Position numbers and translations under genes: made by a program. Below are positions 1 to 64,000 of a stretch of 64,000 nt of DNA, piece after piece. The notes under the pieces were generated by a model. That model was not told the DNA's origin. It did not search any database and saw only the letters and a list, made by a program, of their open reading frames with translations. The stretch spans positions 6,463,501-6,527,500 of the forward strand of contig BSQZ01000022.1 of the NCBI GenBank assembly GCA_033239005.1. Direction: 5' to 3'. Position 1 is the first letter of the stretch; every line of letters starts with the position of its first letter. This stretch comes from Lamellibrachia satsuma. Its lineage: Eukaryota > Annelida > Polychaeta > Sabellida > Siboglinidae.

Positions 1-435
1 CACGAACATATGGATGGAGTCATAAATAGCTTTGTTTGCTAAACTTACACCAGAAATACACCTATGTCGTCTAATCGATGTATTTCACCTTAATTTTGGT
101 TCAGTTTTTATAAAATATAGATGATCATGAAAAGGAACTTACTGTTGTCCAATCTGCCGCTGTAACGGAAGGAACGGAAACAGCCAACAATACAGGATGT
201 AAAACAAAAGGAGAACCCGGGTACCGAGAATCTGCGCAGATAAACTGACACGATTTTTCGGCATGCTGTGTGAGCTGCTCAGCAAATTTTGTTGAAGTGC
301 CTACCTGTGCCGTGACTGTGTTCAAACTTCAAGAAAAGGGAAAGATGCAATCCTGAAAATGCAAGCTTCTTGAGCATGTGGTGATCAGCACCTTTATGGG
401 ATACGTGGAGGAACACCATATGACAGATCCTTTGC
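1..435. other. Unassigned sequence
   Basis: No exon, repeat or element is recognised here. Short ORFs on both strands lack recognisable motifs. Confidence 0.5.
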
Positions 436-1845
436 CCGGAGCAGCCTGGGCCATGGCTTTAGTCGAGGTAGATCATGCGAGTCCCAGTTATTGGGGTTCG
501 TGGACGAAGTGTCTGAAGCGCTCGAGAAAGGATGCCAAGAAGATGTTAATCTTGGACTTCTCCAAAGCTTTTGACAAAGTGAACCACAGCCTCCTTGTTC
601 ATAAACTCCGGCAATACAACATTTCTGGAAGGGTCAACCGATGGATTGAGAACTTTGTCTGCAACAGAAAATAGGCAGTTGAATCTGGAGCCCCACAACC
701 AAGTTCTGTCCTTGGGCCAAGCCAGTTCTTGCTCTACATCACCTACCAATGGCACTATCCTCCACTACCAGACTCTGAGGATGACACAATCTGTGACAAA
801 CACATCACCGACCTACAAGACCAACATGACCTACAGCAAGACCTCGACAGCCTAGGAACAGCGTTGGAAGATGTCATTCCACCCCACAAGTGCTCCACAA
901 TGGACATTCCACCCCACAAGTGCCCCACAATGAACATTCCATCCCACAAGTGCTCCACAATGAACATTCCACCCCACAAGAGCCCCACAATGAACATTCC
1001 ACCCCACAAGTGCCCCACAATGAACATTCCACCCCACAAGTACCCCACAATGAACATTCCACCCCACAAGTGCCCCACAATGAACATTCCACCCCACAAG
1101 TGCCCCACAATGAACATTCCACCCCACAAGTGCCCCACAATGAACATTCCACCCCACAAGTACCCCACAATGAACATTCCACCCCACAAGTGCCCCACAA
1201 TGAACATTCCACCCCACAAGTACCCCACAATGAACATTCCACCCCACAATGAACATTCCACCCCACAAGTGCCCCACAATGAACATCACTCGTCAACGCA
1301 CAGTTCTTTCTACAAAGTACCACCTCCACGGACACACTATCAGTACAGAAATGGAGGCAAGATACCTTGGAGTCAAGATCATCTCCATCCTTCGTTGGGA
1401 CTCCCACATAACTGACGTCAGCAACAAAGCCAACAAGACCCTGGGCTTCCTCAGGCGGAACACCAAGATGATCAACCATACCAGAGTGGAACAGTCTTCA
1501 TCAAAAAGTCACCACATCTCCTACCCCAGGCTCTTTCAGGACCAGGGTCTGATCTTTTCTCAACCTCTAACTTGTATTAACAAAAAGTGGGTAAGTGAAG
1601 GCTGGAGCTGTGCCAGTCGGGAGCCGGTCGGGAGCCGCTACTGTAGCCGGATTGGTCTGGCTGGATACACCAAGTAGTTAATACATTTGTTCTTTTTCCC
1701 CCCGTTTAATTTTATTCATCTTTTTCCCCTGCTTAGTTCTTTGTCATTTGATATGCACTGCAGCCCCCCAAAGTGCAGCAAAATCTCCAAGCAGATTCTG
1801 TTGAATGGAAGGTGGCTGCCTAACACAAAGAAGAACTACTACTAC
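436..1845 (+). mobile_element. CR1/Jockey-like LINE fragment, frameshifted, with an internal minisatellite
   Basis: Conceptual reading with frameshifts shows reverse transcriptase motifs in order: HGFSRGRSCESQLLGFVDEV, LILDFSKAFDKVNHSLL (catalytic block A), VLGPSQFLLYI (block B region), DLQQDLDSLG, a WKMSFHP-type motif, then YLGVKI..LRWDSHI and NKANKTLGFLRRN. The YADD/FADD segment is not intact. The FHP..KC motif has been expanded into a 30-bp array. The region after 1570, ending in gaagaactactactac, resembles a LINE 3' UTR and tail. It is a dead copy. Confidence 0.8.
876..1287. repeat. 30-bp minisatellite inside a LINE reverse transcriptase, ~14 copies
   Basis: The unit attccaccccacaagtgccc plus acaatgaac repeats almost perfectly. 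Thirty bp is ten codons, so the frame reading IPPHKCPTMN stays open. One partial unit at about 1247 shifts the frame. The flanks are the RT sequence on either side of the FHP..KC..M motif, so the array grew from that motif. Confidence 0.95.
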
Positions 1846-2077
1846 AGTAACTAGTGATGCTAAATAAAGGTTAAACACAACTCAGAGGTTCAGACTAGTG
1901 TCAACACTCAATTAACATTGTATAACCGGTTACAACGTTAACCAATTTTGAATTGCACATTAATGGGGATTAACGAGATTAATGGCCATTTGTTATTCCA
2001 TTAATCATTTAATGCCAGTAATCATTCATATAGATCTGTCAACTCTCAAACATGAAACTCACAGTTTTGTATTAAAC
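1846..2077. other. AT-rich spacer
   Basis: Nothing recognised between the LINE tail and the G-rich array. Confidence 0.4.
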
Positions 2078-2410
2078 AGGGGGGTATGGCAGGACAGGGG
2101 GGGTATGGCAGGACGGGGGGTATGGCAGGACAAGGGGGTATGGCAGGACAGGGGGTATGGCAGGACGGGGGTGTGGCAGGACGGGGGGGTATGGCAGGAC
2201 GGGGGGTGTGGCAGGACAGGGGGGTGTGGCAGGACAGGGGGGTGTGGCAGGACAGGGGGGTATGGCAGGACAGGGGGGTGTGGCAGGACAGGGGGTGTGG
2301 CAGGACGGGGGGATATGGCAGGACAGGGGGTGTGGCAGGACAGGGAGGTGTGGCAGGACAGGGGGTGTGGCAGGACAGGGGGGTGTGGCAGGACAGGGGG
2401 GTGTGGCAGG
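2078..2410. repeat. G-rich 17-19 bp minisatellite, ~18 copies
   Basis: The unit is a run of 4-7 G followed by tatggcaggac or tgtggcaggac. Regularly spaced G runs on the plus strand could form G-quadruplexes. Unit length varies through the G run, giving open frames in several phases, none a gene. Confidence 0.95.
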
Positions 2411-3672
2411 GCTCGTTCCGGGTTGTGTTGTCGTTGGCAGCAAAATTCTTGGACACTTCTGCAAATTAGTTGGTTGCTTCGGTGGCAGACTTTGGTCATT
2501 ACTACTTTGGTGGTGAAATTCTTAGACGCTTTGACAAATTAATTGGTCGCTTCGGTTGGCGCTATATGTGTGGTACAGCTTGTAGCGCGTGCCCTTTTAT
2601 TATAAAATATGGCGTTATATTTTACCATCATAATAATAATAATAATGTTTTTTTTTCAAAGAAGAGTCCATATGTATACATAAAATACAAGTAAAAAATT
2701 TATATACCAGTTTATATAAATTTTATTAACTCTAGTAACATAAAACATATGCTTTGTTAGTTATTACTATATAATAACTTTTGCAAGCCATATTCATAGG
2801 CTATTTTAATATTATTCGCATTTGAAATAGGCATTTGAAAAAATCAATAGATTTTTTATTTTCAAAATACTATTTGCGGTTTATCATATTGGAGTACCCA
2901 GTAACCATATTTGCATTTAAATACTTTAAAAGTATTTAAGTTTTCAAATGTTTTGAAATTCGCATCTGCAACGATACCACTTCTGCAAAATTCCTTTCAC
3001 GAAATAGCCCCAAAGCAACTAAAATCTGCTGCCAAAACGAAAAAAATTTTCCCGCCGATGAGACCAAGAATGTTTGGTTGCGTCAGCTAGCCGAATCTGT
3101 ATCACTGCCAAAGCATCCACTGATCCAGATACTGCAGGGCTCACAACATCCCATCTCCCACCTCCCCCCATTTTTTTAAAGTCCACCTCCCGCCAATCTT
3201 ACCTCCCACCTATTTTGGGGCCAACCTCCACCTAGCTCCCACTAATTTTAAAACCCACCTCCAACTTCCTGTCACACCCTCCTCATTAATTGATGGAAAA
3301 AAGTCTGAAATCTCACACATATTTTCATAATCTTTACAACTTTAACAATGATAATTATCATATGAATTATGAAAAAAAATTGCATTTTTGGCAAGAATGA
3401 GACACACAATGTGTGTGTTTGTGTGTGTGTGTGTGTGGGTGTGTGTGGGTGTGTGTGTGTGTGTATTGCAAGTGAAGGCGTCAGTTAATTCTGCCTTTTA
3501 CCAAATTACACTGTTAGTGATAGGTAAACTGGCTCCACAGGAACTGAATCCCAGGTCAAGGGTGACATGTTACATCCAGTGTGCAAGGGTGACATGTTAC
3601 ATCCAGTGTGCAAGGGTGTAATATATATATGAAGCCTACATAGGCCTATGTTTGAACTCTGTATATTTGACT
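2411..3672. other. Gene-free stretch with minor repeats
   Basis: It holds a divergent ~65-bp direct duplication (caaaattcttggacacttct at ~2441 and gaaattcttagacgctttga at ~2514), AT-rich sequence, a degenerate cacctcccacc-rich stretch at ~3150-3260, a GT microsatellite at ~3411-3465 and a short duplication of gggtgacatgttacatccag at ~3559-3612. No exon is seen. Confidence 0.5.
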
Positions 3673-3987
3673 TTGTGCTCCTGATCCAACAAATATATTG
3701 TTGAATGTTGTGCTCCTGATCCAACAAATATATTGTTGAATGTTGTGCTCCTGATCCAACAAATATATTGTTGAATGTTGTGCTCCTGATCCAACAAATA
3801 TATTGTTGAATGTTGTGCTCCTGATCCAACAAATATATTGTTGAATGTTGTGCTCCTGATCCAACAAATATATTGTTGAATGTTGTGCTCCTGATCCAAC
3901 AAATATATTGTTGAATGTTTTGCTCTTGATCCAACAAATATATTGTTGAATGTTGTGCTCCTGATCCAACAAATATATTGTTGAATG
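3673..3987. repeat. 35-bp minisatellite, 9 copies
   Basis: The unit starts ttgtgctcctgatccaacaa and ends atatattgttgaatg. Each unit holds an imperfect palindrome, caacaa-atat-attgttg. Copies are nearly identical. Confidence 0.95.
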
Positions 3988-4252
3988 TGTGCATTCAACG
4001 TTGTGTTCAGTTGTGTGAAACAGTGTGCTGTAGTTGGATTTACTTTTGGAATAAAAAGTGTCTTCAGAGGTAAAAAAAATTATGCTCTTTAAATTCACTG
4101 TCCATGAGACTTGGGGACCTTGCTGTCTGCAGACTGTGGGGCTCAATAGCATAGCAGTTAGAATGTTGGTTTCTCTTTCAAGAGAACCTGGGTTTGAATC
4201 CTCCTGCTGCCGTTTCGAAGCTTTGCCAATTTCGTTCACTCCACATTGCCTC

Positions 4253-4781
4253 AGTTCACTCAGCTGTATAAATGAGATGAGTACCTAGCTACAGACAGTT
4301 CACTCAGCTGTATAAATGAGATGCGTACCTAGCTACAGACAGTTCACTCAGCTGTATAAATGAGATGAGTACCTAGCTACAGACAGTTCACTCAGCTGTA
4401 TAAATGAGATGAGTACCTAGCTACAGACAGTTCACTCAGCTGTATAAATGAGATGAGTACCTAGCTACAGACAGTTCACTCAGCTGTATAAATGAGATGA
4501 GTACCTAGCTACAGACAGTTCACTCAGCTGTATAAATGAGATGAGTACCTAGCTACAGACAGTTCACTCAGCTGTATAAATGAGATGAGTACCTAGCTAC
4601 AGACAGTTCACTCAGCTGTATAAATGAGATGAGTACCTAGCTACAGACAGTTCACTCAGCTGTATAAATGAGATGAGTACCTAGCTACAGACAGTTCACT
4701 CAGCTGTATAAATGAGATGAGTACCTAGCTACAGACAGTTCACTCAGCTGTATAAATGAGATGAGTACCTAGCTACAGACA
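4253..4781. repeat. 44-bp minisatellite in the SINE body, 12 copies
   Basis: The unit agttcactcagctgtataaa...gatgagtacctagctacagac repeats with almost no change. It is the SINE body motif itself. Confidence 0.95.
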
Positions 4782-4866
4782 GAGGTGTATATAGGAACAA
4801 ATAGTCTGTGCAGTAATTGCAGCATTGCTGAATGATGAAAGAAATCGAAATGGCATTGAAATGAAT

Positions 4867-5134
4867 AGGTCTGCCAGGGGGTGAAGTGCAAACAGGTCTG
4901 CCAGGGGATGAAGTATAAATAGGTCTGCCAGGGGATGAAGTGTAAATAGGTCTGCCAGGGGGTGAAGTATAAATAGGTCTGCCAGGGGGTGAAGTGTAAA
5001 CTGATCTGCCAGGGGGTTTGGTGTAAACTGATCTGCCAGGGGGTGAAGTGTAAACAGGTCTGCCAGGGGGTGAAGTATAAAGTGCTTTGAACAGCCCTGA
5101 AGTGTAAACAGGTCTGCCAGGGGGTGAAGTATAA
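4867..5134. repeat. 27-bp minisatellite in the SINE 3' part, ~9 copies
   Basis: The unit is aggtctgccagggggtgaag plus tgtaaat. The last two copies also duplicate the start of the SINE tail, ataaagtgctttgaacagcc. Confidence 0.9.
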
Positions 5135-5195
5135 AGTGCTTTGAACAGCCCTGAGGACTGGACACCGCGCTATATAAGAAACTATCTTTTACCGT

Positions 5196-5725
5196 GGCTG
5201 GGTAAATTTCTCATTCCTAAGAACGCTCCAGGGGTTGACTAGCTATGAATCATGAGAGCACTCCTCCTCCCCTCCCCCCCAGCAAGAATCCAAATGTCCA
5301 CACAAATATAACATCGCATGTATTTAATTTCAAGATCGCCCTCCGAGTTCCCTAGATATAATATCGCCAATTGGTTCAGAAAATGTACACAAATGTTGGT
5401 TAGAACTGCAGACAAATGTATTATCAATTCTATGTTCTTTTAGTTTATAATAAATATATGTCTCAGAGCTCTACTTATTAGTACCAAGTTACAATTTGTT
5501 TATATTAATGTCTTCTTAAATTTGGTATAGGTCTAATTAAAATTAAAAAAATTACAATGTGCATTTTTTACGCCATACTGGCCTTTCCGGGCCTCCAAGT
5601 GGCTGAACTGGCCTGACATAATACGTCCACTTGAACTGGCCTGACATAATACGTCCACTTGAAGTGCTTCAAACAACCACTACTCTTTAGAAGTCTCTAA
5701 CTTCCTGTTTCCTCGCTCTGTGCAG
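5196..5725. other. Intron or upstream sequence before exon 1
   Basis: AT-rich. It holds a short duplication of gaactggcctgacataatac at ~5605-5660. No exon seen. Confidence 0.45.
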
Positions 5726-5878
5726 ATTTCACAGCTGATCCTGGTGAATGAAACGTTTGACAGCGGAGAGATGAACACTTTCCCTGCTGATCTTGTGTCA
5801 AGGTCAACCAGTGTAAGGGACTCGGTGACCGAGTTGGTACGAGTGAGTCAGTTGGTGGCCCTGGAGACAACAGACGAG
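5726..5878 (+). CDS. Exon 1 in window: D1 helix 1-2, vinculin-like
   Basis: Acceptor tctgtgcag, donor gag|gtataa; 51 codons, phase 0 to 0. It begins ISQLILVNE and contains VTELVRVSQLV, matching the vinculin segment that follows the N-terminal EPVAQQ (human ISHLV... and VSNLVRVGKE). The preceding exon, which should carry the start methionine and about 20 residues, was not found between 1 and 5725. Confidence 0.85.
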
Positions 5879-8800
5879 GTATAATTATAAATCTCCCTGA
5901 GCAGACAACTTTTAACATATCTGTGGCTCATGACGCCTGTCACTGTCTCAGGCACTAAGTCAGCAGTGCATTCAGTGCTAGGCAGTGATACACACAGACA
6001 CTAAGTCAGTAGTGCATTCACTGCTAGGCAGTGATACACACAGACACTAAGTCTGTAGTGCATTCACTGCTAGGCAGTGATACACACAGACACTAAGTCA
6101 GTAGTGCATTCAGTGCTAGGCAGTGATACACACAGACACTAAGTCAGTAGTGCATTCACTGCTAGGCAGTGATACACACAGACACTAAGTCAGCAGTGCA
6201 TTCAGTGCTAGGCAGTGATACACACAGACACTAAGTCAGCAGTGCATTCACTGCTAGGCAGTGATACACAGCAAGACCAGTCAACATTCTGCTTGCTACA
6301 GTAAAGATCCTAAATGTTGTAAAATGTTGACATCGTGACAGGTCGTGATTTGTTTTTGCTTGGCCTGATATTATAGGGTTGTTTTGCTTGGCCTGACAGG
6401 TTGTGAATTATTTTTGCTTGGCCTGACAGGTTATGCAACGAGACATGACGCGAGCAAGTGAATTACTTGACATGTCAGCTGATAGTCTTGTGACTGCGAC
6501 ACATCGGGTGTATGTTGACAACATGAGTTGTCATTCACGCAGACATCTGATCCGAGCAGCCAAAGATCTGCTGGAGGGAACATTGAAGGTGAGAATATGT
6601 TCTATTGGGCTGCCTCATCACAAGTCTGCAAACTTGTTTCTGCTAAAAGTTGGAGAATCTGGTCATTTTTCCGATTGACCGAAGGTTGACATGTTAACCA
6701 GCGTGACCGATAAGCGCATGCGCAACTCTATGAAATCGGGGTGACCTAGACTAAATTGGTATATTAAGGGAGGCCGGCATGCACAGAAAGTCTCAAGCAA
6801 ATGTGTTATTTTGCCAGAAAGACGACTAGTTTAGTAAACAAAGACCAAAATATGTTACATAAGTTGAGTTTGGACACAAATAGCATGGCCATATCCCATT
6901 GGTAAGAATAGGAATAGTTGTATACAAATATATTTTCATTTGGCAAGGGAATATTGTCAGAATACTATGGTCATGATTTAGTGTTATCTAACAGTATGGC
7001 GTGGTCCATGAAATTAAGATATTGTGTGTTCAACAAGTTAATTTATTACTGGCATGATATTCTTAATTGTAGTTACAAATGTTTGTTTTAGTAACTCTTA
7101 TAGATGCATAGGCCAAAAAACATGACTGTCCATATTTTTTATGTTCTAATTTAATTATTTACTATCATGATTAACATCCCTATTTCCCTATTACACCTCT
7201 AGTACTAGTTACTGGTATCATTGCACCATCTAGCTTTGGGTTATTCCAACTAGTTTCTTGTGATTACATCTTATTTTACAAACAGATAATATGACATTAT
7301 GTGCGTCTAGTTAAATATGATATCACATGTCCATCAATCATAGTCCAGTAGATATCCACTTGATTTGGGCACAGCAATGATGTATAACAGCTGAGCTCGG
7401 GTTGAATTGAATCCGACTCAATAAATGGTTGTTACTCTTGAGTGCCGAATACACGTCCCTATACGCGTATTTATTTGATGAAAAATACCACCCTATACGC
7501 ACCTTATTTGGCACTATACTATTATTAAATTTTTACATTTGCGCCAGCCTATATTGTCCGATAATCGTTGCAAATTATGCAGGGTATAATTTGTAGGAGA
7601 GCAATCGTTCTCACTCCATATTGCTAGCGCTAATCAATCATCCACCGCTCGCGATAAAAATTACTTGCTCCCAACTGAGCTACATGTGGCTCCCTCTGAC
7701 GACTAAGTTATCATCCTTTCGAACGACAGTCGTGAATTTAGCGGGACCCGTGCTTCTGTTCTAAGGATCCTAGATTTTGATCCCGAAGCGTTCGACCGTT
7801 AAATTTCCATGATTAGATGAACCGGTCAGAATCCTTTGTTCTCTGGAGCTCGACATGGTATATTATTAGTTAAAACGCCATTATCACCGCGTAAACCGAT
7901 CGTAAATGGTCGTCGTGCCAGCGCCTCAAACCGGTCGTAACTAGGCACCGGCTGGCGGCAGTTTCTCCTGAAACGGGCTTGCGTATTCAATTCAATAAAA
8001 CTTTAATGTCCATTTAAAAACGGAAAATCCCCCGGTTTTCCGCAGATATAAAATGCGGTTCGCCGGTCACTATATCTGCTGTGACGCGAATATGCACAAA
8101 GTTTATGCGTATTCGGCAGAAAAACCCAAAATACGTGGCAATCCGCGTAGTTTTCTAGCCGCCTTGGCTTCACGTCGAGTAAAAAAAATGGCTTCCGCGC
8201 CAAAAAAGACATGCTAGTGATTTTTTCGCACTGTACTAATATTTATTTTGAACTATTTGCCCCCCCCATACTGTTATTCGGCACTATACTATTATTAAAT
8301 TTGACCGATTTGCCACCCTATGCTTTTATTTGGCCTATACGTTCATTTGGCACTCTAGAGTACTTGTCTGGATCATATCATAGGACATCACTAAGGACAT
8401 GCATGGATTACAACTAAGGACATGCATGGATTTTAACTAATGACATGCATGGATTTTAACTAACGACATGCATGGATTATAACTAAGGACATGCATGGAT
8501 TATAACTAACGACATGCATGGATTATAACTAACGACATGCATGGATTATAACTAAGGGCATGCATGGATTATAACTAAGGACATGCATGGACTATAACTA
8601 AGGGCATGCATGGATTATAACTAAGGACATGCATGGATTATAACTAAGGGCAATCAAGCAAGTAAGCACTTGGCATATAATATTGTGAAAACGTTTTTAT
8701 TTGTTAGATTCCTTCTTTTGTTCACAAATCACTGATCTACAATTACTGATCTTCTTCCTTTAGCTTCCACCGCGCTCTGATCTTATGTCAGTTTAATTCA

Positions 8801-11800
8801 GTTAGTATGTAGTGAATCAGTTAAGTCATAGATTAACTATATCTGACAACTTATTGCGAAGTGATACGATCAAATCTAACTTACATTTCAATGGAAGAAG
8901 ACTTATGTAATCTGGACTGGGCTCAATTCCACAAGGAATTGGAATTATTCAGTTCCTTTCAATTCCGGAATTTGAATTGAAAGATTTTGAACAAAAGAAA
9001 TTGGAATTGAAGGAAAAGGAATAATAATTGATCCTCATTTTGTTGATCTGGCCGAACCCCACCTTCCAGTCAGTCCATAAACAGCAGACGTCTTATCAGC
9101 TCACATAAACAATGAAACAATAGCAGGCTTTAGCAGCTAAGCCTAGTTAGTAGGGTTGACTTGCTGAGGCAAGAAACCATGATCAAAAGACAGACTTGTG
9201 TGCATTAGAAGTCTGCTGTTAATAATTGCAGTTAAGTAGCTGGATATGTGCTAGACTTCCAGTGTAAATAATAAATATGTATTTCCGTTTGAGCTAATGT
9301 TTGTGAGAGAATATTAAATGCTTTCATTTGTGCTTAACGATGCAACTCATCCTTTCACTCTCAATTAGATAACTACAATCCTGGAAGTCCATTTGCTCAC
9401 CTTGTGCATTAGGGGTGATATGTGTTCATCACAGAAGTTACAGACAGGCTTTGTGTGAATGTGCATACTCTGAATGCTTCAAATTGATTGTACATAATAG
9501 TTTAAATAGAAAACTTATAAATTTCGAGGTTTTGCCAGGAGGGCGTTTTTCCGGGTTGTTTTTTCTGTGTCTGTGTATTCCTAGACTAAATGCATTCATA
9601 ATGTTCATGTAACTATTTTTAAAGTGTGTTGAAAAAACTGTTGGAAAAATTACCTATTGAATTATTTAGAAAAAATAATTTAATTGGAATTGATTTGGAA
9701 TTGAAATATTTCAGCAGGAATTGGAATTGATTAAAAGGAATTGAAAGAAAAAGGAATTGGAATTGATTAGAAGGAATTGACCCAGCCTTGGTGGTGATGT
9801 TTCTGGCTGCTCCTTGTCTCTCCAGGTCTTACTGGTGTCAGACAATGCTAAAGTCAGGAAGATTGTCACCTGTGTCAAGTGGGTCCTGGGCCACCTGCAG
9901 AACCTGACGGCAGTGAGGACCGTCTCTCAGTTGGTGGTCTGTTTCAAGGTATGTCAGTCTACTTGTGACAGCAGTGAGGACCATCTCTCAGTTGGTCTGT
10001 TTCAAGGTATGTCAGTCTACTTGTTGGGACAGCAGTGAGGACCATCTCTCAGTTGGTCTGTTTCAAGGTATGTCAGTCTACTTGTTGGGACAGCAGTGAG
10101 GACCATCTTTCAGTTGGTCTGTTTCAAGCTACGTCAGTCTACTTGTTATGACAGCAGTGAGGACCATCTCTCAGTTGGTCTGTTTCAAGGTACGTCAGTC
10201 TACTTGTTGTGACAGCAGTGAGGACCATCTCTCAGTTGGTCTGTTTCAAGGTACGTCAGTCTACTTGGTGTGACAGCAGTGAGGACCATCTCTCAGTTGG
10301 TCTGTTTCAAGGTACGTCAGTCTACTTGTTATGACAGCAGTGAGGACCATCTTTCAGTTGGTCTGTTTCAAGCTACGTCAGTCTACTTGTTATGACAGCA
10401 GTGAGGACCATCTCTCAGTTGGTCTGTTTCAAGGTACGTCAGTCTACTTGTTATAACAGCAGTGAGGACCATCTTTCAGTTGGTCTGTTTGAAGCTACGT
10501 CAGTCTACTTGTTATGACAGCAGTGAGGACCATCTCTCAGTTGGTCTGTTTCAAGGTATTTCAGTCTACTTGTTATGACAGCAGTGAGGACCATCTCTCA
10601 GTTGGTCTGTTTCAAGGTACGTCAGTCTACTTGTTATAACAGCAGTGAGGACCATCTCTCAGTTGGTCTGTTTCAAGGTACATCAGTCTACTTGTTATGA
10701 CAGCAGTGAGGACCATCTCTCAGTTGGTCTGTTTCAAGGTATTTCAGTCTACTTGTTATGACAGCAGTGAGGACCATCTCTCAGTTGGTCTGTTTCAAGG
10801 TACGTCAGTCTACTTGTTATGACAGCAGTGAGGACCATCTCTCAGTTGCTGGTATGTTTCTGTGTATGTCATAACATACCAAATATAAGCAAACTGAACC
10901 ATTTATTCCTAATGTAATGAAACAGAAAGGAGCTGTCTGTGCATCAATATTACTGGGAAGATACCATAATAGTTCTTTATCTTCCATTAAAACATCAATT
11001 TCACGTAAACAAAATATACGTACATTGTAATCTTGTCTTAGGTATAAAACAACATTTAGGATATTTATCCAATTTTACCAGGTCTTTTAATTATCAAGTT
11101 TAACACTTCTTAAATTATGACAAACTGTAAATTATTCCAATATTACAGTTTGGCGAAAATGGAAAAGAAAAAATATGTGTACCTGGAATTTCTTTGAAAC
11201 AACATGACCATAGAGAAGCAGAGACTGAATTGTCGATGTTAGTTAGCAGACATGCTATTATTGTTTTACAGAGTTTCACAGAGACACTGGCTCAACTGAT
11301 CAGTTTGTTGGATAAGCGACAACACAACCTCATCGATTCCCACCAGAGGGAGTGCATCATTGTTGCCATGACAACACTGAAGAAATGTGTGCCGATGTTG
11401 AAGAGCAGCGTGCAGACGTTTGTGAAGTATCCAAAGAACCCCCAAGTCTTGGTGAGTGACGGCAGGAGTCAAATACACAACATAGCAGCTACTAAGTCTT
11501 GGTGAGTGACGGCAGGAGTCAAGTACACAACATGACAGCTGCTAAGTCTTGGTGAGTGACGGCAGGAGTCAAGTACACAACATGGCAGCTACTAAGTCTT
11601 GGTGAGTGACGGCAGGAGTCAAGTACACAACATGACAGCTACTAAGTCTTGGTGAGTGACGGCAGGAGTCAAATACACAACATGACAGCTACTAAGTCTT
11701 GGTGAGTGACGGCAGGAGTCAAGTACACAACATGACAGCTACTAAGTCTTGGTGAGTGACGGCAGGAGTCAAGTACACAACATGACAGCTACTAAGTCTT

Positions 11801-14800
11801 GGTGAGTGACGGCAGGAGTCAAGTACACAACATGACAGCTACTAAGTCTTGGTGAGTGACGGCAGGAGTCAAGTACACAACATGACAGCTACTAAGTCTT
11901 GGTGAGTGACGGCAGGAGTCAAGTACACAACATGACAGCTACTAAGACATCAAGTTATGAACATATAATACATTTTGAAAAATATTTTTCATCTTAAAAT
12001 TCTGAAATATTTTAATAAATTGCATGGACACTATATTTAGATAGTAAAGTGTTATGGCAAGCACAGTTACTGAGATAAAATAATTATTATTAATTAGGCA
12101 TCACTAAATTATTGAAAGACTGGGTACTGTTACTACAGGCTAGTTGGGAGTACTCAGTGGGGCAGGTGATTGAGTCAGGTACTGTTACTACAGGCTAGTC
12201 GGGAGTACTCAGTGGCGTAGGTGATTGAGTCTGGTACTGTTATTACATGCTAGTCGGGAGTACTCAGTGGGGCTGGTGATTGAGTCTGGTACTGTTACTA
12301 CAGGCTAGTCGGGAGTACTCAGTGGGGCTGGTGATTGAGTCTGGTACTGTTACTACAGGCTAGTCGGGAGTACTCAGTGGCGTAGGTGATTGAGTCTAGT
12401 ACTGTTACTACAGGCTAGTCGGGAGTATTCAGTGGGGCAGGTGATTGAGTCTGGTACTGTTACTACAGGCTAGTCGGGAGTACTCAGTGGGGCTGGTGAT
12501 TGAGTCTGGTACTGTTACTACAGGCTAGTCGGGAGTACTCAGTGGGGCTGGTGATTGAATCTAGTACTGTTACTATAGGCTAGTCGGGAGTACTCAGTGG
12601 GGCAGGTGATTGAGTCTGGTACTGTTACTACAGGCAAGCCGGGAGTACTCAGTGGGGCAGGTGATTGAGTCTGGTACTGTTACTACAGGCTAGTCGGGAG
12701 TACTCAGTGGGGCTGGTGATTGAGTCTGGTACTGTTACTACAGGCTAGTCGGGAGTACTCAGTGGGGCAGGTGATTGAGTCTGGTACTGTTACTACAGGC
12801 AAGCCGGGAGTACTCAGTGGGGCAGGTGATTGAGTCTGGTACTGTTACTACAGGCTAGTCGGGAGTACTCAGTGGGGCAGGTGATTGAGTCTGGTACTGT
12901 TACTACAGGCGAGTCGGGAGTACTCAGTGGGGCAAGTGATTGAGTCTGGTACTGTTACTACAGGCAAGCCGGGAGTACTCAGTGGGGCAAGTGATTGAGT
13001 CTGGTACTGTTACTACAGGCTAGTCGGGAGTACTCAGTGGGGCTGGTGATTGAGTCTGGTACTGTTACTACAGGCAAGTCGGGAGTACTCAGTGGCGTAG
13101 GTGATTGAGTCTGGTACTGTTATTACAGGCTAGTCGGGAGTACTCAGTGGGGCAGGTGATTGAGTCTCTTCATGACATCATTGACCTCACTGAAGGCAAG
13201 AAGACAGTTGATGACACCCAAGTCATACAAGTGGAGACGTCTGGCTACTTTGTCACTGTCATTAACAAGGTACACCAGATTTATGTCTCTTATGATCTCC
13301 TGGTACTTGACTTGTTGTTGAATGTTGAATTTCTTAAATACTATCGAATGAGAAGTTTTGAATGTTTGCCAGGTTCTCATATAAAGCACTTTTATTTCTT
13401 TAATTATTGCTAAAAACGTGCTCAAAATTTCATTATTTCTCATGGATCTTTTGTTTATAATAAATCAAAGTCTTACTTTGGATTAATCTACTTTGGAAGT
13501 TAAAAATTTAAGTCCATTGATTAAACATTGTATTGATCAATTGTATGCTTTTAATTCATGATGTTTGTACTTTTATACAAATATATTTTTTATCCTGACT
13601 TATTTTATATATATTTTTACTACACGTCATGTATGTATATTTATATATATATATTTTTTTCTCACTACATGTACCTCTATTGTTCAACATGTGTGTATAT
13701 TTATGTTTTTTTACTTGTATGTGTATATATGGGCTGTTGCTGGAAATAAAACATTATTATTATTATTATTATAAAAAACAGTCCCAGATAGCGTTGTTCA
13801 GTTTCTGTGAAATATTTTGAGGTTTTAGCTTCCACAATTACTTTTCAGTTGATGATTCAACTTTCTGAGAAAAATCGTCAGAAGAATGGATTAACTGGTG
13901 GCGAACTGGACTCGCTGGTAGAGGGCGCTGTCAGTCATAGCATGGCCATTGCACATATTTCGGCAAGTCACCACCGTGATCTGATCAGACAAAACTGTCA
14001 GCGTGTGAGTTTTACATCAGTCACTTTATACTGCTTCATTCAACTGTCACATACAGTTGTATTCTTTCACAGAAATGGGTGGATTTGATTTTAGTTGCTT
14101 TCTTTAAGTGGTAAATATTTATGTTCCATTGTGCTCAGCTTGCTATTGATATTTTGTATCTATAGTTGTTATTATTGTTATCTTTATTATTATAATTATT
14201 ATTATCTTTAGTTATTATTATTATCTTTATTTCAACTCAAGATCCACAAACATGTACATAATAAACAAAATGATAAAGTTCTGTAGAAGAAAAGGCAGTT
14301 AAAAAAACTAATATTTGGTGTTGAGATATAAAATCAAAGGATTACATTCTTCCTTATTTAACACAGCGTCATCGCTACAATCTTTCATTACCACCAATTG
14401 ATAAATTATATTTGCATAATCATTGTGATATGTGCCATTTACATTGATATGCAACAGTTCTTAAGATTTGTACTTAACAGCACTTGGAGGCGAACACAGT
14501 AGTTCATGGTATGTCACGTTATATCTGGACATAATGTCTCTTGTATTCTGGCCCATAGTGCACCAATGAGCAATGTCTGTGTATGTCAGTGTCTTAGACA
14601 GAAGTGATGTTGTGTACCACCACAGACTATATATGGCCATACATGTGGCTGAGTAAACGTTGTTGTCACACTAGTGAAGTACTGAACCCTTGAATGCACC
14701 AATAACTGAACCACAGACTATATATGGCCATACATGTGGGTGAGTAAACGTTGTTGTCACACTAGTGAAGTACTGAACCCTTGAATGCACCAATAACTGA

Positions 14801-17800
14801 ACCACACACTATATATGGCCATACATGTGGCTGAGTAAACGTTGTTGTAACACTAGTGAAGTACTGAACCCTTGAATGCACCAATAACTGAACCACACAC
14901 TATATATGGCCATACATGTGGCTGAGTAAACGTTGTTGTCACACTAGTGAAGTACTGAACCCTTGAATGCACCAATAACTGAACCACAGACTATATATGG
15001 CCATACATGTGGCTGAGTAAACGTTGTTGTCACACTAGTGAAGTACTGAACCCTTGAATGCACCAACAGCTGAATCACAGACTATATATGGCCATACATG
15101 TGGCTGAGTAAACGTTGTTGTCACACTAGTGAAGTACTGAACCCTTGAATGCACCAATAACTGAACCACACACTATATATGGCCATACATGTGGCTGAGT
15201 AAACGTTGTTGTCACACTAGTGAAGTACTGAACCCTTGAATGTACCAATAACTGAACCACACACTATATATGGCCATACATGTGGCTGAGTAAACGTTGT
15301 TGTCACACTAGTGAAGTACTGAACCCTTGAATGCACCAATAACTGAACCACACACTATATATGGCCATACATGTGGCTGAGTAAACGTTGTTGTCACACT
15401 AGTGAAGTACTGAACCCTTGAATGCACCAATAACTGAACCACACACTATATATGGCCATACATGTGGCTGAGTAAACGTTGTTGTCACACTAGTGAAGTA
15501 CTGAACCCTTGAATGCACCAATAACTGAACCACAGACTATATATGGCCATACATGTGGCTGAGTAAACGTTGTTGTCACACTAGTGAAATACTGAACCCT
15601 TGAATGTACCAATAACTGAACCACACACTATATATGGCCATACATGTGGCTGAGTAAACGTTGTTGTCACACTAGTGAAGTACTGAACCCTTGAATGCAC
15701 CAATAACTGAACCACACACTATATATGGCCATACATGTGGCTGAGTAAACGTTGTTGTCACACTAGTGAAGTACTGAACCCTTGAATGCACCAATAACTG
15801 AACCACACACTATATATGGCCATACATGTGGCTGAGTAAACGTTGTTGTCACACTAGTGAAGTACTGAACCCTTGAATGCACCAATAACTGAACCACAGA
15901 CTATATATGGCCATACATGTGGCTGAGTAAACGTTGTTGTCACACTAGTGAAATACTGAACCCTTGAATGCGCCAACAACTGAATCACAGACTATATATG
16001 GCCATACATGTGGCTGAGTAAACGTTGTTGTCACACTAGTGAAATACTGAACCCTTGAATGCGCCAACAGCTGAACCACACACTATATATGGCCATACAT
16101 GTGGCTGAGTAAACGTTGTTGTCACACTAGTGAAATACTGAACCCTTGAATGCGCCAACAGCTGAACCACACACTATATATGGCCATACATGTGGCTGAG
16201 TAAACGTTGTTGTCACACTAGTGAAATACTGAACCCTTGAATGCACCAACAGCTGAACCACAGACTATATATGGCCATACATGTGGCTGAGTAAACGTTG
16301 TTGTCACACTAGTGAAATACTGAACCCTTGAATGCACCAACAGCTGAACCACAGACTATATATGGCCATACATGTGGCTGAGTAAACATTGTTGTCACAC
16401 TAGTGAAATACTGAACCCTTGAATGCACCAACAGCTGAACCACAGACTATATATGGCCATACATGTGGCTGAGTAAACGTTGTTGTCACACTAGTGAAAT
16501 ACTGAACCCTTGAATGCACCAACAGCTGAATCACAGACTATATATGGCCATACATGTGGCTGAGTAAATGTTGTTGTCACACTAGTGAAATACTGAACCC
16601 TTGAATGCACCAACAGCTGAACCACACACTATATATGGCCATACATGTGGCTGAGTAAATGTTGTTGTCACACTAGTGAAATACTGAACCCTTGAATACA
16701 CCAACAACTGAACAACACACTATATATGGCCATACATGTGGGTGAGTAAACGTTGTTGTCACACTAGTGAAGTACTGAACCCTTTAATGCACCAACAGCT
16801 GGACCACAGATTATGTGTGACCATACATGTGGCTGAGAAAACGCCTGTATGGACCCAATAGCTACACCATTGCCTTTATGGACCCAGTAGCTACACCACT
16901 GCCTGTATGGACCCAGTAGCTACACCACTGCCTGTATGGACCCAGTAGCTACACCACTGCCTGTATGGATCCAGTAGCTACACCACTGCCTGTATGGACC
17001 CAATAGCTACACCACTGCCTGTATGGCCCAATAGCTACACCACTGCCTGTATGGACCCAATAGCTACACCACTGCCTGTATGGACCCAATAGCTACACCA
17101 CTGCCTGTATGGACCCAATAGCTACACCACTGTCTGTATGGACCCAATAGCTACACCACTGCCTGTATGGACCCAATAGCTACACCACTGTCTGCATGGA
17201 CCCAATAGCTACACCACTGTCTGCATGGACCCAATAGCTACACCACTGCCTGTATGGACCCAATAGTTGCACCACTGCCTGTATGGACCCAATAGCTACA
17301 CCACTGCCTGTATGGACCCAGTAGCTACACCACTGCCTGTATGGACCCAATAGCTACACCACTGCCTGTATGGACCCAATAGTTACACCACTGTCTGTAT
17401 GGACCCAGTAGCTACACCACTGTCTGTATGGACCCAATAGCTACACCACTGCCTGTATGGACCCAATAGTTACACCACTGTCTGTATGGACCCGTGGTCT
17501 CAATGATAATCAAGTAGCGTGATATGAACAACTTTGGAACTCTTCTGAACAATGTAATTGTCAAACCGAGAAATAAACTTTCCTGCACTTTCTCACAGTT
17601 GTTCAGTATGTATAGTTCCATTAATCCCCTGCAGGTGTTCCGTCAACTCTCCCGCGTCACAGAACTACACAAGAATGTGACGTCAAGTCCTGAGTTTGAG
17701 CAACTGCAGCTGGACTTTGGTGATGCATGTGATCGTCTCATAGAAGAGCTGCGTGATCTTGAACGACATTCAAATACTGCCGTTCTCCACCTGGTGGTAG

Positions 17801-20800
17801 GAGTCTTCAAGGAAACGACCGAGCCACTGTCACGATTGCTTCAAGCGTCACTGTCAATGTCACAGGTGAGGGACACTTGTATGTGTCAACAGGTGACGTC
17901 ATTCACATCACTGGTGACACCACTCACGTGACAGGTGACGTCACTCACATCAGAAGTGATGACACTTATGTTACTGGTGACATCAATCTTCACATGTGAC
18001 ATTACTCAAGTGAGAGGTGAAATCACTAATATGTTAGGGTCATACAATATAAAAATTGTGTCATTTCAGTGTCATACAATGTGACAGGTGTGTCATTTCA
18101 ATGTCATACAATGTGACAAGTGTGTCATGTCAATGTCATACAATGTGACAAGTGAATCATGTCAATGTCATGCAATGTGACAAGTGTGTCATAGCAATGT
18201 CATACAATGTGACAAGTGTGTGATCATTGTCATACAACGTAATAAGTGTGTCATATCAATGTCGTACAGTGTGACAAATCTGTTTCATATCAATGTCACA
18301 AATGCGGTTTGTAACATGTTGTGTCAGTGTCATACAGTGTGACAAGTGTGTCATATCAGTGTCACATATGTGTTGTGTAAGTATGTTGTGTCAGTGTCAT
18401 ACAATGTGACAAGTGTATCATGCCAACTGACATTTAATTCCTTATCTTTACAGCTGGACATGGCGCAGGAAGTGTCTAACAAGGAGGTCAAGTGTGACAA
18501 GGAGGTCAAGTGTGACAAGGAGGTCAAGTGTGACAAGGAAGTCAAGCATGTCACTGAGCAGTGTTTTGAGTCACTTATAGACTCGTTCCAGCGACACGCT
18601 GAGCTTGTGTGTCAAGTGTCAAGACTGGTGGCGGCCGGGTCTCTCCACTCTAAAAGTACACTTCTTTCTCTCTCGTTTCACTCAATGTCTTATTACTTAC
18701 CCATGACTGGTGGTTCAGCTGGATTCTCTCCTGATGTTACTTACCCATGACTGGTGGTTCAGCTGGATTCTCTCCTGATGTTACTTACCCATGACTGGTG
18801 GTTCAGCTGGATTCTCTCCTGATGTTACTTACCCATGACTGGTGGTTCAGCTGGATTCTCTCCTGATGTTACTTACCCATGACTGGTGGTTCAGCTGGAT
18901 TCTCTCCTGATGTTACTTACCCATGACTGGTGGTTCAGCTGGATTCTCTCCTGATGTTACTTACCCATGACTGGTGGTTCGGCTGGATTCTCTCCTGATG
19001 TTACTTACCCATGACTGGTGGTTCGGCTGGATTCTCTCCTGATGTTACTTACCCATGACTGGTGGTTCGGCTGGATTCTCTCCTGATGTTACTTACCCAT
19101 GACTGGTGGTTCGGCTTGATTCTCTCCTGATGTTACTTACCCATGACTGGTGGTTCGGCTGGATTCTCTCCTGATGTTACTTACCCATGACTGGTGGTTC
19201 GGCTTGATTCTCTCCTGATGTTACTTACCCATGACTGGTGGTTCGGCTGGATTCTCTCCTGGTGTTACTTACCCATGACTGGTGGTTCGGCTGGATTCTC
19301 TCCTGGTGTTACTTACCCATGACTGGTGGTTCGGCTTGATTCTCTCCTGATGTTACTTACCCATGACTGGTGGTTCAGCTGGATTCTCTCCTGATGTTAC
19401 TTACCCATCACTGGTGGTTCGGCTGGATTCTCTCCTGATGTTACTTACCCATGACTGGTGGTTCGGCTTGATTCTCTCCTGATGTTACTTACCCATGACT
19501 GGTGGTTCAGCTGGATTCTCTCCTGATGTTACTTACCCATGACTGGTGGTTCGGCTGGATTCTCTCCTGATGTTACTTACCCATGACTGGTGGTTCGGCT
19601 GGATTCTCTCCTGGTGTTACTTACCCATGACTGGTGGTTCAGCTGGATTCTCTCCTGGTGTTACTTACCCATCACTGGTGGTTCGGCTGGATTCTCTCCT
19701 GATGTTACTTACCTATGACTGGTGGTTCGGCTTGATTCTCTCCTGATGTTACTTACCCATGACTGGTGGTTCGGCTGAATTCTCTCCTGGTGTTACTTAC
19801 CCATGACTGGTGGTTCAGCTGGATTTTCTCCTGATGTTACTTACCCATCACTGGTGGTTCGGCTGGATTCTCTCCTGATGTTACTTACCTATGACTGGTG
19901 GTTCGGCTTGATTCTCTCCTGATGTTACTTACCCATGACTGGTGGTTCGGCTTGATTCTCTCCTGACGTTACTTACCCATGACTGGTGGTTCGGCTGAAT
20001 TCTCTCCTGATGTTACACGTCTCTTGGCAGCTCAAGTCACAATTTTTAGTTCCTTCATTTTGTTGTTTAATTGGTTGGTTTGTTCCCAAGTTCAGTGAAC
20101 AAGTCTCAGCAATTAACTTACTGAGTTATTTCAAAGAATGAAACTAATGAATTAATTCCATGAGTTATTTCACAGAATGAGTCAAATGAATAAATTTATT
20201 TAACTCAGTAAAGTTGATTTGTGGTTGTTGTAGGTGTTTGATTTGAACCAGCAACAGTTCAGTCATGGTTGTTGTAGGTGTTTGATTTGAACCAGCAACA
20301 GTTCAGTCATGGTTGTTGTAGGTGTCAGAACCATCAACAATTGAGTCGTGGTTGTTGTAGATGTCAGAACCATCAATGTAGGTGTCAGAACCATCAACAG
20401 TTGAGTTGTGGTTGTTGTAGGTGTCAGAACCATCAACAGTTGAGTTGTGGTTGTTGTAGGTGTCAGAACCATCAACAGTTGAGTTGTGGTTGTTGTAGGT
20501 GTCAGAACCATCAACAGTTGAGTTGTGGTTGTTGTAGGTGTCAGAACCATCAACAGTTGAGTTGTGGTTGTTGAAGGTGTCAGAACCATCAATGTAGGTG
20601 TCAGAACCATCAACAGTTGAGTTGTGGTTGTTGTAGGTGTCAGAACCATCAATAGTTGTCGTGGTTGTTGTAGTTGTCAGAACCATCAACAGTTGAGTTG
20701 TGGTTGTTGTAGGTGTCAGAACCATCAGTGTAGGTGTCAGAACCATCAACAGTTGAGTTGTGGTTGTTGAAGGTGTCAGAACCATCAACAGTTGAGTTGT

Positions 20801-23800
20801 GGTTGTTGTAGGTGTCAGAACCAACAACAGTTGAGTCATGCTTGATGTAGGTGTCTGAACCATCAACGGTTGAGTCGTGAATATGGTAGTTGTCAGAACC
20901 ATCAACAATTGAGTCGTGTATGTTGTAATGTTTGAACCATCAATGGTTGAACCGTGGTTGTTGTAGGTGTCAGAACCATCAACGGTTGGGTCATGGATGT
21001 GGTAGTTGTCAGAACCATCAACAATTGAGTCGCGTATGTTGTAATGTCTGAACCATCAATGGTTGAGCCGTGGTTGTTGTAGGTGTCAGAACCATCAACA
21101 GTTGAGTCGTGGTTGTTGTAGATGTCAGAACAATCAACAGTTGAGTTGTGGTTGTTGTAGGTGTCAGAACCATCAACAATTGAGTCGTGGTTGTTGTAAA
21201 TGTCAGAACAATCAACAGTTGAGTTGTGGTTGTTGTAGGTGTCAGAACCATCAACAGTTGAGTCGTGGTTGTTGTAGATGTCAGAACAATCAACAGTTGT
21301 GTCGTGGTTGTTGTAGATGTCAGAACCATCAACAGTAGAGTTGTGGTTGTTGTAGATGTCAGAACCATCAACGGTTGAGTCGTGGTTGTTGTAGATGTCA
21401 GAACCATCAACAGTTGTGTGACACAGTTAGAACAACTTGACCCAGAGGTCGTCCCAGCAATACTTGCCTGTTGTCGCCATAACGACCGGGTCACCTTGGA
21501 GGACCTCAGATTGCTGATGCAGGAATGGACGAACAACGCTGAATTGTTGGTGTCGGCCATTGATGGTATAATTGACGAACGCTCTTTTATTGAAATATCA
21601 GGTACGAATTGTCAACCTCAAGTGACACAGACATTAGACACATGACACAACAGAATGGAAGAGCTGTGACAGTTTGGTGACTTGTCATCATCTATTCTGA
21701 TGACGTGCTAGTGAGCCACAGCTTTAACTACTTCAAATGTGGTTCTCATGAAGCTATTCTAGTAGATGAGTTGACCCCAAATCTTGAATTTTCAAATAAT
21801 TATATTGATAGCATTTAAAATATTTTCCTTTGGAAATTTGTAAAATAAGCTTCCACATAATTAGTAATTGTTATTTAACAGCAACAAAATTGTAAATATA
21901 AGAGACAACACAATATTGGATATCTTTACGTACCGTTTGTCTGTGTATTGGAACTGTCAGTTAGAATTCCCCCAGTGTCCTGGTAATATGTCAGGTTTGC
22001 AGTGTGTGATTAATAATAATGATTATCATATCTTATTGAATATTAGTGTCATATTGACTAATTTGGGGAATACATCAGACACTAGACAGTGCCAGGAAAG
22101 TTTAACATTATTTTGGTGGTTTAAGTCAACATAATTGTTCAAAGATGAACACAGTTTGTGATGTAGACTGTTAACAGTATTCGTTTATGTCTAAGCTGTG
22201 TTCTCTCAATAACGTGTCTGCAAGAAATCAGCAATTGTCACCCAGTGTCACTGCATGTCACCACATGTCATCGCAGTAACCAGGTTTCTCTGTTTTATTG
22301 TGCAGCAAGTCAAATTGAAGTTGATGTTTCTGAGTGGTGCACCAGTGCCCTCGATGGTGCCAGCACTATGACAGTCGACTCCATCAGGTGCATTCTGGGA
22401 CAGACAAGACGACTGTCGCAGGTCGCAAGTGGAGTTGTGCGAAAGAACCACGATCCTTTCTGTAGAAGAGCTCTGAGGAAAACTATCCGTCAACTCAACA
22501 AGGGTGGGTGGGTTTATTTGTAGTTAATGAGTAACAAATGGTTAAGATTGTATCTGTTGAATTATACATTCTTCATTAATTTGTCATATCTACAGTATAC
22601 GCCTGCAAGTAAGCCTGGACAGCTTTGATTGTCTAGTTCTAGTCAAGTTTTACTTGCCCGAGTTAACACAAACCTTGGCAGTAGGTTGCCTCACCTACTC
22701 AATGGAGTTCACTCACTCTTGGTATTCAGTTAACACAAACCTTGGCAGCAGGTTGCCTCACCAACTCAATGGAGTTCACTCACTCTTAGTATTCAGTTAA
22801 CACAAACCTTGGCAGCAGGTTGCCTCACCAACTCAATGGAGTTCACTCACTCTTGGTATTCAGTTAACACAAACCTTGGCAGCAGGTTGCCTCACCAACT
22901 CAATGGAGTTCACTCACTCTTGGTATTCAGTTAACACAAACCTTGGCAGCATGTTGCCTCACCAACTCAATGGAGTTCACTCACTCTTAGTATTCAGTTA
23001 ACACAAACCTTGGCAGCAGGTTGCCTCACCAACTCAGTGGAGTTACAAACCTTGGCAGCAGGTTGCCTCACCAACTCAATGGAGTTCACTTCCTCTTAGT
23101 ATTCAGTTAACACAAACCTTGGCAGCAGGTTGCCTCACCAACTCAATGGAGTTCACTCACTCTTAGTATTCAGTTAACACAAACCTTGGCAGCAGGTTGC
23201 CTCACCAACTCAATGGAGTTCACTCTCTCTTAGTATTCAGTTAACACAAACCTTAACAGAAGGTTGGCTCACCAACTCAATGGAGTTCACTCCCTCTTAG
23301 TATTCAGTTAACACAAACCTTGGCAGCAGGTTGCCTCACCAACTCAATGGATTCACTCCCTCTTAGTATTCAATTAACACAAACCTTGGCAGCAGGTTGC
23401 CTCACCAACTCAATGGAGTTCACTTCCTCTTAGTATTCAGTTAGCACAAACCTTGGCAGCAGGTTGCCTCACCAACTCAATGGAGTTCACTCCCTCTTAG
23501 TATTCAGTTAACACAAACCTTGACAGAAGGTTGGCTCACCAACTCAATGGAGTTCACTCCCTCTTAGTATTCAGTTAACACAAACCTTGGCAGCAGGTTG
23601 CCTCACCAACTCAATGGAGTTCACTCCCTCTTAGTATTCAATTAACACAAACCTTGACAGCAGGTTGCCTCACCAACTCAATGGAGTTCACTTCCTCTTA
23701 GTATTCAGTTAGCACAAACCTTGGCAGCAGGTTGCCTCACCAACTCAATGGAGTTCACTTCCTCTTAGTATTCAGTTAGCACAAACCTTGGCAGCAGGTT

Positions 23801-26800
23801 GCCTCACCAACTCAATGGAGTTCACTCCCTCTTAGTATTCAGTTAGCACAAACCTTGACAGCAGGTTGCCTCACCAACTCAATGGAGTTCACTCCCTCTT
23901 AGTATTCAGTTAACACAAACCTTGGCAGCAGGTTGCCTCACCAACTCAATGGAGTTCACTCCCTCTTAGTATTCAGTTAACACAAACCTTGGCAGCAGGT
24001 TGCCTCACCAACTCAATGGAGTTCACTCCCTCTTAGTATTCAGTTAACACAAACCTTGGCAGCAGGTTGCCTCACCAACTCAATGGAGTTCACTCCCTCT
24101 TAGTATTCAGTTAGCACAAACCTTGACAGCAGGTTACCTCACCAACTCAATGGAGTTCACACCCTCTTAGTATTCAGTTAACACAAACCTTGACAGCAGG
24201 TTGCCTCACCAACTCAATGGAGTTCACTCACTCTTAGTATTCAGTTAACACAAACCTTGGCAGCAGGTTGCCTCATCAACTCAATGGAGTTCACTCCCTC
24301 TTAGTATTCAGTTAGCAGGAAGTCTAATGAGTTTAAATGAGCATTCCGTCCATGGCGACATAGTGTCCCTAACCAACGACTTGGCAGTTGATGACAGATT
24401 GTTGATTTTGCTGAATCCTTTATATTGATGCACCTAGTTCCAGAGGATACAGGACCTTTAGAAATGTTGTATATTATATTGTATTCAATTACTGTGTCCA
24501 TGTTAAAACTCCCTTTTCAAATGATTTAGTCCATCACAAAGTAGGTTTGTTAATATTTGACTGTGTAGTGTTTGAATAGTAAATAATGTGCATAGTCAGT
24601 TTAATAAAACAGTGCAGACTTTTGGTAAAATCATCGAAAGAAAAAGTTTGATCATTAGATCTGGTAACTAGTGAAAGTTTGACTAACCTTATGCTATAGT
24701 ACAGAGAGCCGGGCCACTTTTGCCTTTTTTTGGTTAAAAATTATTTAATAGTTTGTCCTAGTGCATGCTGGGTAGATTAATTGTTTTACAAAATGAATCA
24801 GAAACAAGACGAGCAATAAAATGAAATTGTGGACGAACTTATCCCAGGGTTTCAATGTTTTGTTTGTCATAGATCTCATGGCAGATGTTTGTTTCAGCCA
24901 TCGTCAATGTGAAGTCTGTGTCAACAGTGGTGACAATTAGTGACACTGTCGGTGACACTGCTGACTGTCGGGAGGTGTTGTATGAACCTTGTGAGCAGCT
25001 ATTGTCATGTGTGGCCCGTGTCAGGAAGACACTGGTCAAACAGATTGACCACAATGACCAGCACCTTGGTCATCTCCCTTGTCTAGGTGTGTATGCTCTA
25101 CTCACAAAGTAAGTCTTACTGTGACATGTTGAACAATTGTGTGAATGTAGACAGAGAGTAACTCATACTAAATCATGTATATATTTATATGTCTATGTTG
25201 AACAATTGTGTGAATGTAGACAGAGAGTAAGTCATACTAAATCATGTATATATTTATATGTCTATGTTGAACCATTGTGTGAATGTAGACAGAGAGTAAG
25301 TCATACTAAATCATGTATATATTTATATGTCTATGTTGAACAATTGTGTGAATGTAGACAGAGAGTAAGTCATACTAAATCATGTATATATTTATATGTC
25401 TATGTTGAACCATTGTGTGAATGTAGGCAGAGAGTAAGTCATACTAAATCATGTATATATTTATATGTCTATGTTGAACCATTGTGTGAATGTAGACAGA
25501 GAGTAAGTCATACTAAATCATGGATATATTTATATGTCTATGTTGAACCATTGTAACAATGTAGACAGAGAGTAAGTCATACTAAATCCTGTATATATTT
25601 ATATGTCTATGTTGAACCATTGTGACAATGTAGACAGAGAGTAAGTCATACTAAATCATGTATATATTTATATGTCTATGTTGAACCATTGTGTGAATGT
25701 AGACAGAGAGTAAGTCATACTAAATCATGTATATATTTATATGTCTATGTTGAACAATTGTGTGAATGTAGACAGAGAGTAAGTCATACTAAATCATGTA
25801 TATATTTATATGTCTATGTTGAACCATTGTGTGAATGTAGGCAGAGAGTAAGTCATACTAAATCATGTATATATTTATATGTCTATGTTGAACCATTGTG
25901 TGAATGTAGACAGAGAGTAAGTCATACTAAATCATGGATATATTTATATGTCTATGTTGAACCATTGTGACAATGTAGACAGAGAGTAAGTCATACTAAA
26001 TTCTGTATATATTTATATGTCTATGTTGAACCATTGTGTGAATGTAGACAGAGAGTAAGTCATACTAAATCATGGATATATTTATATGTCTATGTTGAAC
26101 CATTGTGACAATGTAGACAGAGAGTAAGTCATACTAAATCATGTATATATTTATATGTCTATGTTGAACCATTGTGACAATGTAGACAGAGATTAAGTCA
26201 TACTAAATCATGTATATATTTATATGTCTGTGTTGAACCATTGTGACAATGTAGACACAGAGTAAATCGTACTAAATCATGTATATATTTATATATCTAT
26301 ATATCTCTTGTGTCTTACTCAGTGTCCACCAGTATCACTTCTAGCACTCACTGATCATGTGATTCTGTTCGGGGACAGATTGGGATGTGAGTGAGGAAGA
26401 GGAGGATGTGATGGGAGGACATTTCAAGGAGCATCTTCCTTCCCAGTTGATTAGAGTGAAGGAAGAGAGGAAAGAAATGGAAGAAGTTGAAAGAGAGACG
26501 AGGTTGGGGGCAGTGACTGGGAGCTCCTCCCTCCCAGGTGTGACTGGGAGCTCCTCTCTCCCAGGTCTGTTCTCTTCCCACAGCATCTAACTTCTGTGGT
26601 CTGCTTGCCTGGGGCCAAAATAGAGGCGATAACTGAGAGGGTAGAAAATATCGTAGGTTCGGGCAAGGGTGGATCTGTTTTAGTACATGTAGGGACAAAT
26701 AACGTAGAGAGGGAGGGTACAACTGCCATAGTTAGGAAATATAGGCAGTTGGTCAGAACACTAAAACAGACGCGGGTTGAGCAGGTAATACTGTCAGGGA

Positions 26801-29800
26801 TTTTACCTGTAATGGGCAGGAGGGGTCATAAATATCGAAATTGTCGGGGGATGGCAATTAACATGTTAGTCCAGAGGCTGTGTAGGGAAGAGGAAGTTGG
26901 ATTTGTAAAATCAGAAAGTAAAAATAAGAAAACGTACAAGAGAAACTTCCACAAAGGTAACTACAAAGATATGAGAAAATACTTAGCACAGCTAGATTGG
27001 AATAACATGCTGATGAATAAGACTGCAATTGAATGTTGGAATATTCTAAAATATGAAATTGAGAGTATCATTGATAAATTTGTTCCCTTCCGAAAACAAG
27101 GAAAACGGTGTAGAAAGAAACACTTGTCAAAAGAGGCAATTAGAAAAATAATGCTAAAACAAACTATGTGGAGGGTTTATAGGCGTACCAGAAAGGAAGA
27201 AGACTATGCAAAATACAAAGAGGCACTTAATGCAGCTACAACTGAAATCAGACAATCTAAAAGAAGCTATGAGCAAAAACTGGCATGTAACATAAAAACT
27301 GACAGCAAGAGTTTTTATGCATATGTCAGGAGTAAACAAAACGTACAAGACATGGTTGGACCTCTAGAAGACAGTGCTGGAAATATAATATCACAGGGGT
27401 TTTTAATGGCGAAAGACCTAAATGGTTACTTAAGTTCAGTGTTTACAAAAGAAGATATTAGTTCATTACCAGTTGCTGATGCTAAATTTCAGGGGGCTAA
27501 ATCTGACTATTTAGGACCGTTAGTTGTAACTCCAGAATTGGTAGCTAGGAAAATAAAGGCAATGAAGGATAACAAATCACCGGGAGTGGATGGGATTCCT
27601 CCAAAATTACTAATGGAAACAGTAGATCAAATCAGTATACCACTTGCAAGAGTATTCAACTTGTCATTAAAAGAGGGAGTTGTTCCGTCTGAATGGAAAG
27701 AAGCAAACATCATACCATTATTTAAAAAGGGTTCGAGAAATAAGTCAGAGAATTACAGACCAGTGAGTTTAACGTCAGTGATTTGTAAATTATTAGAAAG
27801 GTTAATTAAAGACCATATGGTGGACTTCCTCATTAAGCATAAATTATTAAATTCATCTCAACATGGATTCCTTAAAGTGAGGTCATGCTTAACAAATATG
27901 TTATGTTTTTTGGAAGAAATCACTAAGTGGATAGACGTGGGATCGCCAGTAGATATTATCTACTTAGATTTTCAGAAAGCTTTTGACAAAGTGCCACATC
28001 AAAGATTACTACTTAAATTAAAAGCCCATGGTATCGGGGATAGCATAACTGACTGGATAGAACAATGGCTGACTGACAGAAGACAACGAGTTGTAGTAGA
28101 TGGAGAAGTTTCAAATTGGAAATCGGTTTTGAGTGGGGTACCTCAAGGATCAGTATTAGGACCTATATTATTCTTAATTTATATCAATGACTTGGACGAC
28201 AGTATAACAAGTAACATACTGAAATTTGCGGATGACACAAAACTGTTTAGAAAGGTTAATACTGATGGTGATAAACAACATTTACAAAATGATCTAGACA
28301 GATTAGTGAAATGGTCTGAGAAATGGCAGATGCTGTTCAATTTTGGGAAATGTAAATGCCTACATACAGGACATGGGAACTTGAATGTAAACTATAAAAT
28401 GGGAACTACTGTTCTTGGTACTACTGTAAAAGAAAAGGACTTAGGAGTTACAATAAGCGCTGATATGAAAGTTTCAGAGCAGTGTGGTATTGCAGCTTCA
28501 AAGGGTAATCAAATTCTTGGATTGATTAGAAGAAACATAACATACAAGGGAAAAAAGTTAATTATACCTCTTTATAAAGCAATAGTTAGACCTCATTTAG
28601 AATACTGTATACAAGCATGGAGACCATATCGTAAGAAGGATATAGATACGCTTGAACGCATACAAAGGAGAGCAACTAAAATGATTCCAGAACTTAGAGA
28701 CCTTAGTTATGAAGAACGCCTGAAAGAATGTGGTTTAACAACTCTAGAGACAAGGAGGTTAAGAGGAGATCAGATTGAAGTTTTTAAGATATTGAATGGG
28801 TATGAAAATATTGATAGAAATATGTTTTTCTCACTCAAGAAGGATAGCAGAACTAGAGGACATGAGGTAAAATTAGTAAAGGATCAATGTAGATTGGACA
28901 TCAGGAAGCACTTGTTCTCACAGAGGACAATAAATGAATGGAACAAACTGTCTACAGATTGTGTAACTGCTAGCAGCGTGAATATGTTTAAAAACAAGGT
29001 TGACACATATATCAGGAGGGCGGGTTATAAGTAGGTGAACATTGTTGGACTCTCGATAAGCCAATGGCTTCCTTGTCCACTTGCCATCTGGGCCTTTGGC
29101 TTGGATGGCAAATCTTGTTAAATCTTGTTAAACTTAAGAAGTTTATAATTTGCAAGTAAATGCTTAGTTCTTTTACAGAAGTGCTCAGGTATAGCTACTT
29201 ATTCATTGGTTAAAATTTAAGCAAATTCTGAGACACCAACTTTTGAAATTTCCTGAAAATTGGTTGATTTGACCCAGAATGACCTTTAAGTATTTCTTTC
29301 AGAGTTCACCAGTGACAAGTTGACTCGGTTTATGAGTCGGCTGACAACATCAGCAGTCGGAGGGGAACAGCAAACTGTTGATCTACTTTGTACGGACGTC
29401 CTAACAATGACGAATCACCTCACACAGACAGCCGCCAGTGTGGCTGAGATACTCTGTGACATGCACAGACAGAGGTTGGTAGATACAACAGCCTTGTGGG
29501 GGTTTCTTCTGCACACAGACAGAGGTGGGTAGATACAACAGCCTTGTGGGGGTTTCTCCTGCACACAGACAGAGGTGGGTGGATACAACAGCCTTGTGTG
29601 GGCTTCTCATGCACACAGACAGAGGTTGGTAGATACAACAGCCTTGTGGGGGTTTCTCCTGCACACAGACAGAGGTGGATAGATATAACAGCCTTGTGGG
29701 GGTTTCTCCTGCACACAGACAGAAGTGGGTGGATACTACAGCCTTGTGGGGGCTTCTCCTGCACATAGACAGAGGTGGGTAGATACAACAGCCTTGTGTG

Positions 29801-32800
29801 GGCTTCTCATGCACACAGACAGAGGTTGGTAGATACAACAGCCTTGTGGGGGCTTCTCCTGCACAAAGACAGAGGTGGGTAGATACAACAGCCTTGTGTG
29901 GGCTTCTCCTGCACAAAGACAGAGGTGGGTAGATACAACAGCCTTGTGTGGGCTTCTCCTGCACAGTCCACCACATGGTCTTTAATTAACCTTTCTAATA
30001 ATTTACAAATCACTGACGTTAAACTCACTGGTCTGTAATTCTCTGACTTATTTCTCGAACCCTTTTTAAATAATGGAATGATGTTTGCTTCTTTCCATTC
30101 AAACGGAACAACTCCCTCTTTTAATGACAAGTTGAATACTCTTGCAAGTGGTATACTGATTTGTTCTACTGTTTCCATTAATAATTTTGGAGGAATCCTA
30201 TCCACTCCCGGTGATTTGTTATCCTTCATTGCCTTTATTTTCTTAGCTACCAATTCTGGAGTTACAACTAACGGACCTAAATAGTCAGATTTAGCCCCCT
30301 GAAATTTAGCATCAGCAACTGGTAATGAACTAATATGTTCTTTGGTAAACACTGAACTGAAGTAACCATTTAGGTCTTCCGCCATTAAAAACCCCTGTGA
30401 TATTATATTTCCAGCACTGTCTTCTTGAGGTCCAACCTTGTCTTGTACGTTTTGTTTACTCCTGACATATGCATAAAAACTCTTGCTGTAATTTTTTATG
30501 TTACATGCCAGTTTTTGCTCATAGCTTCTTTTAGATTGTCTGATTTCAGTTGTAGCTGCATTAAGTGCCTCTTTGTATTTTGCATAGTGTTCGTCCTTTC
30601 TGGTTCGCCTATAAACCCTCCACATAGTTTGTTTTAGCATTATTTTTCTAATAGCCTCTTTTGACAAGTGTTTCTTTCTACACCGTTTTCCTTGTTTTTG
30701 GAAGGGAACAAATTTATCGATGATTTCATATTTTAGAATATTCCAACATTCAATTGCAGTCTTATTCATCAGCATGTTATTCCAATCTAGCTTTGCTAAG
30801 TATTTTCTCATATCTTTGTAGGTACCTTTGTGGAAGTTTCTCTTGTACGTTTTTACTTTCTGATTTTACATTGATGCCAAAATGTATTTGATTATGGTCA
30901 CTATTACCCAATGGTTCAAATATTTTTACATTGTCGACTAATTTTTTTTGTGATGACAAAACTATATCTAATACATTTTATCCCCTGGTTGGTTCTAGTA
31001 CGTGCTGAGTAAGAAAGCTATCCTGGATTAAAAATAGAAATTGTTGGTCCTCAATCCCTGTGCTCTCTAGAGAATTCCATTGTATGTGTACATGGTTAAA
31101 ATCTCCCATTATGATACATTCCCCTTTACTAACTTCCTTTATAGCGTTTTTTATTTTTGTATTGTCCTCTGTGTTTATGTTTGGACTTTGGTAACTAATC
31201 CAATAGTTAATTTTTAATTTCCTGAAACAATTTTGCACCAAACAGTTTCATCGCAATCTGCTTCCCTTTCTAGTTTTATTTCATAAGCCTGAATAGATTC
31301 TTTAACATATAAAATAACTCCCCCGCCCCTTCTTCCTATTCGATCTTTCCTAAACATTACATATCCTGTCAGTCCTAATTCAGCATCTGTTATATCTATG
31401 TTGGCCCATGATTCAGATATACCCATGATTCAGAGGTCGGTGGATACAACAGCATTATGTGGGCTTTTCCTGTTCACAGTCAGGTTGGTAGATACAACAG
31501 CCTTGTGTGGGCTTATCCTGCACACAGACAGAGGTGGGTGGATACTACAGCCTTGTGTGGGTTCTCCTGCACACATACAGAGGTCAGTGGATACAACAGT
31601 GTTGTGTGGGCTTCTCCTGCTCACAGTCAGGTTGGTAGATACAACAGCCTTGTGTGGGCTTCTCCTGTACACATACAGAGGTGGGTGGATACAACAGCCT
31701 TGTGTGGGCTTCTCCTGCACACAGACAGAGGTGGGTGGATACTACAGCCTGGGTGGGTAGAATTCTTTTGAAAATTGATATTTGAATGTCAATAAGATCA
31801 TTGTGAGTTTTTAAAACTAATGTTATTCTGGTTACTTAACTTAGTCAACCATACTTTGTGTACAACAAGTCCACTTTAGTTGTTGTATGACACCTCTAAC
31901 CTATGTTTCCAGGTCCAACTTAGGTGTTGTATGACACCTCTAGCATATGTTTCCAGGTCCAACTTAGGTGTTGTATGACACCTCTAACATGTTTCCAGGT
32001 CCAACTTAGGTGTTGTATGACACCTCTAACATATGTTTCCTGGTCTAATGTATCTATTGCCTGAGTTTTTTTGCAGTACTCTGCGCTGTCTGACGTCGGA
32101 AGTGATGCGTCTGGCGCCACAGCTGCTTCACAGTGCCGCAAGCGTAGTACAGCATGATGTCAGCCAGGTGGAGCCACTGCATGTCACAGCGGAGTCATGG
32201 GCAAAGAAGGTGGTGGAAGTTTTCTATTTGTTGCATCCATTTGCACACAATAAGTTTTGGACACGATTGTTATTTATAGAGCATTCAACGAATTACTTTA
32301 CAAAAACCAGTAACATCAGAAAGAGTGACATGGGGGGCAGTAGCATCAAAAAGAGTGGTATTGGTGGGCAGTAGCATCAGAAAAGTGATATTGGGGGGGC
32401 AGTAGCATCAGATAGAGTTATACAAATGAGAATTCCTAGAAACAACTACTCGCCCATTGTATTGTGTCACTGAGAGAGTATCATCATTGTCAAGTGACGT
32501 GTCGTCTGACAGGTGACACAACTGGAGACACTGCTGGACTGTCAACTGACTAGCTGGAGGAGTGAAGTAGACAGAGTTGTGGACGCTGTAAAGACAATGA
32601 ACACACGACTCCTCACTACACAGGTAGACTTTCTTCTAGAGCAAGACTCCCCATGTGACAGGTAAATTTCTTCAAGAGCAAAACTCCTCACATCAAATGT
32701 CAACTTTCTTCCAAGAGCAAGACTCCTCACATGACATTTAAACTTTCTTCTAGATCAAGACTCCTCACATCAAAGGTAAAGTGTATCCTTGAGCAAGACT

Positions 32801-35800
32801 TATCACACATATGATTAATCAAATTATTTATTAAGAATGCTATTCAGAGGAAAACTGATTTATGATGTAGTAAGATTTAAGAATTCAATTGTATTTCTAT
32901 AGCAGTTGTATATAATAGTGTACGATGGTACAATATTGTAAAAATTTAATGATAGGCTGCAGCTGCTTAGACAGAGAAACAGGAGTCTAATTCCACCTTT
33001 ATTGCAACATACAGTGCATTACATAGTCCAGCTAAGGGGGTGCTCCAAGTGTCCAATCAAGGGGGCACTCCAAGTGTCCAATCAAGGGGGCACTCCAAGT
33101 GTCCAATCAAGGGGGCGCTCCAAGTGTCCAATCAAGGGGGCACTCCAAGTGTCCAATCAAGGGGGCACTCCAAGTGTCCAATCAAGGGGACGCTCCAAGT
33201 GTCCAATCAAGGGGGCGCTCCAAGTGTCCAATCAAGGGGGTGCTCCAAGTGTCCAATCAAGGGGGCGCTCCAAGTGTCCAATCAAGGGGGCACTCCAAGT
33301 GTCCAATCAAGGAGGCACTCCAAGTGTCCAATCAAGGGACGCTCCAAGTGTCCAATCAAGGAGGCACTCCAAGTGTCCAATCAAGGGGGTGCTCCAAGTG
33401 TCCAGTCAGGAGCCGGTAATGGCTACTTATCTGCAGACTGCCCCATATTCTACACTCGTATACATGTTGTGATCCACCGTAATATGTAATAGAGGAAGAA
33501 TCCATGATTATTTACACAGTCCTTGTCTGACACACATTGCCACTGTTTCTTGCTAGACGGAGGTAATAGAGGAAGACAACAGATTCCTTCACAGACTTGT
33601 CTCCACGACCGTCCTACTACTTCAGAGTACGCTCACTTGTAGCGCTGCCAGAGAGAGACATGTACGCACAAGTGACAGCACTAACCTCGCCCAGCAGCAG
33701 CGCCATCTAGCGACACAAGTTACTCGCTTTGATGAACTCACATCGATGTTTCTGACTGTCGCTGACATGTTGGTTGATACCAGTAAGTGCCGAGACCGTT
33801 ACAACAGACACTGTCCTGGGTTACATTGGTCAATTACAGCATTTAAAAATAATAATTACAAAGACATTTCAAAATATCAATTACAATTGCAATATTTAAA
33901 CATAAATCAGCTACATGCTTCATAAATAGTCAACTGCAATAGTTCATTGTTTGAGTACAACCCCTACAGTGTTTTATAAAAAGAAGATTATGTATACCAT
34001 TACGTGTTCAAGGTGTTTTTCAATTCAATATGTAAATTTTTCCTAAATATTTCAGAATTTTTAAACTATCTTGATAAACAATAACTATTATTTACCATTG
34101 TGACATTAATTAATTATGCACCCCCCAGAAGACTTATTCGCTCTGTTATACATTTATTCAACTGTGCTGGGTTTATGCACCACAATGTTGTATTGAGTGA
34201 GTTTGTGAGCCCAGTACAACAATCTAAAGCAACGAGTACATAAGACCCATTAACGTTGTATTGAGTGAGTTTGTGAGCCCAGTACAACAATCTAAAGCAA
34301 CGAGTACATAAGACCCATTAACGTTGTATTGAGTGAGTTTGTGAGCCCAATACAACAATCTAAAGCAATGAGTACATAAGACCCATTAACGTTGTATTGA
34401 GTGAGTTTGTGAGCCCATTACAACAATCTAAAGCAACGAGTACATAAGACCCATTAACGTTGTATTGAGTGAGTTTGTGAGCCCAGTACAACAATCTAAA
34501 GCAGCGAGTACATAAGACCCATTAACGTTGTATTGAGTGAGTTTGTGAGCCCAATACAACAATCTAAAGCAACGAGTACATAAGACCCATTAACGTTGTA
34601 TTGAGTGAGTTTGTGAGCCCATTACAACAATCTAAAGCAGCGAGTACATAAGACCCATTAACGTTGTATTGAGTGAGTTTGTGAGCCCAATACAACAATC
34701 TAAAGCAACGAGTACATAAGACCCATTAACGTTGTATTGAGTGAGTTTGTGAGCCCAGTACAACAATCTAAAGCAACGAGTACATAAGACCCATTAACGT
34801 TGTATTGAGTGAGTTTGTGAGCCCAATACAACAATCTAAAGCAATGAGTACATAAGACCCATTAACGTTGTATTGAGTGAGTTTGTGAGCCCAGTACAAC
34901 AATCTAAAGCAACGAGTACATAAGACCCATTAACGTTGTATTGAGTGAGGTTGTGAGCCCATTACAACAATCTAAAGCAACGAGTACATAAGACCCATTA
35001 ACATTGTATTGAGTGAGGTTGTGAGCCCAATACAACAATCTAAAGCAACGAGTACATAAGACAAATTATCGTTCGATAAGGTATTTTTTATGTGGGTTCA
35101 TACGTAACATTTCAACACATTTGTTGCAATCAAATAGTAATGCTGGTATCAGGACAGCGTATGTCACCATACATAGTGCGTTATCAGTAGCAATTAACCA
35201 CGTGAAAGACATTTAGTATCATTCATATGTAATAAGAGATTTGCCTACTAACCAGATGCAGTGAAGGAGATTGCCCAGCTTGAGTTGACGTCTCGAGAGT
35301 GGGCCGCAGCCATCTTCTGTCTCACAGGCCACATCAACAGACTTTGTCATGACGCTTGCATCAAGCTCAATGTCAGACCACCACCAGGGAGCAGCACTGA
35401 GCCCAGCGCATTGCAGCGAGAACTCAATGACATTACGCGGGCAACCATCCGAGTAAAAGAACTCGTCAGTTCAGTTCTAGAGAGGTGTGTGGTCTATCGG
35501 CAGTTTTTTATTACAATAATAAAAACATTTATTCAAGATAAACCTTATAAAATATACATTTTATCTTCCTAAGGGTCGTGATTTTAAAATAGATAACTAC
35601 TGTATAAATACATATAAATAGTGTACAGCCTAAGACTAAATAATGTTGTGAACTAGTAAAGTGTAAAATTGAGTAAATATTCATTTAAAATATAAAAATA
35701 AGATAAGTTGAGTAGAATGTAAAAAGTGTGTGATTTAAAAAAAAAGCTATGAGTTACTTAAAAATCCAGCTAAGATGTTCACGGTGTTAAGAGTCACTGT

Positions 35801-38800
35801 TATACCTTCAACCAAAGATATTGTTCAAATATGCTCTTTTAAAAGCATGCACAGAATCGCATTGTCTTAGTGTTGGGTTAAGATTGTCTTAGTGTTGGGT
35901 TAAGATTGTTCTATATTTTCGGACCAATGATGGCTATTGAAGTTTTGAATATTTGAGTTCATGCTTGTGGTACAAACAGGTCTCCTTTTGTGTGAGATCG
36001 AGTGCTTCAATTAGAGACTTGAGACTGGCTGAAACATCTCACACATGTATTGTGGGGCGAGTCCTTTTACTGACTTGTAAACCACTTGTGTTTGTCTGTA
36101 CTTTACATGCTCTGGTAATGGCGGCCAATGTAGTTGCTTCAAGAGTGGGGAACTCTCTGGTAATGGCGGCCAGTGTAGCTGCTTCAAGAGTGGGGCACTC
36201 TCTGGTAATGGCGGCCAGTGTAGCTGCTTCAAGAGTGTGGCACTCTCTGGTAATGGCGGCCAGTGTAGCTGCCTCAAGAGTGTGGCACTCTCTGGTAATG
36301 GCGGCCAGTGTAGCTGCCTCAAGAGTGGGGCACTCTCTGGTAATGGCGGCCAGTGTAGCTGCCTCAAGAGTGGGGCACTCTCTGGTAATGGCGGCCAGTG
36401 TAGCTGCCTCAAGAGTGGGGCACTCTCTGGTAATGGCGGCCAGTGTAGCTGCCTCAAGAGTGGGGCACTCTCTGGTAATGGCGGCCAGTGTAGCTGCCTC
36501 AAGAGTGGGGCACTCTCTGGTAATGGCGGCCAGTGTAGCTGCCTCAAGAGTGGGGCACTCTCTGGTAATGGCGGCCAGTGTAGCTGCCTCAAGAGTGGGG
36601 CACTCTCTGGTAATGGCGGCCAGTGTAGCTGCCTCAAGAGTGGGGCACTCTCTGGTAATGGCGGCCAGTGTAGCTGCCTCAAGAGTGGGGCACTCTCTGG
36701 TAATGGCGGCCAGTGTAGCTGCCTCAAGAGTGGGGCACTCTCTGGTAATGGCGGCCAGTGTAGCTGCCTCAAGAGTGGGGCACTCTCTGGTAATGGCGGC
36801 CAGTGTAGCTGCCTCAAGAGTGGGGCACTCTCTGGTAATGGCGGCCAGTGTAGCTGCCTCAAGAGTGGGGCACTCTCTGGTAATGGCGGCCAGTGTAGCT
36901 GCCTCAAGAGTGGGGCACTCTCTGGTAATGGCGGCCAGTGTAGCTGCCTCAAGAGTGGGGCACTCTCTGGTAATGGCGGCCAGTGTAGCTGCCTCAAGAG
37001 TGGGGCACTCTCTGGTAATGGCGGCCAGTGTAGCTGCCTCAAGAGTGGGGCACTCTCTGGTAATGGCGGCCAGTGTAGCTGCCTCAAGAGTGGGGCACTC
37101 TCTGGTAATGGCGGCCAGTGTAGCTGCCTCAAGAGTGGGGCACTCTCTGGTAATGGCGGCCAGTGTAGCTGCCTCAAGAGTGGGGCACTCTCTGGTAATG
37201 GCGGCCAATGTAGCTGCCTCAAGAGTGGGGCACTCTCTGGTAATGGCGGCCAATGTAGCTGCCTCAAGAGTGGGGCACTCTCTGGTAATGGCGGCCAATG
37301 TAGCTGCCTCAAGAGTGGGGCACTCTCTGGTAATGGCGGCCAATGTAGCTGCCTCAAGAGTGGGGCACTCTCTGGTAATGGCGGCCAATGTAGCTGCTTC
37401 AAGAGTGGGGCATGTTCTGCTCTGTATTCAGAGTCTGTGGTGATTCTGGCCGCACGTTTCTGTAGTTTGAGGATATGCTCTGATGACGGTGCACTGCCCC
37501 AGATTGTGCTGCAGTAATCCATGTGTGGTAGAATACAGCAGTTATAAAATGTTGTCCATGTTTGAAATGGGACGTATTTTTTTATTTGGCAGAGAAGTGC
37601 AAGGTAGCCAGCAGTCGTGCGGTGTATATTTTGCACGTGTGGCTTTGATGGGAGGAAATGGTCTATTTTGAGCCTGAGTAGTTTTTCACTCTCTGCCACT
37701 TGCAGCTTATTTCCCTTGAGCCATTCATTGGGACCAGTTGTGTCACATTGATGACCATTCTGTTTTGGTCACACCAATTAGATCTTTCCTGAAGATCATC
37801 ATGGATGAATCATGTGGGGATGGCATCTGTCATAAGATTGTCATGGATGAATCATTTGGGGATGGTGTCTGTCATAAGATCGTCATGGATGAATCATGTG
37901 GGGATGGCGTCTGTCATAAGATCGTCATGGATGAATCGTGTGGGGATGGCGTCTGTCATAAGGTCGTCATGGATGAATCATGTGGGGATGGCATCTGTCA
38001 TAAGATCGTCATGGATGAATCATGTGGGGATGGCATCTGTCATAAGATCATCATGGATGAATCATGTGGGGATGGCGTCTGTCATAAGATCGTCATGGAT
38101 GAATCATGTGGGGATGGCGTCTGTCATAAGATCGTCATGGATGAATCATGTGGGGATGGCATCTGTCATAAGATTGTCATGGATGAATTATGTGGGGATG
38201 GCATCTGTCATAAGATCATCATGGATGAATCATGTGGGTATGGCATCTGTCATAAGCAGCTTTGAGATGTTCTCTGCCTGATGTAAACACATTTGAAGGT
38301 GACAAGCAACTGTGAGATGTTCCCTAGTAGTATTAACTGTATTTTCTTTTCTGTCCACAGCCACGTGTCCCCAGAGACGGTCTCAGAGTTGACCCTTCTG
38401 CTTGACCAGTTGGATGACCTCATTGTCCAGATGTCTGACTGTGTTGAACTGATGACACACATCAGCGCCCCCTACAAGGCAACAGAGAAGTTGTACGCCC
38501 CTCACAGTCTGGGGTTGTTACAGTGGGAGTGGGCAGTGAAGGTAAAGACAACAGGAAGTAATACACCCCTTACAGTTTGGGGTTGTTACAGTGGGGGTGG
38601 ACAGTGAAGGTAAAGACAACATAGAAGTTGTACGCCCCTCACAGTTTGGGGTTGTTACAGTGGAGGTGGACAGTGAAGGTAAAGACAACAGAGAAGTTGT
38701 ACACCCCTCACCGTATGGGGTTGTTACAGTAGGGATTGGCAGTGAAGGTAAAGACAACAGAGAAGTTGTATGCCCCTCACAGTCTGGGGTTGTTACAATG

Positions 38801-41800
38801 GGGGTGGGCAGTGAAGGTAAAGACAACAGAGAAGTTGTACGCCTCCCACAGTCTGGGGTTGTTACAGTGGGGGTGGGCAGTGAAGGTAAAGACAACAGAG
38901 AAGTTGTACGCCCCTCACAGTTTGGGGTTGTTACAGTGGGGGTGGACAGTGAAGGTAAAGACAACAGAGAAGTTGTACACCCCTCACAGTTTGGGGTTGT
39001 TACAGTGGGGGTGGACAGTGAAGGTAAAGACAACAGAGAAGTTGTACACCCCTCACAGTCTGGGGTTGTTACAGTGGGGGTGGACAGTGAAGGTAAAGAC
39101 AACAGAGAAGTTGTACACCCCTCACAGTTTGGGGTTGTTACAGTAGGGGTGGACAGTGAAGGTAAAGACAACAGAGAAGTAATACACCCCTCACAGTCTG
39201 GGGTTGTTACAGTGGGGGTGGACAGTGAAGGTAAAGACAACAGAGAAGTTGTACACCCCTCACAGTTTGGGGTTGTTACAGTGGGCAATGAAGGTTGGGT
39301 GTCCAACTGTTTTGGCTGAGTTAGGATCAGGACACCTGATCTTTTATAAATTATATTTACCCTACCTACTTCGGAGGTTACACTTTGTAGCATCACTTCT
39401 CATTATTTCTTTGCACTAAATGCATCAGTGAAAAATGTATGCTAGGTTAGCAGTTTCACTGATAAAGAGAGTGTATAATTAGTCTTGGACCCGATATTTA
39501 ACAAAATGTCCGGTAGGCCTGGACTGATATTTCATGTGTCTCTGAACTGATATTTCAGGTGGCCCTTAACAGATCTGAAAGTAATCAGTAGTTAAAATTA
39601 AACTTATGTTATTTCAGGTGCATCAAACATACGACATTACAGATGAACTGACCTCTGACTTCACACAGAAAGTCAACGGTTCTCACGATGAAGATAAGAA
39701 CAGTTTCCAGCAGCGGTTTGAAGCTTTGTGTGATAAGACACTACACGCAGCACGACAGTGTCACGACACAAACAAGTCTGCAGTGATACAGCGCCATCTA
39801 CAGGATATGACACGCATCAAAGCAGAACTTTTGTCATTGGTCACAAACTGTAAGTTTGTACTCTTGTCCTTGGTCACACACTGTAAGTTTGTACTCTTGT
39901 CCTTGGTCGCACACTATAAGTTTGCACTCTTGTCCTTGGTCACACACTAAGTTTATACTGTTGTCCTATGTCACACACTGTAAGTTTGTACTCTTGTCCT
40001 TGGTCAGACACTATAAGTTTGCACTCTTGTCCTTGGTCACACACTAAGTTTATACTGTTGTCCTATGTCACACACTGTAAGCTTGTACTCTTGTCCTTGG
40101 TCGCACACTATAAGTTTGTACTGTTGTCCTTGGTCACACACTAAGTTTATACTCTTGTCCTTGGTCGCACACTATAAGTTTGTACTCTTGTCCTTGGTCA
40201 CACACTAAGTTTATACTGTTTATACTGTTGTCCTATGTCATACACTGTAAGTTTGTACTCTTGTCCTTGGTCGCACACTATAAGTTTGTACTGTTGTCCT
40301 TGGTCACACACTAAGTTTATACTCTTGTCCTTGGTCGCACACTATAAGTTTGTACTCTTGTCCTTGGTCACACACTAAGTTTATACTGTTGTCCTATGTC
40401 ATACACTGTAAGTTTGTACTCTTGTCCTTGGTCGCACACTATAAGTTTGTACATTCATTCTACATCAATGTCACACACTAAGTTTATACTGTTGTCCTTG
40501 GTCACACACTGTAAGTTTGTACTCTTGTCCTTGGTCGCACACTGTAAGTTTATACTCTTGTCCTTGGTCGCACACTAAGTTTATACTGTTGTCCTTGGTC
40601 ACACACTGTAAGTTTGTACTCTTGTCCTTGGTCGCACACTAAGTTTATACTGTTGTCCTTGGTCACACACTGTAAGTTTGTACTCTTGTCCTTGGTCGCA
40701 CACTAAGTTTATACTGTTGTCCTTGGTCACACACTGTAAGTTTATACTCTTGTCCTTGGTCACACACTATAAGTTTGTACTCTTGTCCTTGGTCACACAC
40801 TAAGTTTATACTGTTGTCCTTGGTCACACACTGTAAGTTTGTACTCTTGTCCTTGGTCACACACTGTAAGTTTGTACTCTTGTCCTTGGTCACACACTAA
40901 GTTTGTACTCTTGTCCTTGGTCACACACTGTAAGTTTGTACTCTTGTCCTTGGTCACACACTGTAAGTTTGTACTCTTGTCCTTGGTCACACACTGTAAG
41001 TTTGTACTCTTGGTCTTGGTCACATACTGTAAGTTTGTACTCTTGTCCTTGGTCACACACTAAGTTTATACTGTTGTCCTATGTCATACACTGTAAGTTT
41101 GTACTCTTGTCTTTGGTCACACACTGTAAGTTTGTACCCTTGTCCTTGGTCACACACTATAAGTTTGTACTCTTGTCCTTGGTCACACACTAAGTTTATA
41201 CTGTTGTCCTTGGTCACACACTGTAAGTTTGTACTCTCGTCCTTGGTCGCACACTATAAGTTTGTACTCTTGTCCTTGGTCACACACTAAGTTTGTAGTC
41301 TTGTCCTTGGTCACAAACTGTAAGTTTGTACCCTTGTCCGTGGTCACACACTGTAAGTTTGTACTCTTGTCCTTGGTCACACACTGTAAGTTTGTACTCT
41401 TGGTCTTGGTCACATACTGTAAGTTTGTACTCTTGTCCTTGGTCACACACTAAGTTTATACTGTTGTCCTATGTCACACACTGTAAGTTTGTACTCTTGT
41501 CTTTGGTCACACACTGTAAGTTTGTACCCTTGTCCTTGGTCACACACTGTAAGTTTATACCCTTGTCCTTGGTCACACACTGTAAGTTTGTACTCTTGTC
41601 CTTGGTCACACACTGTAAGTTTGTACTCTTGTCCTTGGTCACACACTGTAAGTTTGTACTCTTGTCCTTGGTCACACACTGTAAGTTTATACTCTTGTCC
41701 TTGGTCACACACTGTAAGTTTGTACTCTTGTCCTTGGTCACACACTGTAAGTTTATACTCTTGTCCTTGGTCACACACTGTAAGTTTGTATTCTTGTCCT

Positions 41801-44800
41801 TGGTCACACACTGTAAGTTTATACCTTTGTTCTTGGTCACACACTGTAAGTTTGTACCCTTGTTCTTGGTCACACACTGTAAGCTTATATTCTTGTCCAC
41901 AACATTTGTGATTGAATAACATACATTTTTATTACCATTTGTTGTTTCTGGTTAATGTGGTTTCAATTTGCAACTTTTAAATAGATTGTGTTCTTCAATA
42001 TTAACTATGTATGATATGAAATATTCAGATTATGTTTCCAAATGAAAGTTGTAGGAATGGCATAAATAGGACACCATATAATTTGTGATCATGTGACTAG
42101 GTGGTCTTGTAATGTAATTCCCTGGGCATTCCCATTGTTTTGTCTGGGAAACTATTTGTAATTTCCACTGAACCATAGAGCTACATAATTAATCGTTTCC
42201 CTGTAGCCTACTAAGGTGTATTAATGTGTGTGCCCTGGATCCATCCTCTAGATATGACCTGGATGTTTTCATTGACTCAAGTTAGTATAGACTGATCATA
42301 TTACACAATGTGCATAAGATAAACAAATTAAGTGGTGTGCTTGCGTGTTTGTATAACGACCTGCCTGTCTGTACAACAGGAAGGAACTGTCTAAATAATC
42401 CTACAGCATTTGTAATAATGATAATGCATGGTTCCTATTTGTAATAATGATAATGCATGGTTCCTATTTGTAATAATGATAATGCATGGTTCCTATTTGT
42501 AATAATGATAATGCATGGTTCCTATTTGTAATATTGTTGTGCTTTTTACAAAAACAATTATGCACAAAGCTGAGCTGCAAGAGCTTAAAACATAATTTTA
42601 GAATGTTATAATAATAATAAGTACATTTATATAAAGCCATAAATCTGAAAACAGTCCATTTAGAGGTGCTTTAAATACATAGGTGCTAAAATAAAATTAA
42701 TTAAGTAAATGATAATAAATTAGTTAAATTTAAATGTATTTTATGCCACACAACTTCCATTAAAAGTGAAGTCCTAATAGAGTTCCTCAAAGAAGGGGGG
42801 GCATAGTATGAAGTCCTAATAGAGTTCCTCAAAGAAGGGGGGGCATAGTATGAAGTCCTTATAGAGTTCCTCAAAGAAGGGGGGCATAGTATGAAGTCCT
42901 TATAGAGTTCCTCAAAGAAGGGGGGCATAGTATGAAGTCCAAATAGAGTTCCTCAAAGAAGGGGGGACATAGTATGAAGTCCTAATAGAGTTCCTCAAAG
43001 AAGGGGGGACATAGTATGAAGTCCAAATAGAGTTCCTCAAAGAAGGGGGGGACATAGTATGAAGTTCTAATAGAGTTCCTCAAAGAAGGTGGGACATAGT
43101 ATGAAGTCCTAATAGAGTTCCTCAAAGAAGGGGGGACATAGTATGAAGTCCAAATAGAGTTCCTCAAAGAAGGGGGGACATAGTATGAAGTCCTAATAGA
43201 GTTCCTCAAAGAAGGGGGGACATAGTATGAAGTCCTAATAGAGTTCCTCAAAGAAGGGGGGACATAGTATGAAGTCCTAATAGAGTTCCTCAAAGAAGGG
43301 GGACATAGTATGAAGTACTAATAGAGTTCCTCAAAGAAGGGGGGACATAGTATTAAGTCCTAATAGAGTTCCTCAAAGAAGGGGGGCATAGTATGAAGTA
43401 CTAATAGAGTTCCTCAAAGAAGGGGGACATAGTATGAAGTCCTAATAGAGTTCCTCAAAGAAGGGGGGACATAGTATGAAGTACTAACAGAGTTCCTCAA
43501 AGAAGGGGGACATAGTATGCAAACAGCTTGCTGAACTCTTCACCTAGTGCATTAGATCAAACAGGATCCCAGGAAGCTGGGAAAATGCCATCATCATACT
43601 ACTACACAAGAAAGGAGGTATTAAGCATCTGAAAAATTACATACCCATCAGCCTTCTCTCAAATCTGTAGAAGTTATTCACTAACAAATCGCATTACCAG
43701 TATCCTAAATTTCAACCAACCTAGAGAACAAGCAGGATTCAAAACTAGTTCTTCAACAATTGACCACCAACATGTAATAAACCAGATCATCCAAAAACAT
43801 GGAGAATATAGGCAACCATTGTCTGGGTTTCATCAATTATGAGAAAGCGTTGACAGCGTTGAAATCCCAGCAGTTCTAGAAGCTCTGGTCGACCAGGTGT
43901 ACATTCATCCTACATCAATATCATCAACACAATGTATAACTAGGGTGTATATTCATCCTACATCAATATCATCAACACAGTGTATAACCAGGGTGTACAT
44001 TCATCCTACATCAATATCATCAACACAATGTATAACTAGGGTGTATATTCATCCTACATCAATATCGTCAACACAATGTATAACCAGGGTGTACACTCAT
44101 CCTACATCAATATCATCAACACAATGTATAACCAGGGTGTACATTCATCCTACATCAATATCATCAACACAATGTATAACCAGGTGTACATTCATCCTAC
44201 ATCAATATCATCAACACAATGTATAACCAGGGTGTACATTCATCCTACATCAATATCATCAACACAGTGTATAACCAGGGTGTATATTCACCCTACATCA
44301 ATATCATCAACACAATGTATAACCAGGTGTACATTCATCCTACATCAATATCATCAACACAGTGTATAACCAGGGTGTACATTCATCCTACATCAATAGC
44401 ATCAACACAATGTATAACCAGGGTGTACATTCATCCTACATCAGTATCATCAACACATGTATAACCAGGGTGTACATTCATCCTACATCAGTATCATCAA
44501 CACATGTATAACCAGGGTGTACATTCATCCTACATCAGTATCATCAACACAATGTATAACCAGGGTGTACATTCATCCTACATCAGTATCATCAACACAT
44601 GTATAACCAGGGTGTACATGCATCCTACATCAATATCATCAACACAATGTATAACCAGGGTGTACATTCATCCTACATCAATATCATCAACACAATGTAT
44701 AACCAGGGAACATCAACCATCAGACTCCACAAAGATAGCAACAAGACCAATAGAGATAGAGGGGTAAGACGGGGGCCTTACCTAAATTGTTTAATGCTGC

Positions 44801-45440
44801 CTTAGAAGGAATCTCCAGGAGGTTAGACTGGGATAGAAAGGGAATCAACATAAACAGTGGTCATCTGAGGCTTTCTGAGCCATCTTTGCTGATGATATTG
44901 TTCTTAGGACAAACAAAACAAAGAACTAGAGGAAATGTTAAATGAGAACAACAACTTATGGATCAGAGAGCAAACTAAAATCCAGGATATCATAAAACTA
45001 GTTAAAATCAAGAAATGGGGATGGGCGGGACACCTTGCCAGAACTAAGGACAACAGGTGGATAAAGATAACAACAGAATGGAGACCAATGACAGGTTCTT
45101 GAATTCAGGGACGACAAAAAACTAGATGGAGACATGAAATTGTACAGTTTGCTGGCATGACATGGATGAGAACGGCACAGGACAGAAGTAAATGGTACCA
45201 GCTCGGGGTGACCTTCGCCCTCAGTGGGCTGACAATGGCTGAGATGATGATGCCACATGAAATAATGTGGGACATTATGTAACAAACTTATTTCAACTTC
45301 AATTAAAAGTGAATGTATTAAATTAGATGGATAATAAATTAGTTAAAACATAGTGCATGTATAATTATGCATAGTAATATATAAATATAAAATTAATGAA
45401 ATAAATAATAATAAATTTATTAAAACATGACATATTAGTA

Positions 45441-45502
<62 letters not shown>

Positions 45503-48500
45503 AATTAGTTAAATAATAATAATAAATTAGACATTATGCATGCATGTGGCTACACATTGTATGCCACACATTGTATGCCACACAAAATAATAATTAAGTA
45601 ACAAACTTATTTAAACTTCCATTAAAACTTAATGTATTAAATTAGATGGCACTATTAATTAATATGTAATATATATTTAAGTGTACATTCCTTAGTCATC
45701 AGGTAATTACAGTATGCTTTATATTATAGAATTGTTAAAATATCAAGTAGTAATTTTATAGCATATTGTTGTGTTTTATACGAAAACAGTTTTATGTATA
45801 TGTATGACAGGCATACAGTCGTGTACACAAGCATACAGTCGTGCACATGTGTTTTGTATGTTGCAGCTACATACCTTTACAGCAAACACATACACAAGCA
45901 TATAACCATGAAACTGTTTTGTATGTTACAGCTACATATTTATACAACAACCATATGTATGTACACATACATACAGTCATTAATCCGTGTTGTGTATATT
46001 ACAGCTAGATATTTCTACAATAAACTTGTGTACACAAGCATGCAACTATGATTTACTGATGTATGTTAAGCAAGATTTAACAAGGCTGTCGTCCAAAGCC
46101 TCAAGTCCCAGGTGGCAAGTGGACAAAGAAGCCATTGGCTCACCAAGAGTTGTTCATCTGTGTATAGCCTGCCCTGGTCAGATGCCTCTCCTGGTCAGAT
46201 GTCTGCCCTGGTCAGATGTCTGTCCTGGTCAGATGTCTGTCCTGGTCAGATGTCTGCCCTGGTCAGATGTCTGCCCTCGTCACATGTCTGCCTTGGTCAG
46301 ATGTCTGCCCTGGTCAGATGTCTGCCCGGGTCAGATGTCTGCCCTGGTCAGATATCTGTCCTAGCCAGATGCCTCTACTGGTCAGATGTCTGCCCTGGTC
46401 AGATGTCTGCCTTGGTCAGATGTCTGCCCTGGTCAGATGTCTGCCCTGGTCAGATGTCTGCCTTGGTCAGATGTCTGCCCTGGTCAGATGTCTGCCCTGG
46501 TCAGATGTCTGCCCTGGTCAGATGTCTGCCCTGGTCAGATATCTGTCCTAGCCAAATGCCTCTCCTGGTCAGATGTCTGCCTTGGTCAGATGTCTGCCCT
46601 GGTCAGATGTCTGTCAATGTTGTATGTTGCAGCGAGTGAGACAAAGGAGACATCAGAGAGTCGACAGACAGCGCTGGTCCAGCGACACTGGGCGGCCAAG
46701 ACTAGTGCCTTCATGGCTAGTTTACACGACACATTTCAGTCCAACTCTCAGATCATACGAGGTATAACTACAGCTACAGTGTTGTGTTTACACGACACAT
46801 TTCAGTCCAACTCTCAGATCATACGAGGTATAACTACAGCTACAGTGTTGTGTTTACACAGCACATTTCAGTCCATACGAGGTATAACTACAGCTACAGT
46901 GTTGTGTTTACACAACACATTTCAGTCCAACTCTCAGATCATACGAGGTATAACTACAGCTACAGTGTTGTGTTTACACAGCACATTTCAGTCCAACTCT
47001 CAGATCATATACGAGGTATAACTACAGCTACAGTGTTGTGTTTACACAACACATTTCAGTCCAACTCTCAGATCATATGAGGTATAACTACAGCTACAGT
47101 GTTGTGTTTACACAACACATTTCAGTCCAACTCTCAGATCATACGAGGTATAACTACAGCTACAGTGTTGTGTTTACACAACACATTTCAGTCCAACTCT
47201 CAGATCATACGAGGTATAACTACAGGTACAGTGTTGTGTTTACACAAAACATTTCAGTCCAACTCCCAGATCATACGAGGTATAACTACAGCTACAGTGT
47301 TGTGTTTACACAACACATTTCAGTCCAACTCCCAGATCATACGAGGTATAACTACAGCTACAGTGTTGTGTTTACACAACACATTTCAGTCCAACTGTCA
47401 GATCATACGAGGTATAACTACAGCTACAGTGTTGTGTTTACACGACACATTTCAGTCCAACTCTCAGATCATACGAGGTATAACTACAGCTACAGTGTTG
47501 TGTTTACACGACACATTTCAGTCCAACTCTCAGATCATACGAGGTATAACTACAGCTACAGTGTTGTGTTTACACGACACATTTCAGTCCAACTCTCAGA
47601 TCATACGAGGTATAACTACAGCTACAGTGTTGTGTTTACACGACACATTTCAGTCCAACTCTCAGATCATACGAGGTATAACTACAGCTACAGTGTTGTG
47701 TTTACACGACACATTTCAGTCCAACTCTCAGATCATACGAGGTATAACTACAGCTACAGTGGTGTGTTTACACGACACATTTCAGTCCAACTCTCAGATC
47801 ATACGAGGTATAACTACAGCTACAGTGTTGTGTTTACACGACACATTTCAGTCCAACTCTCAGATCATACGAGGTATAACTACAGCTACAGTGTTGTGTT
47901 TACACGACACATTTCAGTCCAACTCTCAGATCATACGAGGTATAACTACAGCTACAGTGTTGTGTTTACACGACACATTTCAGTCCAACTCTCGGATCAT
48001 ACGAGGTATAACTACAGCTACAGTGCTGTGTTTACACGACACATTTCAGTCCAACTCTCGGATCATACGAGGTATAACTACAGCTACAGTGTTGTGTTTA
48101 CACGACACATTTCAATCCAACTCTCAGATCATACGAGGTATAACTACAGCTACAGTGTTGTGTTTACACGACACATTTCAATCCAACTCTCAGATCATAC
48201 GATGTATAACTACAGCTACAGTGTTGTGCTTTGATGTTCCATGGAATTCCTTTATGCTTGTTTTGTTGGGCCACAAGGGGTATTTCCCTACTGTCCCCCA
48301 GGTGGCGCCAGTGAATATGTTGAAATGTATTAAATTTTGGCCTTTGACATTTATATAACCTGGGTAATATAAATAATGGCTGTTAACCCCTAGATTTCAT
48401 ATTGAAAAGTTACTCAGTTTATGTGGAAATTATAATACTTCACACAATCTGTTAGATCACTTTTAGCAAGCTTATGTGACTCACAAACATTATCTATAAT

Positions 48501-51500
48501 AATATTGATTTATGACAAATTTATGTAATATATACGTAATATATATATATTATATCACATTAATTTCAGAGTTGCATTAGCCTATCCTTCGTATTGGAGA
48601 TAGACAAACACTGTTACAATTCTACAGAGACAATGTCGGCAGTGACACAATCATTGGTTCTTTAATGTTTAGATGCTGAGAAGTTACTGAGAACTGGTGA
48701 AGACAGGACCGAAGACATGAGAACTGGTGAAGACAGGACTGAAGACATGAGAACTGGTGAAGACAGGACCCAAGACATGAGAACTGGTGAAGACAGGACC
48801 CAAGACATGAGAACTGGTGAAGACAGGACCCAAGACATGAGAACTGGTGAAGACAGGACCCAAGACATGAGAACTGGCGAAGACAGGACCCAAGACATGA
48901 GAACTGGTGAAGACAGGACCCAAGATACGACAGACAGAAGGAGTTTCTCGGAGCAAGTCAAGCTTTCAGTTGACAAAGACCAACCCTATCTCCAGGACAG
49001 AGAGATGCAACGGTAACTATGTCTTTCTGAACAGGAAAGTTGTTTTTCGAGTAGGCTGAGATCATGTGTTTTTAAGACTATCTTTAACAACACTCATTGT
49101 TGCCATACTTTGTTAAAACTTCAGTGATGTAAAATAAAATAAATAAAATCTTCTTTTTTATTTGTGATCAGTTATTTTTTTACTGTATTTATTTATTCAA
49201 GGCAACACTGAAATTATCTGCTATTTTAATAGTATTATTTCATGTAACTAAGTGGAAAATGTAGAAACTTTATAATTGTAGTTATACACAATTCAATAAA
49301 GAGTGCAGTCATTTATGAAATTGCTATCTTGATAAAAATAATACTATGTGGCAGGTGTTTGGGAGAATACTATATGGCAGGTGTTTGGGAGAATGACAAC
49401 GTTTTAATTATATCATACTGGGATATGCAATTAAGCTATTCACAAAGATCTTTTATCACTCTTTTTATGGTGTGATTTTTCAGGCAAAAAAATTACCAAA
49501 ATTAACAATGTTAATAATCAGTGGTGTATCTAATACATTTTTGCAGTGGAGCTCTGTGAAAAGATGTATTGTAAACAAACCACTTTGCAGACTTTATATG
49601 ATTCAGTTCAGTTTTTACCAGATATCTTGAGCCGAGTCTATGGTTTACCGTTTGTTCACCCAGCACTGAGTGTTATGCTCAGCTGACAGGAAGTCTGCTT
49701 GAGCTCGCTGATGACCTTGGCATGACCTCTGTGATGACAAAAGGAGACGCAACAAACTCACTGTGTCACAGATCTGTTTCCAGGTTAATCCTCCGTATCT
49801 GATCAGCTCCTTGCTACCATGGCCTAGATGTTGATATTTAGATTTCTGCGTCCCTGCTGGTGCATGCATGCATGTGTACGTGCTTGACGCGTGGTAGTTG
49901 TCCAATGTCTCTACCAACCTGTCTACATTCACACGATGAGTAAAAAGGTTATTTGTCAAGTCCATTATAATTGGAGTATTTATCCTGCAGCCTGCTTGAA
50001 ATCCCAGTTTGGTAGCAAAACCCATCTAAGTCCTACAGTTGTCTGCAACAATGTGATTCTGTTCAGACCCACAGTTATACATTAGTGTCTGTGACAACGT
50101 GATTCTGTTCAGTCTCACAGTTCTACATTAGTGTCTGTGACAACGTGATTCTGTTCAGACCCACAGTTGTACATTGGTATCTGTGACAATGTGATTCTGT
50201 TCAGTCTCACAGTTGTACATTAGTGTCTGTGACAACATGATTCTGATCAGTCCCACAGTTGTACATTAGTGTCTGTGACAACGTGATTCTGTTCAGTCTC
50301 ACAGTTCTACATTAGTGTCTGTGACAACGTGATTCTGTTCAGACCCACAGTTGTACATTGGTATCTGTGACAATGTGATTATGTTCAGTCTCACAGTTCT
50401 ACATTATTGTCTGTGACAATGTGATTATATTCAGTCCCACAGTTGTACATTATTGTCTGTGACAATGTGATTCTGTTCAGTCTCACAGTTCTACATTATT
50501 GTCTGTGACAATGTGATTCTGATCAGTCCCACAGTTCTACATTATTGTCTGTGACAATGTGATTCTGTTCAGTCTCACAGTTCTACATTATTGTCTGTGA
50601 CAATGTGATTCTGTTCAGTCCCACAGTTGTACATTATTGTCTGTGACAACATGATTCTGTTCAGTCTCACAGTTCTACGTTATTGTCTGTGACAACATGA
50701 TTATGTTCAGTCTCACAGTTCTACATTATTGTCTGTGACAACGTGATTCTGTTCAGTCTCACAGTTCTACATTATTGTCTGTGACAATGTGATTCTGATC
50801 AGTCCCACAGTTCTACATTATTGTATGTGACAATGTGATTCTGTTCAGTCTCAAAGTTCTACATTATTGTCTGTGACAATGTGATTCTGTTCAGTCCCAC
50901 AGTTGTACATTATTGTCTGTGACAACATGATTCTGTTCAGTCTCACAGTTCTACATTATTGTCTGTGACAACATGATTCTGTTCAGTCTCACAGTTCTAC
51001 ATTATTGTCTGTGACAACTTGATTCTGTTCAGTCTCACAGTTCTACATTATTGTCTGTGACAATGTGATTCTGTTCAGTCTCACAGTTCTACATTATTGT
51101 CTGTGACAATGTGATTCTGATCAGTCCCACAGTTCTGCATTATTGTCTGTGACAATGTGATTCTGTTCAGTCTCACAGTTCTACATTATTGTCTGTGACA
51201 ATGTGATTCTGTTCAGTCCCACAGTTGTACATTATTGTCTGTGACAACGTGATTCTGTTCAGTCCCACAGTTGTACATTATTGTCTGTGACAATGTGATT
51301 CTGTTCAGTCTCACAGTTCTACATTATTGTCTGTGACAATGTGATTCTGATCAGTCCCACAGTTCTACATTATTGTATGTGACAATGTGATTCTGTTCAG
51401 TCTCAAAGTTCTACATTATTGTCTGTGACAATGTGATTCTGTTCAGTCCCACAGTTGTACATTATTGTCTGTGACAACATGATTCTGTTCAGTCTCACAG

Positions 51501-54500
51501 TTCTACATTATTGTCTGTGACAACATGATTCTGTTCAGTCTCACAGTTCTACATTATTGTCTGTGACAACTTGATTCTGTTCAGTCTCACAGTTCTACAT
51601 TATTGTCTGTGACAATGTGATTCTGTTCAGTTTAACAGTTCTACATTATTGTCTGTGACAATGTGATTCTGATCAGTCCCACAGTTCTACATTATTGTCT
51701 GTGACAATGTGATTCTGTTCAGTCTCACAGTTCTACATTATTGTCTGTGACAATGTGATTCTGTTCAGTCCCACAGTTCTACATTATTGTCTGTGACAAC
51801 ATGATTCTGTTCAGTCTCACAGTTCTACATTATTGTCTGTGACAACATGATTCTGTTCAGTCTCACAGTTCTACATTATTGTCTGTGACAACTTGATTCT
51901 GTTCAGTCTCACAGTTGTACATTATTGTCTGTGACAATGTGATTCTGTTCAGTCTCACAGTTGTACATTATTGTCTGTGACAATGTGATTCTGTTCAGTC
52001 CCACAGTTGTACATTAGTGTCTGTGACAACATGATTCTGTTCAGTCTCACAGTTCTACATTATTGTATGTGACAATGTGATTCTGTTCAGTCTCACATTT
52101 GTACATTATTGTCTGTGACAATGTGATTCTGTTCAGTCCCACAGTTCTACATTATTGTCTGTGACAATGTGATTCTGTTCAGTCTCACAGTTGTACATTA
52201 TTGTCTGTGACAACATGATTCTGTTCAGTCCCACAGTTGTACATTATTGTCTGTGACAAAATGATTCTGTTCAGTCTCACAGTTGTACATTATTGTCTGT
52301 GACAACATGATTCTGTTCAGTCTCACAGTTGTACATTATTGTCTGTGACAACATGATTCTGTTCAGTCCCACAGTTGTACATTATTGTCTGTCACAACAT
52401 GATTCTGTTCAGTCTCACAGTTGTACATTATTATCTGTGACAACATGATTCTGTTCAGTCCCACAGTTGTACATTATTATCTGTGACAGTGTGATTCTGT
52501 TCAGTCTCACAGTTCTACATTATTGTCTGTGACAATGTGATTCTGTTCAGTCCCACAGTTGTACATTATTGTCTGTGACAACGTGATTCTGTTCAGTCCC
52601 ACAGTTGTACATTATTGTCTGTGACAACTTGATTCTGTTCAGTCTCACAGTTCTACATTATTGTCTGTGACAATGTGATTCTGTTCAGTTTAACAGTTCT
52701 ACATTATTGTCTGTGACAATGTGATTCTGATCAGTCCCACAGTTGTACATTATTGTCTGTGACAACGTGATTCTGTTCAGTCCCACAGTTGTACATTATT
52801 GTCTGTGACAACTTGATTCTGTTCAGTCTCACAGTTCTACATTATTGTCTGTGACAATGTGATTCTGTTCAGTTTAACAGTTCTACATTATTGTCTGTGA
52901 CAATGTGATTCTGATCAGTCCCACAGTTCTACATTATTGTCTGTGACAATGTGATTCTGTTCAGTCTCACAGTTCTACATTATTGTCTGTGACAATGTGA
53001 TTCTGTTCAGTCCCACAGTTCTACATTATTGTCTGTGACAACATGATTCTGTTCAGTCCCACAGTTGTACATTATTGTCTGTGACAACTTGATTCTGTTC
53101 AGTCTCACAGTTCTACATTATTGTCTGTGACAATGTGATTCTGTTCAGTTTAACAGTTCTACATTATTGTCTGTGACAATGTGATTCTGATCAGTCCCAC
53201 AGTTCTACATTATTGTCTGTGACAATGTGATTCTGTTCAGTCTCACAGTTCTACATTATTGTCTGTGACAATGTGATTCTGTTCAGTCCCACAGTTCTAC
53301 ATTATTGTCTGTGACAACATGATTCTGTTCAGTCTCACAGTTCTACATTATTGTCTGTGACAACATGATTCTGTTCAGTCTCACAGTTCTACATTATTGT
53401 CTGTGACAACTTGATTCTGTTCAATCTCACAGTTGTACATTATTGTCTGTGACAATGTGATTCTGTTTAGTCTCACAGTTGTACATTATTGTCTGTGACA
53501 ATGTGATTCTGTTCAGTCTCACAGTTGTACATTAGTGTCTGTGACAACATGATTATGTTCAGTCTCACAGTTCTACATTATTGTATGTGACAATGTGATT
53601 CTGTTCAGTCTCACAGTTGTACATTATTGTCTGTGACAATGTGATTCTGTTCAGTCCCACAGTTCTACATTATTGTCTGTGACAATGTGATTCTGTTCAG
53701 TTTCACAGTTGTACATTATTGTCTGTGACAACATGATTCTGTTCAGTCCCACAGTTGTACATTATTGTCTGTGACAAAATGATTCTGTTCAGTCTCACAT
53801 TTGTACATTATTGTCTGTGACAACATGATTCTGTTCAGTCTCACAGTTGTACATTATTGTCTGTGACAACATGATTCTGTTCAGTCCCACAGTTGTACAT
53901 TATTGTCTGTGACAACATGATTCTGTTCAGTCTCACAGTTGTACATTATTATCTGTGACAACATGATTCTGTTCAGTCCCACAGTTGTACATTATTATCT
54001 GTGACAGTGTGATTCTGTTCAGTCTCACAGTTCTACATTATTGTCTGTGACAATGTGATTCTGTTCAGTCCCACAGTTGTACATTATTGTCTGTGACAAC
54101 GTGATTCTGTTCAGTCCCACAGTTGTACATTATTGTCTGTGACAACATGATTCTGTTCAGTCCCACAATTGTACATTATTGTCTGTGACATTGTGATTCT
54201 GTTCAGTCTCACAGTTCTACATTATTGTCTGTGACAACGTGATTCTGTTCAGTCCCACAGTTGTACATTATTGTCTGTGACAACATGATTCTGTTCAGTC
54301 TCACAGTTCTACATTATTGTCTGTGACAACATGATTCTGTTCAGTCCCACAGTTGTACATTATTGTATGTGACACAATGTGATTCTGTTCAGTCTCACAG
54401 TTCTACATTATTGTCTGTGACAATGTGATTCTGTTCAGTCCCACAGTTGTACATTATTGTCTGTGACAACATGATTCTGTTCAGTCCCACAGTTGTACAT

Positions 54501-57500
54501 TATTGTCTGTGACAATGTGATTCTTGAGCAGGTCGAAGTGTGTCCACTTTGCGCCATGTGACGCAGATGACAGCAATGACACAATGGAGATGACCGCGTC
54601 CATGTGGATCACAGAAGATGACCGGTCTCTGTCCATGGATTGCTTCCTTGAGTTGTTTGTTCTCTCTGTCTTTCAACATCTTGTGTTGCTGTCTCTGCTG
54701 TTCACCATTGCTGTCTCTGCTGTTCACCGTCGTTGTCTCTGCTGTTCACTGTCACTTGTCTTGTCACAAGTCACTTGTAGAGTTCCTTTCACTTTACTTT
54801 GTTTCACCGAGCACACTTCCAGCTTCATACTTGGCTCAGTTCACCGAGCACTCTTCCAGCTTCATACTTGGCTCAGTTCACCGAGCACACTTCCTGCTTC
54901 ATACTTGGCTCAGTTCACCGAGCACACTTCCAGCTTCATACTTGGCTCAGTTCACCGAGCACTCTTCCAGCTTCATACTTGGCTCAGTTCACCGAGCACA
55001 CTTCCTGCTTCATACTTGGCTCAGTTCACCGAGCACACTTCCTGCTTCATACTTGGCTCAGTTCACCGAGCACTCTTCCTGCTTCATACTTGGCTCAGTT
55101 CACCGAGCACACTTCCTGCTTCATACTTGGCTCAGCTCACCGAGCACACTTCCTGCTTCATACTTGGCTCAGTTCACCGAGCACACTTCCTGCTTCATAC
55201 TTGGCTCAGTTCACCGAGCACACTTCCTGCTTCATACTTGGCTCACTTCACCGAGCACACTTCCTGCTTCATACTTGGCTCAGTTCACCGAGCACTCTTC
55301 CTGCTTCATACTTGGCTCAGTTCACCGAGCACACTTCCTGCTTCATACTTGGCTCAGTTCACCGAGCACTCTTCCTGCTTCATGCTTGGCTCAGTTCACC
55401 GAGCACTCTTCCTGCTTCATACTTGGCTCAGTTCACCGAGCACACTTCCTGCTTCATACTTGGCTCAGTTCACCAAGCACTCTTCCTGCTTCATACTTGG
55501 CTCAGTTCACCGAGCACTCTTCCTGCTTCATACTTGGCTCAGTTCACCGAGCACTCTTCCTGCTTCATACTTGGCTCAGTTCACCGAGCACACTTCCTGC
55601 TTCATACTTGACTCAGTTCACCGAGCACTCTTCCTGCTTCATACTTGGCTCAGTTCACCGAGCACTCTTCCTGCTTCATACTTGGCTCAGTTCACCGAGC
55701 ACTCTTCCTGCTTCATACTTGGCTCAGTTCACCGAGCACTCTTCCTGCTTCATACTTGGCTCAGTTCACCGAGCACTCTTCCTGCTTCATACTTGGCTCA
55801 GTTCACCGAGCACTCTTCCTGCTTCATACTTGGCTCAGTTCACCGAGCACTCTTCCTGCTTCATACTTGGCTCAGTTCACCGAGAACTCTTCCTGCTTCA
55901 TACTTGGCTCAGTTCACCGAGCACTCTTCCTGCTTCATACTTGGCTCAGTTCACCGAGCACACTTCCTGCTTCATACTGGTTACACAATCTGTAGATAAT
56001 TTGGTCCATTCATTTATTCTCCTCTGTGAGAAAGAGTATTTTCTGAGATCCAATCGACACTGGTCCTTTACTAATGTTACTTTGTGTCCTCTAGTTCTAT
56101 TATCTTTCTTGAGTGAGAAAACCCATTCAATATCTTAAAAACTTCAAATTGATCTCCTCTTAACCTCCTACTGTTCACACATAGTCATGCCTGCTGTTCA
56201 TGCATGGTCTTGTCTACTGTTCACGTGCAAATGGTCCTGTGTGCTCTCACACATGGTCCTGTCTAATGTTCATACATGATCCTTTCTACTGTTTACATAT
56301 GGTCATGTCTGCTTTTCACTTGAGGTACTTTCTGTTTGCTGTTCACATATGGTCCTTACTGCTGTTCATACATGGTCCTTACTGCAGTTCATACATGGTC
56401 CTTTCTGCTAACATTGCTGTGTTAAGTTGTCTCATTTCGTCTTTGTTCTTTCTACATTCTGGGTTTGACCGAATATGTCCTGTTTTGAGATTATGAAGCT
56501 GCTGTTCACACAATACCCTGATTACTGTTCATATATGGTCATATCTACTGTTCATGCATGATCCTGTGTGCTCTTCATATTTGGTCCTTTCTTTACTTCA
56601 CACATGGGTCCTCAGCTATTTATACATTGGTCCTTGTTGATCTTCACACATGATCAAGGTTGCTGTTCACACATGGTCCTCACTGCTGTTCACACATGGT
56701 CTTTACTGCTGTTCACATGTGGTCCTTACTGCTAACATCACTCTGTTAAGTCTGAGTCTTTGATCGTTCAGATACTTCAATACAACATTCCATGTTCGCC
56801 CGAGTCTGTCTTGTGTTAAGTCTCAGTCTGTGATCGTTCAGATACTTCAATACAACATTCCATGTTCGCCCGAGTCTGTCTTGTGTTGAGACTCAGTCTT
56901 TGATCGTTCAGATACTTCAATACAACATTCCATGTTCACCCGAATGTGTCTTGTGTTGAGACTCAGTCTTTGATCGTTCAGATACTTCAATACAACATTC
57001 CATGTTCACCCGAATGTGTCTTGTGTTGAGACTCAGTCTTTGATCGTTCAGATACTTCAATACAACATTCCATGTTCACCCGAATGTGTCTTGTGTTAAG
57101 TCTCAGTCTTTGATCGTTCAGATACTTCAGTACAACATTCCATGTTCGCCGAATGTGTCTTGTGTTGAGACTGAGAAGTTGAAGCATCTTTTGTTGTCCG
57201 TCTATGTGTGTTTTTACAGTGACATTGCATGGAGACTTGTACACACTGCATGTTCTCTTTACATGCATGGCAACATTACTTGCATGATAACATGATATGC
57301 ATGGTAACATTACATGAGTGGTAACATTACATGCATCATGACATTGCATGCATGGTAACGTTACATGCGTGGTGACAATGCGTGCACGTGATGTGTGTGT
57401 GTGTGTGTGTGTGAATGTTGATACTAACATTAAAGCTGTCAACACAAATCTTGCTTGCTGTGTTTGTACTTTTATCTTTGACTGCATGCGCTTGACTGCA

Positions 57501-60500
57501 TGTGCTTGACTGCATGAACTTGACTGCATGCGCTTGACTGCATGTGCTTGACTACATGCACTTTAACAAGATTTGCCATCCAAGCCAGAGGCTCAGATGG
57601 CAAGTGGACAAGGAAGCGATTGGCTTATCGAGAGTCCAACAATGTTCATCTATGTGTAACCCACCCTTCTGTGATATGTGTCAACCTTGTTTTTAAACAT
57701 ATTCACGCTGCTTGCAGTTACACAATCCGTAGACAGTTAATTTTGTTCCATTCATTTATTGTCCTCTGTGAGAATGAGTTCTTCCTGATAGACTTCATTA
57801 GCTTAACTGCATGCACTTGACCGCATGCGCTTGACGCCATTGTGATTTACTTGACTTTTGAAAAGACATTAATCTGACCAGTGTATACTTTTTATATGCA
57901 ATTGATAGAACTCAATTTGTGTTTTGTACTGTGTGGAACATGTCAGACTAACATATATAAAACATTTTAATATATGTAAGAGATGTAAGAGAACATTTTG
58001 ATTGTCTGCTGTAAGATAACATTTTGGTTGTCTGCTGTAAGATAACATTTTGGTTGTCTGCTGTAAGATAACATTTTGATTGTCTGCTGTAATATAACAT
58101 TTTGATTGTCTGCTGTAAGATAACATTTTGATTGTCTGCTGTAAGATAACATTTTGATTGTCTGCTGTAAGATAACATTTTGATTGTCTGCTGTAAGAGA
58201 ACATTTTGAAGTATAAACTAACAGTGACTTCCATGGCATTTGTCACATGCAACATATCAGTTCTTACAGTTCTCAGTTACTCAGTAAACGTTGCCCCCTG
58301 ATAGACACTGTCACATTTAATAAATTGGCCATTACATGTTAGCAAAGTCCCAAGTTGTTGACATCACTCTGTTCATTGTATTGTAGTTGACATCACTCTG
58401 TTCATAGTATTGTAGTTGACATCACTCTGTTCATTGTATTGTAGTTGACATAATTCTGTTCATGGTATTGTAGTTGACATCACTCTGTTCATGGTATTGT
58501 AGTTGACATCACTCTGTTCATTGTATTGTAGTTTACATCACTCTGTTCATTGTATTGTAGTTGACATCATTCTGTTCATGGTATTGTAGTTGACATCACT
58601 CTGTTCATTGTATTGTAGTTGACATCACTCTGTTCATGGTATTGTAGTTGACATCACTCTGTTCATGGTATTGTAGTTGACATCACTCTGTTCATGGTAT
58701 TGTAGTTGACATCACTCTGTTCATTGTATTGTAGTTGACATCACTCTGTTCATGGTATTGTAGTTGACATCACTCTGTTCATGGTATTGTAGTTGACATC
58801 ACTCTGTTCATGGTATTGTAGTTGACATCACTCTGTTCATGGTATTGTAGTTAATGCATTACATTGAGATCACTATGTTGATGGTATAGTATTGCATATT
58901 GTATTGCATTGTTTTGATGGTATTGTATTGTACATTGTGTTGATTGCAGTGAGCCAGAGACAGTGTCGGTGTCAGTCGAGTATAACAAGGCAGGAGAGAG
59001 GATGTTGAAGGAGATCTCTGACGATCCTCGTGTGCAACACCCAACACCTACGAGACATAGAGCCACTGACAACTCTGTCTGTGTAGGTGGACTTAAACAG
59101 AACCGATCTTTATTTGACTCTACACCCACAAGACATAGAGCCACTGACAACTCTGTCTGTGTAGGTGGGCTTAAACAGAACCGATCTTTATTTGACTCTA
59201 CACCCACAAGACATAGAGCCACTGACAACTCTGTCTGTGTAGGTGGACTTAAACAGAATCAATCTTTATATGACTCTACACCTACAAGACATAGAGCCAC
59301 TGACAACACTGTCTGTGTAGGTGGACTTAAACAGAATCAATCTTTATATGACTCTACACCCACAAGACATAGAGCCACTGACAACACTGTCTGTGTAGGT
59401 GGACTTAAACAGAATCAATCTTTATATGACTCTACACCCACAAGACATAGAGCCACTGACAACACTGTCTGTGTAGGTGGACTTAAACAGAATCAATCTT
59501 TATATGACTCTACACCCACAAGACATAGAGCCACTGACAACTCTGTCTGTGTAGGTGGACTTAAACAGAATCAATCTTTATATGACTCTACACCTACAAG
59601 ACATAGAGCCACTGACAACTCTGTCTGTGTAGGTGGACTTAAACAGAATTAATCTTTATTTGACTCTACACCCACAAGACATAGAGCCACTGACAACTCT
59701 GTCTGTGTAGGTGGACTTAAACAGAATCAATCTTTATATGACTCTACACCCACAAGACATAGAGCCACTGACAACTCTGTCTGTGTAGGTGGACTTAAAC
59801 AGAATCAATCTTTATATGACTCTACACCCACAAGACATAGAGCCACGACAACACTGTCTGTGTAGGTGGACTTAAACAGAATCAAACTTTATACGACTCT
59901 ACACCCACAAGACATAGAGCCACTGACAACACTGTTTACATAGGTGGACTTAAACAGAATCAAACTTTATATGACTCTACACCCACAAGACATAAAGCCA
60001 CCGACAACACTGTCTGTGTAGGTGGACTTAAACAGAAACTTTATATGACTCTACACCCACAAGACATAGAGCCATTGACAACACTGTTTGCGTAGGTGGA
60101 CTTAAACAGAATCAATCTTTATATGACTCTACAGCTACAAGACATAGAGCCACTGATAACTCTGTCTGTGTAGGTGGACTTAAACAGAATCAATCTTTAT
60201 TTGACTCTACACCCACAAGACATAGAGCCATTGACAACACTGTCTGTGTAGGTGGACTTAAACAGAATCAATCTTTATATGACTTTACAGACTTTCATTG
60301 CTTCAATTTACTGGTTATTCAGCCGTTCCAGACAAGCATATTTTCATTTGGACAACCAAAATTTTACGTCCTCTTCCGGCCACACAAAAGTTACATAACA
60401 TTGCCTAAAGTTTAAAGAAATGTATTTCTGTAATTCTTTTCAAAACGAAATGTATTTTATTAACTATTATCTTAAAGAAATGTCTTGCTAATTATTAATA

Positions 60501-60753
60501 ATACAAATTACTATTTTGTTCTTCATATTTTGAGAGTTTGTGTTGTATGGTGCACAACCCAAAGCCTTGGGTTTGACGTTGTTTCTAAGTGGTTTCCTTC
60601 TCCCTTTCCCACTGGCAGTCTTCCCCAGGCTGGCTCCCTGCCGACATGAACCGCTGGGAAGACGAGAACAACATCATCGTCAACATAGCCAAGGTCATAT
60701 CAGGACAACTTGGTGACATGGTCGAGTACATGCGTGGTCATGGCTCTATTAAG
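5726..60753 (+). CDS. Vinculin/alpha-catenin superfamily protein, partial multi-exon gene (24 exons, 1414 codons)
   Basis: Twenty-four exons with AG/GT borders join in one open frame of 4242 nt; every intron phase fits its neighbours (the exon 22 donor was chosen partly by phase). Family members are helical-bundle adaptors that link adhesion receptors or cadherins to F-actin at the cytoplasmic face of the membrane. Seen order: vinculin-like D1 (residues ~1-252), one central bundle (~253-381), D4-like region (~382-646), an acidic linker, a ~720-residue extra helical region with apparent D4-like repeats, then the first tail helix. Human vinculin is 1066 residues and alpha-E-catenin about 906, so this partial protein is already longer. 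No FPPPP VASP-binding motif is visible. The first exon and the rest of the tail are absent. Family assignment is strong; choice of subfamily (vinculin, alpha-catenin, catulin, or a new branch) is open. Confidence 0.85.
5953..6270. repeat. 46-bp minisatellite in intron 1, ~7 copies
   Basis: The unit is cactaagtcagtagtgcatt...gctaggcagtgatacacacaga. It contains the inverted pair cactgctaggcagtg. Confidence 0.95.
6430..6588 (+). CDS. Exon 2: D1, RDM motif and RRHLIRAAKDLLEGT helix
   Basis: Acceptor ggcctgacag, donor ttgaag|gtgaga; 53 codons, phase 0-0. The start VMQRDM aligns with vinculin ILKRDM, and the end aligns with vinculin ARDYLIDGSRGILSGTSD. The upstream intron carries three imperfect copies of tttgcttggcctgacagg, and the last one provides the acceptor. 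Confidence 0.85.
6589..7437. other. Intron 2, first part
   Basis: AT-rich non-repetitive sequence. No exon or element recognised. Confidence 0.4.
7438..8357. mobile_element. Candidate non-autonomous DNA transposon (MITE), ~0.9 kb
   Basis: The ends are imperfect inverted repeats: left gagtgccgaatacacg, right (read in reverse) gagtgccaaatgaacg. Both ends also carry further related blocks, including a 23-bp direct repeat (ggcactatactattattaaa at 7510 and 8280). The interior has no transposase. Target duplication is unclear. One interior site at ~7670-7690, read on the minus strand, looks like a tRNA A box (tgtagctcagttggg) but lacks a matching B box. Confidence 0.45.
8395..8650. repeat. 23-bp minisatellite, ~11 copies
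   Basis: The unit is gacatgcatggattataact plus aag or aac. It contains the palindrome catgcatg. Confidence 0.92.
8918..9787. mobile_element. Candidate MITE with ctgggtcaattcc-type termini
   Basis: The left end ctgggctcaattcc and the right end (reverse) ctgggtcaattcc form an imperfect inverted repeat. Both subterminal regions are rich in ggaattggaattga motifs. The interior codes for nothing recognisable. The right end is ~38 bp before exon 3. No clear target duplication. Confidence 0.45.
9826..9948 (+). CDS. Exon 3: D1, VRKI helix
   Basis: Acceptor ctctccag, donor ttcaag|gtatgt; 41 codons, phase 0-0. VLLVSDNAKVRKI matches vinculin LLLTFDEAEVRKI almost position by position, and the following helix matches the vinculin segment that ends LVTYTK. 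The last ~41 nt of the exon and its donor are the first copy of a 59-bp tandem array. Confidence 0.88.
9908..10853. repeat. 59-bp minisatellite carrying the exon 3 end and its splice donor, ~16 copies
   Basis: The first copy is exonic (gacggcagtgaggaccgtct ... ttcaag) and continues across the donor to cagtctacttgt. Later copies lost 3 bp (ggtggtctg to ggtctg) and keep ttcaag|gtatgt or ttcaag|gtacgt, so about 13 intact decoy donors follow the real one. Confidence 0.95.
10854..11271. other. Intron 3, unique part
   Basis: AT-rich sequence with a pyrimidine tract before exon 4. Nothing else recognised. Confidence 0.4.
11272..11451 (+). CDS. Exon 4: D1, DKRQ helix pair
   Basis: Acceptor gttttacag, donor tcttg|gtgagt; 60 codons, phase 0-0. 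LLDKRQHNLIDSHQRE matches vinculin MIDERQQELTHQEHR, and TLKKCVPMLKSSVQTFV matches the next vinculin helix. The end of the exon with its donor seeds a 50-bp array. Confidence 0.88.
11445..11945. repeat. 50-bp minisatellite carrying the exon 4 end and donor, 10 copies
   Basis: The unit agtcttggtgagtgacggca ... gacagctacta repeats the last 7 nt of exon 4 and donor ttg|gtgagt. Copies differ at one or two positions. Confidence 0.95.
12123..13170. repeat. 55-bp minisatellite carrying the exon 5 acceptor and exon start, 19 copies
   Basis: Each unit has tactgttactacag| then the exon start gctagtcgggagtactcagt and gtgattgagtctgg. Only the final copy continues into exon 5. Fifty-five is not a multiple of three, so earlier acceptors would give shifted or broken exons. 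Confidence 0.95.
13129..13269 (+). CDS. Exon 5: end of D1
   Basis: Acceptor ttattacag, donor aacaag|gtacac; 47 codons, phase 0-0. REYSVGQVIESLHDIIDLTE matches vinculin [20 protein letters not shown]. The acceptor and first ~40 nt are the last copy of a 55-bp array, so about 18 decoy acceptor/exon starts lie upstream. The last copy is chosen because only it continues into open coding sequence. Confidence 0.85.
13560..13775 (+). mobile_element. Probable LINE 3' end with an ATT-repeat tail
   Basis: AT-rich sequence ends in gggctgttgctggaaataaa followed by cattattattattattat, the form of a LINE 3' end with polyadenylation signal and microsatellite tail. No coding part is recognised. Confidence 0.4.
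13849..14004 (+). CDS. Exon 6: central helical bundle, first half
   Basis: Acceptor acttttcag, donor cagcgt|gtgagt; 52 codons, phase 0-0. The helix with LDSLVEGAVSHSMAIAHI and HHRDLIRQNCQR matches the pattern at the start of a vinculin central repeat (AEGHRLA...YRQDLLAKCDR) and the alpha-catenin RRERIVAECN helix. Only one such unit is present. Confidence 0.78.
14155..14340 (-). mobile_element. Probable LINE 3' end on the minus strand
   Basis: Read on the minus strand, ttgagttgaaataaagataa precedes ATA/ATT repeats, a typical CR1-like 3' end. Only the 3' part is recognisable. Confidence 0.4.
14617..16835. repeat. 91-bp minisatellite in intron 6, ~24 copies
   Basis: The unit includes ctatatatggccatacatgt, ggctgagtaaacgttgttgt and gaacccttgaatgcaccaat. 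Early copies have gaagtactg and aataactgaa; later copies have gaaatactg and aacagctgaa, so two variant blocks lie next to each other. Confidence 0.95.
16845..17495. repeat. 29-bp minisatellite in intron 6, ~22 copies
   Basis: The unit is tatggacccaatagctacac plus cactgcctg. It starts directly after the 91-bp array. Confidence 0.95.
17635..17865 (+). CDS. Exon 7: central bundle, second half, to the D4 boundary
   Basis: Acceptor cccctgcag, donor tcacag|gtgagg; 77 codons, phase 0-0. VFKETTEPLSRLLQASLS matches vinculin VFSDTTTPIKLLAVAA and alpha-catenin SFLETNVPLLVLIEAA. Going straight from one central repeat into this motif is the alpha-catenin arrangement. Confidence 0.85.
17930..18420. repeat. 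Degenerate ~32-bp repeat in intron 7
   Basis: Repeated tgtcatacaatgtgacaagt and tgtgtcatatcaa blocks of variable spacing. Much more diverged than the other arrays, so probably older. Confidence 0.75.
18454..18655 (+). CDS. Exon 8: D4-like helix with an in-frame KEVKCD repeat
   Basis: Acceptor tctttacag, donor tctaaaa|gtacac; phase 0 in, phase 1 out. An 18-bp unit repeats about 3.5 times at 18480-18549 and encodes KEVKCD; it falls where vinculin has NREEVFDERAANFE. The rest, FQRHAELVCQVSRLVAAG, matches the next D4 helix. The donor was placed by phase and by the match SKNVRTI / NKSTVEGI across the intron. Confidence 0.8.
18690..20015. repeat. 44-bp minisatellite in intron 8, ~30 copies
   Basis: The unit is ttacttacccatgactggtg gttcagctggattctctcct gatg with few variants. 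It starts ~35 bp after the exon 8 donor but does not include it. On the minus strand each copy holds a donor-like gggtaagtaa. Confidence 0.95.
20224..21420. repeat. 39-bp minisatellite carrying the exon 9 acceptor, ~30 copies
   Basis: The unit is gttgttgtag|gtgtcagaac catcaacagttgagttgtg. The final copy has gttgttgtag|atgtcag and continues into exon 9. Several copies are shortened. The earlier copies are decoy acceptors. Confidence 0.92.
21395..21601 (+). CDS. Exon 9: D4 core, W...IDGIID helix
   Basis: Acceptor gttgttgtag, donor tcag|gtacga; phase 1-1. LEQLDPEVVPAILACC matches vinculin ARELTPQVVSAARILL; MQEWTNNAELLVSAIDGIID matches [21 protein letters not shown]. The acceptor and exon start form the last copy of a ~39-bp array. 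Confidence 0.88.
21602..22305. other. Intron 9
   Basis: Unique AT-rich intron. No element or array recognised. Confidence 0.5.
22306..22503 (+). CDS. Exon 10: D4, DV..W helix
   Basis: Acceptor attgtgcag, donor acaagg|gtgggt; phase 1-1. IEISASQIEVDVSEWC read across the junction matches vinculin LLDASEEAIKKDLDKC. RKNHDPFCRRALRKTIRQL matches SEDPKFREAVKAASDEL. Confidence 0.85.
22675..24315. repeat. 67-bp minisatellite in intron 10, ~24 copies
   Basis: The unit is agttaacacaaaccttggca gcaggttgcctcaccaactc aatggagttcactcactctt agtattc. One copy (~23030-23060) is shortened. No exon sequence is included. Confidence 0.95.
24898..25086 (+). CDS. Exon 11: last helix pair of the first D4-like region
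   Basis: Acceptor tgtttcag, donor tctag|gtgtgt; phase 1-1. It matches vinculin SPMVMDAKAVAGNISD... and the helix with LLSCVARVRKTL matches ILGAVAKVREAF. Vinculin switches here to its proline-rich linker; this protein does not. Confidence 0.82.
25116..26295. repeat. 69-bp minisatellite in intron 11, ~17 copies
   Basis: The unit is gttgaaccattgtgtgaatg tagacagagagtaagtcata ctaaatcatgtatatattta tatgtctat. Each copy holds a consensus-like donor ga|gtaagt that is not from an exon. A sub-block of several units (marked by catggatata and tgtgacaatg variants) is itself repeated. Confidence 0.95.
26379..26537 (+). CDS. Exon 12: acidic linker with a duplicated donor
   Basis: Acceptor ggggacag; phase 1-1. 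It encodes DWDVSEEEEDV and then a charged helix rich in E, K and R. The last 27 nt with the donor are duplicated, so a second in-phase donor lies at 26564 and would add nine residues repeating VTGSSSLPG. A CR1 element begins about 25 bp after the second donor. It has no clear counterpart in vinculin or alpha-catenin. Confidence 0.65.
26590..29134 (+). mobile_element. CR1-type LINE, 5'-truncated and internally deleted, with an 812-codon ORF
   Basis: The ORF 26596-29034 begins in an ORF1 esterase-like (SGNH) domain: VCLPGAKIEAI and VLVHVGTNNVEREGT. At about residue 103 it jumps to the ORF2 linker after the endonuclease (KSESKNKK), so the endonuclease is missing. Reverse transcriptase follows with NYRPVSLTSVICKLLER, YLDFQKAFDKVPH, GVPQGSVLGPILFLIYINDL and FADDTKLF, and the ORF then runs to an ordinary C-terminus. 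The 3' UTR ends in a duplicated aaatcttgtt. The open RT frame suggests recent insertion. It sits in intron 12, immediately after the donor. Confidence 0.88.
29303..29474 (+). CDS. Exon 13: second D4-like repeat, first helices
   Basis: Acceptor tctttcag, donor acagag|gttggt; phase 1 in, phase 2 out. The helix DVLTMTNHLTQTAASVAEIL has the spacing of the D4 helix in exon 8 (FQRHAELVCQVSRLVAAG) and of vinculin FENHSGKLGATAEKAAAVG. The exon end and donor seed a 50-bp array. Confidence 0.75.
29464..29966. repeat. 50-bp minisatellite carrying the exon 13 end and donor, ~10 copies (left part)
   Basis: The unit is cacacagacagag|gttggta then gatacaacagccttgtggg and cttctcctg. The first copy is exonic. 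It continues at 31431 after an inserted LINE fragment. Confidence 0.93.
29967..31430 (-). mobile_element. Internal fragment of the same CR1 family, inverted, inside the exon 13 array
   Basis: Read on the minus strand: endonuclease motifs (GISESWANIDITDAELGLTG, MGDFNHVHIQWNS, LGNSDHNQI), then the linker and the first RT blocks up to LIKDHVVD. Frames are broken in at least three places. Both the ORF1/5' part and the 3' half of RT with the UTR are missing. Minisatellite lies on both sides. A simple target-primed insertion would have kept the 3' end, so rearrangement or internal capture is more likely. Confidence 0.85.
31431..31755. repeat. 50-bp minisatellite, right part of the exon 13 array, ~6 copies
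   Basis: Same unit as at 29464-29966. Some copies carry gttcacagtcaggttggtag in place of acacagacagaggtgggtgg, a variant not seen on the left side. Confidence 0.9.
31890..32040. repeat. ~43-bp repeat before exon 14, ~4 copies
   Basis: The unit is ttgtatgacacctctaacat atgtttccaggtccaactta ggtg. Confidence 0.88.
32077..32209 (+). CDS. Exon 14: second D4-like repeat, core
   Basis: Acceptor tttttgcag, donor aagaag|gtggtg; phase 2-0. TSEVMRLAPQLLHSAASVV matches exon 9 TQLEQLDPEVVPAILACC and vinculin VKTARELTPQVVSAARILL. It ends SWAKK, the start of the W helix. Confidence 0.8.
32310..32410. repeat. Short ~31-bp repeat, 3 copies
   Basis: The unit is ggcagtagcatcagaaagag with tgatattgggg. Copies are diverged. 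Confidence 0.7.
32513..32623 (+). CDS. Exon 15: second D4-like repeat, W helix and next helix
   Basis: Acceptor gtctgacag, donor acacag|gtagac; 37 codons, phase 0-0. WAKK|VTQLETLLDCQLTSW lines up with the W helix of D4. VDRVVDAVKTMNTRLLTTQ is the following helix. Degenerate copies of the exon end and donor follow in the intron. Confidence 0.78.
32605..32790. repeat. ~43-bp degenerate repeat carrying the exon 15 end and donor, ~4 copies
   Basis: The exon end cgactcctcactacacag|gt and following actttcttctagagcaagac recur as gactccccatgtgacag|gta and gactcctcacatcaaag|gta. Copies are short and diverged. Confidence 0.75.
33033..33410. repeat. 25-bp minisatellite in intron 15, ~15 copies
   Basis: The unit is ccaagtgtccaatcaagggg gcact or gcgct. 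The G run varies by a base. Confidence 0.95.
33557..33782 (+). CDS. Exon 16: helical segment after the second repeat
   Basis: Acceptor cttgctag, donor acca|gtaagt; phase 0 in, phase 1 out. It encodes two amphipathic stretches (RFLHRLVSTTVLLLQSTL and FDELTSMFLTVADMLVDT) separated by a polar Q-rich loop. By position it is equivalent to exons 10-11, but sequence similarity is weak. Confidence 0.72.
33783..34189. other. Intron 16, unique part
   Basis: AT-rich intron. No element recognised. Confidence 0.45.
34190..35062. repeat. 68-bp minisatellite in intron 16, ~13 copies
   Basis: The unit is cccattaacgttgtattgag tgagtttgtgagcccagtac aacaatctaaagcaacgagt acataaga. The gtattg and caatac words give each unit a short inverted repeat. 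Confidence 0.95.
35256..35484 (+). CDS. Exon 17: helical segment with a PPPG loop
   Basis: Acceptor ctaaccag, donor ctagag|gtgtgt; phase 1-2. A helix with SREWAAAIFCLTGHINRL is followed by a VRPPPGSSTEP loop and the helix ATIRVKELVSSVLE. The W helix resembles those of the D4-like repeats. The 3' end of a minus-strand LINE lies only ~20 bp after the donor. Confidence 0.75.
36112..37410. repeat. 45-bp minisatellite inside the L2-like RT, ~29 copies
   Basis: The unit is gtaatggcggccagtgtagc tgcctcaagagtggggcact ctctg. On the minus strand it encodes APLLRQLHWPPLPES in frame with the RT on both sides. Four minus- and plus-strand ORFs over 400 codons result. Copies are nearly identical. Confidence 0.96.
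37795..38262. repeat. 42-bp minisatellite inside the L2-like RT, ~11 copies
   Basis: The unit is atcatcatggatgaatcatg tggggatggcatctgtcata ag. On the minus strand it ends at the DDLQ segment just before the NRMVIN motif. The minus-strand RT frame has a stop in each unit; two plus-strand frames stay open by chance. Confidence 0.92.
38361..38541 (+). CDS. Exon 18: helix plus a repeat-derived C-terminal part
   Basis: Acceptor tgtccacag, donor gtgaag|gtaaag; phase 2-0. It encodes LLLDQLDDLIVQMSDCVELM and then a less helical stretch ending WEWAVK. The last ~62 nt and the donor are the first copy of a 69-bp array, so the end of the exon may itself be recent. Read-through stays open only to 38607. 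Confidence 0.68.
38479..39295. repeat. 69-bp minisatellite carrying the exon 18 end and donor, ~12 copies
   Basis: The first copy is exonic. The unit is gcagtgaag|gtaaagacaac then agagaagttgtacgcccctc acagtctggggttgttacag tgggggtgg. Sixty-nine bp is 23 codons. Confidence 0.95.
39618..39849 (+). CDS. Exon 19: third D4-like repeat, first helices
   Basis: Acceptor tatttcag, donor acaaact|gtaagt; phase 0 in, phase 1 out, as in exon 8. FQQRFEALCDKTLHAARQC is followed by TNKSAVIQRHLQDM, closely paralleling vinculin FENHSGKLGATAEKAAAVG then ANKSTVEGIQASV. The exon end and donor seed a 33-bp array. Confidence 0.82.
39838..41900. repeat. 33-bp minisatellite carrying the exon 19 end and donor, ~60 copies
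   Basis: The unit is ccttggtcacacact|gtaag then tttgtactcttgt. Variants lack gt (cacactaagttt) or have ctataagttt. More than 30 copies keep ct|gtaagttt, a near-consensus donor. Confidence 0.95.
41901..42767. other. AT-rich intron 19 segment with a 30-bp x4 repeat
   Basis: The only array is at ~42412-42530, unit tttgtaataatgataatgca tggttcctat. The end, caacttccattaaaagtgaa at ~42751, resembles caacttcaattaaaagtgaa after the RTE element. Confidence 0.6.
42768..43520. repeat. 42-bp minisatellite in the RTE RT N-terminal region, ~18 copies
   Basis: The unit is agtcctaatagagttcctca aagaaggggggacatagtat ga. It encodes EFLKEGG, the RTE motif just before the QLAELF segment that follows the array. 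Confidence 0.92.
43893..44708. repeat. 47-48 bp minisatellite in the RTE RT core, ~17 copies
   Basis: The unit is ggtgtacattcatcctacat caatatcatcaacacaatgt ataaccag. In one frame it reads GVHSSYINIINTMYNQ, the normal RTE segment before GTSTIRLH, which follows the last copy. Confidence 0.94.
45291..46072. other. AT-rich intron segment with (AT)n and diverged repeats
   Basis: An AT microsatellite lies at ~45448-45498. attaaattagatgg blocks recur at ~45316 and ~45638. At 45790-46060 a diverged ~70-bp repeat carries tgtatgttgcagctacata, similar to the real exon 20 acceptor tgtatgttgcag. Confidence 0.5.
46073..46165 (-). mobile_element. CR1-family LINE 3' UTR remnant
   Basis: It matches the reverse complement of the 3' UTR at ~29050-29130, for example ggcaagtggacaaagaagcc. 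Truncated where the 17-bp array begins. Confidence 0.7.
46168..46618. repeat. 17-bp minisatellite before exon 20, ~26 copies
   Basis: The unit is ctgccctggtcagatgt. It ends 14 bp before the exon 20 acceptor. Confidence 0.95.
46633..46761 (+). CDS. Exon 20: third D4-like repeat, W helix
   Basis: Acceptor tatgttgcag, donor atacgag|gtataa; phase 1-1. VQRHWAAKTSAFMASLHDTF matches the D4 W helix ([19 protein letters not shown]). The last ~35 nt and the donor seed a 66-bp array. Confidence 0.8.
46728..48225. repeat. 66-bp minisatellite carrying the exon 20 end and donor, ~22 copies
   Basis: The unit is acacgacacatttcagtcca actctcagatcatacgag|gt ataactacagctacagtgtt gtgttt. The first copy is exonic. 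Sixty-six bp is 22 codons, and long plus-strand frames stay open (FQSNSQIIRGITTATVLCLH). The copies at ~46859 and ~46980 are altered. Confidence 0.95.
48226..48672. other. Intron 20, unique part
   Basis: AT-rich, nothing recognised. Confidence 0.45.
48673..49012 (+). CDS. Exon 21: coding decapeptide repeat RTGEDRTQDM
   Basis: Acceptor aatgtttag, donor caacg|gtaact; phase 1-2, about 113 codons. After DAEKLL come eight copies of a 30-bp unit encoding RTGEDRTQDM (two early copies have E for Q), then a polar end DRRSFSEQVKLSV...EMQR. The repeat is highly charged and probably disordered or a single long helix. Family homologues I know have nothing similar. Confidence 0.7.
48683..48925 (+). repeat. 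30-bp coding minisatellite inside exon 21, 8 copies
   Basis: The unit is gagaactggtgaagacagga cccaagacat. It keeps the exon frame. Early copies have gaa where later ones have caa. Confidence 0.93.
49013..50039. other. Intron 21, first part, with two open stretches of unknown nature
   Basis: AT-rich to ~49540. From 49547 to ~49684 and 49692 to ~49796 one frame is open behind AG sites, but the phase does not fit exon 21 and the first stretch ends in a stop. No homology recognised. Confidence 0.35.
50040..54520. repeat. 46-bp minisatellite in intron 21, ~97 copies, with higher-order repeats
   Basis: The unit is tctgtgacaatgtgattctg ttcagtctcacagttctaca ttattg. Variant copies recur at multiples of 46: the tcaaagttct variant 552 bp apart (~50821, ~51373) and gtgacaaaatg 1518 bp apart (52253, 53771). 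The last copy runs into the exon 22 acceptor. Confidence 0.96.
54532..54654 (+). CDS. Exon 22: acidic linker, donor uncertain
   Basis: Acceptor ttcttgagcag; phase 2 in. It encodes RSKCVHFAPCDADDSND then MEMTASMWITEDDRSL. Phase 2 out is required by exon 23. The two phase-compatible GTs near the end are at 54652 and 54655 and neither is a strong donor, so the 3' end is a best guess. The acceptor sits directly at the end of the 46-bp array. Confidence 0.55.
54655..54804. repeat. Start of intron 22 with a short 21-bp repeat
   Basis: Three diverged copies of ttgctgtctctgctgttcac at ~54686-54750. Confidence 0.6.
54805..55976. repeat. 37-bp minisatellite in intron 22, ~32 copies
   Basis: The unit is ttcatacttggctcagttca ccgagcactcttcctgc. 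Variants are gcacac/gcactc and cagc/ctgc. Unit length 37 rotates the frame each copy, and since all three plus frames lack stops, two ORFs of ~500 codons arise without being genes. Confidence 0.95.
55977..56165 (-). mobile_element. CR1-family LINE fragment (RT C-terminus)
   Basis: Its reverse complement matches the segment ~28755-28965 of the forward copy, including aggttaagaggagatca and gaataaatgaatgg. Both ends are cut off; arrays flank it. Confidence 0.75.
56166..57561. repeat. Mixed degenerate repeats in intron 22
   Basis: Diverged ctgttcacacatggtcct words fill 56166-56720. A 70-bp unit containing tgatcgttcagatacttcaa repeats ~6 times at 56745-57165. Short atgcatggtaacattac words lie at 57250-57370, a TG microsatellite at ~57392-57412, and gactgcatgcgctt words at 57480-57560. 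Confidence 0.75.
57562..57800 (-). mobile_element. CR1-family LINE 3' end
   Basis: It is the reverse complement of ~28910-29125 with mismatches; it includes the aacaagatttgccatccaag 3' end and the aataaatgaatgga segment. 5'-truncated. Confidence 0.78.
57985..58206. repeat. 26-bp minisatellite, ~8 copies
   Basis: The unit is taagataacattttgattgt ctgctg. Confidence 0.93.
58360..58855. repeat. 29-bp minisatellite before exon 23, 17 copies
   Basis: The unit is gttgacatcactctgttcat ggtattgta. Diverged copies continue toward the exon 23 acceptor. Confidence 0.95.
58950..59082 (+). CDS. Exon 23: linker before the tail
   Basis: Acceptor gattgcag, donor gtctgt|gtaggt; phase 2-0. EPETVSVSVEYNKAGERML then a polar stretch TPTRHRATDNSVC. 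The donor is chosen for consensus and phase. Exon end and donor are the first copy of a 78-bp array in which this frame stays open to 59652. Confidence 0.65.
59046..60288. repeat. 78-bp minisatellite carrying the exon 23 end and donor, ~16 copies
   Basis: The first copy is exonic. The unit is cacaagacatagagccactg acaactctgtctgt|gtaggt ggacttaaacagaatcaatc tttatatgactctacac. Seventy-eight bp is 26 codons, and the exon frame stays open to 59652. Confidence 0.95.
60289..60618. other. End of intron 23
   Basis: Unique sequence with a pyrimidine tract before exon 24. Confidence 0.5.
60619..60753 (+). CDS. Exon 24: first helix of the actin-binding tail
   Basis: Acceptor cactggcag, donor attaag|gtagga; 45 codons, phase 0-0. 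The W-ED-ENNIIVNIAK segment matches vinculin KWSSKGNDIIAAAKRM and alpha-catenin KWDDSGNDIIVLAKQM; the ending MRGHGSIK resembles alpha-catenin TRGKGPLK. Exon end and donor seed a 51-bp array. The remaining tail exons were not found before 64000. Confidence 0.85.
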
Positions 60754-62322
60754 GTAGGACTTGGTGACATGGTCGAGTACATGCAAGGTCATGGCTCTAT
60801 TAAGGTAGGACTTGGTGACATGGTCGAGTACATGCGTGGTCATGGCTCTATTAAGGTAGGACTTGGTGACATGGTCGAGTACATGCAAGATCATGGCTCT
60901 ATTAAGGTAGGACTTGGTGACATGGTTGAGTACATGGCTCTATTAAGGTAGGACTTGGTGACATGGTCGAGTACATGCATGGTCACGGCTTTATTAAGGT
61001 AGGACTTGGTGACATGGTCGAGTACATGCAAGGTCATGGCTCTATTAAGGTAGGACTTGGTGACATGGTCGAGTACATGCATGGTCACAGCTCTATTAAG
61101 GTAGGACTTGGTGACATGGTCGAGTACATGCGAGGTCACTGCTCTATTAAGGTAGGACTTGGTGACATGGTCGAGTACATGCATGGTCACAGCTCTATTA
61201 AGGTAGGGCTTGGTGACATGGTCGAGTACATGCATGGTCACAGCTCTATTAAGGTAGGGCTTGGTGACATGGTCGAGTACATGCATGGTCACAGCTCTAT
61301 TAAGGTAGGGCTTGGTGACATGGTCGAGTACATGCATGGTCACGGCTCTATTAAGGTAGGGCTTGGTGACATGGTCGAGTACATGCATGGTCACGGCTCT
61401 ATTAAGGTAGGACTTGGTGACATGGTCGAGTACATGCAAGGTCATGGCTCTATTAAGGTAGGACTTGGTGACATGGTCGAGTACATGCATGGTCACAGCT
61501 CTATTAAGGTAGGGCTTGGTGACATGGTCGAGTACATGCATGGTCACTGCTCTATTAAGGTAGGGCTTGCTGACATGGTCGAGTACATGCATGGTCACAG
61601 CTCTATTAAGGTAGGGCTTGGTGACATGGTCGAGTACATGCATGGTCACAGCTCTATTAAGGTAGGGCTTGGTGACATGGTCGAGTACATGCATGGTCAC
61701 AGCTCTATTAAGGTAGGGCTTGGTGACATGGTCGAGTACATGCATGGTCACAGCTCTATTAAGGTAGGGCTTGGTGACATGGTCGAGTACATGCAAGGTC
61801 ACAGCTCTATTAAGGTAGGACTTGGTGACATGGTCGAGTACATGCATGGTCACAGCTCTATTAAGGTAGGGCTTGGTGACATGGTCGAGTACATGCGAGG
61901 TCACTGCTCTATTAAGGTAGGACTTGGTGACATGGTCGAGTACATGCATGGTCACGGCTCTATTAAGGTAGGACTTGGTGACATGGTCGAGTACATGCAA
62001 GGTCACTGCTCTATTAAGGTAGGACTTGGTGACATGGTCGAGTACATGCATGGTCACAGCTCTATTAAGGTAGGACTTGGTGACATGGTCGAGTACATGC
62101 AAGGTCACAGCTCTATTAAGGTAGGACTTGGTGACATGATCGAGTACATGCATGGTCACAGCTCTATTAAGGTAGGACTTGGTGACATGGTCGAGTACAT
62201 GCATGGTCACAGCTCTATTAAGGTAGGACTTGGTGACATGGTCGAGTACATGCATGGTCACAGCTCTATTAAGGTAGGACTTGGTGACATGGTTGAGTAC
62301 ATGCATGGTCATGGCTCTATTA
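60709..62322. repeat. 51-bp minisatellite carrying the exon 24 end and donor, ~31 copies
   Basis: The first copy is exonic. The unit is cttggtgacatggtcgagta catgcatggtcacagctcta ttaag|gtagga. Fifty-one bp is 17 codons, and frames are open for over 460 codons on each strand. One copy near 60920 is shortened. Confidence 0.96.
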
Positions 62323-63295
62323 AGGAAAACCTGGATCTCTGCATAAAACTGGAGTCAATATAATATGCAGTTATTATAGGTAAATTTGACTGTTTAAGAT
62401 ATGTTTTGGGATGTTTTGCTTTATAAGCGGTCTAACCCCAGTTTTATGATTTGTTCTTGGTCTAAACCCATTGATAGCGTCATTAATAAGGAGCATTTTT
62501 ATGAGTGTTTCTATTAGTATCAGCGTTTTTATGATTTATTCTTAGTGAAACGCAATTTTCTGTTTCAATCAGCTAAGGAACAAAATCGCGCTAATGAGCT
62601 CATAAGAATCTTAGTGAAACTGTACCCTGGGCCTGGTGTCATCTGTCACTTAGTGAAGTGGTACCTGGTGTCACCTGTCACTTAGTGAAGTGGTATCTGG
62701 TGTCATCTGTTACTTAGTGAAGTGGTACCTGGTGCCATCTGTCACCTGGTGTCACCTGTCACTTAGTGAAGTGGTATCTGGTGTCATCTGTCACTTAGTG
62801 AAGTGGTACCTGGTGCCATCTATCACTTAGTGAAGTGGTACCTGGTGTCATGTGTCACTTAGTGAAGTGGTACCTGGTGTCATCTGTCATTTAATGAAGC
62901 GGTACCTGGTGTCATCTGTCACTCATAATGGTCGACACAATAATGAGTGAATGAAATGAGTAATGATGGTTGGGGGTAACGATACCTTGAAGTATTTATG
63001 CTTCACTATAGTCAATGTGACTACACTATCAATATTAAATTTAACTATCGATAGTAAATTTAACTATAGATATTGTTTGTAAACATATTTTTTCAATTTT
63101 ATTAGGTAATTTGATTTATTTACCTCAATAATCATTGATCAGATCAGCGTCACTCACGAATTCGCCGTATTTTGAGTTAACTGCCTCCTAGTGATAATGC
63201 CACCAGTTAATTCGGGAGGTGAAACAATGCTCGATGTTTGATATATCGGATGCCAAGGATTTCGAGATTGTTAAAGCTGCAAAGGCAACTGTGTG
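62323..63295. other. Intron 24 with a 32-bp repeat
   Basis: A ~32-bp repeat (cacttagtgaagtggtacct ggtgtcatctgt, ~9 diverged copies) lies at 62625-62930. The rest is AT-rich with no exon recognised. Confidence 0.55.
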
Positions 63296-64000
63296 GAAGC
63301 AAATCTAGGGGATAGTGACAAGGAGTGAGTCAAGGGGATAGTGACAAGGAGTGAGTCAAGGGGATAGTGACAAGGAGTGAGTCAAGGAGATAGTGAGAAG
63401 GAGTGAGTCAAGGGAATAGTGACAAGGAGTGAGTCAAGGGGATAGTGACAAGGAGTGAGTCAAGGGGATAGTGACAAGGATGAGTCAAGGGGATAGTGAC
63501 AAGGAGTGAGTCAAGGGGATAGTGACAAGGAGTGAGTCAAGGGGATAGTGACAAGGAGTGAGTCAAGGAGATAGTGAGAAGGAGTGAGTTAAGGGAATAG
63601 TGACAAGGAGTGAGTCAAGGGGATAGTGACAAGGATGAGTCAAGGGGATAGTGACAAGGAGTGAGTCAAGGGGATAGTGACAAGGAGTGAGTCAAGGGGA
63701 TAGTGACAAGGAGTGAGTCAAGGGGATAGTGACAAGGAGTGAGTCAAGGGGATAGTGACAAGGAGTGAGTCAAGGAGATAGTGAGAAGGAGTGAGTCAAG
63801 GGGATAGTGAGAAGGAGTGAGTCAAGGGAATAGTGACAAGGAGTGAGTCAAGGGGATAGTGACAAGGATGAGTCAAGGGGATAGTGACAAGGAGTGAGTC
63901 AAGGGGATAGTGACAAGGAGTGAGTCAAGGGGATAGTGAGAAGGAGTGAGTCAAGGGAATAGTGACAAGGAGTGAGTCAAGGGGATAGTGACAAGGAGTG
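63296..64000. repeat. 26-bp minisatellite running off the window end, ~27 copies
   Basis: The unit is aggggatagtgacaaggagt gagtca, with repeating blocks of variants (gtgagaagg, gggaatag, and a 24-bp unit gacaaggatg). Confidence 0.95.

Follow-up and report, generated by a model that had tools for sequence, protein, structure and literature searches.

The 64-kb window analysed here, by which we mean the whole stretch of tubeworm DNA, carries one long animal gene of the vinculin family on the plus strand, with 22 exons within the window and continuations beyond both window ends (Table 1). Exon limits were placed from splice signals together with open reading frames, and the reading phase is consistent at all 21 junctions, with the proviso that two limits were picked with phase in mind: the donor of exon 12 and the exon 21 end, the latter being shifted by 1 nt, to 49012. 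The sole match to a rough first query was a predicted protein, P0001, from the vestimentiferan Ridgeia piscesae, a tubeworm (67% identity, 56% coverage), and this protein aligns to exons 1–9 in a tblastn search of the window. The joined translation of 1,247 amino acids matches the Pfam Vinculin family (PF01044) with an E value of 1.6e-61 and 209.2 bits, against a curated cut-off of 38.1, the best stretch being residues 4–628. Protein searches found no relatives for the later half of the translation, and exons 10–24 are therefore based on reading phase, open frame and codon usage. A codon-usage score trained on exons 1–9 alone chose the predicted frame in all 13 of the later exons, each of which also outscores all 400 intronic stretches of equal length. 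The exons are 111–340 nt long, and all 21 complete introns are at least 303 nt (303–9,937 nt). In the available portions of the Ridgeia genome paper, tandem repeats appear only as an annotation step (PMC9921365).

Our exon numbers follow a sequence-only reading of the same DNA that had counted 24 exons, of which we support exons 1–10, 12–21, 23 and 24. The best candidate for exon 11 outside the arrays described below scores 6.8, against 27.5–93.2 for the 22 supported exons, which are themselves the training set of the score. For exon 22, whose acceptor had been described as abutted by an array, an exon is possible at 54532, though it lacks a strong phase-consistent donor, and the array ends 8 nt short.

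Table 1 Exons, edge arrays and coding minisatellites in the 64-kb window
Feature	Position	Strand	Period (bp)	Copies	Exonic nt	Remarks
Vinculin-family gene	5726..60753	+				Continues beyond both window ends
Exons 1–5	5726-5878, 6430-6588, 9826-9948, 11272-11451, 13129-13269	+				
Exons 6–10	13849-14004, 17635-17865, 18454-18655, 21395-21601, 22306-22503	+				
Exons 12–16	24898-25086, 29303-29474, 32077-32209, 32513-32623, 33557-33782	+				
Exons 17–21	35256-35484, 38361-38541, 39618-39849, 46633-46761, 48673-49012	+				
Exons 23, 24	58950-59086, 60629-60753	+				
Acceptor-bearing array, exon 2	6336..6432	+	30	3.3	3	Weak
Donor-bearing array, exon 3	9905..10848	+	61	15.5	44	
Donor-bearing array, exon 4	11444..11946	+	50	10.1	8	
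Acceptor-bearing array, exon 5	12123..13167	+	55	19	39	
In-frame coding minisatellite, inside exon 8	18479..18553	+	18			
Acceptor-bearing array, exon 9	20222..21416	+	39		22	Complex
Donor-bearing array, exon 13	29464..31757	+	50		11	
Donor-bearing array, exon 15	32607..32807	+	38		17	Diverged
Donor-bearing array, exon 18	38476..39285	+	69	11.8	66	
Donor-bearing array, exon 19	39827..41898	+	33	63	23	
Donor-bearing array, exon 20	46720..48228	+	66	23	42	
In-frame coding minisatellite, inside exon 21	48688..48925	+	30	7.9		
Donor-bearing array, exon 23	59044..60289	+	78	16	43	
Donor-bearing array, exon 24	60708..62325	+	51	32	46	

Tandem duplication is not confined to splice junctions in this gene, because arrays with a period of at least 10 fill 58% of the window and also occur inside coding exons 8 and 21. 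At the first of these two coding minisatellites, the Ridgeia protein has only a shorter, degenerate stretch. Arrays were called with Tandem Repeats Finder (TRF), and its rows were merged before being intersected with exon edges. At our main cut-off (score of at least 100, at least 3 copies and a period of at least 10, in the region from 5726 to 64000) we counted 40 arrays, leaving out the two inside exons 8 and 21, which agrees with the 42 or so reported earlier.

Of 44 exon edges, 12 lie within tandem arrays, and they are spread over 12 of the 22 exons, bearing out the claim that about half of the exons have an array at an edge. TRF recovered all nine of the claimed donor-bearing arrays (exons 3, 4, 13, 15, 18, 19, 20, 23 and 24) and both of the claimed acceptor-bearing ones (exons 5 and 9); a third acceptor edge in an array, at exon 2, is weak. 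The exon 2 array is absent from the earlier reading and its period is uncertain. Edge-array periods range from 30 to 78 bp across the 12 arrays, and each array has its own unit. The exon 13 array is interrupted by LINE-related sequence at 29966–31430, with its second part at 31431–31757; a search for other loci related through the LINE reverse transcriptase confirmed none among 13 pattern matches in genome contigs and 11 in viral contigs. The duplication proposed at the exon 12 donor was not upheld: the phase-consistent donor, at 25086, lies 40 nt upstream of the start of the array. As had been noticed, the exonic edge is the first copy in donor arrays and the last copy in acceptor arrays, but this order is uninformative, because an intact protein demands that the exon copy come first at a donor and last at an acceptor.

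Probing each array with its true edge revealed many decoy splice sites. The GT dinucleotide is kept in 152 of 184 matched donor copies, true edges counted in, and the AG in 44 of 47 matched acceptor copies, true edges counted except that of exon 2. No matched copy has lost its GT in the arrays of exons 4 (10/10), 20 (23/23), 23 (16/16) and 24 (31/31) or in the first part of the exon 13 array (10/10), and GT is retained in 12 of 15 copies at exon 3 and 37 of 60 at exon 19. The exon 18 array has GT in 12 of 18 matches, 5 of the remainder appearing to be out of register, and at exon 15 the only close match is the true edge itself (1/1), leaving no close decoy. On the acceptor side, AG is kept in 18 of 19 copies at exon 5 and 25 of 26 at exon 9. 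When sites were scored with a matrix built on the other exons, 156 of 220 matched decoys equalled or outscored the true site; the donor share is 137 of 175 and the acceptor share 19 of 45. At exon 5, none of 18 decoys reaches the score of the true acceptor; at exon 24, all 30 score at least as high as the true donor; eight of the nine donor arrays hold 8 to 34 decoys each as good as the true donor.

The splice-site dinucleotides of these decoys are neither protected nor purged overall. Across the 10 arrays scored for this purpose (exons 2 and 9 were left unscored), 31 GT/AG cells are mutated against 16.5 expected, 25 of the 31 coming from exon 19; with exon 19 set aside, the count is 6 against about 10 expected. 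Translated in the frame of the exon, all nine donor arrays reach a stop 0.9–7.2 units beyond the donor and contain 3–30 stops each. The donor arrays are therefore intronic and not coding, and the same stops ruled out an arrangement in which each exon extends through its array. The copy attached to the exon looks, from sequence comparison, to be the ancestral one: at exon 3, the exon copy shares with Ridgeia a codon that 12 of the 13 listed array copies do not have. Among the 10 arrays compared with their consensus (all edge arrays but those of exons 2 and 15), the exon copy is the least consensus-like, in one case with ties, or the second least in 5; it is not among the two least consensus-like copies at exons 5, 9, 19, 20 and 24.

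How far 12 edge arrays exceed chance depends on where an array is allowed to fall. The earlier reading expected about three hits from random seeding, and that figure stands if collapsed units may land at any point of the collapsed sequence (12 hits seen for 40 arrays where 2.98 are expected, P = 1.8e-5). It does not stand if each array is kept within its own intron, for which 5.27 hits are expected at the main cut-off (P = 0.0019), or 6.07 with the LINE-related sequence masked (P = 0.0081). Over ten settings of this own-intron null, P ranged from 0.001 to 0.05; without the last intron, which is cut off by the window, there were 6 to 11 edge hits depending on the cut-off (P = 0.004–0.09). Keeping an array within one intron makes contact with an edge frequent, because the introns are short once arrays are removed: collapsed introns have a median of 579 nt (21 introns), and seven of them are 140–335 nt.

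The excess comes from one side of the exons. Nine donor edges were seen against 2.7–3.1 expected (P = 0.0007–0.002 at the main cut-off and 0.0003–0.011 over six settings), whereas acceptors are not enriched (3 seen against 2.6–3.0 expected), although the 9:3 split between donors and acceptors is by itself not significant (p = 0.146). If ancestral introns are given a fixed length, 12.5 edge hits are expected at 200 nt, 8.9 at 300 nt and 4.5 at 641 nt, which is the average length of the two array-free introns. Because the result varies in this way with the null, the excess is moderate, restricted to donors and dependent on past intron length. Under the fairer own-intron null it is about twofold, in a post hoc test run after the pattern had been noticed in one gene and one haplotype, and an ancestral mean intron length of about 200 nt removes it. 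Of the proposal that duplication is favoured at junctions, or that arrays starting there are kept, what survives is some excess, about twofold and not fourfold, and at donors only. Either half of the proposal is possible, retention of arrays at junctions being more probable than favoured duplication there.

On balance, we favour an explanation in which tandem duplication is frequent and is tolerated across exon edges, with decoy donors being ignored under exon definition. The genome would generate tandem duplications very often, and a duplicated unit would come to span an exon edge by chance, that is, by neutral seeding. The copy attached to the exon body would remain under selection and the extra copies would be intronic, so that an array could grow only into the intron. 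Short exons between long introns should be recognized by exon definition, and the exon and intron lengths in this gene have exon-definition geometry. Under exon definition, the donor nearest to the upstream acceptor, which is the first one, would be favoured, and the extra splice sites would therefore be mostly harmless; decoy acceptors would be less safe, so fewer of them should survive. The count of nine donor edges against three acceptor edges fits harmless decoy donors and riskier decoy acceptors, and we infer that the first donor is the one used at these arrays.

Published work on competing splice sites bears on this explanation from both sides (PMC9225289). When two identical strong donors competed under exon definition, all five minigenes were spliced exclusively at the upstream one; under intron definition, the downstream one was preferred. 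On the acceptor side, the bias towards the upstream site was reduced but not reversed. Transcriptome-wide, the upstream preference among near-equal donors, at about 60% of events, is a bias and not a rule, and this counts against tolerance under exon definition, as does the finding that larger exons with weakened donors were skipped (PMC9225289). Separately, the roughly threefold excess at donors is not explained by tolerance alone unless introns were once much shorter.

That excess, with acceptors unenriched, is what would be expected if, in this lineage, donors were hotspots at which tandem duplications arise by mutation, for instance where R-loops form or polymerase stalls as the intron begins. 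We regard such a hotspot as possible but rather doubtful. The junction lies anywhere in the unit (exonic fraction 0.10–0.96, Kolmogorov–Smirnov (KS) p = 0.55, n = 12), where duplication aimed at the junction might have given it a fixed place, and none of the 32 array-free edges (13 donor and 19 acceptor) has a young duplication, defined as a copy matching at least 15 of 20 nt within 250 nt. The latter test has low power; 2.9% of 1,500 control positions were positive, so 0.9 positives would be expected among 32 edges. Fully intronic arrays show no gradient along the introns (KS p = 0.35, 27 arrays). The donor excess on which a hotspot depends was also tested post hoc, in a single gene, and disappears with 200-nt ancestral introns. 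An equally tentative proposal makes donors the preferred birthplace of minisatellites, in which case damage linked to transcription or splicing would lay down trains of identical donors in gene after gene and only exon definition would choose among them.

Selection might instead keep the arrays, if decoys were sometimes used and frame-preserving units added repeated peptides or tuned the amount of protein. There is one hint of selection in the periods, which are divisible by 3 in 7 of the 12 edge arrays against 6 of the 28 others (Fisher p = 0.032); the proportion is 6 of 11 without the weak exon 2 array (p = 0.061) and 5 of 9 for donors alone (p = 0.091). The reading frame also stays open for 3.0–7.2 units at exons 19, 20, 23 and 24. 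However, stops in the exon frame accumulate in every donor array, and the absence of overall protection or purging of GT/AG speaks against use of the decoys, so that we consider selection of this kind improbable. Still less likely is an assembly or sequencing artefact, given that the copies inside an array differ among themselves and that every edge array has a distinct unit of its own. The least likely reading is the Rogers model (cited in PMC3087553), in which an AG/GT-bearing piece of an exon is duplicated in tandem and so gives rise to the intron itself. The unit at exon 18, in which 66 of 69 nt are exonic, is the kind of structure that this model would produce, but the arrays end 319–4,734 nt before the next acceptor in the eight donor cases with the next exon in the window. 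Intron gain by duplication is also unlikely because in all eight of these testable cases the unit is unlike the start of the next exon, 40–162 of 200 shuffled sequences reaching its score.

These arrays offer natural material for testing how the correct splice site is selected in cells. Most work on how one of several identical splice sites is chosen has relied on a small number of engineered copies (two in PMC9225289); the decoys here carry up to 66 nt of copied exonic context. The minigenes of that study resemble the present gene in having identical tandem donors and long flanking introns, but they set two artificial donors in competition, compared with the 8 to 34 natural decoys in eight of the nine donor arrays here. 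Large minisatellite arrays are also found in an annelid gene in intron 1 of the earthworm metallothionein, where duplicated fourth exons were not found in transcripts; in the portions of that report available, those arrays are not placed on splice junctions (PMC12783039). In Caenorhabditis elegans, the minisatellite CeRep25B is statistically linked to splicing decisions near alternative exons, but it is a dispersed repeat with regulatory motifs and not a local copy of an exon edge (PMC4039745).

The closest counterparts are the amphioxus ‘mirages’, minisatellite-like repeats at exon–intron boundaries described in Adh3, BflGb6, BflGb9, TnC and PGBD5 (PMC3087553, PMC3902484). In mirages, as here, tandem units lie across a donor or an acceptor, and many copies carry GT/AG (PMC3087553, PMC3902484). 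The unit sizes of 10–72 bp in Adh3 and about 150–160 bp in the globins (PMC3087553) bracket those of the tubeworm arrays, in which the unit spans the boundary, both boundary types occur and most copies have GT/AG. Other traits of amphioxus mirages are boundary copies that escape homogenization, normally spliced mRNA, and variation in array length together with somatic instability; on the first of these, the tubeworm arrays point both ways, with the exon copy among the two least consensus-like in 5 of the 10 arrays compared. Among the matches listed in our searches of the open-licence PMC literature, none described boundary-spanning arrays outside amphioxus, and no paper in that literature brought Siboglinidae and minisatellites together. 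The tubeworm gene belongs to another animal group and has 12 such edges within one gene, and most of its arrays have 10 to 63 copies, compared with 3 and 6 reported in the two haplotypes of amphioxus BflGb6. As far as the literature that we searched extends, animal group, density (12 edges per gene) and copy numbers are thus what is new relative to known mirages, and the phenomenon would extend beyond amphioxus.

Both ends of intron 4 carry tandem arrays that include the exon edge and its splice site: the donor-bearing array at the start of the intron contains 10 donors with GT, and the acceptor-bearing array at its end keeps the AG in 18 of 19 copies. Minus-strand sequence related to LINEs divides the donor array of exon 13 into two parts built from the same kind of unit, so the array predates this insertion. 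No target-site duplication was identified when the flanks of the insertion were checked for direct repeats; the longest such repeat, of 11 nt, belongs to the array unit and was therefore not assigned as one.

Protein cluster P0003, which comprises 2269 member sequences, matches a LINE-like reverse transcriptase frame in the window with 98% identity across 84% of that frame, so this LINE looks young and abundant in an ENA assembly. A 45-bp minisatellite (29 copies) lies in frame inside a 585-aa open frame that looks reverse-transcriptase-like and may be a mobile-element gene. A 48-bp array starts in a stop-ridden stretch that, by eye, looks like a decayed reverse-transcriptase fragment.

Two further stretches could be exons that keep the reading phase: near each, the top-scoring version falls at the bottom of the score range of the accepted exons.

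Features in and around the vinculin-family gene (window coordinates)
Feature	Position	Strand	Remark
Coding minisatellite, exon 8	18479-18553		KEVKCD; period divisible by three
Intron 4	11452-13128		arrays at both ends
Candidate exon	26379-26537		borders LINE
LINE-like reverse transcriptase frame	26491-29034		847 aa
Exon 13 donor array	29464-29965, 31431-31757		two parts
Open frame	36011-37768	minus	585 aa; holds 45-bp array
48-bp array	at 43892		region 43500-44708
Coding minisatellite, exon 21	48688-48925		MRTGEDRTQD; period divisible by three
Candidate exon	54532-54603		

Searches of the PDB and of a large protein set turned up no relative of the second half of the protein (exons 10-24) at the thresholds applied. 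The predicted Ridgeia piscesae protein (P0001), which matches exons 1-9, ends just past its exon 9 equivalent, perhaps because repeats have broken the annotation. At the site of the exon 8 minisatellite, the Ridgeia protein has just a shorter, degenerate stretch.
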